This document shows positions 1 through 64,000 of a DNA stretch of 64,000 nucleotides, in pieces; position 1 is the first letter of the stretch, and each line of letters starts with the position of its first letter. Below the pieces are notes generated by a model, which saw only the letters and a list, made by a program, of their open reading frames with translations, searched no databases and was not told the origin of the DNA. The DNA is from Zingiber officinale (taxonomy: Eukaryota; Streptophyta; Magnoliopsida; Zingiberales; Zingiberaceae), in the NCBI RefSeq assembly GCF_018446385.1, contig NC_055988.1, positions 161,708,209-161,772,208 on the forward strand. The letters are read 5' to 3'. A program made the translations under genes and the position numbers.

Positions 1-123
1 TCTTTTTATTTATTTTAATTATACTATTACTGCTAATATGAGTTGAACGACCGAGAAAGGTGTTTGTTTTACTTTTTGACAGATAAACTCAACCCCCTCT
101 TGCCGGCCCTAACTGGTCCAACA
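1..123 (+). repeat. 3' tail of the 5' LTR of element 1
   Basis: The stretch ends in a CCCCCTCTTGCCGGCC-type segment followed by CCAACA. The same ending is found at the right ends of the other Copia LTRs on the + strand (near 5824, 46363 and 53407). Gag-coding sequence starts straight after it. Confidence 0.7.
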
Positions 124-719
124 CACTCAAGAATCAAGGAGCTCATCATCGGACTCACAAATTTCTTAGAAAAGGTAACCAATCGAGATTCGCTAAGGTA
201 CACACTTAACGCATTTCCTAGGACTCTGGAATGGTCGACCTTAGTAGATGTGTATTTCATCTCTAAGGATTTAGAGGTAAGCACTTTAGAAGAATTTTTT
301 TCAACTTTTGAAATTCATGAGTCAAGATGTGCAGGTTTAAAAAAGGAATCAAGGCAAAACATTACCTTAAAAGCTAAAATAGATGAACCAAATTCCGAGA
401 CATCACTTGATGATGACGAAACGATGTTAATGGTAAGAAAATTTAAAAAATTATTTAAATCTAATAAATTTAATCAAGTGCAAGGTACAAAAAGAAAAAG
501 AAAAGTAAGATACTACCACTGCAATGAAGATGGACATATCAAAGATAACTGTCCAAAATTGAAGAGCAAAGACAAGGATAAGGAAAAGAATAAGAAGCCA
601 GCTTGACCCAAGTATAATCTAAAGGTGACGTGGGACGACACATCATCTGAATCGGAGATAGAAGCCCTCGCCAGACTTGAGCTAGTAGCAAGTCACCAAG
701 AAGAAGAAGACAAAGAAAG
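124..719 (+). pseudogene. Copia-type gag, middle part, damaged
   Basis: The reading frame matches the middle and zinc-knuckle part of the gag of element D (50200-50800), with shared stretches such as EVSTLEEFF and GHIKDNCPKL. The CCHC knuckle has lost its first cysteine: Tyr stands where Cys is expected, before HCNEDGHIKDNC. One in-frame TGA lies at 604-606, and the frame continues after it into the acidic linker. The N-terminal UBN2-like part is deleted. This is a dead gag: nucleocapsid function should be lost with the broken knuckle. The frame resumes at 3471 after the inserted solo LTR. Confidence 0.8.
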
Positions 720-3465
720 TGTTGGTTGGTCCTAGGAATATCGTACCGGTTCCCCTGTACAAAATTTTTGTACAAGTCCTGAACCTTTCCTAACAACCTA
801 TTGTGTTCTTTAAAAATTAAATTCGGAATCACAAACGGAACTTAACATTATTGATTCCAAATTTAACTTATCTATTCTTAGAGGTTTAGACTTGGATCGC
901 AAACGATATTTAACATTATAGATCCAAATCCACCTATGTTACAAATTCAATTAAATATTTATTTCAAAAATCGGCTCCCAGGTCAAACATGGCGAGGCGC
1001 TTGGCTTTCTTGGGTATGGGAACATCCACCACTGCCTCGACAAAGCCTTTTAATGAAATTCAATATTTAATTTCCTTATATAACTCTAGGTTTAACCAAA
1101 CAGAACAATCGAATCACAAGATCGAAAAATAAAAGAAACACAAATTCGAAACAAATCTGAACATCTAGAATCTCTAGCCTCTTGTGTTTGGAATTCATAC
1201 AAAGAAAAACTAGTATGATACGAAAAATAATTACTAGTTATAACTTTCTTTGTATGCAACAACCTCTTGATCTTCTACTGTATTCCTCTTCTTATCTCGA
1301 ACATCGTGTGGACAACGATCTTCCAAGATGAGAACCACCCAAGCCCTTCTTCTTTCTTCTTCCAAGTTTCGGCCAAGCAAATTTCTCCAAGAGATAGCAA
1401 GTCTCGGCCACCACCACCAAGCTCCAAGGGATGCTAGAAACAAAGCCTCCTTTTCCTCCTTCTTCTCCTAGCAAGATCCGGCCACCTTCCAAGCTCTAAG
1501 AGATGATGAGGTTTTGCCAAGGAGAAGAAAGAAAAAGGAAAAGGGAGAATAAAAGGGTCGGCCACACCAAGGAAGAGAGGAGAGGAATAGAAAAGAGTTC
1601 TCTTTTTGTGAAGGCACCCCCTCCCTCTCTTTTATAATCTTTGGTCTTGGTAAATAAGGAAAGTTTTAATAAAAACTTTCTAATTTTCTTTGCCATTAAA
1701 AAGAAAATTTAATTGATAAAAAATAATTTTCTTTTCTTTTATTAAAGTGTCCGGCCATCTCTAATTCTCCAAGCAAGGAAAGTTTTAATCACAAGAATTA
1801 AAACTTCCTAATTTGTTTCCAGAAATTTTTAAAATAAAAATTTCTCTATTAATTTTTTCCTTCATGGTTGGTTATAAAAGGAAATTTTATAAATTAAAAT
1901 CTCTCTATTAAAACATGTGGATGATTTCCAAAAAGAAAAGTTATCTTTAAAATTAAAATCTTCCTCTCAATCTACAAATAAGGAAAGATATCAAATCTTT
2001 TCTTAATCTTTTGTAGAAACTATAATAGGAAAATTTTAATTTTAAAACTCTCTTTTAAAATCATGAACATGGTTTCATAAAAGGAAAGTTTTATCAAAAA
2101 TTTAAATCTTCCTTTCAATCTACAAATAAGGAAAGATATCAAATCTTTTCTTAATCTTTTGTAGAAATTATAAAAGGAAAGATTTAATTTTAAAACTCTC
2201 TTTTAAAATCATGAAGATGGTTTCATAAAAGGAAAGTTTTATAAAAAATTAAAATATTTCTTTTAACTACAAATAAGGAAAGATATCAAACCTTTCACTT
2301 AATCTTTTTTAGAAAGTTATAAAGGGAAAGATTTAAATTTTAAACTTTCTTTTAAAACTATGGTATCCACATAAGAAAGATTTTAAAAAATAAATCCTTT
2401 TTAATTTAATATGGTCGGCCACACCAAGCTTGGATTCAAGCTAGGGTCGGCCACACAACTTGGCTCATCCTATTTGCTTAGCCGACCCAAGCTTGGGTTC
2501 CAAGCTTGCTTGGTCGGCCACCTTAGGATGGGTATAAAGGTGGGTATAGGTGGGTATAATACTTTATTAATAAGAGACTACGATAGGGACTGAGAGGAGG
2601 AATTGGTTTTGGTCTCCTGATAAAATTAAGTTTCTCGTGTTCACCCCGAACACCTAACTTAATTTCATCACACTAAAGAATTATTATTGAACTACCGCAC
2701 GAATCCCAAATTATATTTTGGGCTCCTTCTTATCATGAGTGTGTTAATCTCCCTATGTTTAAGATGTTAGATGTCTACTAATTAATTAAGTTACTGACAA
2801 CTTACTTTAATTAATATCTTAGTCCAAGAGTAGTACCACTCAATCTTATTGTCGTGTCAGACTAAGTCCACCTGCAGGGTTTAATATGACAATCCTTATG
2901 AGCTCCTCTTGGGGACATTATCAACCTAGATTACTAGGACGCAGTTTCCTTCTATAATCAATAACACACACTATAAATAATATCATTTCCTAACTTATCG
3001 GGCCTATTGATTTATCGAGCTAAATCTCACCCTTTGATAAGTCAAAGAAATAAATACTAAACATATGTGCTTGTTATTATATTAGGATTAAGAGCACACA
3101 CTTCCATAATAACTAAGGTCTTGTTCTTTTATTAAGTCAGTATAAAAAGAACTTACCTTAAATGGTCCTGCTCAATATACTCAAAGTGTACTAGTGTAAT
3201 TTATCAGTCAAGATAAGCGAATACCTAATTACACTACGACTATTCCAATGGTTTGTTCCTTTCCATCTCAGTCGCTACTGTTTATAATTTGTAAGGAATT
3301 GATAACATGATCTTCAGTGTGTGACACCACACACCATGTTATCTACAATATAAATTAATCGAACAACTACACTTAACTTATAAATGTAGATATTTGACCA
3401 ATATGATTCTTATTTCTAAGTAAATGTTTATACAAAAAGCTAGGCTTTTAGTATACATTCCAATA
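720..3465. mobile_element. Solo LTR (about 2.7 kb) inserted in the gag of element 1
   Basis: The insert starts TGTTGG and ends CCAATA (from CCAACA), and is flanked by a perfect 5-bp duplication GAAAG at 715-719 and 3466-3470. The gag frame closes exactly when insert and one duplication are removed. No gag, pol, primer-binding site or polypurine tract is visible inside, so this is a solo LTR left by LTR-LTR recombination. The part from about 2580 to 3465 resembles long LTRs of Copia elements that are common across angiosperms (recognised from memory). From that memory the LTR probably points to the minus strand, but I leave the strand open. About 1680-2400 is AT-rich with several direct repeats of an AAGGAAAG(A/T)TTTA type unit. 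Confidence 0.85.
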
Positions 3466-3470
3466 GAAAG

Positions 3471-3918
3471 CTCATCTGAAATGAGCATCGATGAAGGGGG
3501 AGCGACATCGGAAGAAAGCAGTACTTCAGGGGGAGTTTCAGGGATCGACAAGATAAGTCAAGTACGGTCTCTTCCTCCTGACAAGTTATTTCAATTCATA
3601 AAACTATTATCAAAAAATTACTATAAATTAAAGAAAGAAAATAAGGATTTAAAATCAACCTTAGCTGGTTCTTGTCGATTAGAAGATTTTGACAAAGTAA
3701 AAATAGAAAATGAAAAATTGAAAAAGGAAATAGAAAATTTGAAAAGTCATGTATGCTTAACTTTTATTCCTTATAATTTTATAAATTATTCAGGACTTAA
3801 CTGATATCTCAAATATCATAAGGGTCATATTAGAAAAATGTCACAGAAATATATTCCTAAGAAATTATTAATTAATTCTGTAGGAAGGAATCTATTTTGG
3901 ATTCCAAAATATATTTAG
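3471..3918 (+). pseudogene. Copia-type gag, C-terminal part of element 1
   Basis: This is the continuation of the gag interrupted at 719. It starts with the acidic SSEMSIDEGG segment, also found in elements D and E, and goes on to a Lys/Glu/Leu-rich coiled coil (about 3600-3760). It ends with the conserved VGRNLFWIPK tail. An in-frame TGA at 3802-3804 breaks the coiled-coil tail before the final TAG. No pol follows. Confidence 0.78.
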
Positions 3919-4490
3919 ATTGATTATTTTTAGACTTAGGGCTTTCAGAGAGAAAATTAAATATTTAATTTCTTTAAAAGGTTTTGTCTAGAAAGTGGTT
4001 ATTATTTCAGTATTCAAGAAGACCAAGTGTCTCGCCATAACCTGGAAGCCAATTATTGAAATAAGTATTTAATTGACTAACTGTTAAACATTTAGTAGTT
4101 ATAAAAATATTTTAAATTGTTTATCAAAATTTCTGATCATTTTAAGTTATTTTAGCAAAGTTATGTTTCTATGAAACTTTATCTAAATAATTTTTTCGTT
4201 AGAAAATTTTCTATGAATTAATTATAAAAATACATTTTTTTAAAATTTTGCCTAAAATTAAAGAAATTGTTTTTCTATTTAACTCTTGTTAATTTTTTTA
4301 AGGAGTTTTTTCCCTAGACTTTTTAACTTTTCCAAAGTCATTTTTAATGTGAACAAAAGGAGAAGTAGTAAAGCTTAAGTCTAGGGGAAGGGTAGTTAGT
4401 ACAAATTATTATTATTTTTTTTTACTTACAAAAATAATAATTGCTATTTGTTTATGGCTTACCATAACTTAACTTGGGTTTGCTCACATC
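3919..4490 (+). other. Post-gag untranslated region of element 1
   Basis: This AT-rich stretch between the end of gag and the polypurine tract has no long ORF. It holds a block (3981-4080) that is strongly similar to blocks at the same place in elements D and H. Confidence 0.6.
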
Positions 4491-4503
4491 AAAAAGAGAG
4501 AGA
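4491..4503 (+). other. Polypurine tract of element 1
   Basis: The purine run AAAAAGAGAGAGA stands directly before the TGTAAGAACCCC start of the 3' LTR. This is the usual plus-strand primer position. Other elements here have AAAAAGGGGGAGA or AAAAAGGGAGAGA. Confidence 0.75.
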
Positions 4504-4504
4504 T

Positions 4505-5824
4505 TGTAAGAACCCCAAGGTAGTTTTGATGTGATTAACCAAGTCAGGTTATGTCCTGTTGGTATTTAACCCTTATGTCTGAGTGTGAAGGAACTTAGAA
4601 GTATAGGAAGTCGGGCAAAAGATGCAGCTAGCAAGAAAGACAGCACATGAGAGAGCCGACAGGCTCAATGTGTCCGAGATATGAGATGCTGCGGAAGAGT
4701 ATGCCGACGAATGAGAAGGAGGCGCGCGGCGTTTCAGAAGGAAGAGAAACCGGAGCGGAAGTTTGCTCGAAGGCTAGAAGTTGGGTTCGGGTGAGCCTTA
4801 TTCTGAATGACCGAGATCACCCAAGCGGAGCCGGAGCCGGAGCCAGAGCGGAAGACCCGGACCTAAGCAAGTGGAGTCGAAGCGAAAGAACTCGAACCAA
4901 ATAGTTGACATGATCTTAACTTGGATCCGAGCGCCTGAAGCAAGCTTTTATTCAAAACGCGATGTGGCACGTTCTGTTGCGACGGGGATAAAAGTTTATC
5001 CCCTCCCAGGCGCCTATAACCCTTTCAGGCTCCCCCGACTAGGGCTATAAATATAACCTTGGTCCCAGGAGCTAAAAAATAACACTTATGATTGATTCCT
5101 ATTCAGTTCTATTATGTAATCTAGTACTTTAGTTGTTGTAAAGAGGCTTCTTCTCCTGAAAGAGAGTTTAGTGAGCGTTCAACTTCCTTGGATTAACAAC
5201 CTCCCCGATTGTAACCAAGTAAATCATTTGTGCCTCTTCCTTTCTTTATTTAAGTCTCTTATTTCTTTTATGCAAGTATTGATTATTATTAAGCTGTAAA
5301 GCGCGAGGAAGGTTTGTTTTTCTTTGTAGGGCTATTGACCACTCTCTACCCGACCGCTAATAGGACTAATAGTTGACTTTCTGGTCAGGGCGTTCGGAGC
5401 AGGTTTTTATCTGAAACGTGATGTAGCGCGTTCTGTTGAGATAGGGATAAAAGTTTATCACCCCTAGATGCCTGGAACCCTTCCAGGTGCCCCGACCAGG
5501 GTTATAAATATAGTCCTGCTCCCAAAAGCTTAGATAAAACATTTGTAATCAATTATTTTCTTGTTTAGCTTTGTATTTGTGTGCTTCAATATTGTGAGAG
5601 GCTACTTTGCCCAGAGGAGAATCTTAGTGTGCTTTTCAAGGTCTTGGATTTGCAATCTCCTGATTGTAAACTAAGTAAATTCGATGCCTCCTTTTCTTAA
5701 TTAGTTTCTGAATTCCATTTATGTAAGTATTAGTTTTAATTACGCTGTAAAGCTTGAGAAGGGTTTGCATTTTATTTTTGTAGGGCAGTTGACCCCCCTC
5801 TTGCTGGCCGACAAGGGTCCTACA
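4505..5824 (+). repeat. 3' LTR of element 1, with a duplicated right half
   Basis: The LTR runs from TGTAAGAACCCC to GGTCCTACA. Its first half matches the LTR starts of D and E. A TATA box (CTATAAATATA near 5044) follows a GGCGCC-containing stretch. The right half is present twice: about 4903-5370 and 5371-5824 align unit for unit (the TAGTTGAC start, the GGGATAAAAGTTTATC block, a TATAAATATA box, the pyrimidine-rich end). The second copy has its own TATA box near 5505. Confidence 0.72.
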
Positions 5825-5829
5825 TTATT

Positions 5830-6914
5830 GGTCCGGAAATATAGTAGCATTTTGCTCCAAAACCTCCAAGAACTGGTGGAAAGAATCCTCTTTGAAATCC
5901 CCTTTATATGGATGTTGTTTGAGCTTAAAAATGCCTCCCAATCGATTGGTTTTATCCCCAATCGATTGTCACATCAGATCCGATTGTTCAAACCTATAGA
6001 ACAGCTATTTTTCACTTGATCAATCAATTAGTGAGTCACATCAATTGATTACTTAGCCTCCAATTGATTGCCCCAATTGATTCTGAGAGCCGTTGTTTGC
6101 TAAAAATAAGTTAATCAATAAATTGTTTGTCGCCAATCGATTGCACCAATAGATTCTGAAACCTTCTATTCTCTCGCGAAAGCACTATCAATCGATTGGT
6201 GATTTCTTCGCCTTTTGTGCTCTCGAAATAAGCTCTCAATCGATTATTTTGGGCCAATTGATTTCCTAACCATAAACCCTGAATCTAAGTTTAGGGTTTA
6301 CCAATCAATTATCACCTCTCGTCAATCGATGGCAACCCTAAATTCAGCCTTTTCAAGGTTAAATTCACATCTTGCTTGGTATATGATTGTCGTCAACCTG
6401 CTAGGACTTCCTCTGCTCAACATCCAGTCATTCATGACCTGTTGAGACTTTCTGTTGCCTAATATATGATCAACCTTGACTTATCGAGACTTTCTCCTCA
6501 AGTGTCTGATCAACCTTTGACCCACTTGGACTTTCCTCTTGTCAACTTCCTGTTGGACTTTTAATTACTAAGTGTCTGGATCTTCTTAACCCACTTAGAC
6601 TTTTCCTTGCCAGTTTTCCATTGGACTTTCGATCAGCAAGTGTTCATTCCTCTGTGACCCACTTAAATTTTCCCCGGCCCTTACCAATTTTTCATTGGAC
6701 TTCCGATCACCAAGTGTCCGGTCCTCCATGACCTCCTTGGACTTTTGCCTTGCCAACTTCCCATTGAACTTCTGGTCACCGTCAAATATTCGATCAACTT
6801 TGACCTACTTGACATCTTACTAACATATTCATCAAACATCAAAAAAATCAAACTCGAGTCAACTCAAATTTAATCAACCTAGTCAACTTTGACCCAAGAT
6901 CAATTGAATCAATA
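5830..6914 (-). repeat. Left LTR (biological 3' LTR) of element A, truncated
   Basis: It aligns with the right LTR from about 18463 on. It carries about ten copies of CAATCGATTG-type palindromes between 5937 and 6345, then a CTTGACCCACTTGGACTTT-like repeat block (about 6380-6830). On the minus strand the palindromes lie upstream of a TATA-like site near 5900. The boundary is placed where sequence changes to the reverse of a polypurine tract (TCTCCCATTTTTT). Confidence 0.7.
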
Positions 6915-8733
6915 ATCTCCCATTTTTTATGTTTGACAATATATTTCAATTAGACTAATTTATTAGCTTAATTTCTTTCTTCTCATGCCAAAGCATGAAT
7001 GCGAGTTTTCTAACTTAAACCCTACAATCCTCCTTTTGACACACATCAATTTTTTTTTAAAAAAAAATTATTCATCTTAACCTTCCAATATCTGAATGGA
7101 GGTTTTCTATCTCTCATTGTTTCTAATACTCCACCTTAAGCATTTAACCATTATCCTTCAAGATTTACTCTTTCTTACCTAAATCATGTCTTTAAGGTGG
7201 TCCTCCCTCTCAAAATATACTCCATGTTCAATCATTGTACCAATAATGATTTAGAGTTCCTAAAGTTTTAGAAAATCTCAAAATTTAAATCATAAGGTTA
7301 AAAATTCAACTTTGAATATAAACCTCCTCCTCGATTCCACATTATTCTTCTTTAACTATCTCTTTCTTATTTTCATCATGAAAATTACTCTTAAATACTT
7401 ATCCAAGCAATTAAGAGGATTAGGAATAGTTAAATTACTTAAACATGACTTAATTAACTGAATTAAAATCATTTTAGTCAAAATTAATAGCTATCAATCG
7501 ATTAATATCAATTACCAATCGATTGCTACCTGAGCTAATCGACTGGTGTTGGCTACCAATCAATTGATGCATGTATCAATTAATTGGTAATAGTGGTTAA
7601 TCAATTGGTGTGTCTGAATTTTCAACTCAATTTCAGACCAAATTTCATAAATTCATAAGTAATTCTATGATTCTAAAAAATAATAAAATTTCATGTAAAT
7701 ATTACTTATGTCACGTATTATCAGTGAAAAATAGATTTATATGAAAATATATTTTATTTTCAAAGAATGATACAAAATTGAAAACCATCGAAAATTTTAA
7801 TATTTCACTCTAATTTTTATATCTAACTAATCTATAGTAATTTCTATTAACAAATAGACTTCATCAAAGTTTTTCAAAATAATTTTGAAATGATTTTTAA
7901 AAATAATTCCCAATCATGATCTTTGAACTAAATGCATATGACTTATACATTAACTTTCTCCATGATTAACCAATACAAAATCTATATATTTTAATTTCAT
8001 GAAACTAAAGCTCATTTTGATACATCAATTGCATCTTGAACTTAGTTCGTCATCATAATGTCTCACTTGTTTTTAGTATGTATCAATGCACAAGTAAGTT
8101 GGCCCAATAGTTTTTGTGAGATGTGTGAATTGGTTTTCTTTAAACTAAAGGATCATGCATTTTTAACTAGACATTTTAAACTTGATCATTCTACATAGGA
8201 TGCCAACTAAGGTCTTGGTCCTTAATTTCAAAAAGGTTTAAAGTTTATGCATGTGAGTATGACATATATCCAATGCATATTTTCAAAAGAAAAACTATCA
8301 TAACTTAATTATGCATGTATGATAGGACATGTAGCTTTGTTCATAACAATATAAAGGTATAATATGATGTCATGGCATGTGATATAGCACACAAACATGG
8401 TTGTTATAGCACATAGGAAAATACCTAGATTTGTTATCTAAGTTTCAATAACTAATCATTATGTCAAAATCATGATTTGACATAGATGGTTCTATCTTCC
8501 TCGAATGTGCCAAAGTCCCAAGTTTGACACACTCTTGACTTCTATCTTATGTTGTCAATTTGATTAATATCAATACCTCAAATTTTTATTGGCACATTTT
8601 AAATTCTTCAAGAGTAAAAATCAACTTCTTATTTTTAAGATGTCTCGATATCTTAAAAAAGCTCTTGAATGCCAACTTTACCATAGTTGGGTTAGCTACC
8701 CTACCAATTAGGGTTGGCATACTTTATACCCAT
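6915..8733 (-). other. Internal post-gag region of element A
   Basis: This AT-rich DNA has no supported gene. It starts, on the minus strand, after the gag tail and ends at the polypurine tract next to the left LTR. A few CAATCGATTG-like palindromes recur at 7495-7615, outside the LTR, just as the palindrome of element B recurs beside its LTR. Confidence 0.5.
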
Positions 8734-9858
8734 TTAGTGTGAAAAGATCACACTCTTGGGAATTCGATGCATATTGACACTCCTTGGATGCACTAGGTAC
8801 TCATTAAGGATAATCTCCTTAGATACCTTCTTAATTGCTCTCCTAGACTTCTTAGAAGCTTTAGTCATGTTAGTCTCTCCAAAGTCAATCCTAGGGGCAG
8901 CTTCCCTTATAACCTTAGCTTGATTCTCAGTCCTAGGGTTAGTTCCATAACTATATGATACTCTATGGTATGAGGTCATGTTTTCTTTGGACTTAGGATT
9001 GAATCCCAAATATTTCTTGTCCTTAGAAGATATTTGTCTACCTAAGCCTAGATCTTGTTTCTTTTACCCTTTAAACATATGTTACATCTTGCTAAGGGTC
9101 TTCTCTAGCTTGTTAAGTCTCGATCTCAAGACTTAATTTTCAATCCTTAAATTTATTTCTTCATGATTGTCTTGGACATTTTTCTTTCTAGGCATATATC
9201 TAAGTTGCTTAGGGTTCTTGTTTAAATTATTTTCTACCTTCCTATCTTTAGATAAAGTTGTTCTAGCATGATATGATTTATATTTTCCTTAGAATTATCA
9301 TGCTTTCTATTTTCATGGTAATAAACACTAAAATCATAAAACTTATTTCTAGCATGGTTATTATCATGATATAAAGAAATATCATTAACTAATAGTACCT
9401 TAGTTTTGCTCTTAAAAGCTCCCCCTTAATTTGATCTTCCTCCCTTGTTCAAACTTGAAGACCTCCTCTTTGTACATTGCTTTTGATAATGTCCTTTTTG
9501 ATAACACAAGAAGTACACAATATGCCCCTTGTCCTTTTGTATCATGGAGCTAGCTTTTCTTGGTTTCTCCTTCACCTTGGGTGATACTACTTCATTAATT
9601 TAGGGCACTTACTCTTGTAGTGTCCTTTTTCCCTACCCTTGAAGCAATGTGATTTTTATTTTTAGCAATCAAAATTGTTATACCTTCTCTCATAGAGGTA
9701 ACACATTCTTCTTCTTTGGTTTCTAATGTAAATACTTCTTTGTGTTCTGATATCAATGACTCATACTCCCCCTCAATCTTTGAGGTGAATACTTCTTTAA
9801 TTTCCTCTTCGGATGTTGAATACTTCTCAACTTCCAAGTTCTCTTGTTCTTGATCCAA
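8734..9858 (-). pseudogene. Copia-type gag relic of element A
   Basis: Short minus-strand frames match the C-terminal half of the gag of B, for example the TKASKKSRRAIKKV stretch against TKASKPRRVIRRV. Two CCHC knuckles are recognisable at about 9475-9520 and 9600-9650, and both are broken: Tyr replaces the first Cys in one, and Gly the second Cys in the other. The acidic serine/glutamate linker is at 9660-9850. Stops and frameshifts separate the pieces. Confidence 0.7.
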
Positions 9859-10545
9859 ATGTTAGGATCGTCGTACTCGGCTAGAGAGGGGGGTGTGAAT
9901 AGCCGACCCCAAATTCTTCGCGTTTCTTCCTACGATTAGGGTTAGCGCAGCGGAAATAACTAAATAGAAACGCAAAAAGGAAAGATCAAACCTCAAACTT
10001 GAACTCGACGATGTAACGAGGTTCGGAGATGAAACTCCTACTCCTCGGCGTGTCCGTAAGGTGGACGAAGCCTATCAATCCGTCGGTGGATGAGTCCCCG
10101 GAAAACCGACTAATAAGAACTCCTTCTGGGTGGAGAAACCTCACCACAAACTCTTGCAACAGCAAGATCAGAGTACAAGTACAAGAAGCACAGCAAGATA
10201 CAAATATAAAGATGAATGTAACAACTCTTGCTTGCCTTCTCGTCGTCGACTGAAATCTGTAGATGAAGCACCAACTTCACAGAATCACAGCAGCAGCTGA
10301 AACCAGTCGAAGAAGTCGAGGAAGCTCACGCGAAGCTTCGGAAGCGAGCTTAACAAAGCACTAGAACAGCAGAAGCAATAACTTGCAGAAGCAAGAAGAT
10401 CAAGAAGAAGCAGAAGCTTCGGAGAGGAAGAAGAAGATGACTGTAGCAGCCCTCGATCTCCTTTTATAACCTGCATCCACCTGCGAAGAAGAAGCCAGAA
10501 GACAGCAGAAGACAGAAGACCGTTGTGAGCCAACGGATAGTTCTG

Positions 10546-10875
10546 GACCGATCAGGCTCCAACCTGATCGGTCCACACTGTCCCTGATCGGTCTTGGGGA
10601 CCGATCAGGCTAAGCCTGGACCGATCAGGCTATGTCCTGATCGGTCCAGGAAGCCCTGATCGGTCCTGGGGACCGATCAGAGCTTCCTCTGATCGGTCTA
10701 GGGACCGATCAGCATGCATGTCCCTTCCTTTTTCTCCCGAACTTCTTGCCTTCTGATCGTTATATCCTGATCGGTCTGCAGACCGATCAGATAACACTCA
10801 GTAGGCTACTGTTTGGTTACTGATCGGTCACCAGACCGATCCAGATACCCAATGTATCACTGGATCGATCCACTG
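10546..10875. repeat. Palindrome array CTGATCGGTCC / GGACCGATCAG
   Basis: More than ten alternating copies of CTGATCGGTCC and its complement stand in the U3 of element B, directly upstream of its minus-strand TATA box. Neighbouring copies can pair as hairpins. The right LTR has a shorter version at about 16036-16345, which shows copy-number change since insertion. The last units turn into GGATCGATCC. Confidence 0.85.
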
Positions 10876-11136
10876 ATCGATCCAGAGCTTAGTTTTTGCC
10901 CAAACCAAGTCCCAAGCCTTCCAAACCAACATCCGGTCAACCTTGACCTGTTGGTACATCATGCTTAGCATCCGGTCACTCCCTTGACCTGCTAAGACTC
11001 CCCACCAAGTGTCCGGTCAATCCCTTTGACCCACTTGGACTTTTCTCTTCGTGCCAAGTATCCGGTCACTCCCTTGACCTACTTGACCTTCTCGACACCA
11101 GATGTCCGATCACCCTTGATCCATCTGGATTTTCTC

Positions 11137-11490
11137 TTGCCCGGCTTCACTCACCAGGACTTTCACCTAGCTTCACTCACTTGGATTTTCACCTAGCTCC
11201 ACTCACTAGGATTTTCACCTGGCTTCACTCACCAGGATTTCCAATCTGCCCGGCTTCACTCACCAGGACTTTCCAACTGCCTGGCTTCACTCACCAGGAC
11301 TTTCCCACTGCCTGGCTTCACTCACCAGGACTTTCCCACTGCCTGGCTTCACTCACCAGGACTTTCACCTAGCTTCACTCACTAGGGTTTTCACAACTGC
11401 CTGGCTTCACTCACCAGGACTTTCCCACTGCCTGGCTTCACTCACCAGGACTTATCCGTCTGTCTGGCTTCACTCACCAGGACTTTCCAC
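11137..11490. repeat. Tandem array of a CTTCACTCACCAGGACTTT unit
   Basis: About a dozen degenerate units of roughly 24-31 bp, each with GGCTTCACTCACCAGGACTT and a short variable join (CCACTGCCT, CACCTAG). The equivalent array in the right LTR is at about 16596-16916 with fewer units. Confidence 0.85.
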
Positions 11491-11648
11491 ATCCGGTCCA
11501 GAGAACGAGCTACCAAGCCCTCTCTGACCACATTTCGGGGAACGAGCTACCGAGCCCTCTCCGACTTCCATCCGGTCCAGAGAACGAGCTCCCGAGCCCT
11601 CTCTGACCACAGTCCGGAGAACGAGCTACTGAGCCCTCTCCGACTTCC

Positions 11649-11945
11649 CATGTGCCAAGCTTCCATACTTGGACTTCTCCGTGCCAAGTCTCCATACTTG
11701 GACTTTTCCCGTGCCAAGCTCCCTGCTTGGACTTTTCACCATGCCAAACTCCCTGCTTGGACTTTTCACCATGCCAAACTCCCTGCTTGGACTTTTCCCA
11801 TGCCAAGCTCCCTGCTTGGACTTTTCACCATGCCAAACTCCCTGCTTGGACTTTTCACCATGCCAAACTCCCTGCTTGGACTTTTCCCATGCCAAGCTCC
11901 CTGCTTGGACTTTTCCCGTGCCAAGCTCCCTGCTTGGACTTTTCC
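11649..11945. repeat. Tandem array of a 30-bp unit (TGCCAAACTCCCTGCTTGG)
   Basis: About ten head-to-tail copies of a 30-bp unit of the form TGCCAAGCTCCCTGCTTGG plus ACTTTTCACCA. Because 30 is divisible by three, all frames stay open and give ten-residue protein repeats; I do not take these as genes. The same array in the right LTR is at about 17076-17372. Confidence 0.88.
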
Positions 11946-12165
11946 GAGTCAGGTCAACTCACCTCGGGTCAACCAGGTCAACCTTGACCACGGGTTGCAC
12001 CCACAATCTCCCAAGCTTGCATCCTTATAAAATATCAAGATACAACTTTTCTGTTCACGTCAAACATTGTCAACCATAACTTGTCAAACATCAAAACACA
12101 ACTCGAGTCAAGTCAACTCGAGTCTGGTCAACCAGGTCAACCTTGACCTAAGGTTGCACCAACAA

Positions 12166-12178
12166 TCTCTCCCTTTTT
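12166..12178 (-). other. Polypurine tract of element B
   Basis: On the minus strand this reads AAAAAGGGAGAGA and stands against the start of the left LTR (TGTTGGTGCAACC). Confidence 0.8.
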
Positions 12179-13865
12179 GATGTTTGACAAAACTCATAAT
12201 CAAACTTAGGTTTTCTAATGTTCTTCCTTGAACATTCTCCCCAAACCTACACTCTCCCCCTTTTTGACACACATCAAAAAGAGTGAATCAAGGTCAAGAG
12301 TTTCTTTCTAATGAAGGTCCCATACTTTTCATTGAAACCCTTAATTTCCCCCTTGATACTAAGGTCAACAATTAACTTAGTGATAATCCCATATCACTCA
12401 AGTCTTTAGGAGTAAAAACTCCCCCTAAAAGTCAACTCCCCTTGACTAATAGGTAAAATTCCCCCTAAAGGTCAACTTCCACTTGACCATTGCACCAACA
12501 ATGTCTTGGAGAGTTTCAAACCTTTAGAAATCCAAAACACCAACTTCATTGCTGAAATTTTAGAAATTTCAGACAGCGCAGTCGAAACTGGCACGCCCTG
12601 ATCGGTCACCAGACCGATCAGGTCTTCCCTGGATCGGTCACAGTGACCGATCCACAACTGCCTGGACCGATCAGACTCCCTTCTGATCGGTCCACAACCT
12701 CTGATATCAGTTTCTGAATTTCTTTCCGAAATTCAGAAACCCCTACAAAATTCCAGAAAATTCCAGAAATTATAAAAACTTTGAGGATGCATTCCTCATA
12801 ACATATACTATCAAGGAAAAATAGTTTTCTATGAAAATATCTTCCATTTTTCAATCTTGATACAAAGTTCAAAAGTCTTTGAAATAGCTCAAAGTTAACT
12901 CATTTTTGTATCACTTTGCTCAATGATGAGAGCTATCACTAGAAAAGCTTCATCAAGGTTTTTCAAATCAATTTTAAAATGATTTTAAACCCTTTAATTT
13001 GGGACCACAATCTTAAGGCTAAATGTACATGACTTGTACACAAGCTTTCCCTATGATCCCCAATTAGAATTAGGCTCATCTAGGTACAAGAACTATGCAC
13101 CTTGATCATAACTCACAATCCTAATATCTCACACACATCTAAGGTGTATCAAACACATCCAAGTCAATTTTGATGTGAGATATGAGTTTAGGTTAGCTTA
13201 ATCTAAGTTCTCATGCATTTTTCTAAATAACAATTTGATCTCCATATCAAATTGTGTTTTAGTCCTTAAATCAATTTCATTGATCATTAATGCACAAGAT
13301 GATGACATGGCATATAATTTTATCATAAATGGAAACATGTGCCAATGTCATGATGTCATGGCATAAAGTATGAAACTTAAATAAATTATGACATTTAACT
13401 AACCTAAGCATTATCATGACATTTTAAATGATCATAAAATAAATATGATGTCATGACATGGCATATGGCAAACAATACATGACAAATAATATATAAAGGT
13501 ATAGAAAATACCTAATTCTAGCCTTAGTTGCCATTTTTGATAATTTTGATCATTTTGTCATAGGTTATATATTCCTAAGTGTAATAGACCTAGCATCTTA
13601 TACCAAAGATTTTTAGATCACTATGTGCCAATTAGATTGACTCTAGGAAATTCCTCAAATTTGATTGGCACATTCTAATCACCTTAGGAATAATTCTTAA
13701 TTTCATTTTCAAGGCTTGATTATACCTTGAAAAATCCTAAAGTGTCACCTTTTGCCATGATTAGGTTAACTACTTATTCAAGTAAGGTTGGCACACCCTA
13801 ACTAATCTAGCATGATGAAATCACGCTCCTAGGAACCCAATACCTATTGGAGCTCATTGGGTTCA
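12179..13865 (-). other. Post-gag region of element B
   Basis: No gene is supported in this stretch. At 12597-12700 it carries a second, smaller cluster of the GATCGGTC/GACCGATC palindrome that is otherwise in the LTR. It also has several GTCATGACAT-like repeats at 13310-13480. Confidence 0.55.
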
Positions 13866-15288
13866 CTAAGTATTCACTAGGGATGACTTCCCTATCCACA
13901 CCCTTCTAATGACCCTCCTAGGCTTTGAAGCCTTGGTCATTTGGGACTCATCAAGATCAACTCTAGGGGTGACTCCCCTTGTGACCTTGGTGATGGTCTT
14001 CCTTGCCCTAGATTTTGTTCCATAATCTAATGGAACATTGTGATAAGTGGGCTTGACCACTTGGGACTTAGGTTTGTGACCCAAACCTTTCATGTCCTTG
14101 GACATTGGTTTTTGACCCTTAAACCCTAGAGATGACTTCTCCAAGTTCTTAAGAGCCTTTTCCAAAGTATCAAGTCTTGACCTCAAGACTTGATTCTCCT
14201 TCTCTAATACCTCAATTTTTAATTTTTCATTTTTCTTTGAGGTATTCCTAGGCATGTGTCTAGTTATTTTGGGATTCCTACCTAGGTTTTCCTTAACCTT
14301 AGATGAGTCAATTCTAGGGTTGGTTTTTCTAGTATTGTCCTTATCTAGACTAACATGTTTGGCACCTAAGCACGTGTATCGGTTACTATAGTTATCATGC
14401 TTATCATCATTGGCAATTGCAATAAAGCTACTAGCATGTTTCTTATTAGAATTGCAATAATGTGCCTTAAAGGGTACCTTAGGGTTTGCCTTAGCTCCCC
14501 CTATAGACGTGCTCGGTCTCTTGTCCTTGTGAGATTGCCTCCCCCTCGGACATTGGCTCCTATAGTGTCCCCTTCGCTTGCATTGGAAGCACACCACGTG
14601 CTCCTTGCGCTTGCGTGTTGGGACTCCAGCTTCCTTGACCTTTGGCGCCGGTGGAGTCTTTCTAACCCTCTTTGGACACTTACTCTTGTAATGTCCAAAT
14701 TCCCTACACTCAAAGCACATTATGTGTAATTTGCTAGAAACTAAATGGCTTGAGTTACCTAGAGTTGAGGATGGATGAACGCTCTCTCCTTCATCCTGGC
14801 CTTCTGGAGGTAGAAGCTTCTTCTTCTTGCTCCGAACTTGAAGAAGAACTCTCCTCCTCTTCTTCTTTAGATGTTGAGTGGCCCTCAACTTCTAAATCCA
14901 TTCCTCCATGAAGTGAGCTACTTGGCTCACTTGACTCCTCTTCATGACTTGAAGTGGAGTTCTCCTCATGGAACTTTGCCAAGTTGTTCCACAACTCCTT
15001 GGCATCGTTATATCCACCTATCCTACACAAAACATCATTAGGTAAAGAAAATTCAAAAATTTTCAATACCTCCTCGTTGACTAGGGATTGGTGGACTTGT
15101 TCCTTGTTCCACTCCTTCTTCTCTAGGGTTTCTCCTTTCTTGTCCATCGGAGGCTTGAAACCTAATTGAACACAACTCCAATTTTCAAGGTTAGTCATAA
15201 GAAAGTACTTCATTCTTACCTTCCAAAACGTGAAGTCGTCGCGATCGTAGAAAGGTGGAATTGTGACGTCTTCTCCAAATAACTCCAT
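13866..15288 (-). pseudogene. Copia-type gag of element B, one frameshift
   Basis: The N-terminal frame (15288 down to 14791) starts MELFGEDVTIPPF and is a UBN2/gag-2 type capsid domain with an acidic, serine-rich tail. The second frame (from about 14830 down to 13866) carries two CCHC knuckles, CFECREFGHYKSKC and CFQCKRRGHYRSQC. It also has a Leu/Glu/Lys coiled coil around 14160-14260 and a basic C-terminus. The two frames overlap near 14800-14830 and differ by one frame, so a single frameshift is inferred; no other stop breaks the protein. Both knuckles are complete. In a fully active relative this would be one capsid-nucleocapsid protein. No pol follows it. Confidence 0.85.
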
Positions 15289-15336
15289 TCTCTAGCTCGT
15301 GCTCCCCCGGGTGTTGATCGAACGAAGAGCAACCTG

Positions 15337-15348
15337 GCTCTGATACCA
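15337..15348 (-). other. Primer-binding site of element B
   Basis: On the minus strand this reads TGGTATCAGAGC, the sequence used by many plant Copia elements for initiator-Met tRNA priming. It is two bases from the end of the right LTR. Confidence 0.88.
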
Positions 15349-15350
15349 CT

Positions 15351-17592
15351 TGTTAGGATCGTCGTACTCGGCTAGAGAGGGGGGTGTGAATAGCCGACCC
15401 CAAATTCTTCGCGTTTCTTCCTACGATTAGGGTTAGCGCAGCGGAAATAACTAAATAGAAACGCAAAAAGGAAAGATCAAACCTCAAACTCGAACTCGAC
15501 GATGTAACGAGGTTCGGAGATGAAACTCCTACTCCTCGGCCTGTCCGTAAGGTGGACGAAGCCTATCAATCCGTCGGTGGATGAGTCCCCGGAAAATCGG
15601 CTAATAAGAACTCCTTCTGGGTGGAGAAACCTCACCACAAACTCTTGCAACAGCAAGATCAGAGTACAAGTACAAGAAGCACAGCAAGATACAAATATAA
15701 AGATGAATGTAACAACTCTTGCTTGCCTTCTCGTCGTCGACTGAAATCTGTAGATGAAGCACCAACTTCACAGAATCACAGCAGCAGCTGAAACCAGTCG
15801 AAGAAGTCGAGGAAGCTCACGCGAAGCTTCGGAAGCGAGCTTAACAAAGCTCTAGAACAGCAGAAGCAATAACTTGTAGAAGCAAGAAGATCAAGAAGAA
15901 GCAGAAGCTTCGGAGAGGAAGAAGAAGATGACTGTAGCAGCCCTCGATCTCCTTTTATAACCTGCATCCACCTGCGAAGAAGAAGCCAGAAGACAGCAGA
16001 AGACAGAAGACCGTTGTGAGCCAACGGATAGTTCTGGACCGATCAGGCTCCAACCTGATCGGTCCACACTGTCCCTGATCGGTCCACACTGTCCCTGATC
16101 GGTCTTGGGGACCGATCAGGCTAAGCATGGACCGATCAGGCTATGTCCTGATCGGTCCAGGGACCGATCAGCATGCATGTCCCTTCCTTTTTCTCCCGAA
16201 CTTCTTGCCTTCTGATCGTTGTTTCCTGATCGGTCTGCAGACCGATCAGATAACACTCAGTAGGCTACTGTTTGGTTACTGATCGGTCACCAGACCGATC
16301 CAGATACCCAATGTATCACTGGATCGATCCACTGATCGATCCAGAGCTTGGTTTTTGCCCAAACCAAGTCCCAAGCCTTCCAAACCAACATCCGGTCAAC
16401 CTTGACCTGTTGGTACATCATGCTTAGCATCCGGTCACTCCCTTGACCTGCTAAGACTCCCCACCAAGTGTCCGGTCAATCCCTTTGACCCACTTGGACT
16501 TTTCTCTTCGTGCCAAGTATCCGGTCACTCCCTTGACCTACTTGACCTTCTCGACACCAGATGTCCGATCACCCTTGATCCATCTGGATTTTCCCTTGCC
16601 CGGCTTCACTCACCAGGACTTTCACCTAGCTTCACTATCTAGGATTTTCACCTAGCTCCACTCACTAGGATTTTCACCTAGCTTCACTCACCAGGATTTC
16701 CAATCTGCCCGGCTTCACTCACCAGGACTTTCCAACTGCCTGGCTTCACTCACCAGGACTTTCCCACTGCCTGGCTTCACTCACCAGGACTTTCACCTAG
16801 CTTCACTCACTAGGGTTTTCACAACTGCTTGGCTTCACTCACCAGGACTTTCCCACTGCCTGGCTTCACTCACCAGGACTTATCCGTCTGTCTGGCTTCA
16901 CTCACCAGGACTTTCCACATCCGGTCCAGAAAACGTGCTACCGAGCCCTCTCTGACCACAGTTCGGGGAACGAGCTACCGAGCCCTCTTCGACTTCCATC
17001 CGGTCCAGAGAACGAGCTCCCGAGCCCTCTCTGACCACAGTCCGGAGAATGAGCTACCGAGCCCTCTCCGACTTCCCATGTGCCAAGCTTCCATACTTGG
17101 ACTTCTCCGTGCCAAGTCTCCATACTTGGACTTTTCCCGTGCCAAGCTCCCTGCTTAGACTTTTCACCATGCCAAACTCCCTGCTTGGACTTTTCACCAT
17201 GCCAAACTCCCTGCTTGGACTTTTCCCATGCCAAGCTCCCTGCTTGGACTTTTCACCATGCCAAACTCCCTGCTTGGACTTTTCACCATGCCAAACTCCC
17301 TGCTTGGACTTTTCCCATGCCAAGCTCCCTGCTTGGACTTTTCCAGTGCCAAGCTCCCTGCTTGGACTTTTCCGAGTCAGGTCAACTCACCTCGGGTCAA
17401 CCAGGTCAACCTTGACCACGGGTTGCACCCACAATCTCCCAAGCTTGTATCCTTGTAAAACATCAAGATACAACTTTTCTGTTCACGTCAAACATTGTCA
17501 AACATAACTCGTCAAACATCAAAACACAACTCGAGTCAAGTCAACTCGAGTCTGGTCAACCAGGTCAACCTTGACCTAAGGTTGCACCAACA
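15351..17592 (-). repeat. Right LTR (biological 5' LTR) of element B
   Basis: It aligns with the left LTR over its whole length. Its palindrome array (16036-16345) and CTTCACTCACC array (16596-16916) are shorter, while the 30-bp array (17076-17372) is almost unchanged. The minus-strand TATA box is near 15953. It ends CACCAACA, followed by the CCAAA duplication. Confidence 0.9.
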
Positions 17593-17597
17593 CCAAA

Positions 17598-18086
17598 GAG
17601 TCTCACTCTTTGGATTTGTCTTCACTTTGCATTGAAATTGGATCTTTATTGAGCTTGGCCAACTTACTCTATAACTCCTTGGCATCTTGGTATGCACCTA
17701 TATTGCACAAGATATTGTTAGATAATAAATTAATTAAAATTTTAGTTACCTTATCATGAACCTTAGATCTCTTTGTTTCTCGATCCATTTACTCTTCCGA
17801 AGAGCTTCTCCCTTTTTTCTTTAGTAGTTTCAAATCCTTCCATTAGAGCAATGATCTTCATTCCTAATTTTCAAATATCAAAGCCTCCTAATACAAAGGG
17901 TGGAGGTATTTGGATGTCATATCCTAATTCATCCTAAGGCTCCATTGTGAAGTTGAGCTCCTCAGATAATTAGTCCTGTGACTTGTTGATATCAAGGACT
18001 CAAAATCTCAACTTCTTATTCTTTCCCTAGCTTAAGCTTCTTTCGGCAATTAGTCCGATGAAGATTGGTCTCACTCTAATACCACT
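17598..18086 (-). pseudogene. N-terminal gag relic and primer site of element A
   Basis: On the minus strand this continues the gag of A beyond element B. A GAYQDAKELWSKLA-like segment near 17660-17700 corresponds to GGYNDAKELWNNLA in the gag of B. A degenerate primer-binding site (AGTGGTATTAGAGTG on the minus strand) lies at about 18072-18086, next to the right LTR. Several stops break the frame. Confidence 0.65.
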
Positions 18087-19969
18087 TGTTAAGACCCATG
18101 TGAACTAAAGGGGGAGGGTGAATAGCTCTGATCGCTTTGTCTCAATCTTGTACTTGTCATTTGAATACGCAATGAAAACCTTAATTCAAACTCGACTTCA
18201 CAAGTACAACACTTGGATTTTACTTAGTGCTACCTCCTTAAGATGACTAATCCAAGATTCACTCTTCGCTAACAACTTCTACTAAGAACTTCCTCCTTCT
18301 CAAAAATCTTTCGAAGGCGGAGAAGTCTTTTACAAGCTTAAGCACAAGAATACAACAAGAAACGAGAATGCAAAGACAAATGAAATCAAAAATGACTTTA
18401 CATTCAAAACTTTACTTTTCTTAATCTTTTGTTGCTTGGAAATGCCTCTTGTCGATTTGAAAATATAACAACACTTTACTCCAAAACCCCCCAGAATTGG
18501 CAATGAGAATCCTCCTGGAAATCCCCTTTATATGAATGTTGTTCAAGATAAAAAATGTATTTCAACTATTTGTGACATATAACTATACTCGTGAATTTTT
18601 ATCGAGTTTTGGTCTACTGCCTTTGTTTTCTGCTGCGTTAGATTTTTGTTGTGGGTTTAAGTTTTCCGTTGTATTAGTGGAGTAGGTTTTATTTAAATAA
18701 ACTGTGTGGTTGTGTCAGTCAAATGCTGAGTTAATATAAACTGCATGGATTGTTAGTTATTTTTATTGTTATTGTTCCGGCCGTGTTGGCCAAGGTTTGT
18801 GTGGCCCTGAGGGCTTTGTAGGAATGTTTTGATAGTCACCTGTACAGAGGAGATGCTGCTAAAATTTTCTCAGGCAAGGACTCCCCCGAGGCGTGACAAC
18901 TTTACTCCAAAACCCTCAAGAATCGGCAATGAGAATCCTCCTGGAAATTCCCTTTATATGAATGTCGTTCAAGTTAAAAAAATGTCTCATAATCGATTGG
19001 TCTTAACTTCAATCAATTGTCATGTCACATCTGACCATTCAAAACTACAAAACGACTATTTTTCGCCTGACCAATCAATTGGTAAGTCACACCAATCGAT
19101 TGCTTAGCCTCTAATCAATTCCAAGACCTGCTATTCACTAGGAATAAGTTGATCAATCGATCGATTGCTGCCAATCGATTCCGAAATCTTCTGTTCTCTC
19201 GAGAAAGTACTCCTAATCAATTAGTGATGCTAATTGATTGTCCCAATCAATTTCGGCGCTTTTTGTGCTCTCGAAATAAGCTTCCAATCGATTGCTTTGG
19301 GCTAATCGATTACACCAATCGATTACCCAATCCTAAACCTTGAATCTGAGTTTAGGGTTTACCAATCAATTGTCACCTCTCGTCAATCGATGGTAACCCT
19401 AAATTCAACTTTTCCAAGGCAGAATTCGCATCTTACTTGGTATCCGATTGAGCTCAACCTGCCAGGACTTGCTCTGTTCAACATTCAATCATCCGTGACT
19501 TGTTGAGACTTTTCATTGTCCAATATCCGATCAACCTTAACCTATCATGACTTTCTCATTAAATGTTCGATTAACCTTTGATTCACTTAGATTTTCCTCT
19601 TGTCAATTTTTTATGGAACTTTTGATTATCAAATGTCTGATCCTCCTTAACTTACTTGGACTTTCTTTTACCAACTTCCTGTTAGATTTTTGATCACCAA
19701 GTATCTAGTCCTATGTGATCCACTTGGACTTTTTCCTTATCAATGTCAACTTCCTATTAGACTTTCGATCATCTATCCGTTTCTCGATGACTCACTTAAA
19801 TTTTTTTTCTTATCAACTTCTGTTGGACTTCCAATGATCATTTAATATTTGGTCAATCTTAACTTACTTGACATCTTACTAATATATTGGCCGAATATTA
19901 AAATCTAAACTCAAGTCAACTCAAATTTATAACTTGATCAACTTTGGCTCGAGATCAATTGCACCAGTA
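18087..19969 (-). repeat. Right LTR (biological 5' LTR) of element A
   Basis: It begins TGTTAAGACCC after the primer site and ends GCACCAGTA, a decayed form of CACCAACA. It holds the CAATCGATTG palindrome array (18985-19400) and a foreign block at about 18557-18895. The foreign block is flanked by an 88-bp direct duplication of LTR sequence (18469-18556 and 18895-18982). Confidence 0.72.
18557..18895 (+). mobile_element. Fragment of a different LTR inside the LTR of element A
   Basis: The block is unlike the surrounding LTR. Its end (GGACTCCCCCGAGGCGTGACA) and the GTGGCCCTGAGGGCTTTGTA part resemble the 3' portion of Ty3-type LTRs, recognised from memory. It has no visible 5-bp target duplication; instead LTR-A sequence of 88 bp is repeated on both sides. 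Confidence 0.45.
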
Positions 19970-21536
19970 AGAATTTCCTTACCATTTATATGTTTACAAC
20001 TGGGCATGCTTCAAGCAAAGCGAGACTATATTGGTGAAAGCCCCTCAGAATCCCTACTAGCCAGAGACTCCTAACAGTCCGTACTGACACAACCCCTCAT
20101 CCCTAGATCCAACAACTCTAGGACGTCCTACCTTGATCATATATTAAAAGGGTTAGTAGTGGTAAAGGAAGCCTCTAATTCTCTGTAGCTTTGTTTCTCT
20201 CTCCATTCCATTTTCTCACCTAACCTCTCTTTTGAAAATTAACTTAAGCATTAGAGGGGTTTATTGTTTCGCGATGCCCCTTTACACTTGTTGATCTACC
20301 TAAATTCATTCACATTGTTGGGGGAGGCACTCACAACTGAAGTATCCAACAAGGAGATGGATTTCGCCGCATCAAGAAAGGAACATTTATATATATATTG
20401 GACGATGATAATTCACACTTCAGTAGGATTATATCGGATGATGATCCAAAAGGGAAAGCAACATTTATGCACATTCAAACTTGCATGTTGCTTATCAAAA
20501 ACACCATTTACCACTGAGAAACAAGAACGGAAAAAAAAACAAAAAGCATTTTTGTATCTCAAGTAATGCTTTCCTATGAATTTCACAGTTAAAAGACAAC
20601 CACAAGCCATGATCAAACTAAATAAAAGAAAGCAACCGCGGTTGACTTATTTTCACAGCTAGCCGACAGCCATGGGCCACAGAGGCGACTCCATATAATA
20701 AAGTTCCATGCCATAAAGCTTATTGGCAATGTGAAAGCTAACTTCAAGTCGAAGACAAAAGGCAACTTCCCTTGTCAAATACGTTTGGTCTTGCCATATT
20801 TTCCTTCACTTGGACCTATCAACAGTTGGCTCACGTACGCAATAGAATAGAAACATTTTGTTGACTTGTAATTTCTATCCCAACTCATTTGTTTGTAATA
20901 GCTAGCATTGTGTCACTTACGTTGTTGCAAGTCAATTCTTGAGATGGAGCTTATGCCATTGGCCTTGATTCCTTTCCCATTGATTTGAGTTGTATATGGC
21001 AATTGTCGTTCTCACTCAAAGAAAGTTGACATGACGATGGATAAAGAGGAGTATGTACTCTTGGACTTTTAATTAGTGATGAAGGAATTTAGATGGCACA
21101 TATTAAGTTAACTAGTTGAATCTTAATAGGAGAAATAGAAGAATTTGGGTCTGGATTTGAACAAGTGATATAACATGGGCTTTCAGAAAATCCAGCCCAT
21201 TTGAAGTTATGCTCGACAAAAAATGGGTCACAACGAGCTAAGCATGGTCCAACCCGGCCCATGTGTTAATCAAGGTAGTAAGTAAGGGTTCCTACCTAGG
21301 CCAATCAATTCTAAATGTATTATTTTATATGAAGTCATGAGTGGGTATTACTTCTTGGTGTAGGGGAAGCAGCTTCGGTATGCATTGTTTGTGTGCGTGC
21401 GCATCACTCCAGCTGCTGTCGCTAGATCCAAAACCAGATTGCGAGATCCAATTACCACACCCAAAACTCCAGCCCAGTCGTGCGCGAGATCCAGCTATAT
21501 ATCGCGCCACTAATTGATAATTCAGGTAACTCCTTA
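19970..21536. other. Intergenic DNA with an LTR-like remnant
   Basis: About 19985-20300 looks like the tail of a degenerate Ty3-type LTR (a CATATATTAAAAGG-like box near 20140, then TTAACTTAAGCATTAGAGGGG). From 20300 to 21536 I see no supported gene. The short open frames there have no recognisable domain. Confidence 0.4.
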
Positions 21537-21544
21537 GCCATCGA

Positions 21545-22195
21545 TAGGGCTGTAAATGAATCAAACGTTCGTGAACAAGCTTGGTGTTCGGCTTGGTAAG
21601 AGCTTGTTTATGTTCGTTCAATATACATAAGATTAATTAAACAAACAAGCTTGAACAACTCGTTAAGCTAAACAAACAAGCTTGAACACATATGTGTTCA
21701 GCTCGTTAACGTTCGTGAACAACGTTCGTGAACAATGTTCGTGAACAACGTTCGTGAATAATGTTCGTGAACAACGTTCGTGAACAATGTTCACGAACCA
21801 TATTTATTAATAAAACTCTTTCAATATGCTAAATAAATAATAAAATAAAATAAATAAATTTAAATTATCAATCTTAATAACTAATCAAACAATTAAAAGT
21901 TTCAAACAATCAAACAAGTTTGAATCGAGAGCTTGATAACATCTAAACGAACCAAGCTCAAACCAAGCTCAAGCCAAGCTCGAACCAAGCCCAAGCCAAG
22001 CTTGAATTGAGAGCTTGATAACATCTAAACGAACCAAGCTCAAGCTCATAAAAAATAAACCAAGCCAAGCTTGAACACTCATTTCAAAAGCTTGGTTCAT
22101 TTTAAGCTCGGCTCGGCTCGGCTCGGCTCGATTATCTTATCAAATAAGCTTGAACACCCCAAAGCTCGACTCGGCTCAGCTCGTTTACAGCCCTA
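21545..22195. mobile_element. hAT-like MITE (651 bp)
   Basis: The terminal inverted repeats TAGGGCTGTAAA are perfect over 12 bp at both ends. They are flanked by a perfect 8-bp duplication GCCATCGA (21537-21544 and 22196-22203), as expected of hAT elements. No transposase is encoded. The inside has a tandem run of GTTCGTGAACAA (about 21713-21800), itself a near-palindrome, and AAGCTCGGCTCGGCTCGG runs near the right end. Confidence 0.92.
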
Positions 22196-22456
22196 GCCAT
22201 CGAAGTTGGCGAAAAGTCAAAGTAATATGATTTCTTCTACTCGATTCACAAGAAAACATCATCAGCAGGCGACACTCAAAGAGACTACGAATGATTCGTG
22301 GGAGGTGGAGGTGGTGGCGGTGGTGCGATCGAGTGGCAACCACCACATGCAATTCTTAATGCTTGCCACCACATGCAGTTCTTAATGCAAGCAATTAATC
22401 TACGTCTGCGTGCGCCGTAGATCGAATGAAATCCAATTCCCAGATCATGCCTCCTC

Positions 22457-22502
22457 AATATATATCCCATATCATTCCGGCGCTATATGTGTATATATAT
22501 AG
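22457..22502 (+). promoter_or_regulatory. Candidate TATA boxes of the SKS gene
   Basis: Two TATA-like sites precede the start codon: CAATATATATCCC at about 22457-22466 and TATATATATAG at about 22491-22501. The nearer one would leave a leader of only about 10-20 bases, so the farther one may be the functional site. The sequence cannot decide. Confidence 0.45.
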
Positions 22503-22539
22503 AGAGAGACCGCCTCCGGCCTCCCGACCTCCCATCGCC

Positions 22540-24624
22540 ATGGCTGGAACGATGAGCAGGCTACTCCTGTTCCTGCTCGCATCAGCTTTCGCCATGGCCG
22601 ATGACCCTTACCGCTACTTCACTTGGACCGTCACCTACGGCACCATTTATCCACTCGGCGTCCCCCAACAGGTCACTATGCACTTACACTACCACTGCTT
22701 GCTCGATCTTCTTGTCGTTGCTAAATTGGTAGTGGCTGGCAGGGCATCTTCGTCAACGGCCAGTTCCCTGGCCCCCGACTGGATTGCACCACCAATGACA
22801 ACATCATCATCAACGTCATCAACCAGATCGACGAGCCTCTGCTCTTGACATGGTACTAACTAATAGCTTCGGATTTGGACTTCAGTGGCGAGGGAAACTA
22901 AAGAATCGAGGACGGGTTGCAATGTGTGCAGGAATGGGATCAAGCAGAGGAAGAATTCATGGCAGGATGGTGTTTTGGGGACCAACTGCCCCATCCCTCC
23001 CAAGGGAAACTACACCTACAAGTTTCAGACCAAGGATCAAATTGGCACCTTCACCTACTTCCCCTCCACCGGAATGCACAGGGCCGCCGGCGGCTTCGGC
23101 GCCTTGAACGTCCATCAGCGGCCGCTCATCCCTGTCCCCTACGCCCCGCCTGCCGGCGACTTCAGCTTGCTCGTCGGCGACTGGTACAAATCAAGCCACA
23201 AGGTACGCAGAGCCTCGTTTGACTGTAAATATCAACAGGATAGGAGATTGATCAAGTCGAGTGTGCATTAGGCATTACGGAAGACTTTGGATTCTGGAAG
23301 CCCTCTTCCCTTCCCACACGGCCTCCTCATCAATGGAGTAGAAAAAGGAAGCACCTTTGCCGGAGATCAAGGTGCCGTAGTTAGTCTCCCCTGCTTTCAA
23401 ATTCCTCTGTTTTTGTACTGAACACTACTGCTTTCTTCAGGGAAGACCTACCTCTTTAGGATCTCCAACGTGGGGTTCGAGACGTCGATCAACTTCAGAA
23501 TCCAGAATCACAAACTGAAGCTCGTCCAGATCGAAGGATCTCACACGCTTCAGAATCTCTACGATTCGCTGGACATCCACGTCGGCCAATCCTTGTCTGT
23601 GTTGGTAACGCTTGATCAAACGCCCAGTGACTACTACATCGTCGCTTCCACGCGCTTCACGAGGAAGGTCCTCACCTCCTCCGGCGTCTTGCACTACAGC
23701 AACTCCAACTCCGGCCTCTCCGGTGCCATCCCCGCCGGCCCTGCTACCGGTGCGCATTGGTCTATGTTACAAGCAAGAACCTTCAGGTGAGCTGGAACTC
23801 GATCTCGGTGCGAAATTTGTCATGGTCTAATCCTTAATCGCTGTCGGTTAAAGATGGAACCTGACGGCGAACGCGGCGAGGCCAAATCCGCAGGGAACGT
23901 ACCACTACGGCAACATAACGAGATCAAAGTCCATCAGTGTGGCCAATTCAGCTCCGGTGATAAACGGCAAGATTCGGTACGCCGTGAATGGCGTATCCTT
24001 CGTGCTACCCGACACGCCTCTCAAGTTAGCAGACTACTTCAACATCAGCGGAGTCTTCACCTGGGACAACGTTACTACACCGATGGGCACGCCGGTGCTT
24101 CCCTTCAATCTGCACGACTTCATCGAAGTCGTCTTCCAGAATACCGAGAAGACGATCCAAACCTGGCATCTCGACGGCTACGACTTCTGGGTCGTAGGGT
24201 GAGTTCAGTATCGTGATTTCACTTGCATCGGCGGCGTTTTCTTCATTGAGTGTTTTGCAGATACGGGTCCGGTGAGTGGAGTGAAAATCTGAGGAGAAGA
24301 TACAACTTGGTGGATGCCGTCGCAAGGCACACCGTTCAAGTAAGGATGAGAAGAATGCACTACTGTGTGATACAGAAGCTCGGCAATGTGACAATTGTTG
24401 AATGTGTTTGCGATTTGCAGGTTTATCCGAATTCATGGTCGGCGATCTTGGCGTCCTTGGACAACGAAGGGATGTGGAATCTGCGATCTGCTATGTGGGC
24501 GAGGCAGTACCTGGGGCAGCAGCTGTACGTGAGAGTGTGGACGCCTGAGAAGAGCTATTTCAATGAATATGCCATCCCTCATAATGCTCTCTTGTGTGGG
24601 AAGGCGTCTGGTTTCCACGTGTAG
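22540..24624 (+). CDS. SKU5-similar (SKS) multicopper-oxidase-like protein, 8 exons, 528 aa
   Basis: Exons: 22540-22671, 22743-22852, 22932-23202, 23272-23371, 23441-23786, 23854-24198, 24261-24339 and 24421-24624. All seven introns are GT-AG and only 62-81 bases long, and the joined frame has no stop. Residues 1-20 are a signal peptide ending AMA before DDPYRYFTW. Three cupredoxin-like domains follow, with several N-glycosylation sequons. The copper-ligand positions of ascorbate oxidase are replaced: WNGIKQRKNSWQDG at about 81-94 and TWHLDGYDFWVVG at about 423-435. A catalytically silent apoplast or cell-wall protein is therefore likely. No C-terminal hydrophobic tail for a GPI anchor is seen (end KASGFHV). 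From memory it is nearest to the Arabidopsis SKS17/18 group. Relatives act in directional growth and pollen-tube or root walls; the role of this copy is unknown. The first ATG is used; a second Met at residue 5 is possible. Confidence 0.92.
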
Positions 24625-25256
24625 TTGATGACGAGTTACTGTCACGAAGGGGTGACTAAGTGGATCAATTTGGACTCTTTTCTTTTGCTTTACTGAGCAT
24701 GCATTATTGTTGTTTCTTTTAAGTGTTTTTTTTACAGGGATAAGAAATACTGTTTCGTGCTTTTTTAAGAAAATGGCAATTTGGAACTAATTATTAGGGC
24801 TTATATTCTTGATCAATTAATTGAACTCTGTCGTCACACTCCTTGATTTCTTCTCTTTTCAAGCTTTATTGTATTTTATCTTATGAAAAGCTTATAATGG
24901 GTTTCTCTCCCTTCAAAAAAAAGTTCCATAAGATGAAAAGCTAATAGAGCTTTTGGAAGTGATTTGGTTTTAATTAACATTATATTGCTCAGTTGTTAGC
25001 AAGTGCTAAAGTGTTAATCGTAGGAAAAATTTCTATTCTCCCCGTAGGTTTCTAGTCATTCATCACAATGAGGAGGCCTAAATTCTCAATGGATAGCAAT
25101 GAATGTTAGCAAAAGCAATACGGAGAAAATGCAGAGGAAGAGGAAGAGGAAGAGGAAAGTAATGTGCTTCAATTACTAATACTGACATAGTTTAAGGACT
25201 CCGGAGGAGTGAAGAGGAAAAGAAAGGGTATTTTTAGCAAATCACTGTTTAGGGTT
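24625..25256. other. Intergenic, 3' flank of the SKS gene
   Basis: This is AT-rich with no supported gene. It would include the 3' untranslated region of the SKS gene; no canonical AATAAA is obvious in the first 150 bases. Confidence 0.5.
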
Positions 25257-26626
25257 TTAAAAGAGGGGAGGAAGCACCGTGGAAAAGGGGGCTTCTTCGT
25301 GTCTTCTCCACCGCCTCACACAGCAAGGGTGTTTTTGGGGGTGACGGCCATCTCTTCCTGCTCCATGCCACCGTGACCCCGGACAGATGAGGCCGTCGTC
25401 GTCACTGCCTTCTCCCTCGTCACTAGCGAGCCACCACTCCCCTGCTTTGCTTTCCCTCTCCTCTCGCTGGCAAAGGCCTCTAGCCGCCACCTCCTCTCTT
25501 CTCCATGCCACTGCGACCAAGGAGACGGCCGCCTCCGAGCCACCTTCTTCCTCCCCATGCCAATGACGCCAGATTCGCACCTCCACCGCCGCCAAGCACG
25601 CATGGTCGTCTCCCCTCCCCGTGCCGACGACATCGACGTTGCTCCTCTCCACTCCCTCTCTCCTCTTAGCCCTAGCTGTCGAACCCGCCGCCAATGTTAT
25701 AGCTTGCTGCCACGCCCCTTTCTCCCTCGCAGCCCTAGCCACTGGATCAGTTGTCATCGCCATAGCTGCTTCCAACGATCGTTGTCGCCCTTCAGGCCAC
25801 CGATAGCCAAGCTCCGCCTCCGTCTCGCTCTTTTCCAACATCCACAGTCGCCTACCAGCGGTTTCCTCTAGGATGCCATAGCATCGCCTCTCTTACTGCC
25901 ATATAGTAGGCAACGTCCAGCCAGCCGCACTGTCATACGCTTCCGAGCCTCCGAGGCCACTGCTTCCATCATGCTCCAATCTGACCTATCTCCGGCCTTC
26001 GAGCCATCATTGTATTCTAGCCTTCGAGCTGCCGTCGTGTTCCGACCTTTGTGTCATTATTATATATCGACCTACGTGCCAATGTCATATCCCGGCCTGC
26101 GTATTGATGTCATATCCTGGTTTGTGTGTCGCTATCACATCCCAGCTTACGTGCCGATATCATATCCCGACCTGCGTGTCACTATTAGGTCCTAACCTGC
26201 ATGCCATTTTCCGAGTCTAGGTCGCATTCGGCTCCGTGCCGTCAGATCCAACTCCTCATCCAACTCGCATTCGTTTACTCTTCCGGGTCACAACAACTCG
26301 ATTAACGCCACAATCAACTCACCGATCCGCTAGAGGATGTCCCAGGGCCAGGGTACGTTCTTCATTCTTATTCTATATATATTGCATTGCTCTATTATTT
26401 GTTTTGTTCCTTATATATTCGTTGTATTTGCCTTGAGCATCGGGGTACCAAGGATCGGGACGACCCGGTTGCTGGCTGTAGGTAGCGCTGACCAGAGGAC
26501 TTCTGACGACTTACTTAACATAGAAGCCATCTCAGCATACCCCTCCCTCCAGGACATAGTGGTTTGGTCAACATTCCAGCCACATCACCCCGGTAGTCCC
26601 TCTGACTCAGCTTCAGGACATGATCA
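25257..26626 (+). repeat. GC-rich Ty3-type LTR-like region
   Basis: The right end reads CAGGACATGATCA and is followed at once by a Ty3-type primer-binding site, so an LTR on the + strand ends here. About 26030-26200 has a degenerate 24-30-bp repeat with ATATCCCGGCCTGCGTG. The left boundary is not clear; 25257-25890 is GC-rich and open in several frames but shows no domain. Confidence 0.5.
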
Positions 26627-26629
26627 ATT

Positions 26630-26647
26630 TGGTGTCGTCTGTGGGAA
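26630..26647 (+). other. Ty3-type primer-binding site, decayed
   Basis: TGGTGTCGTCTGTGGGAA differs by one base over this length from TGGCGCCGTCTGTGGGAAC, the site found in the Tat element of this window at 38812-38830. It stands four bases from the LTR end. Confidence 0.6.
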
Positions 26648-26749
26648 TCTCCTCCACCTGTTCTAGTGTTGAAACTAATAGATGAAGAAAGGAAAAAAAA
26701 TAGAGAATAATTTTTTGATTGATGTTTACTAAAAGTAATAGGTTTATTT

Positions 26750-26975
26750 TGTCAGTACCCCAGGGTTGTTTTGATGTGATCAAATAAGTTATGTTATGTC
26801 TTATTGTATTTAATCGTGTGTCTAAGTGTGCAGGAACTTAGGAGTATAGGATATCGAACAAAAGACGCAGCTAGCGAAAAGGACGACATGGGAGAGAGCC
26901 AATGGGCTCGGTATGTCTGAGGGACGAGATGCTGCGGAAGAGTACACGGGTGAACGAGAAGGAGGTACGCGACAT
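26750..26975 (+). mobile_element. Fragment of a Copia-type LTR (first 220 bp)
   Basis: From TGTCAGTACCCC on, the sequence matches the LTR starts of elements 1, D and E (TTTTGATGTGATCAA, GTGTGCAGGAACTTAGGAG, GACGCAGCTAGCGA). It stops after GAGAAGGAGGTACGCGAC. A second copy of the Ty3 LTR end (26980-27030, compare 26582-26632) follows it. Confidence 0.7.
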
Positions 26976-27029
26976 TTTTAACCATCACCCTGGTAGTTCC
27001 TCCGAGTTAGCTTCTGGATAGGATCAATT

Positions 27030-27560
27030 ACCAAAGAGGAAGGACACAATAGTGATCAATGTCCAAATTTGAAGAAAGTTGAGGGGGAAAAACATAGAGA
27101 GAAACAACTCGATGGCTACTTGGGATGATACATCCTCATTATAGGAAAGACAAGATTCCTTATCTTCATGGTCAAGGAGGATAATGTAATATCGACATCT
27201 GAGCCAGAAGGAGAAGAAAGCTCAATCATATGACTTCAATGACATTGTGCGGTTAAATTAAATATCTACCGCTTGATGATTTATTAGATGAAGTTTCTAG
27301 ACGAACTAGATCTTTATGTAAAGAAAAATGGAAGAATGTGTATCTTAAGAAGTTAGTAGTTATTTGAAAAAAAAAAATTATAAAATGTTAATGTAGTTGT
27401 AAATTGCATGATTTAGAGGTGGAAAACAAGAGGCTAAAGGAACAAGTAGACACCTTAAAGATAGCCCTAGAAAAATTTAAATCTGGCTCTCAATCCTTGA
27501 ACATTATCATAGGGAGTTAAAGGGTAAATTTTAATAAAAATGGATTGGGATATAAGAAAT
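27030..27560 (+). pseudogene. Copia-type gag relic with half a zinc knuckle
   Basis: An EEGHNSDQCPNLKK segment near 27040-27080 is the right half of a CCHC knuckle. Acidic residues and a coiled-coil-like segment (VENKRLKEQVDTLK near 27420) follow in shifting frames. The order is that of the gag of element D. It is heavily broken. Confidence 0.55.
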
Positions 27561-27627
27561 CCAAAAAATAAGAAAGCATATCATTGTCTAATTATTGGAT
27601 GGTTTTCGAATGATTTTTCAAGTTATT

Positions 27628-29446
27628 TGATTCTGTCTGGAAGCTGAGTCGGATAGAGGCGGACTTTGATGGACTGGAAGTTGACGGAAAGTCATCGAAG
27701 CGTCGGATCTACCTGGCACCCCCCCTGAAAGGTTCGCACGGGCGACTGACGAAGGAAGATGACCAGGACGATGACACTGCGGCCCTGCGCACACTCAGAC
27801 GAGCCCACGAGTCGTTAGAGACCAGAAACCAGGGAAAAAGTCCCCGGGTCAGGTCCTCCGACGCTCAAGTCAGGTACTTTTTCCCCAAAAAACACAGAGA
27901 AAGGACAAAAAGTAAAGACTGGTGAGAAATGATGAGTGAGCGTACCTGTATAAGGGACAAAACATCCCTTTTTATACTGCAATGGATGTCTCTGGTACCT
28001 GGCGAATGTCAGGGAATGCCGGCTGTCAGGCTTTGTCTGGCGGTGATTGACATGTGGCTCTTCCTAATAGGCCGGTGGTAAAACCAAAGGCGTAGAGAGC
28101 CCCAATTGTTAGCATATTTCCTGACACATTGATTATTCTCTGACAAGCGGTTACGATTCTTTGGCTTGTTTGTCCTGTAGCGCCTGGACGCTGGGTCTGT
28201 ATCCCGAGGTCTGTACCCCGACTTCTGTATGCTGTTATCTATGATTCGTATGTCCTGATCTGTGCGTTAGGCTTGTATCCCGACCTGCCTTTGTCAGCTG
28301 TTTTCCATGGCTTGTACGTCCCGACCTGCACACTAGATCTATGTCCCGACCTGCTTCTGTCTACTATTATCCATGGCTTGCACGTCCCGACCTGTACGCT
28401 ATAGCTATGTCACGACCTGTACGCTAGAGCTGTGTCCAGACCTGTTTCTGTTTACTGTTATCCATGGCTTGTACATCCCGACCTGTACGCTAGAGCTGTG
28501 TCCTGCTTCTGTTTATTGTTATCCATGGCTTGCACATCCCCGACCTGTACGCTAGAGTTGTGTCCAGACCTGCTTCTGTCTACTATTATCCATGGCTTGT
28601 ACGTCCCGACCTGTACGCTAGAGCTGTGTCTAGACCTAATTTTGTTTACTGTTATCCATGGTTTGTACATCTCGACATGGACGCTGGAGCTATGTCCAGA
28701 CCTGCTTCTCCTACTATTATCCATGGCTTGTACGTCCCGACCTGTACGTCAGGTCTGTTTCCCGACCTGCTTCTGTTTACTGTTATCCATGGCCTGTACA
28801 TCCCGACCTGTACGCTAGAGCTGTGTCCAGACCTGCTTCTCCTACTGTTATCCATGGCTTGTACATCCCGACCTGTACGCCAAGTCTGTTTCCCGACCTA
28901 CTTCTGTTTACTGTTATCCATGGTATGTACATCCCGACTTGTACGCCAGGTCTGTTTCCCGACCCGCGCTCACCTATTGTTATCCATGGCTTGTACGTTC
29001 CGACCTGTACGCCAGGTCTGTTTATTCTACGCCCAGGGCCTTCTTTCCTTTACCTTTACTTGGCTTGTGGGCTCAGTCCTCAACTGTACCTGGCCCGTGG
29101 GCCCTGTCCTTGACCGCTATCAGGGCTAGCCCTTGTCCGACTTATACTCTCATCCTTTGACCGCCCCATAAGCTGAGACTTGGACCCTGGCCGTGTAAGC
29201 TTGACTTCTAACCAGCCACGGAGGCTGGACTTCTGACATCTACGTAAACCTGACTTCTGACCATCCATGGAGGTTAGCCTTCTGACCTCCATGTAAGCCT
29301 GACTTCTGACCTCCACGTAAGCTTGACTTCTGACCTCCACGTAAGCCTGACTTCTGACCAGCCATGGAGACTTGACTTCTGACCATCCTATGGTCTTGAC
29401 TCCTAACCACATCATCTTACTGACCCCACGAGCATGCATCATATCA
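27628..29446 (-). repeat. Left LTR (biological 3' LTR) of the Tat element
   Basis: It starts TGATTCTGTCTGG and ends CATGCATCATATCA on the + strand. It contains a tandem array of about 66-bp units (28300-29030), each with TTATCCATGGCTTGTACGT and CCCGACCTGTACGC. A second array of a TGACTTCTGACC unit lies at about 29200-29400. Compared with the right LTR it keeps an extra part of roughly 170 bp near 29020-29160. Confidence 0.88.
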
Positions 29447-29717
29447 CAAGCCTTTCCCTCAAGTCTAGTCGAAGGAGGCTCTAGTCCGACTGACTAGACC
29501 CATGTCCTTGAGTTACCTGACCTGGCTCTCGCGTTCTCCGCTGACCTGTCATCCATCTGTATTCTACAAAGTTTCCTCCGTCCTGGGAGACGAACAGGCT
29601 CCTTCTATGCGTATGCTGACTCCTCAACTTCCGAGCATACTCCTTTTCCATGAATGTCTCACGGTTCTCCAAGCAACAACTCAAATTCCGAGGAAATCCC
29701 TTCACCTTCTCCTTCCT

Positions 29718-29726
29718 TATAAAAGG
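29718..29726 (+). promoter_or_regulatory. TATA box for the antisense ORF
   Basis: TATAAAAGG stands on the + strand about 55 bp before the ATG of the ORF that runs against the Tat element. Spacing and sequence fit a plant core promoter; activity is not shown. Confidence 0.55.
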
Positions 29727-29780
29727 TCCGAGCATCTAATGCATCCAGCTATCCTCTTGCTAATATAGTATCTTGTCTTC

Positions 29781-30260
29781 ATGGAACCTACGACAAAACC
29801 TAGCGAGCTTGCTTCTTTACTTCGGCAAACTTCCCATCTGCTGGAGTTATCGGCTCAGAAAGAGGAAGCCTCGCTTCAGTAAATTGCCGCTCTGACGGAG
29901 TTACTGGCTCAAAAAGAATAAATCCTGCTGGAGATGACTGCGAGCAGAGATCTTCAAACGTCCCTTACTCATGACATGGAAAGCCTCTGGCTGGCCGCCA
30001 AATCCAGAACCCGAGTCGAAATCACCCTCAAGCTTAAAGCGCAATCGGACTTCCAGAGCCAGGTGCACTATATTATTTATCTGAAGATGAAGCATGAGGA
30101 TGAGGTAACTCTTCTGAGAGAGGAAAGACAGATCAAAGATGAGACTATTGGGCAACTGATACGCGCCATCGATCTTATTAAAAAAGATTTAACCAAAGCC
30201 CAAGCTCATCTGGCTAGAAAGGATCAAGCCTCTGACTCTGTTAGCCATGTAAACCCTTAA
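29781..30260 (+). pseudogene. Antisense coiled-coil ORF of the Tat element, two stops
   Basis: The frame starts MEPTTKPSELASLL and runs about 158 residues to SVSHVNP, in antisense to gag-pol and between the tandem arrays and the 3' LTR. It is rich in Leu, Glu, Lys and Gln with heptad-like spacing (LLAQKE, LLREERQIKDETIGQL), so a coiled coil is likely. Two in-frame TAA codons (29880-29882 and 29919-29921) break the first third; the rest is open. Extra antisense ORFs at this place are known from Tat-lineage elements. No enzymatic domain is seen and the role is unknown. Confidence 0.65.
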
Positions 30261-30620
30261 AAAATATACCTCTAATTTAACGGATAAAACCTGTTTTCTG
30301 CGTTCCACTCATGGTGTAGCCCCACACCCTAGTGCTCGGGTATCGTTATGTTTTTATATAGAACACCTGCGTTTCTCTAATATTTCTAAAAAATAGCAAA
30401 ACTAATGAAGATAATTTGCTTACCCCATTTTCCCCTAACCTCATAACATATGAGCCTTTGGTCGAAGCGCATGAGACGCTCGAGAGAATGTGCCTGCAAA
30501 ATTTCACATTTGGCAAGAACCCTTGAAACACGACTTACTAACCAGTCTGGCATGATAACTTGGCTTGCTGTATTTTGCGCCGACGAATATAAGGGGTACC
30601 GACCAAGAAAATCATTGCAC
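30261..30620. other. Spacer between antisense ORF and 73-bp array
   Basis: No gene or repeat is recognised here; it is internal 3' DNA of the Tat element. Confidence 0.5.
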
Positions 30621-30624
30621 TGAC

Positions 30625-31367
30625 CGAGAAGGTCGTTGGGCGTGAGAGCATGCTCACTTATAACTCGCCTTGGGCGAGAGTCTGGGACAGCCGACCGGGA
30701 AGGTCGTTGGGCGTGAGAGCCTTGCTCACTTATAACTCGCACTAGGGCAAGACTCTGGGACAACCAACCGGGAAGGTCGTTGGGCGTGAGAGCCTTGCTC
30801 ACTTATAACTCGTACTGGGGCGAGAGTCTGGGACAGTCAACCGGGAAGGTCGTTGGGCGTGAGAGCCTTGCTCACTTATAACTCGCACTGGGGCGAGAGT
30901 CTGGGGCAGCCGACCGGGAAGGTCGTTGGGCGTGAGAGTCTTGCTCACTTATAACTCGCACTGGGGCAAGACTCTGGAATAACCAACCGGGAAGGTCGTT
31001 GGGCGTGAGAGTCTTGCTCACTTATAACTCGCACTGGGACAAGAGTCTGGGACAGTCGACCGGGAAGGTCGTTGGGCCTGAGAGCCTTGCTCACTTATAA
31101 CTCGCACTGGGGCGAGAGTCTGAGGCAGCCGACCGGGAAGGTCGTTGGGCGTGAGAGCCTTGCTCACTTATAACTCGCACTGGGGTGAGAGTCTGGGACA
31201 GCCGACCGGGAAGGTCGTTGGGCGTGAGAGTCTTGCTCACTTATAACTCGCACTGGGGCGAGAGTCTGGGACAGCCGACCAGGAAGGTCGTTGGGCGTGA
31301 GAGTCTTGCTCACTTATAACTCGCACTGGGACGAGAGTCTAGGACAGCTGACCGGGAAGGTCGTTGG
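30625..31367. repeat. 73-bp tandem array, left part (about 10 copies)
   Basis: Head-to-tail units of 73 bp with GCGTGAGAGCCTTGCTCACT and a GACCGGGAAGGTCGTTGG join. GTGAG...CTCAC in each unit is a small inverted repeat. Element C has inserted into a GTTGG of one unit, and the array resumes at 34998. Confidence 0.9.
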
Positions 31368-32386
31368 TGTAGGACCGTTGGGCCAGCTGGAAGGGGGTTG
31401 TTGGATATCCTGCAAAATCAAAACAAACAACCCTTCCTCAAATTCTTTAAGTTAACACTTGCATAAAAATATAAAAGAAATAAAACATAAAGGAAGAGGC
31501 ACGAGTGTTTACTTGGTTACAACCGATGTGGTTGTTAATCCAAGGAAGATAAAGCCCAATATCAATCTCCTTCAGGCGGAGAAGCCTCTTACAACGTTGA
31601 CGCGCAGAAACAGAAGCTTAACTACAACTCTAAAGCACACAAGCGTTGGAATTACAAGTAATGAGTTCGTTAAAAAGCTTCTGGACCAAGGCTATATTCA
31701 TAGTCCTGGTCGGGGCGTCCCGAAGGGGTTCCGAGCGCCCTTGGGGGGATAAAACTTTATCCCCAACGTTCAGATCGCGTTTGACATGATCTGGTTAACT
31801 ATCCTGGTCCGGGCGCCCGGAGCCATTCCGGGCGCCCCGGGCTGCTCCGGGCGCCCCGGAGCCCAAAGTCAACATATGTTGACTTTTCGTCCGGGACCTC
31901 TTCTCTGGTTCAGTCCCGCCTTGGTCCGGTTCTTCTCCTCCGGATCCGCTCGCTTGGGTGATCTCTGCCATTCGGAAAAGAGCTCACCCGAACTCAACTT
32001 CCGGTCTTCTCGAGCAGCCTTCCGCTCCGGCTTCTCGTCCCTCGGAATCGCTGCGTGTTTCCTTCTCGTTCACCAGCGTACTCATCCGCAGTCTTCATCC
32101 CTCGGTCACACCCCGTGCCGACCTTCTCGCTAGCTATGTCTCTTGCTCCTCGAGCAATCTTCCGCTTCGGCTTTCGTGCCTCGGAACCACCGCACGCTTC
32201 CTTCTCACCCACCTGGGCACTCTTCCGCAGCACCTCGGACGCACCGCGTGCTGTCCTTCTCGCTAGCTGCGTTTCCGCTCGAGTACCTGTGCTCCTAAGC
32301 TCCTGCACACTTAGACACAAGGTTAAAACAACACAGGACCTAATTTAACTTGTTGATCACACCAAAACAACCTTGGGGTTCCAACA
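31368..32386 (-). repeat. Left LTR (biological 3' LTR) of element C
   Basis: It starts TGTAGGACCG and ends GGGGTTCCAACA on +. A GC-rich stretch of GGGCGCCC(C)GG palindromes (about 31705-31862) lies upstream, on the minus strand, of a decayed TATA box near 31693. The outer part is shared with other Copia LTRs here (CTCGCTAGCTGCGT, CTGCACACTTAGACACA). Confidence 0.88.
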
Positions 32387-32387
32387 A

Positions 32388-32400
32388 TCTCCCCATTTTT
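32388..32400 (-). other. Polypurine tract of element C
   Basis: The minus strand reads AAAAATGGGGAGA, next to the LTR start TGTTGGAACCCC. Confidence 0.72.
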
Positions 32401-32851
32401 TATATGATCAACCCAAGTTAAGCTAGGGACAAAAATAGATATAAAAATTAAACATTTTAATATTGCAATCACGTTCAACAAGATAGAAAAAAAAATTAAA
32501 TTCCAATTTTTCAATTTCTACCTCCCCCTAGACTTATACTTTTTCTTCTCCCCCCTTTGATCACATAAAAAATTGGGGTTGCAAGAAAAATCTAAAGGTT
32601 GACACTTAGAAACTTATAAAAATCTATCTCAATGATTTTCAGAAAAAATATTTCCAAGTAAAGGAAAAATTTCTAAGTCAAAAATAACTTGTGAAAAAAT
32701 TTCTTAGTTTTCGCTATCAAGAAAAAAAAAAATCTTCCTGAGCCCAAAACTTTATGCAAGAAAAACTTTAAGACAATTGATAACATTAAAAAAAAGTTTC
32801 TATGCATTTATTTATTTTATTCTAATGCTTTTATCAGAAAATTTTAAATTT

Positions 32852-33870
32852 TCATTTTAATTTATTATAATTTCTTAACTTTGAAGCAAGAACATTGGAA
32901 CATGTAAAAATTTGTATAAATTGTAACATGTCATTTTCTATTGTATTTTGAATTCCTAATTTGCAAAGACATTTTGATAGTATAAATTCTAATTTAATAG
33001 AATTTTTTGACAATATAATTTGTAAAAATTCTTTCGGCAATGTCTTTACTTTGCAAAATTCTTTCAGAAGAATATTTTGTAATTCGCAGAAGTATTTTGT
33101 CATAAATTTTAATTTGCAAAAATCTGTCGACAAAATATTTTGTAATTCACAAAAGTCTTTCGGCAAAATTTCTAACTTGCAAAATTCTTTTATCAAAATA
33201 TTTTGTAATTTGTAAGAATCTTTCAAGATAATTGGTAAACTGAAACACTCTTTCGATAATTTAATTTTTAAATCACAAAAATCTTCAGGCAACTTTTCTA
33301 TTGAATTATTCGACAATTCAATTTTTAAGTCACAATAATCTCCAGGCAACTTTTCTATTGAATTAACCAGTTGTTCTGAGGGTAGAGGTCATACCTTACT
33401 TACCTCATCGGTCGTTGGTTCTCCCCCTGTTGAATTACTTTCTTCTGAAGACTCTTCCCCTTTTCTCGATGCTCATCTCAGTTGAGCTTTCTTCATCTTT
33501 AGGTGGGTCTTCTGTTATGATTGCTATTTCGGCAATTTCTTTAGTCTCGGATTTGGCTTCTTTTGATTCTTCATGAATCTCCAAGAACTTTTCCCAAAGT
33601 TCTTTTGCGCTTTTGTACTCGCCAACTCTATTGAGATCTTCATTTGGTATTACGGTTAGAATGTGAAATTTAGCTGCCCGACTGTTTGCCATTGACTCGT
33701 CACGTTGCTTCTTGTTCCAGAGGCGTAGATCGAGTTCTTCTCCATTCGTTGTCTTTGGTGCTTCATAGCCAAATTTTAATATTAAAGAAATACCAAAATC
33801 AGAATTAAGATAAACCTCCATTTTTTGTTTCCAAACGGCAAACTCCCCCTCGAATGCTGGTGGTTAGTTG
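32852..33870 (-). pseudogene. Copia-type gag of element C, short and knuckle-less
   Basis: A UBN2-like part (33821 down to about 33560; KFGYEAPKTTNGEEL, YKSAKELWEKFLEIHEE) is followed by an acidic tail. After a frame change comes a region (33349 down to 32852) built of repeats such as LPKDFCELQNILS and EFCKLK, each about 22 residues, likely a coiled coil. There is no CCHC knuckle. The order matches the gag of element E, which also lacks the knuckle. Stops separate the parts. Confidence 0.75.
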
Positions 33871-33930
33871 CTAGCTCTGGCCATTGTTTTGTTCCTTCAG
33901 ACGGTGGTTAGTCCTTCTTGAAGCGTCTCA

Positions 33931-33942
33931 GCTCTGATACCA
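33931..33942 (-). other. Primer-binding site of element C
   Basis: TGGTATCAGAGC on the minus strand, two bases from the right LTR. Confidence 0.88.
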
Positions 33943-33944
33943 CT

Positions 33945-34997
33945 TGTAGGACCGTTGGGCCGGTTGGAAGCGAGGTTGTTGGATATCTTGCAAAATCAAA
34001 ACAAACAACCCTTCCTCGAACTCTTTAAGCTAACACTTGCATAAGAATATAAAAGAAATAAAACATAAAGGAAGAGGCACGAGTGTTTACTTAGTTACAA
34101 CCGATGTGGTTGTTAATCCAAGGAAGATAAAGCATACTATCAATTTCCTTCAGGCGGAGAAGCCTCTTACAACGTTGACGCGCAGAAACAGAAGCTTAAC
34201 TACAACTCTAAAGCACACAAGCGTTGGAATTATAAGTAATGAGTTCGTTAAAAAGCTTCTGGACCAAGGCTATATTTATAGTCCTGGTCGGGACGTCCCG
34301 AAGGGATTCCGGGCGCCCTTGGGGGATAAAACTTTATCCCCAACGTTTAGATCATGTTTGACGCGATCTGGTCAACTATCCTGGTCCAGGCGCCCGGAGC
34401 CATTCCGGACGCCCCGGGCTACTCCGGGCGCCCTGGGCTGCTCCGGGCGCCCGACGCCCCGGAGCCCAAAGTCAACATATGTTGATTTTTCATTCAGGAC
34501 CTCTTCTCTGGTTCAGTCCCGCCTCGGTCTGGTTCTTCTCCTCCGGATCCGCTCGCTTGGGTGATCTCTGCCATCCGGAAAAGGGCTCACCCGAACCCAA
34601 CTTCCGGTCTTCTCGAGCAGCCTTCCGCTCCGGCTTCTCGTCTCTCGGAATCGCTGTGTGTTTCCTTCTCGTCCACCAGCATATTCATCCGCAGTCTTCG
34701 TCTCTCGGTTGCACCCCGTACCAACCTTCTCGCTAACTGCGTCTCTTGCTCCCTGAGCAATCTTCCGCTCCGGCTTTTGTCCCTCGGAACCACTGCACGC
34801 TTCCTTCTCGCCCACTGGGGTACTCTTCCGCAGCACCTCGTCCCTCGGACGCACCGCGTGCCATCCTTCTCGCTAGCTGCGTCTTCCGCTCGAGTACCTG
34901 TGCTCCTAAGTTCCTGCATACTTAGACACAAGGTTAAAACAACACAGGACCTAACTTAACTTGTTGATCACACCAAAACAACCTTGGGGTTCCCACA
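33945..34997 (-). repeat. Right LTR (biological 5' LTR) of element C
   Basis: It aligns with the left LTR. The minus-strand TATA box (CTATAAATATAG near 34270) is intact here. The GGCGCC palindrome stretch (about 34295-34460) has an additional repeat unit compared with the left LTR. Confidence 0.88.
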
Positions 34998-35565
34998 GTT
35001 GGGAGTGAGAGCCTTGCTCACTTATAACTCACACTGGGGCGAGAGTCTAAGACAACCGACCGGTAAGGTCGTTGGGCGTGAGAGTCTTGCTCACTTATAA
35101 CTCACACTGGGGCGAGAGTCTGGGACCCGACCTAGACGGTCGTTGGGCGTGAGAGCCTTACACACTTATAACTCGCACTGGGGCGAGAGTCTGGGACCTG
35201 ACCTAAATGGTTGTTGGGCGTGAGAGCCTTGCTCATTTATAACTCGCACTGGGGCGAGAGTCTGGGACCCGACCTGGACGGTCGTTGGGCGTGAGAGCCT
35301 TGCTCACTTATAACTCGTACTGGGGCGAGAGTTTGGGACCCGACCTGGATGGTCGTTGGGTGTGAGAGTCTTGCTCACTTATAACTCACACTAGGGCGAG
35401 AGTTTGGGACCCGACCTGGACGGTCGTTGGGCGTGAGAGCCTTGCTCACTTATAACTTGCACTGGGGCGAGAGTCTGGGACCCGACCTGAACGGTCGTTG
35501 GGCGTGAGAGCCTTGCTCACTTATAACTCGCACTGGGGCGAGAGTCTGGGACAACCGACCGAGAA
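34998..35565. repeat. 73-bp tandem array, right part (about 7-8 copies)
   Basis: This continues the array at 30625. Several units here have GGGACCCGACCTGGACGGTCG in place of the GACAGCCGACCGGGAAGGTCG join, so two unit types have amplified in neighbouring blocks. Confidence 0.88.
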
Positions 35566-35576
35566 TTCTAATGAAA

Positions 35577-35745
35577 ACCTGTTCGACGATAGATGTTGCC
35601 GACCTGAGGGTGATTTCCCGACCAGGATAGATGTTGTCGACCTGGGGGTGATTTCTCGACCAGGATAGATGTTGCCGACATGAGGGTGATTTCCCGACCA
35701 AGATAGATATTGCTAACCTGGGGGTGATTTCTCGACCAGGATAAC
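35577..35745. repeat. 38-bp tandem array (about 4 copies)
   Basis: Units read GATAGATGTTGCCGACCTG plus GGGTGATTTCCCGACCAG. The array starts where the reverse transcriptase frame is cut off. Confidence 0.85.
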
Positions 35746-35754
35746 TTGAAGAGA

Positions 35755-38700
35755 TTACTTCGACTTTGTCTTTTCTTGGTCCTCCATCGCTAGAGGTATC
35801 TGATGATACCCCTGGTATGCATCCAGCATGCAGATCCTCTCGCAGTCGACCGTGGAATCCACCATCTGATCGATCCGGGGCAGAGTATAGCAGTCCTTGG
35901 GACTAGCTCGGTTGAGGTCTCTGAAGTCTATACACACCCTCCACTTATTATTCGGCTTCTTTACTAAAATCACATTAGAGAGCCAGGACGGGAACTGCAC
36001 TTCTCGAACGTGGCCTGCCTTCCTGAGCTGATCCACCTTAGCTCTGATTATTTTGTTTTGCTCGGCCGAGAAGTTTCTTTTCTTTTGCTTGACAGGTCGG
36101 GAGTCCGGTAGTAAATGTAACTTATGTCCGGCTACTTCCGGCTTGACCCCGTGTAACTCTTCTGTAGACCAGACGAAGACGCCCCGGTTACGAATCAAGC
36201 ATTGAACTAACTCTTCCTTGAGGGGAGAAGGAAGGTCGCTTGCCAAGCGGGTCAGACTCTCAAGACGCTCAACGTATAGTTGCACCTCCTCCCAGGGGAT
36301 GAGTTCTTCAGCCATAGGCAAAGACTCTTCTTGAACAGCGTGGACACCCCCATATTGCATCCTTTGATTTTTCCTAGCCTCCACCTGGACCATATCAATA
36401 TAGCATCAGCGAGAAACCCTCTGCTATCCTTTAACTTCCCCGACCTGCTCGTCAATAAGAAATTTGATTTTCTGATGAAAGGTTGAAACAACGGCCCTAA
36501 ATTCATGCAGAGCGGGCCTTCCCAAAATGACGTTATAAGAGGAAGGGGAGTCCACCACTATAAAAGTGCTTCTCCTTGTGCGCACCAACGGCTTGGTGCC
36601 CAAAGATATGGCCAGCTTAATCTGACCCATTGGCTTCACCTCATTGCCTGTAAATCCATATAGAGATGTGGCCACAGGCTGGAGTTCAGTAGCATCAATC
36701 TACATCTCCTCGAATACAGTCCTGAACAGAATATTGACCGAGCTCCCAGTGTCAACAAAAACCCAAGCCACTCGGCTATTGACAATGATGGCTTTGATGA
36801 TAAGGGCATCATCATGAGGTAGCTCCAGACCTTCCAAGTCTGCAGGCCCAAAGCTAATAACAGGGCCAGAAGCCTGCTCCTGGCTGCATCCTACAGTGTG
36901 AACCTCCAAGCGGTGCACATGTGACTTGCGTGCTCTTCCCGAGTCTCCATCAGTTGGCCCTCCAGAGATCATGTCAATTTCTCGGACGGCGTCATTGCCT
37001 CTATTCTCGGCTTCCCGCGCTCCTTCTGGCTCTTTCCCCCGACCAGGTTGATGTGTACTGGGTCTTGCTAGGTCAGGGCGAGGTTGCCCGGCCTGTCCAG
37101 CCGTGGTTTGTTGCTCTTCCATCATCTTGAGCACTTGAGGGGCTAGCTCTAGCGGTGGTAAGCCTAACTCGGCAGCCCGCTTTAAATCCCGCGCAAACTT
37201 GAAACAATGATTAGTATCATGAGTGCGAGACCGATGATAAGTGCAATACCGAGTGTTCCATGATCCAGGTCGAGGAGCATGCACGGCTGCAACTCGGGGA
37301 GCTGGTCGGATCTCCGGCCCGGGATGGAAAGTACGTCTGGTCTCCTGAGCGCGCGGCAGAGGTTGAGGAGGTGGTTGAGGCACCCTTCTTTCCGGCTTAT
37401 TGGTAGAGGGAGGTGGTCTTTCGGCTTTCCTCCGAGCCGCCTGTGCTTCTTCTACTTTGATGTAGCAGGCAACTTTTTCCACCATTTCATCAAAATTTCG
37501 AGCGGGATTTTTGATGAGATCTCTGAAGAATTCTCCTTCCCCTAATCCGTGAGAGAATACACTCATTAGAATCTCCGAAGTGGCGGTGGGGACATCCTGA
37601 GCCACTTGATTAAAGCGGTTGATATAACTTCTTAAGGGCTCGGTCGACCCTTGTTTCAGAGCGAAAAGACAGTGATCTGTCTTTTGATATTTCTTACTAC
37701 TAGCAAAATGACGCAGGAAGGCCGTCTTGAAGTCCAAGAAACAGGTGATGGATCCTTGAGGTAGCCCATCAAACCATTTTAATGCCGAGTCAGCTAGAGT
37801 GTTCAAAAAAACTCAACACTTGACAGCATCACTGTATTGGTGTAGCAGGGCTGCATTTTTAAATTTGCGTAAATGCTCTTCCGGGTCTTTGCTCCCATCA
37901 TATTCTCCGATCGACGGGGCCCTATAACCCTTGGGCAATCTTTCATTTAAAATCCTGGCCGAGAAAGATACTTTCTCGTCTGGATCTTCCGGGAATACTT
38001 CTGGTATTATGAGAGTCTTCCCTTTCTCCGAGTCTCGTGGCAAGGAACTTTCAGCCATGGAGACTTGTGGTTGTTCTTTCTTAAGCCTCTCTCCCAGCTG
38101 CAACTGGTGCACACCGCTATTCCCAGCCCGATCGTGATGGGCTGGGGGGGTGGGACCCCACCTAGCTATACCCGTCACGATCTGTCTGGGATAGCTCATT
38201 CACTATATGGTACGCATTGTCCGGCCGGCCCCCGAAGGGAAGGGAGCGAGGGGAGAAGGCGGGAAGCCCCGAGCGGCGCACAAGCGTAAGGTAGTCTCTG
38301 AGCCATACCTCTAAGAGACTACCTGTAGCGATCAGGGGGGGGGGGGGAAATGTAAGGATACAAGTGAGTTCATCGGTCAAAATCGATGACGAACGACTCA
38401 TTACTTTGTCACATTGTCCGTTCCAGCGAGCTGGAACGTCCATATATGGTAGTTCGGGTACGTCAGTGCCCGAACCCTTCAATGCGCGTACACACATGTA
38501 GTGTGTACGTGCATGCCCGTGTAAGCACGAGCACGCACATTTATGTGCTGGCTGATAATACCCCATGTCGGGCTCACGATAAGGAACCTGAGGAAATGCC
38601 TCAGGCTGTTTTCTCTTAGAGCCCCGATCCGAGACAGGGAGGGGCTCCTTAGAAGCTTCAGCAGGAGCTTGGCGTGGTCGAGAGACAGTCGCTTGCTTCT

Positions 38701-38755
38701 CGAAGGCTGCTCGCCTCTTGGCCTCCTTGAAGAGTTCGTATTCTCCGGCGGTCAT
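35755..38755 (-). pseudogene. Tat-type gag-protease-partial reverse transcriptase
   Basis: Gag starts at the ATG of MTAGEYELFKEAKRRAAF. A Retrotrans_gag core follows (about 37930-37480; GYRAPSIGEYDGSKDPEEHL, ALKWFDGLP, FLRHFASSKKY). A protease with VFVDTGSSVNIL lies near 36745-36753, and YNVILGRPALHEF follows. The reverse transcriptase N-terminal half has WRVCIDFRDLN and MLDAYQGYHQI, but the sequence ends at EDQEKT before the catalytic YxDD box. Nonsense codons at 37810-37812, 36700-36702, 36406-36408 and 36424-36426 and a frame change near 38170-38200 break the single long frame. Integrase and RNase H are absent. Confidence 0.85.
38290..38550. repeat. Cluster of perfect short inverted repeats inside Tat gag
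   Basis: Perfect arms: GGTAGTCTCT (38290-38299) with AGAGACTACC (38314-38323); CGTTCCAGC/GCTGGAACG (38419-38438); GTTCGGG/CCCGAAC (38452-38475); CGTACACAC/GTGTGTACG (38487-38509). A run of 15 G lies at about 38334-38347. This part of gag has no visible likeness to the flanking gag and may be an insertion. Confidence 0.65.
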
Positions 38756-38811
38756 AGTGACATTGATGCGGCCAGACTCCTCTATCTTCACGTTCCTGAA
38801 TAGGTTGTTGT

Positions 38812-38830
38812 GTTCCCACAGACGGCGCCA
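38812..38830 (-). other. Primer-binding site of the Tat element
   Basis: The minus strand reads TGGCGCCGTCTGTGGGAAC, four bases from the end of the 5' LTR. This site is usual in Tat-lineage Ty3 elements. Confidence 0.85.
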
Positions 38831-38834
38831 AATT

Positions 38835-40484
38835 TGATCCCGTCTGGAAGCTGAGTCGGATGGAGGCGGGCCTTGATGGACTGGAAGTTGACGGAAAGTC
38901 GCCGAAGCATCGGATCTACCTGGCACCCCCTGAAAGGTTCGCACGGGCGGCTGACGAAGGAAGATGACCAGGACGATGGCACTGCGGCCCTGCGCACACT
39001 CAGACGAGCCCACGAGTCGTTAGAGACCAGAAACCAGGGGAAAAGTCCCCGGGTCAGGCCCTCCGATGCTCAAGTCAGGTATTTTTTCTCCAGAAAACAC
39101 AGAGAAAGGACGAAAAGTAAAGACTGGTGAGAAATGATGAGTGAGTGTACCTGCATAAGGGACAAAGCATCCCTTTTTATACTGCAATGGATGTCTCTGG
39201 TACCTGGTGAGTGTCAGGGAATATCGGCTGTCAGGCTTTGTCTGGCGGTGATTGACACATGGCTCTTCCTAATAGGTCGGCGACAAAACCAAAGGCGTAG
39301 TGAACCCCGAATGTTAACATATTTCCTGACACATTGATTATTCTCTGACAAGCGGTTACGATTCTTTGGCCAGTTTGTCCTGTAGCGCCTGGACGCTGGG
39401 TCTGTATCCCGAGATCTGTACCCCGACTTGCTTCTGTATGATTTTATCCGTGATTCGTATGTCCTGATCTGTGCGTTAGGCTTGTATCTCGACCTGCCTT
39501 TGTCAGCTATTATCCATGATTTGTACGTTCCGACCTGTACGCTAGAGCTATGTCCCGACCTGCTTCTGTCTACTATTATCCATGGCTTGCACGTCCTGAC
39601 TTGTACGCTATAGCTATGTCCCGACCTGTATGCTAGAGTTGTGTCTAGACCTGCTTCTGTTTACTGTTATCCATGGCTTGTACACCTCGACCTGTATGCT
39701 AGAGCTGTGTCCTTCTTCTGTTTACTGTTATCCATGGTTTGTACATCCCGACCTGTATGCTAGAGCTGTGTCCAGACCTGTTTCTGTCTACTGTTATCCA
39801 TGGCTTGTACATCCCGACTTGTACGCTAGAGCTATGTCCAGACCTGCTTCTCCTACTATTATCCATGGCTTGTACGTCCCGACCTGTACGTCAGGTCTAT
39901 TTCTCGACCTACTTCTGTTTACTATTATCCATGGCCTGTACATCCCGACCTGTACGCTAGAGCTGTGTCTAGACCTGCTTCTTCTACTGTTATCCATGGC
40001 TTGTACGTCCCGACCTGTACGCCAGGTCTGTTTCCCGACCTGCTTCTGTTTACTGTTATCCATGGCCTGTACATCCCGACCTGTACGCCAGGTCTGTTTC
40101 CCGACCCGCGCTCACCTATTGTTATCCATGCCTTCCTTATACGTCCCGACCGCCCCATAAGCTGAGACTTGGACCCTGGCCGTGTAAGCTTGACTTCTGA
40201 CCAGCCACGGAGGCTGGACTTTTGACCTCCACGTAAGCCTGATTTCTGACCAGCCACGGAGGCTGGCCTTCTGACCTCCACGTAAGCCTGACTTCTGACC
40301 AGCCATGGAGGCTGACCTTCTGACCTCCACGTAAGCCTGACTTCTGACCTTTACGTAAGCCTGACTTCTGACCTCCACGTAAGCCTGACTTCTGGCCAAC
40401 CATGGAGACTTGACTTCTGACCATCATATGATCTTGACTTCTAATCATATCATCTTGCTGACCCCACGAACATGTACCATATTA
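38835..40484 (-). repeat. Right LTR (biological 5' LTR) of the Tat element
   Basis: It aligns with the left LTR, with the 66-bp array at about 39500-40140 and the TGACTTCTGACC array at about 40190-40420. It lacks about 170 bp between these arrays and ends CATGTACCATATTA, the last bases having changed from ATATCA. The TTATT duplication follows directly. Confidence 0.87.
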
Positions 40485-40489
40485 TTATT

Positions 40490-41037
40490 AAAGACAAATT
40501 TAAATGTCTTTACAAAACTTCCATCCCCAAAGCCGAGAGGAAATTGAGTGCATCAACAAACTACTTAAGTTTTACTAAATACACTAGCTGTATGAACACT
40601 AATCAACAAGATGGATAAAGTTGTCATGTTCTTGTCCCATGGTCCATCTTTTAGTCTCTTCCTTAAAATCACTCTTGATATTTTTCTAGAATCTTCTCAC
40701 CATGCTTTCTTCCTTTCATTTGTAATTATATCCTCAAGAATACCAAGTCTTCTTTACTTACTCATCTCTCAAACCCATTCCATCTCTTTTAACTTCTCTT
40801 GTGTGATTGTGTCAATCTCTAAAAAGTCAAGTTTACCTCGCAATTAACTTTGTCTTTGAATCCTTCAACATATATATCCCATACATGAAGAATAAAAGTG
40901 GGATGAAGCATATCTTCCTTATAGATATACGATATCTATTGTACGATCAAAGATCTTAAAACGCAGTTAGTTCCACACCATCAAACACCATTTTATTTCA
41001 TGTTACATGATCTCTTCAACACAGATATGTTACATGA
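40490..41037. other. Intergenic, 3' flank of the oxygenase gene
   Basis: AT-rich DNA with no supported gene. It contains the 3' untranslated region of the minus-strand oxygenase at its right side. A weak LINE-like impression on the minus strand could not be confirmed. Confidence 0.45.
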
Positions 41038-42099
41038 TCACTTGTTCTTCTTGAAGTGATATATCTGGATGTTCTCCACATCCAACTTCTTGAAGTTACT
41101 CTTCTTCCTTGTCATAAAGAAGTCGCCCCAGTTGAACTCTTCATACTTGCCAACATTATTCTCGTCTAGAAGCTCCTCCAATGGCTTCACCATCACATGG
41201 TGCGCAGGGTTGAAGAAGAACGGTATGGAGAATCGCTCCTTCGCCGAGTTCACGGACACCCTGTGCTCTGCGCTCTCGTACCTGTCGTTGCTCCAAACCT
41301 GAAAAAGGTCGCCGACGTTGACGATGAAGGAATTGGGGACCGGCTTGACGCGAACCCACTCGCCGTCGGACTGTCTCCTGACGTCGAGCCCGCCGACATC
41401 ATCCTGGGCGAGGATAGTGAGGGCGCCGCTGTCCTTGTGGCGGCCGACGCCGAGGGCGAGGTCGGGGAAGGGGCAGGGCGGGTAGTGGTTGAGCCTGATG
41501 AAGCTGGTCTGGTCCCTGAAGAAGTCATTCAGCCTCTTGGCCGGCAGGTTCAAGGTGAGGGCGATCAGTTCCAAGAGCTTGAAAGCTAGCGCCTCTGTGG
41601 CCTGGGCGTACTCTGTCAGCGCTCCTCTGAATCCAAGAGGCGATTGGGGCCACTGGTTGCGCAGCTCGATCAGCCCATCGGCATCTCCGCCGTCCGCCGT
41701 CAGAGAGGGGATGATGGTCGGCTCGTGGACGATCAAGTCGAACACCTCCTTCCAGTCGCGCACGTTCTTGGTGTTCTCCGCCTCGTAGTACCCGACCGGA
41801 TTGGCCTCGTCGCGCCGCACCCGGCGCCGCTCCTCCAGCGGCAGCCCGAAGAACCCCTTCGAGGCTGCCCACGCCCGCTCCACCACTCCCTGCGGAACCC
41901 CGTGGTTGATCACCTGGAAGAAGCCCCAATCACGGCACGCCGCCTCCACCTGCGCCACCAGAGCCTGCAACTCCAGGCGGGCGTCCAGGAGATGGAGCGG
42001 GGCGAGGTCGATGACAGGGATCCCGCCGGCTTCGGACACGACGGGCTCCGGCCGGTGCTCCGGGGCTTGAACGAAGGCCGGCTCGAAAACGAGCGTCAT
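41038..42099 (-). CDS. 2-oxoglutarate/Fe(II)-dependent dioxygenase, 353 aa, single exon
   Basis: The protein has the N-terminal DIOX_N domain (IPVIDLAPL to GFFGLPLEERR) and a 2OG-Fe(II) oxygenase core. Counting from the used Met, the iron ligands are His221 and Asp223 (GRHKDSGALT) and His279 (AEHRVSVN). The 2-oxoglutarate pair Arg289/Ser291 is in KERFSIPFFF. All catalytic residues are present, and the NHYPPCP motif is intact. From memory the ends (FVQAPEHRP and FKKLDVENIQI.HF) are nearest to Arabidopsis AT3G19000/AT3G19010, DOXC-class enzymes annotated as flavonol-synthase-like; the substrate is not established. A longer frame upstream begins with GTG and is not used; the ATG here has A at -3 (AACAAAATGACG). 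No intron interrupts it. It probably works in the cytosol. Confidence 0.93.
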   Translation of the reverse strand: MTLVFEPAFVQAPEHRPEPVVSEAGGIPVIDLAPLHLLDARLELQALVAQVEAACRDWGFFQVINHGVPQGVVERAWAASKGFFGLPLEERRRVRRDEANPVGYYEAENTKNVRDWKEVFDLIVHEPTIIPSLTADGGDADGLIELRNQWPQSPLGFRGALTEYAQATEALAFKLLELIALTLNLPAKRLNDFFRDQTSFIRLNHYPPCPFPDLALGVGRHKDSGALTILAQDDVGGLDVRRQSDGEWVRVKPVPNSFIVNVGDLFQVWSNDRYESAEHRVSVNSAKERFSIPFFFNPAHHVMVKPLEELLDENNVGKYEEFNWGDFFMTRKKSNFKKLDVENIQIYHFKKNK

Positions 42100-42195
42100 T
42101 TTGTTCCCCTCTCGCTTCTTCACCTTCCTTGATCCTCCTCGGTTTGCTATAAATTGGTTCGGTCGATGGATGTGGACGGTTTAACGGCTCGGTTC

Positions 42196-42206
42196 ATTAT
42201 ATGCAG
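42196..42206 (-). promoter_or_regulatory. Candidate TATA box of the oxygenase gene
   Basis: On the minus strand GCATATAATGAACC lies about 100 bp before the ATG. It is weakly TATA-like but at a usual distance. Confidence 0.35.
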
Positions 42207-42419
42207 AGAATAACATTACGTACCTAGGATGCTCCATCCCTTAAAGTACCAGCCTATTGATTGGCTTTCGAGTGGGCCATGCTACTCTCAGAAATGAAAA
42301 TTAATTTAGGCAATACGAATTATGAGTATCTACATGGAATCTCCGACGAAAACAAACGAACAAAAAACATGGAATTTTAGAGACGGCAGAATTTGGCTCT
42401 AACGGCCATTCATGAAAAA

Positions 42420-43550
42420 GACATATCTAAATTTTTAAATTTATCAAAAAAAAAAAAAATTATTATTTATCAAGATATATGTTTTTATATATATTTTTTC
42501 TATTCTAAGTTTTTTTTTTTTTTTTACAAATTTGACTATTTTTTCATCTTTTTATTTTTTATGTCATTTCTCTTCTATTTTCTTTTTTCTTTTTTCTTTC
42601 CACTTTTTTACATATCGATTCTTCTAAAAATATTTTAAGACCCCCCAGAAATTAAAATAAGTAATGAATAACACCATTTAACTCCTTACAACTCTAGAAA
42701 TTCACAGGAATATGAAATAGATGCAATCGGAACTCTCTAGGTTCATTAGTGGGTTTTGGTCGAAATCTACTGATGAACTTAGACGAAAACTCACTGATGG
42801 ACTTAGAGAGCTCTGATTGCATCCATTTTAATTCTTGTGGATTTTTGGGGTTGCAAAGAGTTCAAATATGTTATCCATTATTTATTTCAACTTCTCAGAG
42901 GTGTTAAAATATAATAATAAAAGAATCGTCAAAATTCTCCACATTGGATCTAATATGGAATCATATCAGGCCCAACGTGGGCTTGACATGAAATGATATC
43001 AAGTCCAAGTTGGGTCTGATATGATTCCATATTAGGTCCAGTGTGAAGAATTTTGACGATTCTTTTTTATTACATTTTAACACCTCTGAGAAGTTGAAAT
43101 AAACAATGGATAACATATATAAACTTCTTGCAACTTCAGAAATCCACAGGAACTGAAATAGATACAATCGGAGTTCTCTAGGTCCATTTGTAGATTTCAA
43201 TTAAAATCCACTAATAGACTTAAAGAGCTCCAATTGCACTCATTTCAGTTCCTATGAATTTTAGGATTATAAAGAGTTAAACGGTGCTATCCATTATTTG
43301 TTTCAGCTTCTCAAATGTGTTAAAATATTTTTAGAAGAATTGACATGCAATAGAGAGAAAAAAAAAAAAAAAAAAAGAAGAAACATTGCATGCATAAAAA
43401 GAAAGAAGAAATAGAAAGATGACAGATAAAATAAAAATAAAAGTAATCAAATTTATTAGGAGGTTAAATGGAAAAACATTATAAAAAAATACATCTTTTG
43501 ATAAAAAAGAAGTATCTTTTAATAAATTTAAAAATCTAGATACATTGTTT
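42420..43550. mobile_element. Foldback/MITE element: 1.1-kb imperfect palindrome
   Basis: The left arm can be followed, in reverse complement, along the right arm around a centre near 42983. Matching parts are TCTAAATTTTTAAATTTATC (42427) with AATAAATTTAAAAATCTAGA (43519), TTCTTCTAAAAATATTTTAA (42619) with TTAAAATATTTTTAGAAGAA (43321), and GTCAAAATTCTCCACA (42928) with GTGAAGAATTTTGACGA (43031). Each arm contains a smaller palindrome (AGAGAGCTC...GCAATCGGA parts near 42690-42830 and 43140-43260). No coding sequence and no clear target duplication are seen. Confidence 0.85.
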
Positions 43551-45426
43551 TTGATAAATTGACGAAACAGCAATACTAAAAATCTATTTTAATCAATGCA
43601 GCTCACATACAATTTTTTAAATTATTTTTTTCTTTTCTTTCTTTATTTTTTTCTTATAATTAACTATTAAAAACACTAAAAAAATATGGATAAAAATTAC
43701 GGACCCTAAGTTGGACTCCCTCGAGTATATAAAAAATTACGTACACTGAGTTTGATTAGCTTCTTACATTCCGAGACATAAGTCTAGAGCATTCTACATT
43801 ATAATTTATTCAAATGGTGATTTAATTCTAATGTGTCGAGTGTCAACTTTATCATACAATGAAAATTCATATATCCAATACTACAATGTCTATTAAAATT
43901 TCTTAAATTTACTAGGTGATCTCTCCTGTTACTTTTTTAATTATTGTTTTAACTTTCTTAGACCGGATAACCTATGGAATCACACCACGATCTCTAGAAA
44001 ACCCAAGACCGTTCCTTCATTTCCCTTATTAAGTGAAGGGGGATTAGGCAAGGGGTCAAGATCATGGAAGGGCCGGGCCATGATTTGAATTATTGTCGCA
44101 GTTGATAACTCAACTTAAGTAGATTTGCAAATGAGGCTTTACGTGTAAACCCACTAAGCCTACCAATGAACTTGGAAGAATGAGTTGAGAATAGAGTCTG
44201 AGAGTCCGAATTGAATGCGGGGAACTTAGAAGTTGAGCCATTAATTTGAATTAAATCCGTCAAATTGATTTGCTTCGTCAAATCATTTTAACGAGTTAAG
44301 TTAAACTTTTATCAATTCGTTTTAATATGGATTCAAGCGAACTGACCTAAACGGTTTGCGGGCTAACGTTGGTCTACCGGTTGAGATTTTTTTTCAAACT
44401 TTAAAACAAAAGTGGAAAACTCAATAGGTAGATGGACTTAGTCTGTCTAATCCAACTTAAACTTAAAAATCTCAATATTTTTATATTTTTATATTTATTT
44501 ATTTATCTTGATGAACTCATAGATTGATCCGTCTAACTCATTTTAGATTGGGTTAAATTCATCTTGAATTGGGTTAACCGATCCATATACGCGCATAACC
44601 TACAAGGGAGCCATGCAGGCTTAACCTGTCCATCTAGAGTTGAGTCATACTTGTGGTACTATCCATTTCCTAAGGCTCATTATAATGTAAACAATCCTAG
44701 CCAGGCTGACCTAGCTTTATTGAGGCTTTTCAAATTAGAAATCTTGTTGTCTCTATATTTAAGTTAAATATTTATCTAAACTCGCTCTTTATTTTTAGGA
44801 TATTATAAATAATTTAAAATTTTATAAATACAGAAGTAAGGATGAATTTTTGTTAAAAAAAATCAAGTTTATTAGTATTAAATTAATTTGTTTAATATAT
44901 CCTTTTATTATAATTAATTTACACTATTAATTTCAGCGGTCAGATTTAACAAGCTTGTTAAATCTGGTCCATGTCAATTTACTTTATAATATTTTGTCAT
45001 TAATTTTTGATGAAGATAAATATTTATATATATATATAAAATGAGATATGTGCAATGTTCTCATGGATAGCTACATATATCCATAAATCAGAGTTCCAAA
45101 GAGTTCTCATGGATAGCAACATTGTCTTCTTGAAAGTCAACGTTACATTAAAATTGAATTCCTTAACATGTGTAGCGGATCTTAAAATATTGATTGTAGA
45201 TAAAGATCTACTTCTTCAATTTATTCTTATGATTGATATTTTTTTTTTATAAAATCAGATTGATTATTCCAAATTTAATATTATCTCAGGTTAATCTTTA
45301 ATTTTTTTAATCCCTCCAATATATTTCGATTCCTTGTTATTCATACATATAGGATTATGATTTATGAATGATATGGTAAGATGTCTAAAGTCTTCATCAA
45401 ACTGCTAATCCCCTAGCAGTATTGTT
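43551..45426. other. Intergenic, no gene recognised
   Basis: AT-rich DNA with no domain, RNA gene or element that I can support. About 44330-44650 has GGGTTAA/TTAACC-type motifs that recall MITEs with name-like pairing but without readable ends. Near 45050-45110 a GTTCTCATGGATAGC motif is repeated. Confidence 0.45.
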
Positions 45427-45431
45427 GGAAC

Positions 45432-46363
45432 TGTTGGACTCTGTAAGTATTTTGATGTGATCAACCAAGTTGGTTATGTCCTGCTTTATATTTGATCCCT
45501 GTGTCTGAGTGTGCAGGAGCTTAGGAGCGTAGGAAGTCGAGCAGAAAACGCAGCTAGCGAGAAGGACGGCACGGGAAGGGAGCTGACAGACTCGGTGCGT
45601 CCGAAAGACGAGAGAGCTGCGGAAGAGTACACCGGTGGGCGAGAAGAACGTGCGCGACATTCGAGGGACGTTAAGCCGGAGAGGAAGACTGCTCGAGGAA
45701 AATGCCAGGAATTGAGTTCGGCTAAGCCCTATTCCGGTTGGCCGCAATCACCCAAGTTATCGGAGCTTCGAAAGCTGAAACAAAGTCAAAAGGAGCTAAA
45801 GAGCGAGCTGTAGGCGCCTTAAAGGAAGTGCTAGAGGCGTCTGCGCAGTCCTCCACCTTGGAGGCGCCTTCAACAAGTGTTGAAGGCGCCTTCAACACTA
45901 TTGGAGGCGCCTCCAAGCTGGTCAAAATAATCGTTCGAGCACCGGATAGAATTCTTTCCACTTACCGAGTTGGAGGTGCCTTGAACCTTATTGGAGGCGC
46001 CTTGGACCCTCGGGATAGACTTTCCAGGAGCTATATAAAGGCCCCTGAAGCTAGGGATTCAATATCAACTCAGTATTCAACTCTGTAATCAATTTATAGC
46101 AGCTTGTGAGCTTTCTCAGTGTGTAAAAAGGTTTCTCTGCCTACAGTAAAGGAGACTTTCTTAGTGCGCACTTTTCATCGCCCTGAATTAACAACCTTCT
46201 TAGTTGTAACTAGGTTAACTCCCGAGTCTCTAGTTTATTTCTATTTCCTTTTTGTTTTAGTCTTATTATTGTTGCTTTTATTTTGGGTTAAAAATTCTGA
46301 GGAGGGTATATTTTATTTTTTCAGGCAATTCACCCCCTCTTGTCGGCCTCCGCTGCACCAACA
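45432..46363 (+). repeat. 5' LTR of element D
   Basis: It begins TGTTGGACTCTG and ends GCACCAACA. GGCGCC palindromes repeat at about 45811-46003 (GGAGGCGCCTTCAACA and variants), directly upstream of the TATA box CTATATAAAGG near 46032. Confidence 0.9.
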
Positions 46364-46365
46364 AT

Positions 46366-46377
46366 TGGTATCAGAGC
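46366..46377 (+). other. Primer-binding site of element D
   Basis: TGGTATCAGAGC, two bases after the 5' LTR. Confidence 0.9.
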
Positions 46378-46425
46378 CAGACCGCCTCAGAAGGACTAAC
46401 CGTCGACTGAAGCACAACGATCAAG

Positions 46426-46530
46426 ATGATGGTCGGAGCGAATATTCATCCCCCGAAGTTTGACGAAGACTTCGCGACGTGGAAACACCAGATGGAGGTA
46501 TTTTTCAAGACAGAATTTGATATTTGTTTA
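46426..46530 (+). pseudogene. Gag of element D, N-terminal part before element E
   Basis: The frame starts MMVGANIHPPKFDEDFATW, the UBN2-type opening, and breaks at FDICL where element E sits. It continues at 49923 after one copy of the GTTTA duplication is removed. Two ATGs in a row (46426 and 46429) are possible starts. Confidence 0.82.
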
Positions 46531-47621
46531 TGTTGGACCCCGTGGTAGTTTTGATGTGATCAACCAAGTTAGTTAGGTCCTGCGTTTTGTCTGAACCATG
46601 TGTCTGAGTGTGTAGGAACTTAGGAGCGCAGGAAGTCGAGCGGAAGACGCAGCTAGCTAGAAGGACGACACGGGAAGGGAGCCGACGGGTTCGGTGCGTC
46701 CGAAGGACGAGAGAGCTGCGGAAGAGTACTCCGGTGGAGCAAGAAGAACGTGCATGACGTTCGAGGGACGAGAAGCCGGACGGAAGCCTGCTCGAGGAGA
46801 AGGTCGGGAACTGGGTTCGGGTGAGCCCTATTCCGGATGGCCACAATCATCCAAGGAGCCGAACCGGAGCAAGTCAACTGGAAGTTGACTTGTCAACGGT
46901 TCGGTCGACTGAACCTATTGATAGGTCGACCGAACCCTTCATTAACCAAAGTCAATCAGCAGCCAACCGTCAATGCCACGTCAGAAGCTGACCGTTGTTA
47001 AAGCTGATCGGTCGACCGAACCTCCTGATCGGTCGACCGAACCAAAGTTAATCCATAGACTTAGTCGAGCAAACTGATCGGGCCAACTCAGCTGGAGACC
47101 GTTGGCCGATCGATCGACCGAACATAAGGATCGGTCGACCGAACAAAAGATCATCCTCAGAGACTGCACCTGGACGGAAGACTGGGCAGGTACAGCAGGT
47201 TCGGTCGACCGAACCTGGGGATCGGTCGACCGATCCCTCTCGAGTCAAACCTGATCCCGAAAGATCAGGTGATCTGATAAGCTCGAGAACCCCTATATAA
47301 AGAGGGTCTCGGGCAGCTTTAGAGAAAAATGAAGACGAACGAAATAGCTACTCTAGTAATCATTGTTTAAGCAACTACTATGTTGTCAAAGTGTAAAAGG
47401 CTTCTCCGCCTTCTCAGAAGGAGTTTTTCTTACTGTGCTTTTCTTACTGCCCTGGATTAACAACCCTCTTGGTTGTAACCAGGTTAATTTTTGTCTCCTT
47501 TTATTTCTGTAGTTGATTTTATATTGTTGCTTTATTTTAAGAGTTGGAAAGCTTTGAGGAGGGTATAATTTTTGTCTGCAGGCAATTCACCCCCCTCTTG
47601 TCGGTCCCCGCTGCGCCTACA
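46531..47621 (+). repeat. 5' LTR of element E
   Basis: It begins TGTTGGACCCCGTGG and ends GCGCCTACA. The U3 has an array of TCGGTCGACCGA palindromes (46905-47235) about 55-390 bp upstream of the TATA box CTATATAAAG near 47292. The U5 has the pyrimidine-rich CCCCCCTCTTGTCGG end. Confidence 0.92.
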
Positions 47622-47623
47622 AG

Positions 47624-47635
47624 TGGTATCAGAGC
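47624..47635 (+). other. Primer-binding site of element E
   Basis: TGGTATCAGAGC, two bases after the 5' LTR. Confidence 0.9.
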
Positions 47636-47683
47636 CCAACAACCTCAGAAGGACTAACCACCGACTGAAGCACGAAGATCAAG

Positions 47684-48505
47684 ATGATGACCAGAACAAG
47701 CATTGATCCCCCGAAGCTCGATGGAGACTTCGCGACGTGGAGACACCGAACGGAGGTATATCTTAACACAGATTTCAATATTTTTTCAATAATGAAATTT
47801 GGATATGAAGCACCAAAGACAACGAGTGGAGAAGAACTCGAGATACATCTCTGGAACAATAAGCAACGTGACGAGTCTATGGCAAACGCTCGAGCTGAAT
47901 TTCACCTTCTAAGCGTACTACCAGATGAAGATCTCGATAGAATTGGTGACTACCGAAGTGCAAAAGAACTTTGGGAAAAGTTCTTAAAACTCCATGAAGA
48001 ACCAATTGAAATTGAATCCGACTCCTCGATGGACATTGATCCGACGTCAGAAGAGTCCGAAACCGAGGTAAGTGTCGAGACAGAACAAGAAATCGAACTC
48101 CAACTTAAAGACCTAGAATGCTCATCACAAATGAGCATCGATGAAGGGGGAGAATTTTCAGAAGAAAACAACTCAACAGGGGGAGAATCAACCATAGACA
48201 AGGTAAGTCAGGTATGGTCTCCACCTCTTGGCAAATTAATTGATTCAATTGAAATATTGACGAAAGATTTTCGTGAATTATGAATTATTTTGTCGAAAGA
48301 ATATTTTGAAGGAAAAATTGAAAAACTATTAAAGAATATTGAGTTAAAAGATACATTTTGTCAATTAAGAGATTTCGACAAACTAACAATAGAAAACATA
48401 CAATTTTATGCATGCTCAATATTTTTCGCTACAATTATAAAAAGCCGTGATTTGAGAAATTATGAGAAGCTAAAATGGAAATTTAAAAATCATAGAGAAT
48501 TTTGA
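47684..48505 (+). pseudogene. Gag of element E, short and without a zinc knuckle
   Basis: The first 199 residues (to 48283) are open: a UBN2-like domain (IDPPKLDGDFATW, KFGYEAPKTTSGEEL, YRSAKELWEKFLKLHEE). An acidic segment with MSIDEGGEFSEE follows, then the SQVWSPPLGKLIDSI stretch. A stop at 48281-48283 is followed by a coiled-coil-like tail (IEKLLKNIELKD) in a neighbouring frame up to 48505. The middle part and CCHC knuckle known from element D are absent, as in element C. If translated, the 199-residue protein would be a capsid fragment only. Confidence 0.8.
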
Positions 48506-48823
48506 TTTAAATTTAAATGTTAGTTAGACTTAGCGCTTTTCAGAGAAGAAAAATAAACAGAAATTTTTTTTCCCCGTGTTTACCCCGTTTTTGCTAAATA
48601 TTATTTTTCCCCGTTTTTACTGTGATCAAAGGGGGAGAGAAAAGTACAAGTTTAGGGGGAGTTAGGAGGAAAATTAAAAGTTTAAATTTTTAATATTTTT
48701 CTAAATAGTGTTGCAATTTTATTTATTGCAAAACTTATGTTTAATATGCTAGTTTAGTAATTTTTCTTTAAAATTACTTTTTGTGTCTGTTTTACCCTAA
48801 CTTGAACTTGGGTTGATGCACAT

Positions 48824-48837
48824 AAAAAAGGGGGAGA
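48824..48837 (+). other. Polypurine tract of element E
   Basis: AAAAAAGGGGGAGA directly before the 3' LTR. Confidence 0.88.
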
Positions 48838-48838
48838 T

Positions 48839-49917
48839 TGTTGGACCCCATGGAAGTTTTGATATGATCAACCAAGTTAGTTAGGTCCTGCGTTTTGTCT
48901 GAACCCTGTGTCTGAGTGTGCAGGAACTTAGGAGTGCAGGAAGTCGAGCGGAAGACGCAGCTAGCGAGAAGGACGGCATGGGAAGGAGCCGACGAGCTCG
49001 GTGCGTCCGAAGGACGAGAGAGCTGCGGAAGAGTACTCCAGTGGAGCGAGAAGAACGTGCGCGGCGTTCGAGGGACGAGAAGCCTGCTCGAGGAAAAGGC
49101 CGGGAACTGGGTTCGGGTGAGCCCTATTCCGGATGGCCGCAATCACCCAAGGAGCCGAATCGGAGCAAGTCAACTGGAAGTTGACTTGTCAACGGTTCGG
49201 TCGACAGAACCTATTGATCGGTCGACCGAACCCTTCATTAACCGAAGTCAATCAGCAGCCAACCGTCAATGCCACGTCAGAAGCTGACCATTGGTAAAGC
49301 TGATCGGTCGACCGAACCTCCTGATCGGTCGATCGAACCAAAGTTAATCCACAGACTTAGTCGAGCAAACTGATCGGGCCAACTCAGTTGGAGACCGTTG
49401 GCCGATCGGTTGACCGAACATAAGGATCGGCCGACCGAACAAAAGCTCATCCTCAGAGACTGCACCTGGACAGAAGACTGGGCAGGTACAGCAGGTTCGG
49501 TCGACCGAACCTGGGGAATGGTCGACCGATCCCTCTCGAGTCAAACCTGATCCCGAAAGATCAGGTGATCTGATAAGCTCGAGAACCCCTATATAAAGAG
49601 GGTCTCGAGCAGCTTTAGAGAAAAACGAAGACGAACGAAACAGCTACTCTAGTAATCACTGTTTAAGCAACTACTGTGCTGTCAAAGTGTAAAAGGCTTC
49701 TCCGCCTTCTCAGAAGGAGTTTTTCTTACTGCGCTTTTCTTACTGCCCTGGATTAACAACCCTCTTGGTTGTAACCAGGTTAATTTCTGTCTCCTTTTAT
49801 TTCTATAGTTGATTTTATATTGTTGCTTTATTTTAAGAGTTGGAAAGCTTTGAGGATGGTATAATTTTTGTCTGCAGGCAATTCACCCCCCTCTTGCCGG
49901 TCCCCGCTGCGCCTACA
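48839..49917 (+). repeat. 3' LTR of element E
   Basis: It matches the 5' LTR with about 45 visible base changes and one 10-bp deletion (after GAGAAGCC near 49082). Palindromes lie at 49193-49530 and the TATA box near 49588. Several palindromes have lost symmetry through C-T or G-A changes (GGTCGATCGAACC, GGTTGACCG, GGCCGACCG). Confidence 0.92.
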
Positions 49918-49922
49918 GTTTA

Positions 49923-51259
49923 ATCATGAAATATGGCTATGCAGTTCCAAAAGACAAAGCAGAACTCAACTGGACAAAGAAAGAGCAGGCCGAATTCGTG
50001 GCCAACGGAAAGGTGGAATTCCACATACTCAGCGTGTTACCGCCCCAGGAGGTAAGTCGGATCGGGAGCTACGATTCCGCTAAAGACCTCTAGGATAAAT
50101 TCCTAAAGCTTCACGAAGGTACCTCGGAAGCTAAGCTAGCGAGGTGCGACATCCTCCGGACCCAGTTAACGAACCTTTGGATGAACAACGGGGAGAAGGT
50201 AGCACAACTCCAAGCAAGGATTAAGAAGCTAATAACTCAACTAAGCAACCTTGGAGAAGAAGTAACAAACTGGGACTCGATCCGGTACGCGCTCAACGTC
50301 TTCCCCAGAACTCCAGAGTGGGCCTCCTTAGTAGATGCGTACTACATCTCTAAGAACTTCGAGGTAAGTAGTTTAGAAATTTTATTTTCAACTTTTGAAC
50401 TTCACGAATCTCGGATTGCAGAGCCCAATAAAGTGGAGAAAACAAGTCAGAACATTGCCTTAAAGGCAAGAACAAATTATTCTGACTCTGAAACCTCGAT
50501 CGACCAATCGGAAGCGACACTACTGGTAAAGCGTTTCAATAAGTTTTTAAATTCTAATAAATTAGATCGCAGACAAAGAGGCATCAGCAAAGAAAAAGAA
50601 CAGTTCGTTGCTACAACTGCAACGAAGAAGGGCACATCAAAGATAACTGCCCAAAATTAAAGAAAAAGGAGAAAGAGAATGAAAAGACAAAGTACAAGAA
50701 ACCAAAATCCTCCAAGCACAAAAACCTGAAGGTCACTTGGTCAGATTCATCTTCTTCCTAATCAGACGTCGAAGCCTTCTCTAGGTTAGCACTAATGGCT
50801 AGCCATCAGCTAGAAGAAGAGTCAAGCTCAGAAATGAGCATAGATGAAGGGGGAGGAACTTCAGACGAAGAAAGCGACGATGAAGGGGGAGCATCACCGA
50901 GTCAGGTAAGTCAGGTACGTAATCTAACCCCTACTCAATCATTTCAATTTATTAAATCTCTTTCTAAAGATTTATTCAAATTAGAAAAAGAAAATACTGA
51001 ATTGAAATTGAACCTATCAAAAGCATGCCCACTAGAAATGTATGATAATCTAAAATTAGAAAATAAAAAATTAAAAGTTGAAATTGAGAAATTGAAGAAT
51101 AATGATGCATGCTTAAATAAATTTCCAAAATCAAAATTAAGAATTTATGGAAAATTAAATTGGTACATTAGAAAACATCAGGGACAACTTAGGAAAGTCT
51201 CCAGAAATTATGTACCCCCTAAATTTTTGAATAATCATGTTGGAAGGAACCTCTATTGA
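49923..51259 (+). pseudogene. Gag of element D, remaining part
   Basis: The order is UBN2 core (KVEFHILSVLPPQEV), a helical middle (QARIKKLITQLSNLGEEVTN; RYALNVFPRTPEW), an intact CCHC knuckle CYNCNEEGHIKDNC at about 50610-50650, and an acidic EMSIDEGG segment. A coiled coil (50960-51110) and the VGRNLY tail end it. Defects are TAG at 50091-50093 where Trp is expected, a one-base frame change near 50580-50610 just before the knuckle, and TAA near 50758. It is otherwise the most complete gag of this type in the window. Confidence 0.85.
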
Positions 51260-51857
51260 GTTCCAAAATCTATGCTAAATTAAATTTTTTTAAGGCTTTC
51301 AGAAGAAAAATTAAACGTTAAAATTTCTTTATGAAGCTTTGTCTAAGGAAGTGGTTGTTGCTCCAATAACCAAGAAGGTCTAGTGCTTCGCCACGACCTG
51401 GAAGCTGAAATATTGAAATAAAATATTTAATTAACTTTCTGAAAAAGCATTAAAACTAGAACTAAATAATGTTTTGAAAGTTTTTCAAATATTTTTTGAA
51501 AAATTCTAAAAATTCATTTTTACTTAGAAATTATTTTAAAAAAAATTCTAAAAAGTCAGTTTAATTAGAATTTTTTTTGGAAAACTCTAAAAATTCTTTA
51601 GAATCCCGTTTTTGCTGTGATCAAAGGGGGAGAGAAAGGTACAAGTTTAGGGGAAGAGATTTTTTTTTCAAAACTCTAAGTCTTAAAAATATTTTTATTA
51701 TTTGGCTTTTTTTGAAAAATTCTGTTTAAACTCTTAATTAAGTAGTTGCAATTTTATTTATTGCAAACTTATGCTTAACATGTTAGTTTAGTAATTTTCT
51801 TTAAAAATTACTATTTGTCTATTTTTACCTTAACTTAAACTTGGGTTGATGCACATC
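51260..51857 (+). other. Post-gag region of element D
   Basis: AT-rich, no ORF. It contains the conserved block at about 51334-51438 that is shared with elements 1 and H. Confidence 0.6.
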
Positions 51858-51870
51858 AAAAAGGGAGAGA
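51858..51870 (+). other. Polypurine tract of element D
   Basis: AAAAAGGGAGAGA, directly before TTGTTGGACCCC. Confidence 0.85.
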
Positions 51871-51871
51871 T

Positions 51872-53407
51872 TGTTGGACCCCGTGGGTGTTTTGATGTAA
51901 TCAACCAAGTTGGTTAGGTCCTACTTTGTGTTTGATCCCTGTGTTTGAGTGTGCAGGAGCTTAGGAGCACAGAAAGTTGAGCGGAAGACGCAGTTAGCGA
52001 GAAGGACGACACGGGAAGGGAGTTGACGGGCTCGGTGTGTCCGAAGGACGAGAGAGTTGCAGAAGAGTACACTGGTGGGCGAGAAGAACGTGTGCGGCGT
52101 TCGAGGGACGTTAAGGCGGAGAGGAAGACTGCTTGAGGAAAAGGCCGAGAATTGGGTTCGGGTGAGCCCTATTCCGGTAGACCACAATCACCCAAGTTAT
52201 GGGAGCTTCGGAAGCTGAAACAAAGTCAAAAGGAGTTAAAGAGCGAGCTGTAGGCGCCTTAAAGGAAGTATTGGAGGCGCCTGCGCAGTCCTCCACCTTG
52301 GAGACGCCTTCAACAAGTGTTGAAGGTGCCTTCTAGAGCCGTCAATTTGGGTTAGGCCCGTCCCTCCAAACAATTTAAGCGGGTTGGGTTGGAATTTTAT
52401 CAACCCAAGTCCGCCGTGGGCCGACCCGCCTAGGCCCGCGACCTGCGCGAGTCGGCCCGCTCGGGCTTGGGTTGGCCCACGGGTTGAAAAATACATGTAA
52501 GCTAAGTTTTAGGCCAATTTATTATCTTTTTTTGTTATAATTTTGAAATAAAAATAGTACTTTTCATCCAACATAAGTAATCGTTTGTGTTCATTTATAT
52601 TTAAAATACATGTTTATGTATACATTTAATTGTAGAAAACTTTTTTGAAGTAAAATGTTGAAGATATGAAATATTTTTTAATTTTTTTAAAAATTTTTGA
52701 TGGGCCCGCGGGTTGGCCCGCCAAACCCGCAACCAGCCTTAGAATGGGTTGGGTTGGAAATTTCCCAACCCGCCAAGTTGGCGGATTGGCCCGCCCCGCC
52801 CCGCCAAATGGTTAGCCCGCCACAGGCCGACCCGCCCCCCCACGGGTTGGCCCGTTTGACAACTTTAGTGCCTTCAACAATGGAGGCGCCTTCAACACTA
52901 TTGGAGGCGCCTCCAAGCTGGTCAAAATGACCGTTTGAGCACCGGATAGAATTCTATCCACTCACCGAGTTGGAGGTGCCTTGAACCTTATTGGAGGCGC
53001 CTTGAACCTTATTGGATGCGCCTTGAACCTTATTGGAGGCGCCTTGGACCCTCGGGATAGACTTTCCAGGAGCTATATAAAGGCCCCTGAAGCTAGGGAT
53101 TCAATATCAACTCAGTATTCAACTCTGTAATCAATTCCTAGCAGCTTGTGAGCTTTCTAAGTGTGTAAAAAGGCTTCTCCGCATACAGTAAAGGAGACTT
53201 TCTTAGTGCGCACTTTTCATCGCCCTGGATTAACAACTTTCTTAGTTGTAACCAGGTTAACTCCCGAGTCTCTAGTTTATTTCTGTTTCCTTTTTGTTTT
53301 AGTCTTATTATTGTTGCTTTTATTTTGAGTTGAAAATTTCGAGGAGGGTATACTTTATTTTTTCAGACAATTCACCCCCCCTCTTGCCGGCCTCCGCTGC
53401 ACCAACA
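51872..53407 (+). repeat. 3' LTR of element D, carrying a MITE
   Basis: It matches the 5' LTR but is longer because of a 534-bp MITE in the GGCGCC array and extra copies of a GGCGCCTTGAACCTTATTGG unit (52975-53050). TATA box CTATATAAAGG near 53073. It ends GCACCAACA and is followed by GGAAC. Confidence 0.9.
52334..52867. mobile_element. hAT-like MITE in the 3' LTR of element D (534 bp)
   Basis: The ends TAGAGCCGTCAA and (complement) TAAAGTTGTCAA form imperfect terminal repeats. The 8-bp duplication GTGCCTTC (52326-52333 and 52868-52875) is perfect. The ends hold GGCCCGCC/GGGTTGG runs and the centre is AT-rich. The 5' LTR lacks it, so it arrived after D. No transposase. Confidence 0.92.
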
Positions 53408-53451
53408 GGAACTACTTTAACGTCATCCGATAGATACGTAACTCCTATTAA

Positions 53452-54942
53452 TGATGTGGAAGTAATTTGGATTGCTATATAGGGTAGAGGTGAATAGTAA
53501 AAATCTGCAATTCAAAATTTGTTTTCTCTCGCTAATGATACACATTAATTAAATGAATAAAACATAAGAGATAAGGAAACACTGAATTTTACTTGATTTA
53601 CCATCCATGAGTTTTTAGTCTAAGAACTATGTAAGTTTGTCCACTATCTTCTCCACTTTGGAAATGTCTGAGAGGTGGAAAAGTCTTTCACAACGATTAA
53701 GTACAAAAGTAAATTGTAAAAGAATAATAGAACTGAATGTATTCAAGTGTGTTGTTTTGTTCTTAAAGCTTCCGTACTTATTTATAGATTCTATCTCGAT
53801 TTGACTATTGTACTAACGTGGCACATACCGATCGACCAAAAGACTTTCGGTCACTCGGATCTTGCTAACGTGGGTTCCAACTTTATCCTCTTCGACAATG
53901 ACTCGATAAAGACTCTGGATGACTCAGTGACCTCTAGTCGCCTGGTGCTTCTTCTAGTCGTTTGGAAACTGCTGAGGGATTGTTCTAATCTGTTTCAACA
54001 ACGGGTATGAATGCCTCAGCAGTAGCTTTTGGCTGTCTAGAATTTGTTTGATCACCTCGAGAATGGTTAATATTTATACTTGACCATTCGCCAATTTCAT
54101 CTTCTTTGGTCGCTTAGGTGATTCTCCAGTCGCTCGAAATTGAGATCACCTGAACTCGATTCCGGTTGCCTTGAGTAGTCTTCCTTCAGGCTTCTTGTCC
54201 GTAGGAAGCACCGAGCCCTTTCGACCAGGGGTGGATCCAGCGCGGGTGGGGGGGGGGGGGGGGGTGGGGGAACCCCTAGTATTATGGGGTTCCACCGGTG
54301 AAGATATAGGATACCACCTCTTGTTCCGTGTAAAAATTATCCCTCCATGTTTGCATTCCTAGATCCGCCACTGCTTTCGGCTCACTCTTCGTGCGTCCTT
54401 CTCACTTCACTGAAGTAATCTTTTGTAGCTCCTCATACCTCGGATGTACCGAGTCTATCAGCTCCTTTCTCGTGCCATCCTTTACGATCGCTTGCATATT
54501 ATGGCAAGGTTTTGCCTTCTCTGATGCTCCTAAGTCATTAGATACATGTGTGTTCTCCAAAGTCTTTACACACACACTTAGACACACACACCTGAACTTG
54601 ATTCCGGTCACCTTGAGTAATCTTCCTTCAGGCTTCTTGTCCGTAGGAAGCACCGAGTCCTTTCGGCTCACTCTTCGTGCATCCTTCTCACTTCACTGAA
54701 GTAATCTTTTGTAGCTCCTCATACCTTGTATGTATTGAGCCTGTCAAGTTCTTTCTTGTGTCATCCTTTACGATTGCTTGCATATTCTGGCAAGGCTTGG
54801 CCTTCTCTAATGCCCCTAAGTCATTAGATACATGTGTGTTCTCCAAAGTCCTTACACACTTAGACACACATATAAGTAACACAACAAAGTCTAACTTAAA
54901 CTTATTTGACTACATATCAAAACACCATTTAAGGTTTTAAGA
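53452..54942 (-). repeat. LTR of element F with an internal duplication
   Basis: It shares features with other Copia LTRs (CTTCGTGCGTCCTTCTC, TTACACACTTAGACACACA). A 300-400-bp part is present twice (about 54145-54590 and 54590-54880; CACCTGAACTTGATTCCGG, CTTCACTGAAGTAATC). The left end is uncertain. Confidence 0.6.
54226..54373. mobile_element. Small hAT-like MITE (148 bp)
   Basis: The ends CAGGGGTGGATCCAG and (complement) CAGTGGCGGATCTAG are terminal inverted repeats. The flanks CTTTCGAC (54218-54225) and CTTTCGGC (54374-54381) are an 8-bp duplication with one change. The second copy of the LTR duplication lacks it. A run of G lies near the left end. Confidence 0.82.
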
Positions 54943-55138
54943 CTCTCTCCTTGTTCGATATTTATCAACTAAGTTAAAATTAGGGTAAAATAATCATAAT
55001 ATAAATAATAATAAAAATAATAATTCTAGCTCCCCTACATTTATACAAAATTTTCATTTTCTCCCCATTTTGACAACAACAAAAAGATGGGATTTGAGAA
55101 AACTTAAAATTTTCTCTCCTTTTTACAGATTTGTAAAA

Positions 55139-55723
55139 TTATTTAACAGAATGTGTAGATATAAAAAATCGATTTGTGCCTACTATATTTACCAAATATT
55201 TTTGAGAAATATTTTTTTTTGATATTTTTCTAATTTGGCCCCTAGGATTTTCAAAATAATATATTAGCCCATCATACTTTAATTTTTGCCCGCTAAATTT
55301 TGTTCTTTGGTTTTTTAACACCATCATACCTTATCCTTCCTCTTTTTCTTGAGATTGGGTTAGTTGTCCTTGATATATCCCTCCTCATCACTGTTGAAAC
55401 ATCTGATCTTTTATTTTGGCTTCTTCTTTAGTAATTTGGTGGCTTGTCTCTTATCAAAATTGTTAAATTTAAAAAATCTTTTCATTTTCCTTACCAAGTA
55501 TACTAATTCATCTTCATCCATTGAAAACTCTAAATCTAACTCACTCTGCTTCACTTTTAGAGCTATGTTATAGTTTGTATTTTCTATTTCTTTTAAGCTT
55601 GCACATTTAGACTCATGTAATCCATGATTGAAAATAAATCTTCTAAACTACTTACCTCGAGATTCTTCGAAATATAATAGAAGTCAACTATTAACATCCA
55701 CTCTTAAGTATGTGGGAATGCAT
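55139..55723 (-). pseudogene. Gag of element F, C-terminal and knuckle part
   Basis: Minus-strand frames match the gag of D: a YYISKNLEVSSLEDLF stretch near 55640-55690, and a MDEDELVYLVRKMKRFFKF stretch near 55460-55530. A CCHC knuckle near 55350-55400 is decayed to CFNSDEEGYIKDN, with Ser for the second Cys. The tail resembles VGRNLYW. Several stops. Confidence 0.7.
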
Positions 55724-55728
55724 GTAGG

Positions 55729-56855
55729 TGTAGGACCGTTAGATTCGATAGAGGGGGGGTAAATATCGATTCGAAAAAACAAGAGTTTAAACGCAGCGGA
55801 AAAGTAAACGAACACAGTTGTTTTTTACTTCGTTCGGAGCCTGTGACGACTCCTACTCGAAGGCCCGTGGTCCTTGACCACTTTCGTTGGGCAATCACTA
55901 TCAATTCGAATATTACAGAGTTAAGTACAAGAATTGACAGATAAAGAAAATACCGACAATAGAATTGAAACAAAACCAGCACTGAGTCGGAGAGCTTTTC
56001 GTAGCGTCACAAGAGCACAGAGCAGCAGATCTTGGATTCTTAGTTGATATAAAGCTCCACCCTTGCCCCTTCTTTTATATGAAGCTCAGGGCGCCCCGGA
56101 TCCCTTCCAGGCGCCCTGGTGAGACGTGGCAGGTCCAACCAGTGAGCTCCACGTGGCGACGCGCAATCAGGATAAAGTTTGCCTCCCGGGCGCCCGGACC
56201 CTGTTTTCCCGCAGAATCCGTCCTGCAAGACAAACATTAGTCCGGAGGCAAATATATATCCTGTAAAACAGATTGTTAGCACAATTAAAGTTCAACAAAG
56301 TAATAGCAAAGAGTATGACTTAGATTCCGTCTTTCCGAGACCGGAATCTAGTCACGATCTCGACTTAGATATCCGAAATGGATCTAAGCCGGATCGACGC
56401 CTAATGTTCCCTTCCCGGGAACGCGTCCTCGCAGTCACTCCCCTCCAGTGACTTACCTTACTTACCTGCCAGACGTCCGGTCAACCCTTCGACCCGTCTG
56501 GACTTCTCGCCAGCTATCCGGTCAGCCCGTCGACCTAGCTGGACTTCTCGCCAAGCGTCCGGTCAGCCCGTCGACCCGCTTGGACTTCTCGCCAGTTATC
56601 CGGTCAGCCCGTCGACCTAGCTGGACTTCTCGCCAAGCGTCCGGTCAGCCCGTCGACCCGCTTGGACTTCTTGCCAGCTATCCGGTCAGCCCGTCGACCT
56701 AGCTGGACTTCGTGCCAGACATCCGGTCAGCCCGTCGATCTGTCTGGACTTTTCCTGCACACTTGATCAAAGTGTCAGACAACAACACAACTAACTTAAC
56801 CTATTTGTCATTCATCAAAACCTGGGTTAGACCGTTAGTGCTACCCGCACCAACA
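55729..56855 (-). mobile_element. Solo LTR inside the gag of element F
   Basis: It runs from TGTAGGACCGTTAG to GCACCAACA with a perfect duplication GTAGG (55724-55728 and 56856-56860). A minus-strand TATA box (CATATAAAAG near 56070) is followed upstream by GGGCGCCC palindromes (56088-56205). Further on is a tandem array of a CCGGTCAGCCCGTCGACC unit (about 56470-56750), about 62 bp per pair of units. Confidence 0.9.
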
Positions 56856-56860
56856 GTAGG

Positions 56861-57290
56861 GCATACCTCAACATGCCCCAATTTGACGCTATTTCCTCAA
56901 GGTTGTTAAAGCCTGTGAAGATCTCCTTCATTCTGGCATATAGTTGAGCCATATTTTTCAATTGGAAGTTTCTAAGTTGGCTTCTCAGTAGATCTTTTTT
57001 TGCTAAATTTGCTTCTGAGGTTCCTTCATGAAGTTCTAGGAGTTTCTCCCAGAGTTATTTTGCAAAGTTGTATTTACAAAGTCTGTTTAACTTATGCACG
57101 AGTAACACAGTTAGTAAATGATATTTACCCTTACTATTTACAATGAAGTCTTCCCATTGCTTCTTTGTCCATCGATGCTTTTCTTGCTCTTCTCTATCAA
57201 TGTCTCTGGGCATCTCAAAACCATATTTAATGGATAACATTATATCAATATCAGTTCAAAAGAATATCTCCATTTTTCGCTTCCAAAGCA
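56861..57290 (-). pseudogene. Gag of element F, N-terminal part
   Basis: The minus strand has RYEGDFVLWKRKMEIFF, a UBN2 opening, then SIKYGFEMPRDIDREEQEK and further pieces up to the solo LTR. Stops and frame changes break it. Confidence 0.68.
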
Positions 57291-57333
57291 CGAAGTCACC
57301 TTCGTATCTTAGTAGTTGAATGCTTGACCCTAA

Positions 57334-58938
57334 TGATAGCAAAGAAAGCAATAATAGATAATAATCTCAAATTAATTTTAATTAATCAAGATTTATTATA
57401 ATTGCAATCATAATCAAGATCGACATGAACCAATATAAAAACATAATATTTTTAAATTTATTATATTCATTGCTATGATTCTAACTATTATGATTGTATG
57501 TCATATTTATTTTTTTTTCTATTATTGTTTAGACAACTTGTATAAATAAGCTCTTTGGCTTCAATGATAGATCATCCAAAATATTATTCTCTATTCTATA
57601 TTTATTTTTCTTTCCTTAATTTCTATATTTTTATCATAGTATTAAAACCATGAAACCTACAACACCCTCACTTCATCTCTTCCTCTTTTTTTTTTTTTTT
57701 TTTTTGTCTTTGCGCTCCTTTTAAATAAGCTCTTTGGCTTCAGCGATAGATCATCCAAAATATTATTCTCTATTCTATATTTTATTTCTCTTTCCTCAAT
57801 TTCTATATTGTTATCATAGTATTAGAACCATAAAACCTATAACACCCTCTTCCTCTTTCTTGTCTTTGTGCTTCTTTTAAATAAGCTCTTTAGCTTCAGC
57901 GATAGATCATCTAAAATATTATTCTATGTTCTATAGTTTATTTCTCTTTCCTCAATTTCTATATTTCTAGCATAGTATTAGAACCATGAAACCTACAATA
58001 ACCTCACTTCATCTCTTCCTCTTTTTTTTTTTTTGTCTCTGTGCTCCTTTTTCTTCCCCTCTTTATTTGTTCCCATATCCTCTTCACAGTGAGCTCTATC
58101 CTCTTCTAGCCAAATTTCTTGGCCTTATTATCTACGTTTGAACCTTTTGTGACTTCCACTTATCCTAGCTATAGTGAGATTGTCAATTAAATTTCTAAAC
58201 AACTTTTAGTTTCTTATGTCTCTATAAAAGATCAAATTGTTGATATATTCATCAATTCATTATCTAGACAATATTTTACCAAGTTAACATTCAAACTCAA
58301 CTTCCACTTTCAGTTTCTTTCAATTGCCTGGAGCTTCTTTCAGTCACTTAAAAACTGTTGACATGGTGATGCAGGCCCAACCCATGTTGAAGCCCAATAT
58401 GAGTCTTCAAACTTCAAACGGTCATAACTTTTGACTTGTGACTCAGAATCAGACTCTATCTATTGTCACATGTGTAGAATTCGAAAGCCTATGTTTGTTA
58501 TCGGTGAAATTATAGCCACCAAATTTCATCATCAAATTTCACCGTTTAAACTCTTTTCAGAGACTTTTTATTATTTTTGATAATTTTTATTTTTTTGGAT
58601 ATTTAGATTAATTTTTGTATTCTTGATATTTATTAGAGATGATTTGTCTTGATCCGTGTCTTGATTTGAGTTAAGATCATTCAATTAATTACTTTCTTAT
58701 TTAGGTAAAAATCGATTTTCTTTCTTTATAATATTGGAATTAAAATTTGTTAGTTATAATTTCTTTCCTTATTTAGGTCTTAAGTCGTGGTCTATATAAG
58801 AGTCTTTTTTAGATGTTAAGGGATTAACTCTCTAATATTAATAAAAAGTTTCATTTTTGAAGGTTCATCTCCTTGTCTTCTACTCAATTTTCCTCTTCTC
58901 GTCAGCCCACAGGATACTCACTATCCTGCTTGGCGTCA
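57334..58938 (+). repeat. Probable 5' LTR of element G
   Basis: The right end is set by the primer site after GCTTGGCGTCA. The left end is set at TGATAGCAAAG, where likeness to the gag of F stops. Three direct copies of a roughly 165-bp unit (about 57545-57720, 57723-57875, 57880-58030; CTCTTTGGCTTCAGCGATAG) lie inside, with long T runs. A TATA box (CTATATAAG) is near 58792. Confidence 0.55.
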
Positions 58939-58940
58939 AT

Positions 58941-58952
58941 TGGTATCAAAGC
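58941..58952 (+). other. Primer-binding site of element G
   Basis: TGGTATCAAAGC, two bases after the LTR end; one base off the TGGTATCAGAGC site of the Copia elements. Confidence 0.65.
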
Positions 58953-59065
58953 ATGTGAAGGTCATTGTCAAATCCAATGGTGGGTCGTCGTGATCGTAGT
59001 TGCAACAACATGTAGTCCTAGGGGGAGGAAGCTAAACATCATGGTCGTAACATCCAGGACATAAT

Positions 59066-59979
59066 TGTTGGTCCCGGTAGTGGCCAGCTAAAAGGGGGAG
59101 GATAGCCCTGCAATCAAAAACAAACCTTCCTCGTTCTTTATAGTGTAATTAAATCGAACACTTGCATAAACAAAGTAAATAAACTAAAAGGAAGAGACAC
59201 AACAAATTACTTGGTTACAACCGGGGATGTTGTTAATCCAAGAAAGATAAAAGCTCAGTAAACTCTCCTTCAGGCGGAGAAGCCTCTTACAGCAGTTGAC
59301 GCACTCAATTACAACTCATAACTCAAGATGGATCAATCATAAGTGTTGTGTTATATTTCCTAGGTCCAGAGGTCATTTTATATTTCCTGGAAAATCTTAT
59401 CATGGGCCAGAAGGCGCCTTCCATAGGGTTGGAAGGTGCCAGTGGATAAGAGTTTATCCACTGCCAACAACAAAATCTGCTTAGTTGAAGGTGCCTTCCA
59501 TAAGGTTGGAAGGCGCCTTCGTACTGTTCATCGAAGGTGCCTTCCATCCATGGAAGACACCTTTCACAGCGAGGCGTGGAGGCGCCTTCAATTCCCTTCG
59601 AAGGTGCCTCTAGCAGTGTTTCCAATTTCCTTTTGCTCTTTTGCTGCTCCAATTGCCTCAGTGATTTCAGCCAGCCGGAATAGGGCTCACCCGAACCCTT
59701 TTTCCAGCCTTCTGCTCGAGCAGTCTTTTGCTCCGGCTTCTTGTCCCTCGAATCGCCACACGTGTCCTTCTCGTCTGCTGGTATACGCTTCCATAGTACC
59801 TCGTCCCTCAGACACACCAAGCTTGTAGGCTCTCTCCCGTGTCGTCCTTCTCGCTAGCCGCATCTTCCGCTCGACTTCCTGTGCTCTTAAGCTTCTGCAC
59901 ACTTAGATATAGGGTTAAACACCAACAGGACTTAAACTGACTTGATTGATCACATCAAAACTATCACGGGGTATCAACA
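59066..59979 (-). mobile_element. Solo LTR in element G
   Basis: It starts TGTTGGTCCC and ends GGGTATCAACA, flanked by ATAAT (59061-59065) and ATAAC (59980-59984), a 5-bp duplication with one change. GGCGCC palindromes (GGAAGGCGCCTTC type, about 59405-59610) lie in the U3 for the minus strand. The left half has the CTTGGTTACAACC and GGCGGAGAAGCCTCTTAC parts seen in element C. Confidence 0.82.
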
Positions 59980-59984
59980 ATAAC

Positions 59985-60850
59985 GACGATTAAGAATTTA
60001 CGGAGGCAAGTTACATATTTAACCCAGTGTATGGTGGTGTGGGATCTCGAAGGTCGTGGATCTGAGTCTTCCTTTGAGAACCCGTATCACTGGAAGGACT
60101 CACCTCAGGAACACTGTGGGTGAGAGGAGCCAATTGGAGACTTCAGATTTCAGGATCTGCCTAAATTTTCTAGTCCGTTGCGAGTAGAGGACTTCATTGA
60201 GTGGATCAATGAAATAGAGTAGATCTTCAACTACAAGTGAGTTCCAGATCAGATGAAGTTGAAGTTAGTTATCATCATACTTAAGGGGTGAGTATCAGCA
60301 TAGTGGGAACAGATGCGACACTCTTGAGACAAACAAGGTAAATCCCAAATAACTAACAGAGAAGATATGAAAAAAAATAATGAAGGAATACTTCCTTCCC
60401 TTCACCTATACCTAAACTTTGTTCCAGTGACTTCACTCATTAAGATAAGGAGATCGATCGACAAATATACAAAAGAATTTTTCCAGCTAGTAGCCCGAAA
60501 TGACCTATCCAAGACAGAGGAGTAGAAGGTGGCACATTACTTAGGAGGTTTGCGCTTATCCTTGTAAGATATTCTCAGTCTTTATTCACTTTTGACGGTG
60601 TCAAAGGCCTTTCAGTGTGCACTGACAATTGAAAAGCAACACAATCAAAAACCAACGAGGAGAAGTGACTAGAATAGTCGGCCAGCTCGCTCTCAAAATT
60701 CTCGTCTTTCACAGCAGCAACCATTGCGGTAGTCATAGCATCAGTCACCACAGTGGTCGCCACAGGTTTTTCCCAAGGACCCAATCAAATGTTATCAATG
60801 TGGTGAATAGGGACATATGGTGCACCAATGTAGGAAGCCCTCTTATACTA
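59985..60850 (+). pseudogene. Ty3-type gag relic of element G
   Basis: A Retrotrans_gag-like core is recognisable (DFRFQDLPKFSSPLRVEDF, FIEWINEIE, YTKEFFQLVARNDL). A CCHC knuckle CYQCGE-stop-GHMVHQC lies near 60793-60833, with TAG in the place of a Glu codon. Many further stops; it cannot code for gag. Confidence 0.72.
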
Positions 60851-61059
60851 ATCCAAAGGTCCAAACTTGTTGATCGAGAAAGATGTGATAGAAGATACAA
60901 CAACAATTGGTAATCCAATGTATGAAGCATTTGACAAAGTGATTTATGATGATGACCATGAGACTTTGGTCGTTCATAAGAGTCTGTTGACTCCCAAGGG
61001 TGATTTAAGGGACGATTGGATGAGAACCAATATTTTTTTATATTACCTGCATAATCACA

Positions 61060-61400
61060 GATAAAGTTTGCAAGAATATCATTGACAATAGCAATTATGA
61101 GAACGTAATATCCGTTGAGGCTGTCAAAAATTACAACTAAAGACAGATCGTCATCATAAACCCTATAAATTATCCTAGCTAAATAAAGAAAGTGATCAGG
61201 TAACAGTAGACCGGCGATGTCTCATTTCCTTTTTAATGGAAAATATTTTGATAGCGTGTAGTATGATGTGGTGGTCATGGATGCATATCATGTATTGTTG
61301 AGGCAACCTTGGCAGTATGATCGTAGTACTATTCATGATAGGAGAAAGAATACCTATACCCTTAAGGCCAAGGGAAAAAAAAACTTATGTTAGCGTTGCG
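61060..61400 (+). pseudogene. Ty3-type protease-region relic of element G
   Basis: Pieces such as YENVISVEAVK, YFDSVYYDVVVMDAYHVLL and WQYDRSTIHDRRKNTYTLK match the stretch after the active site of Ty3 proteases, in the order expected after gag. The catalytic D-S/T-G is decayed. The frame is cut by element H. Confidence 0.62.
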
Positions 61401-61487
61401 GCGGAAAGGAAATACTCCAATTCTGGTATCTAAAAATACTAAAAATGCTTTCTATATCCAGGTTTCTAGATGAAGTGGAGCATGAAG

Positions 61488-62435
61488 TGTTGGTCCCACT
61501 GGAGGCTGGTAAGAGGGAAGGGGTGAATTGCCCTACAAAAATTAAATCACAAACCTTTCTTGGATATTCAATTAATTTAAAAGAACTTGTAAAAATAAAC
61601 AAAAGAGACTAATTAGAAACAAATTCAGACACAGAGGGTTTACTTGGTTTGTAATCAGAGGATTGCTAAATCAAGGCAAAGATGACGCACTATCTGATTC
61701 TCCTCTGGGCGGAGTAGCCTCTTACAGCGTTGACAGTACAAAAGAATAGAAAGCACAAAGAAAATGAATTACAAGTTGGTTGAGTTAATTGTGCAGATTA
61801 GTGCTATATTTATAGCACTGGTCGGGGCGCCCCGAAGGGGTTTCAGGCGTCCTGGGGGGATAAAACTTTATCCCCCAACATTCAGATCGCGTTAGAATCG
61901 ATCTGGTTAAAAACTTCATCCCGGGCGCCCGGAAGGGTTCCGGGCGCCCCGGGCTGCTCCGGGCGCTCGGAAGGGTTCCGGGCGCCCCGAGCTGCTCCGG
62001 CCACCCGGAATGGTTTCGAGCACCCCGGGCCTTAAAGTCAACAAAAGTTGACTTTTTCGTCTTCGGTTCAGCTCGTCTCGATCCGGGTCTTGTTCGCTCC
62101 GGCTCCGCTAGCTTGGGTGATCTCGACCATCTGGAATAGGGCTCACCCGAACCCAAGTTCCGGCCTTCTCCTCAAGCAGCCTTCCTTCCCGATTTCTCGT
62201 CCCTCGAACGTCGCGCACATTCTTCTCGTCCACCGGTGTACTCTTCCGCGGTCACCTCGTCCCTCGGACGCACCGAGCCCGTCGGCTCTCTCCCCGTGTC
62301 GACCTTCTCGCTAGCCGCGTCTTCCGCTTGACTTCCTGTGTTCCTAAGCTCCTGCACACTTAGACACAAGGGTTAGACAAAACAGGACATAACTTAACTT
62401 GTTTGATCACATCAAAACACCTTAGGGTTCCAACA
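61488..62435 (-). repeat. Left LTR (biological 3' LTR) of element H
   Basis: TGTTGGTCCCACTGG to GGGTTCCAACA. The minus-strand TATA box is GCTATAAATATAGC near 61803. GGGCGCCC palindromes follow upstream (61823-62030), some changed to GGCCACCC. The outer part carries CTCGCTAGCCGCGTCTTCCG. Confidence 0.88.
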
Positions 62436-62436
62436 A

Positions 62437-62449
62437 TTTCCCCCTTTTT
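62437..62449 (-). other. Polypurine tract of element H
   Basis: The minus strand reads AAAAAGGGGGAAA, next to the LTR. Confidence 0.8.
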
Positions 62450-63240
62450 GATGTAAGCAACCCAAGTTAAACTAGGGTAAACAAATGCAATAAAAACAGT
62501 TAATTTACAATTAATTTGCAAATAAGTCTAAAATTTTTTCAATTTTAAAAAATTATATTACATTATATTACCTCCCCCTAGACTTAACATACTTCCCCCT
62601 CTTTGATCACATAAAATTGGAGTTATAAACAAGTCTAAGGTAAATTCTCACTTAAAAAATCTTAAGTGTTAAAAAAAACATTTCTTAAAATTTAAGTTTG
62701 AAACTTATTTCAACATTTCCTTAAAAAAAATTCCACAAGTAAAAAAAATTCTAAGGCAATTTTTATAAAAAAATTTATAAGGCAATATAAAAAAAAATCC
62801 TAAGTCAAAAAAAAATTTCTAAGGTAATTTCAAAAAAAAATTCTAAGTAATTTTTTTTAAACTGAATATTTTTGAAAATATTTTCTAAAACAAATTGAAT
62901 AACCTTTTAAAGCATATTTGCAACAGAAACATTTTCTAAGTTAAATGAAATTTTCAAAACAAATGTTTAACAACTTTTAAGCATTATTTAATTCTAACTA
63001 TAATATTTTTCCAGAAAGTTAATTAAACATTTGATTTTAGTATTTTAGCTTCCAGGTTGTGGTGAGGCACTAGACCTTCTTGGTTATTGGAGTAACAACC
63101 ATTTCCTTAGACAAAGCCTCAAATAGAAACTATCTGTTTAACTTTCTTGCTAAAAAATGCTAAGTTTAATTTAAAATTCAAGTTAAACATGTTTTCGAAA
63201 CCCAATAGAGGTTCCTTCCTACAGGGTTAATTAAACATTT
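62450..63240 (-). other. Post-gag region of element H
   Basis: AT-rich, no gene. It contains the conserved block (63015-63119) also present in elements 1 and D. Confidence 0.6.
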
Positions 63241-64000
63241 TCTAGGTACATAGGCCTTTGATATTTTTCTAATTTGATTTTGGTGAAACCTATAATACCA
63301 GTTTAGTCCTCTATAATTTCTAAAAGTAGAAATATTTGAACCATTAGACTTTTTCAATCTTTCTATTTCTTCTTTTAGTTTTTCATTTCAATTTTCAATT
63401 TATCTAAGTCCTCTATAAGACATGATTTTGTCAAAATTCTTTTTGTTTCTAAAATTTCATTTTCTAATTTGGTATTTTTTATTTTCTAATTTATACATGG
63501 ATTTAGTCATTGCCTTAATACAAAAGTAAAGTTGATCAGGGGATAAGAGGCATACCTCACTTACCATATCAGACTTGAAGCTTAAATCTCCCCCTGCTTC
63601 GCTGCTTTCATCTGAGGTAGCTTCCCCTTCATCGATGTTGGGTTCTGATGTGCTTTGTCCTTCGTAGCTTGCCATCAACGGTAGCCCGACATATTCTTGA
63701 ATCTCGGACTCAGATGGAGAAGTGTCGTCCCAAGTAACTTTTAGGTTCTTGTGCTTCTTGGGAATCTTGCCTTTGTCCTTCTTTAGTTCTGAGCAATCTT
63801 CTTTTAGGTGTCCTTCCTTTTGACACTGGTAGCAATGCATCCTTCTTCTATTCCTTGGATTCTTTTTATTCTACATTTCTTTAAATTTATTAGATCTAAA
63901 AAACTTTTTAAAGTTTCTTACCATGTATGCTTCCTGATCATCTTCTGAGTCTGACTCGGGTTCATCTCTTTTGGTTGCGTTAGTGCGATCATCTGGCTTG
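63241..64000 (-). pseudogene. Gag of element H, C-terminal two thirds, incomplete at window edge
   Basis: The knuckle CYQCQKEGHLKEDC near 63795-63840 is complete. It is followed by the KVTWDDTSPSESE linker, the acidic EPNIDEGEATSDE segment and a coiled coil with stops beyond 63457. Upstream of the knuckle the frame has one TAG near 63870, then YMVRNFKKFFRSNKF. Same order as the gag of D. Confidence 0.75.

Follow-up and report, generated by a model that had tools for sequence, protein, structure and literature searches.

The LTRs of Sirevirus (Ty1/copia) elements in Zingiber officinale carry, just upstream of the TATA box, arrays of short dyad-symmetric words, one of which, GGCGCC, stands at fixed distances from TATA in two LTR lineages whose sequences cannot be aligned across the array region. 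The arrays, found in a window of 64,000 nucleotides (the whole stretch of DNA analysed), are the repeated-motif (RM) boxes already described for Sirevirus LTRs. The explanation that we favor, and consider reasonably probable, is that they are promoter-proximal sites in U3 forming a putative docking array that drives LTR transcription. Each word would be a putative binding site of a dimeric host DNA-binding protein, the row would dock several protein copies near TATA, at set distances in some lineages, and the docked proteins would drive transcription of the LTR. Protein binding, activation and the identity of the protein are what we infer from the sequence.

Four word types are present: GGCGCC, GTCGAC, GGATCGATCC and a gapped dyad, GATCGGTC-N4-GACCGATC, which is not a hexamer palindrome. 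Element A (reverse strand) has ATCGAT arrays in its 5' LTR (18992-19391; TATA 18958; eight ATCGAT in 400 bp, p=0.003) and 3' LTR (5941-6330; TATA 5908; enriched in hexamers only, p=0.003), and two ATCGAT in the linker, inside the element and upstream of the 3' LTR (7497-7523). Element B (reverse strand) carries the gapped dyad in its 5' LTR (16037-16300; TATA 15959; 10 dyads vs 0.7 in shuffles) and 3' LTR (10546-10841; TATA 10468; 11 vs 0.9), with six half-sites in its linker (12600-12692). GGCGCC is the word of element C (reverse strand), where it lies 37, 114, 152 and 171 bp before the TATA box (34280) of the 5' LTR (34312-34451), slot 17 holding GACGTC; the 3' LTR has three copies (31812-31855) and a mutated TATA box (TATGAATA vs TATAAATA in the 5' LTR), whose anchor was set by hand. 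A TATA-like box lies downstream of every other array block in the window. In element D (forward strand) GGCGCC stands 36, 126, 147, 169 and 219 bp before TATA (46032) in the 5' LTR (45813-46001) and 36, 78, 168 and 189 bp before TATA (53074) in the 3' LTR (52885-53043). Element E (forward strand) has seven GTCGAC in the 5' LTR (46904-47230; TATA 47294), six of them as GGTCGACC, and a GTCGAC array in the 3' LTR (49200-49526; TATA 49590). GGCGCC recurs on the reverse strand in the H LTR (61826-61986), at 17, 115, 134 and 172 bp from TATA (61814), and in the solo LTRs at 55729 (56090-56194; 16, 36 and 115 bp from TATA at 56079) and 59066 (59413-59586; 36, 135 and 204 bp from TATA at 59382). The F LTR (about 4.5-5.8 kb, forward strand) has a single GGCGCC (5009-5014), 37 bp before TATA (5046), without an array. 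These positions agree with the word clusters that an earlier note had placed in A, B, C, D, E, H and the two solo LTRs, and its inner clusters in A and B are real; the partner-LTR blocks A5, B5, C5, D3 and E3 were missing from its list.

That note had also placed the palindrome clusters just upstream of TATA, and this is confirmed. When the 400 bp upstream of TATA were compared with 300 dinucleotide shuffles, 13 of the 14 readable LTRs in the window were enriched in palindromic hexamers, dyads or both (p<=0.04, uncorrected, two tests per LTR). The solo LTR at 55729 passed for hexamers (p=0.003) and not for dyads (p=0.10), B5 and B3 for dyads only, since the B motif is not a hexamer palindrome, and in the F LTR neither was enriched. 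Among 70 genomic Sirevirus LTRs sampled regardless of U3, 46 reached the minimum p (1/51) with hexamers alone, and 44 of these 46 contained an array of ATCGAT, CGATCG, GGCGCC or GTCGAC; the dyad peak lay 500-800 bp upstream of the LTR end and reached 3.75-5.04 times the shuffled level. Density was far higher in the block than in other LTR regions as well as in shuffles: 5.86 vs 0.06 per kb for GGCGCC (22 LTRs, grouped by gag) and 20.9 vs 0.16 per kb for ATCGAT (23 LTRs, grouped by ATCGAT itself). The CpG observed/expected ratio in the block exceeded that of the upstream U3 for ATCGAT (1.20 vs 0.26) and the B type (1.15 vs 0.59); the GGCGCC block was without CpG enrichment (0.88 vs 1.18).

Hallmarks that place the window elements among the Sireviruses include TATA boxes, the 5' LTR/PBS junction CA-A(T/G)TGG-TATCAGAGC and a PPT, AGGGGGAG, with AT/TG after it where the 3' LTR joins. 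The junction is exact in B (CAAGTGGTATCAGAGC; 15337-15352, reverse strand), C (33931-33946, reverse), D (CAATTGGTATCAGAGC; 46362-46377, forward) and E (47620-47635, forward), has two mismatches in A (18073, reverse) and occurs once more, with one mismatch, at 58937 (forward). The PPT with its attachment site is exact in E (AGGGGGAGATTG; 48829-48840, forward), differs by one base in B (12163, reverse), C (32385, reverse), D (51862, forward) and H (62434, reverse), and is degenerate in A. Multiple PPT octamers precede the 3' LTR in E (48630, 48654, 48829) and B (12254, 12419), and one extra octamer accompanies the variant terminal PPT in C (nearby, 32522) and D (51625). For the integrase signal, which has a 19-bp motif, the comparison was confined to the C-rich tract near the LTR 3' end: it reads TTCACCCCCC in E5, E3 and D3, TTCACACCCCCC in B5 and B3 and TCACCCCC in D5, and is weaker in A and C. 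A CGG-CCG core is found in the RMs of E (CGGTCGACCG) and B (CGGTC-N4-GACCG) and in the CCGGGCGCCCGG boxes, and is absent from the boxes of D and A. Of the coding parts, gag alone was recognised in the elements of the window, and no pol: Pfam Retrotran_gag_2 scored 18.2 bits in E and 25.2 in D, both under the 27-bit cut-off, and did not match the first ORF of B; the zinc knuckle of B exceeded the Pfam cut-off. The five window elements, with internal parts of about 1.2-3.5 kb that are too small for a full copia pol, may be akin to gag-only LTR elements (TR-GAG). With 42,470 and 35,172 exact junctions of the two forms genome-wide, Sireviruses are highly abundant in this species.

Docking is suggested by the grid that GGCGCC occupies, at 16/17, 35/36, 114/115 and 133/134 bp from TATA. 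Site agreement between lineage X (C-like; only 11 LTRs, each keeping at least three exact GGCGCC sites) and lineage Y+Z (L005/L020-like) was 0.57 vs 0.05 for random sites (maximum 0.16), and was reached by 0 of 197 shifts. Bases outside the sites matched at 0.26-0.28, the chance level, and BLASTN of three X-Z pairs aligned only pieces of at most 35 bp. In LTRs outside the grid definition, 24 of 35 sites fell on the grid (5% expected); the test took in 20 held-out loci, five of them with both a TATA match and GGCGCC within 330 bp, and left out L079 and L091, which have GGCGCC and no TATA match. Genome-wide, the pattern GGCGCC-N(0-30)-CTATAAATA had 24,208 matches vs 110 for its reverse, and among 100 listed matches 53 lay at 17 bp and 27 at 36 bp from TATA. 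Of the 15 LTRs labelled as having no word, nine were examined at the GGCGCC slots, and eight of these retain one or more sites that are exact or one base off; L038, L041, L059 and L064 have none of the listed words. Two of the seven two-base variants at the slots are symmetric (GACGTC, GGTACC), a weak signal. Fixed addresses in two unalignable lineages point to a protein docking array.

Several observations count against this reading. Copies within a lineage share descent, and the grid was found in two unalignable lineages only. In LTRs of the D type, which are related to X by R-U5, the GGCGCC sites stand elsewhere (0.10 agreement with X); taken by itself, L073 agreed with X at 0.49, and the highest value among random draws was 0.51. 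Spacing is hardly fixed in ATCGAT arrays (within-class agreement 0.21), and B-type arrays end 45-89 bp from TATA (11 LTRs). A step of 19 bp makes roughly 1.8 helical turns rather than 2, which would keep the sites from lying on a common face of B-DNA, and simple same-face phasing was rejected (best period 19.5 bp, resultant 0.87, vs 0.34 at 10.5 bp; 61 positions). The predicted folds of the block, given below, are extreme, as a hairpin role would lead one to expect. GTCGAC has fixed addresses in five LTRs, different from those of GGCGCC, and address agreement across words was only 0.04-0.23, which discards one fine architecture for all words. Of the earlier proposal that architecture is kept at the same place while the word changes, the gross position upstream of TATA thus stands, and the fine addresses differ by word.

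Units of GGCGCC and GTCGAC are often 19-21 bp apart and those of ATCGAT 12 bp, in keeping with a view of the arrays as functionless by-products, unstable GC-rich minisatellites growing by slippage or unequal exchange. The LTR pairs of B, C, D and E together have 6 gap openings in 888 aligned block bases vs 9 in 4362 outside (none in the block of E), and substitution rates are alike inside and outside, which likewise fits such growth. We nevertheless regard this origin as improbable: spacers of X and Y+Z match only at chance while the addresses are kept, and the top word is near-equal on both strands, that is, dyad-symmetric, in the ATCGAT, B and GTCGAC classes (less clearly in GGCGCC), whereas the top words of upstream tandem repeats lie on one strand (L020, L021, L061, L063). 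Still less credible, and in our view very unlikely, is that the dyads serve the nucleic acid of the element itself, in RNA packaging or dimerisation, strand transfer or cDNA structure. The genomic RNA contains U3 at its 3' end, the predicted folds are strong and extra dyad copies occur inside A and B, yet an address fixed to TATA is relevant to transcription that the 5' LTR drives.

A 2016 study by Bousios et al. reportedly identified the palindrome region of maize Sireviruses as a small-RNA hotspot; like the block of the window elements, it is a palindrome-rich, sequence-variable and hairpin-forming cis region of the LTR. RNA hairpins feeding silencing are a serious rival to protein docking: read-through or antisense transcripts of U3 would fold and be diced into small RNAs, the block would be a silencing target or decoy, and word turnover would be escape from cross-matching small RNAs. 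Mean predicted fold z in the segment with the array was -6.5 for ATCGAT (24 LTRs), -7.0 for the B type (14) and -4.8 for GGCGCC (16); in 15 LTRs without an assigned word it was still -4.0 over the stretch 300-450 bp upstream of the LTR end. Any palindrome folds well, so these values cannot separate hairpin from docking. Among the one-base decays at the four GGCGCC slots, CpG transitions, expected from methylation, rank first (10 of 24), and they account for 35 of the 96 one-base variants found for ATCGAT; in a wider GGCGCC count they were 13 of 51, the commonest single variant being GGAGCC (12). PMC5311732 and PMC10760457 mention a small-RNA excess over the maize palindromes; the maize word, CACCGGACNNNGTCCGGTG, differs from those seen here. 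Hairpins, however, need no fixed distance to TATA, yet the grid is kept in two unalignable lineages, and covariation is weak: paired cells vs shuffled were 97.2% vs 95.2% in the ATCGAT clade and 93.9% vs 93.1% in the B clade, and the E/C/D clade gave only four consensus pairs. Covarying flanks of ATCGAT units are a weak signal too, these units being related by descent. We think the silencing explanation rather unlikely.

The arrays considered here as docking sites are of a kind already published as RM boxes. In the accessible text of Bousios 2010 (BMC Genomics 11:89; PMC2829016), 13 Sirevirus RM motifs are listed, for which no common factor could be named. They too are palindromic words in the upper LTR, upstream of TATA, mostly with another word per element and with extra linker copies; the Vitis RM CGGTCGACCG is the E word, the Osr10 RM CGGTCTGACCG shares its half-site with B, and the Tnd-1 RM ACAATCGATTGT is A-like. 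All the published RMs there carry the CGG-CCG core, Tnd-1 excepted, whereas the D and A words (GGAGGCGCCTTC, AATCGATT) are without it. Linker copies with an ENV gene are given in that source as a trait of ENV-bearing members, not a genus-defining one; the linkers of A and B, in contrast, have no ORF of at least 150 aa from the RM copies to the 3' LTR, at the ENV place. What our data add to the known arrays is the comparison of four word types inside one genome and the fixed GGCGCC addresses, of which the accessible text reports none.

Turnover of the words had been argued in the earlier note from pairs with similar gag, A with B and C with E. The A-B likeness comes from 46 alignable residues at 43%; the C and E gags are alike (65% aa; 77% nt over 406). 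Gag is, in any case, ill suited to gauging changes in U3, since a given gag is not tied to a given LTR, and was rejected as proof of turnover: LTRs 82-85% identical over about 1 kb carry gags only 30-34% identical, and E combines a C-like gag with a D-like LTR. Words differ even where R-U5 is homologous, and turnover is still seen when LTRs are compared by R-U5. On the gag tree (69 rows, only 111 columns, one A fragment of <55 aa dropped; gag matches in 70 of 76 internal pieces, with none for L022, L041, L052, L054, L062 and one of two A pieces) word labels change 14 times vs 40.0 in shuffles, a strong clustering; turnover is therefore mainly between families. Labels from the 900-bp count include GTCGAC for 5 of the 11 LTRs of Y+Z; in the 10 Y+Z LTRs with TATA, however, no GTCGAC lies as close as 330 bp to the box. 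The ATCGAT copies of L060 lie at least 0.9 kb from the LTR end and are possibly a neighbour's, and the GTCGAC copies of L077 belong to a distant upstream tandem repeat with a 41-bp unit. Words would change when elements exchange U3 segments, together with entire LTRs, and when arrays gain or lose units so that a new unit can spread through the row, a mechanism suggested by the mosaics and the small indel excess in the block.

More tentatively, the Sirevirus U3 might be a modular landing array in which each word has its own spacing grammar to TATA, the word-plus-grid module being swapped with the LTR between unrelated gag lineages and so escaping or changing host control. If this possibility were true, promoter identity would evolve apart from the coding part. 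The mosaics of LTR and gag warn that trees of coding parts alone cannot explain changes of the LTR promoter. Sireviruses being so abundant, the factors acting on their promoters matter, and a word at a fixed address offers a handle for a direct test of spacing.

Boundaries of the window's Sirevirus elements were established from self-comparison of the window, junction contexts and motif scans; the genome behind it comprises 3.09 Gb in 211 contigs. Element A, on the minus strand, is split by the insertion of B (minus; LTRs 17592-15351 and 12164-9861), C (LTRs 34997-33945 and 32386-31368) also lies on the minus strand, and D (plus; LTRs 45432-46363 and 51872-53407) is interrupted by E (plus; LTRs 46531-47621 and 48839-49917). 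F (about 4.5-5.8 kb), H and the two LTRs that the earlier note placed at 55729 and 59066 are partial or solo. By subtraction, internal parts measure ~1.2-3.5 kb, and gag is the sole coding part recognised in them: as ORFs of at least 150 aa in B, D and E (the Pfam scores of D and E falling under the curated cut-off) and as tblastn hits in C and, over 46 residues, in A. C has an additional, repetitive 178-aa ORF.

Several other features were observed in the window. The B LTR (2.2-2.3 kb) contains tandem arrays of 26-37-bp units in its upper U3, adjoining the dyad array (11143-11945 and 16597-17373). C sits within a 71-73-bp tandem array (30622-31367 and 34998-35565), beside which, both on the minus strand, lie a Retrotrans_gag ORF (36700-37812) and an RVT_1 match scoring under the cut-off (35755-36405). 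Direct copies of 1.27 kb, 90% identical and with 66-bp tandem repeats (27625-28898 and 38832-40106), are possibly LTRs of an intervening element, and an 800-bp stretch matching its own reverse complement at 78% (42580-43379) is a possible foldback element. The sole host-like gene noticed is a 2OG-Fe(II) oxygenase open reading frame (41038-42180, minus; Pfam E 1.7e-34).

The palindrome positions of the earlier note were matched by a motif scan, and its claim of clusters upstream of TATA was confirmed: palindromic hexamers or dyads were enriched against 300 shuffles in 13 of 14 window LTRs, and in none of the 14 did any palindromic hexamer exceed two copies in the 400 bp downstream of TATA. The B unit is a gapped dyad, and that of E, CGGTCGACCG, has an identical half-site without the gap. 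According to Bousios et al. (2010, PMC2829016), Sirevirus repeated motifs (RMs) are palindromic LTR boxes upstream of TATA, with words given for 13 elements, and ENV-bearing members have extra boxes in the linker. Because RMs are so described and the window elements display the hallmarks of the genus (PBS junction, PPT with attachment site, C-rich tract and TATA), the arrays are an instance of a known feature.

Genome-wide, the exact junction CAAGTGGTATCAGAGC occurs 42,470 times (21,213 + 21,257; reversed word, 0) and CAATTGGTATCAGAGC 35,172 times (reversed control, 1). The first 70 CAAGTGGTATCAGAGC places, chosen blind to U3 and all from a single contig, within its first 6 Mb, served as a sample. 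Palindromic hexamer counts exceeded all 50 shuffles in 46 of these LTRs, with ATCGAT (23), CGATCG (8), GGCGCC (7), GTCGAC (6) and AT-rich words (two) as top words, and did not in the remaining 24. Dyad density peaked 500-800 bp before the LTR end at 3.75-5.04 times shuffles (75 LTRs); internal regions were likewise above shuffles (1.2-2.8 times). Per kb, ATCGAT reached 20.9 in the array-holding block versus 0.16 elsewhere (23 LTRs picked by word), GGCGCC 5.86 versus 0.06 (22 picked by gag) and GTCGAC 10.1 versus 0 (four picked by word).

The GGCGCC sites occupy fixed addresses, 16/17, 35/36, 114/115, 133/134, 152 and 171 bp before TATA, counted from its T. This grid was compared between lineage X (C-like, TATA CTATAAATA; 11 LTRs with at least three exact sites) and lineage Y+Z (TATA CATATAAAAG; six LTRs), which count as two independent lineages, not three, since the LTR is common to clades Y and Z. 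Address agreement was 0.57, against a mean of 0.05 and a maximum of 0.16 when sites were placed at random, and 0 of 197 shifts reached it; between-site bases matched at just 0.26-0.28 and BLASTN aligned short pieces only. L073, a 74% LTR relative of Z, has three addresses exact and two 2 bp off. D-type LTRs, from the R-U5 cluster of X, do not share the grid (agreement 0.10).

Among five loci with TATA and six window LTRs, none used in setting the grid, 24 of 35 sites fell exactly on it (5% expected), the others being L073 169 and 150, L075 150, L088 163 and 139, H 172, the solo LTR at 59066 135, F 37 and D3 (3' LTR of D) 189, 168 and 78. The 171 slot, visible in the first set, was missing from the address list written before the test; without it 23 of 35 sites remain, and 19 of 28 when C3 and D3, whose elements had already contributed their other LTR to the first set, are also removed. 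As several LTRs come from the same families, a binomial p overstates independence. With both sets pooled (32 LTRs by four slots, best match within about 2 bp), GGCGCC was exact in 74 of 128 cells and one base off in 24 more, 10 of these being CpG transitions when counted by eye. GGCGCC occurs at most 30 bp before CTATAAATA 24,208 times in the genome (reversed pattern, 110); 96 of 100 among the matches listed lie within 1 bp of address 17 or 36, these copies being mostly of one lineage with two rows possible per LTR. The titles and abstract openings listed by the literature search contain no mention of TATA-anchored addresses for RM boxes, and the grid may be in print elsewhere.

Five GTCGAC LTRs (L024 group) use other addresses, most commonly 34/35, 54/55, 107/108 and 127/128; the D and E arrays run in ~21-bp steps, and ATCGAT and B types keep the place, not exact addresses. 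A 41-bp tandem repeat with GTCGAC lies in or beside an LTR (56476-56751), and L077 has GTCGAC at the same step.

In a 69-row gag tree, word labels ('none' included) change 14 times (shuffled mean 40.0); words are thus clustered and therefore stable within a family. E (GTCGAC) is placed with C-like GGCGCC rows (100/98), in a clade of 20 rows whose other labels are GGCGCC (10), none (8) and ATCGAT (1, the doubtful L060). Three pairs compared, L035/L036, L005/L020 and L005/L044, have LTRs 82-85% identical over 920-1013 bp and gag 30-34% identical; gag and LTR do not move as one unit. LTR/gag mosaics are seen among these Sireviruses (L005/L035 versus L020/L036/L044), and E itself combines a C-like gag (77% over 406 nt) with a D-like LTR, its first part being 86% identical to D over 327 bp versus 73% to C over 275. 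Its R-U5 is 73% identical to D over 255 bp versus 72% to C over 105 bp, and the combination may reflect uneven divergence with no exchange. Grouped by their last 320 bp, 95 LTRs formed four clusters and four singles; one cluster unites B-type words (17) with GTCGAC (6), L024 being ~73% identical to L019 and the B 5' LTR over 284-286 bp, and another unites GGCGCC with the GTCGAC of E, so turnover is seen from the LTRs too. The motif turnover proposed in the earlier note stands insofar as words differ within clusters of R-U5-like LTRs; its comparison with gag is confounded by the uncoupling of gag from LTR, and the clustering of words on the gag tree places turnover mainly between families. Either U3 was replaced or it changed from within.

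Indels between LTR pairs (6 in 888 aligned bases in the block versus 9 in 4362 outside; four pairs, small numbers) would offer arrays a route to grow, shrink and homogenise. Action through hairpins and small RNAs is a serious rival reading: the block shows extreme predicted hairpin folding, and a small-RNA excess over maize Sirevirus palindromes is mentioned in PMC5311732 and PMC10760457. A DNA-bound protein at the LTR promoter is favoured because the distance to TATA is fixed while spacers are free. The dyad symmetry of the words suggests a dimeric binder, and since each step of 19 bp falls short of two complete turns, neighbour contact or a looped arrangement would be required.
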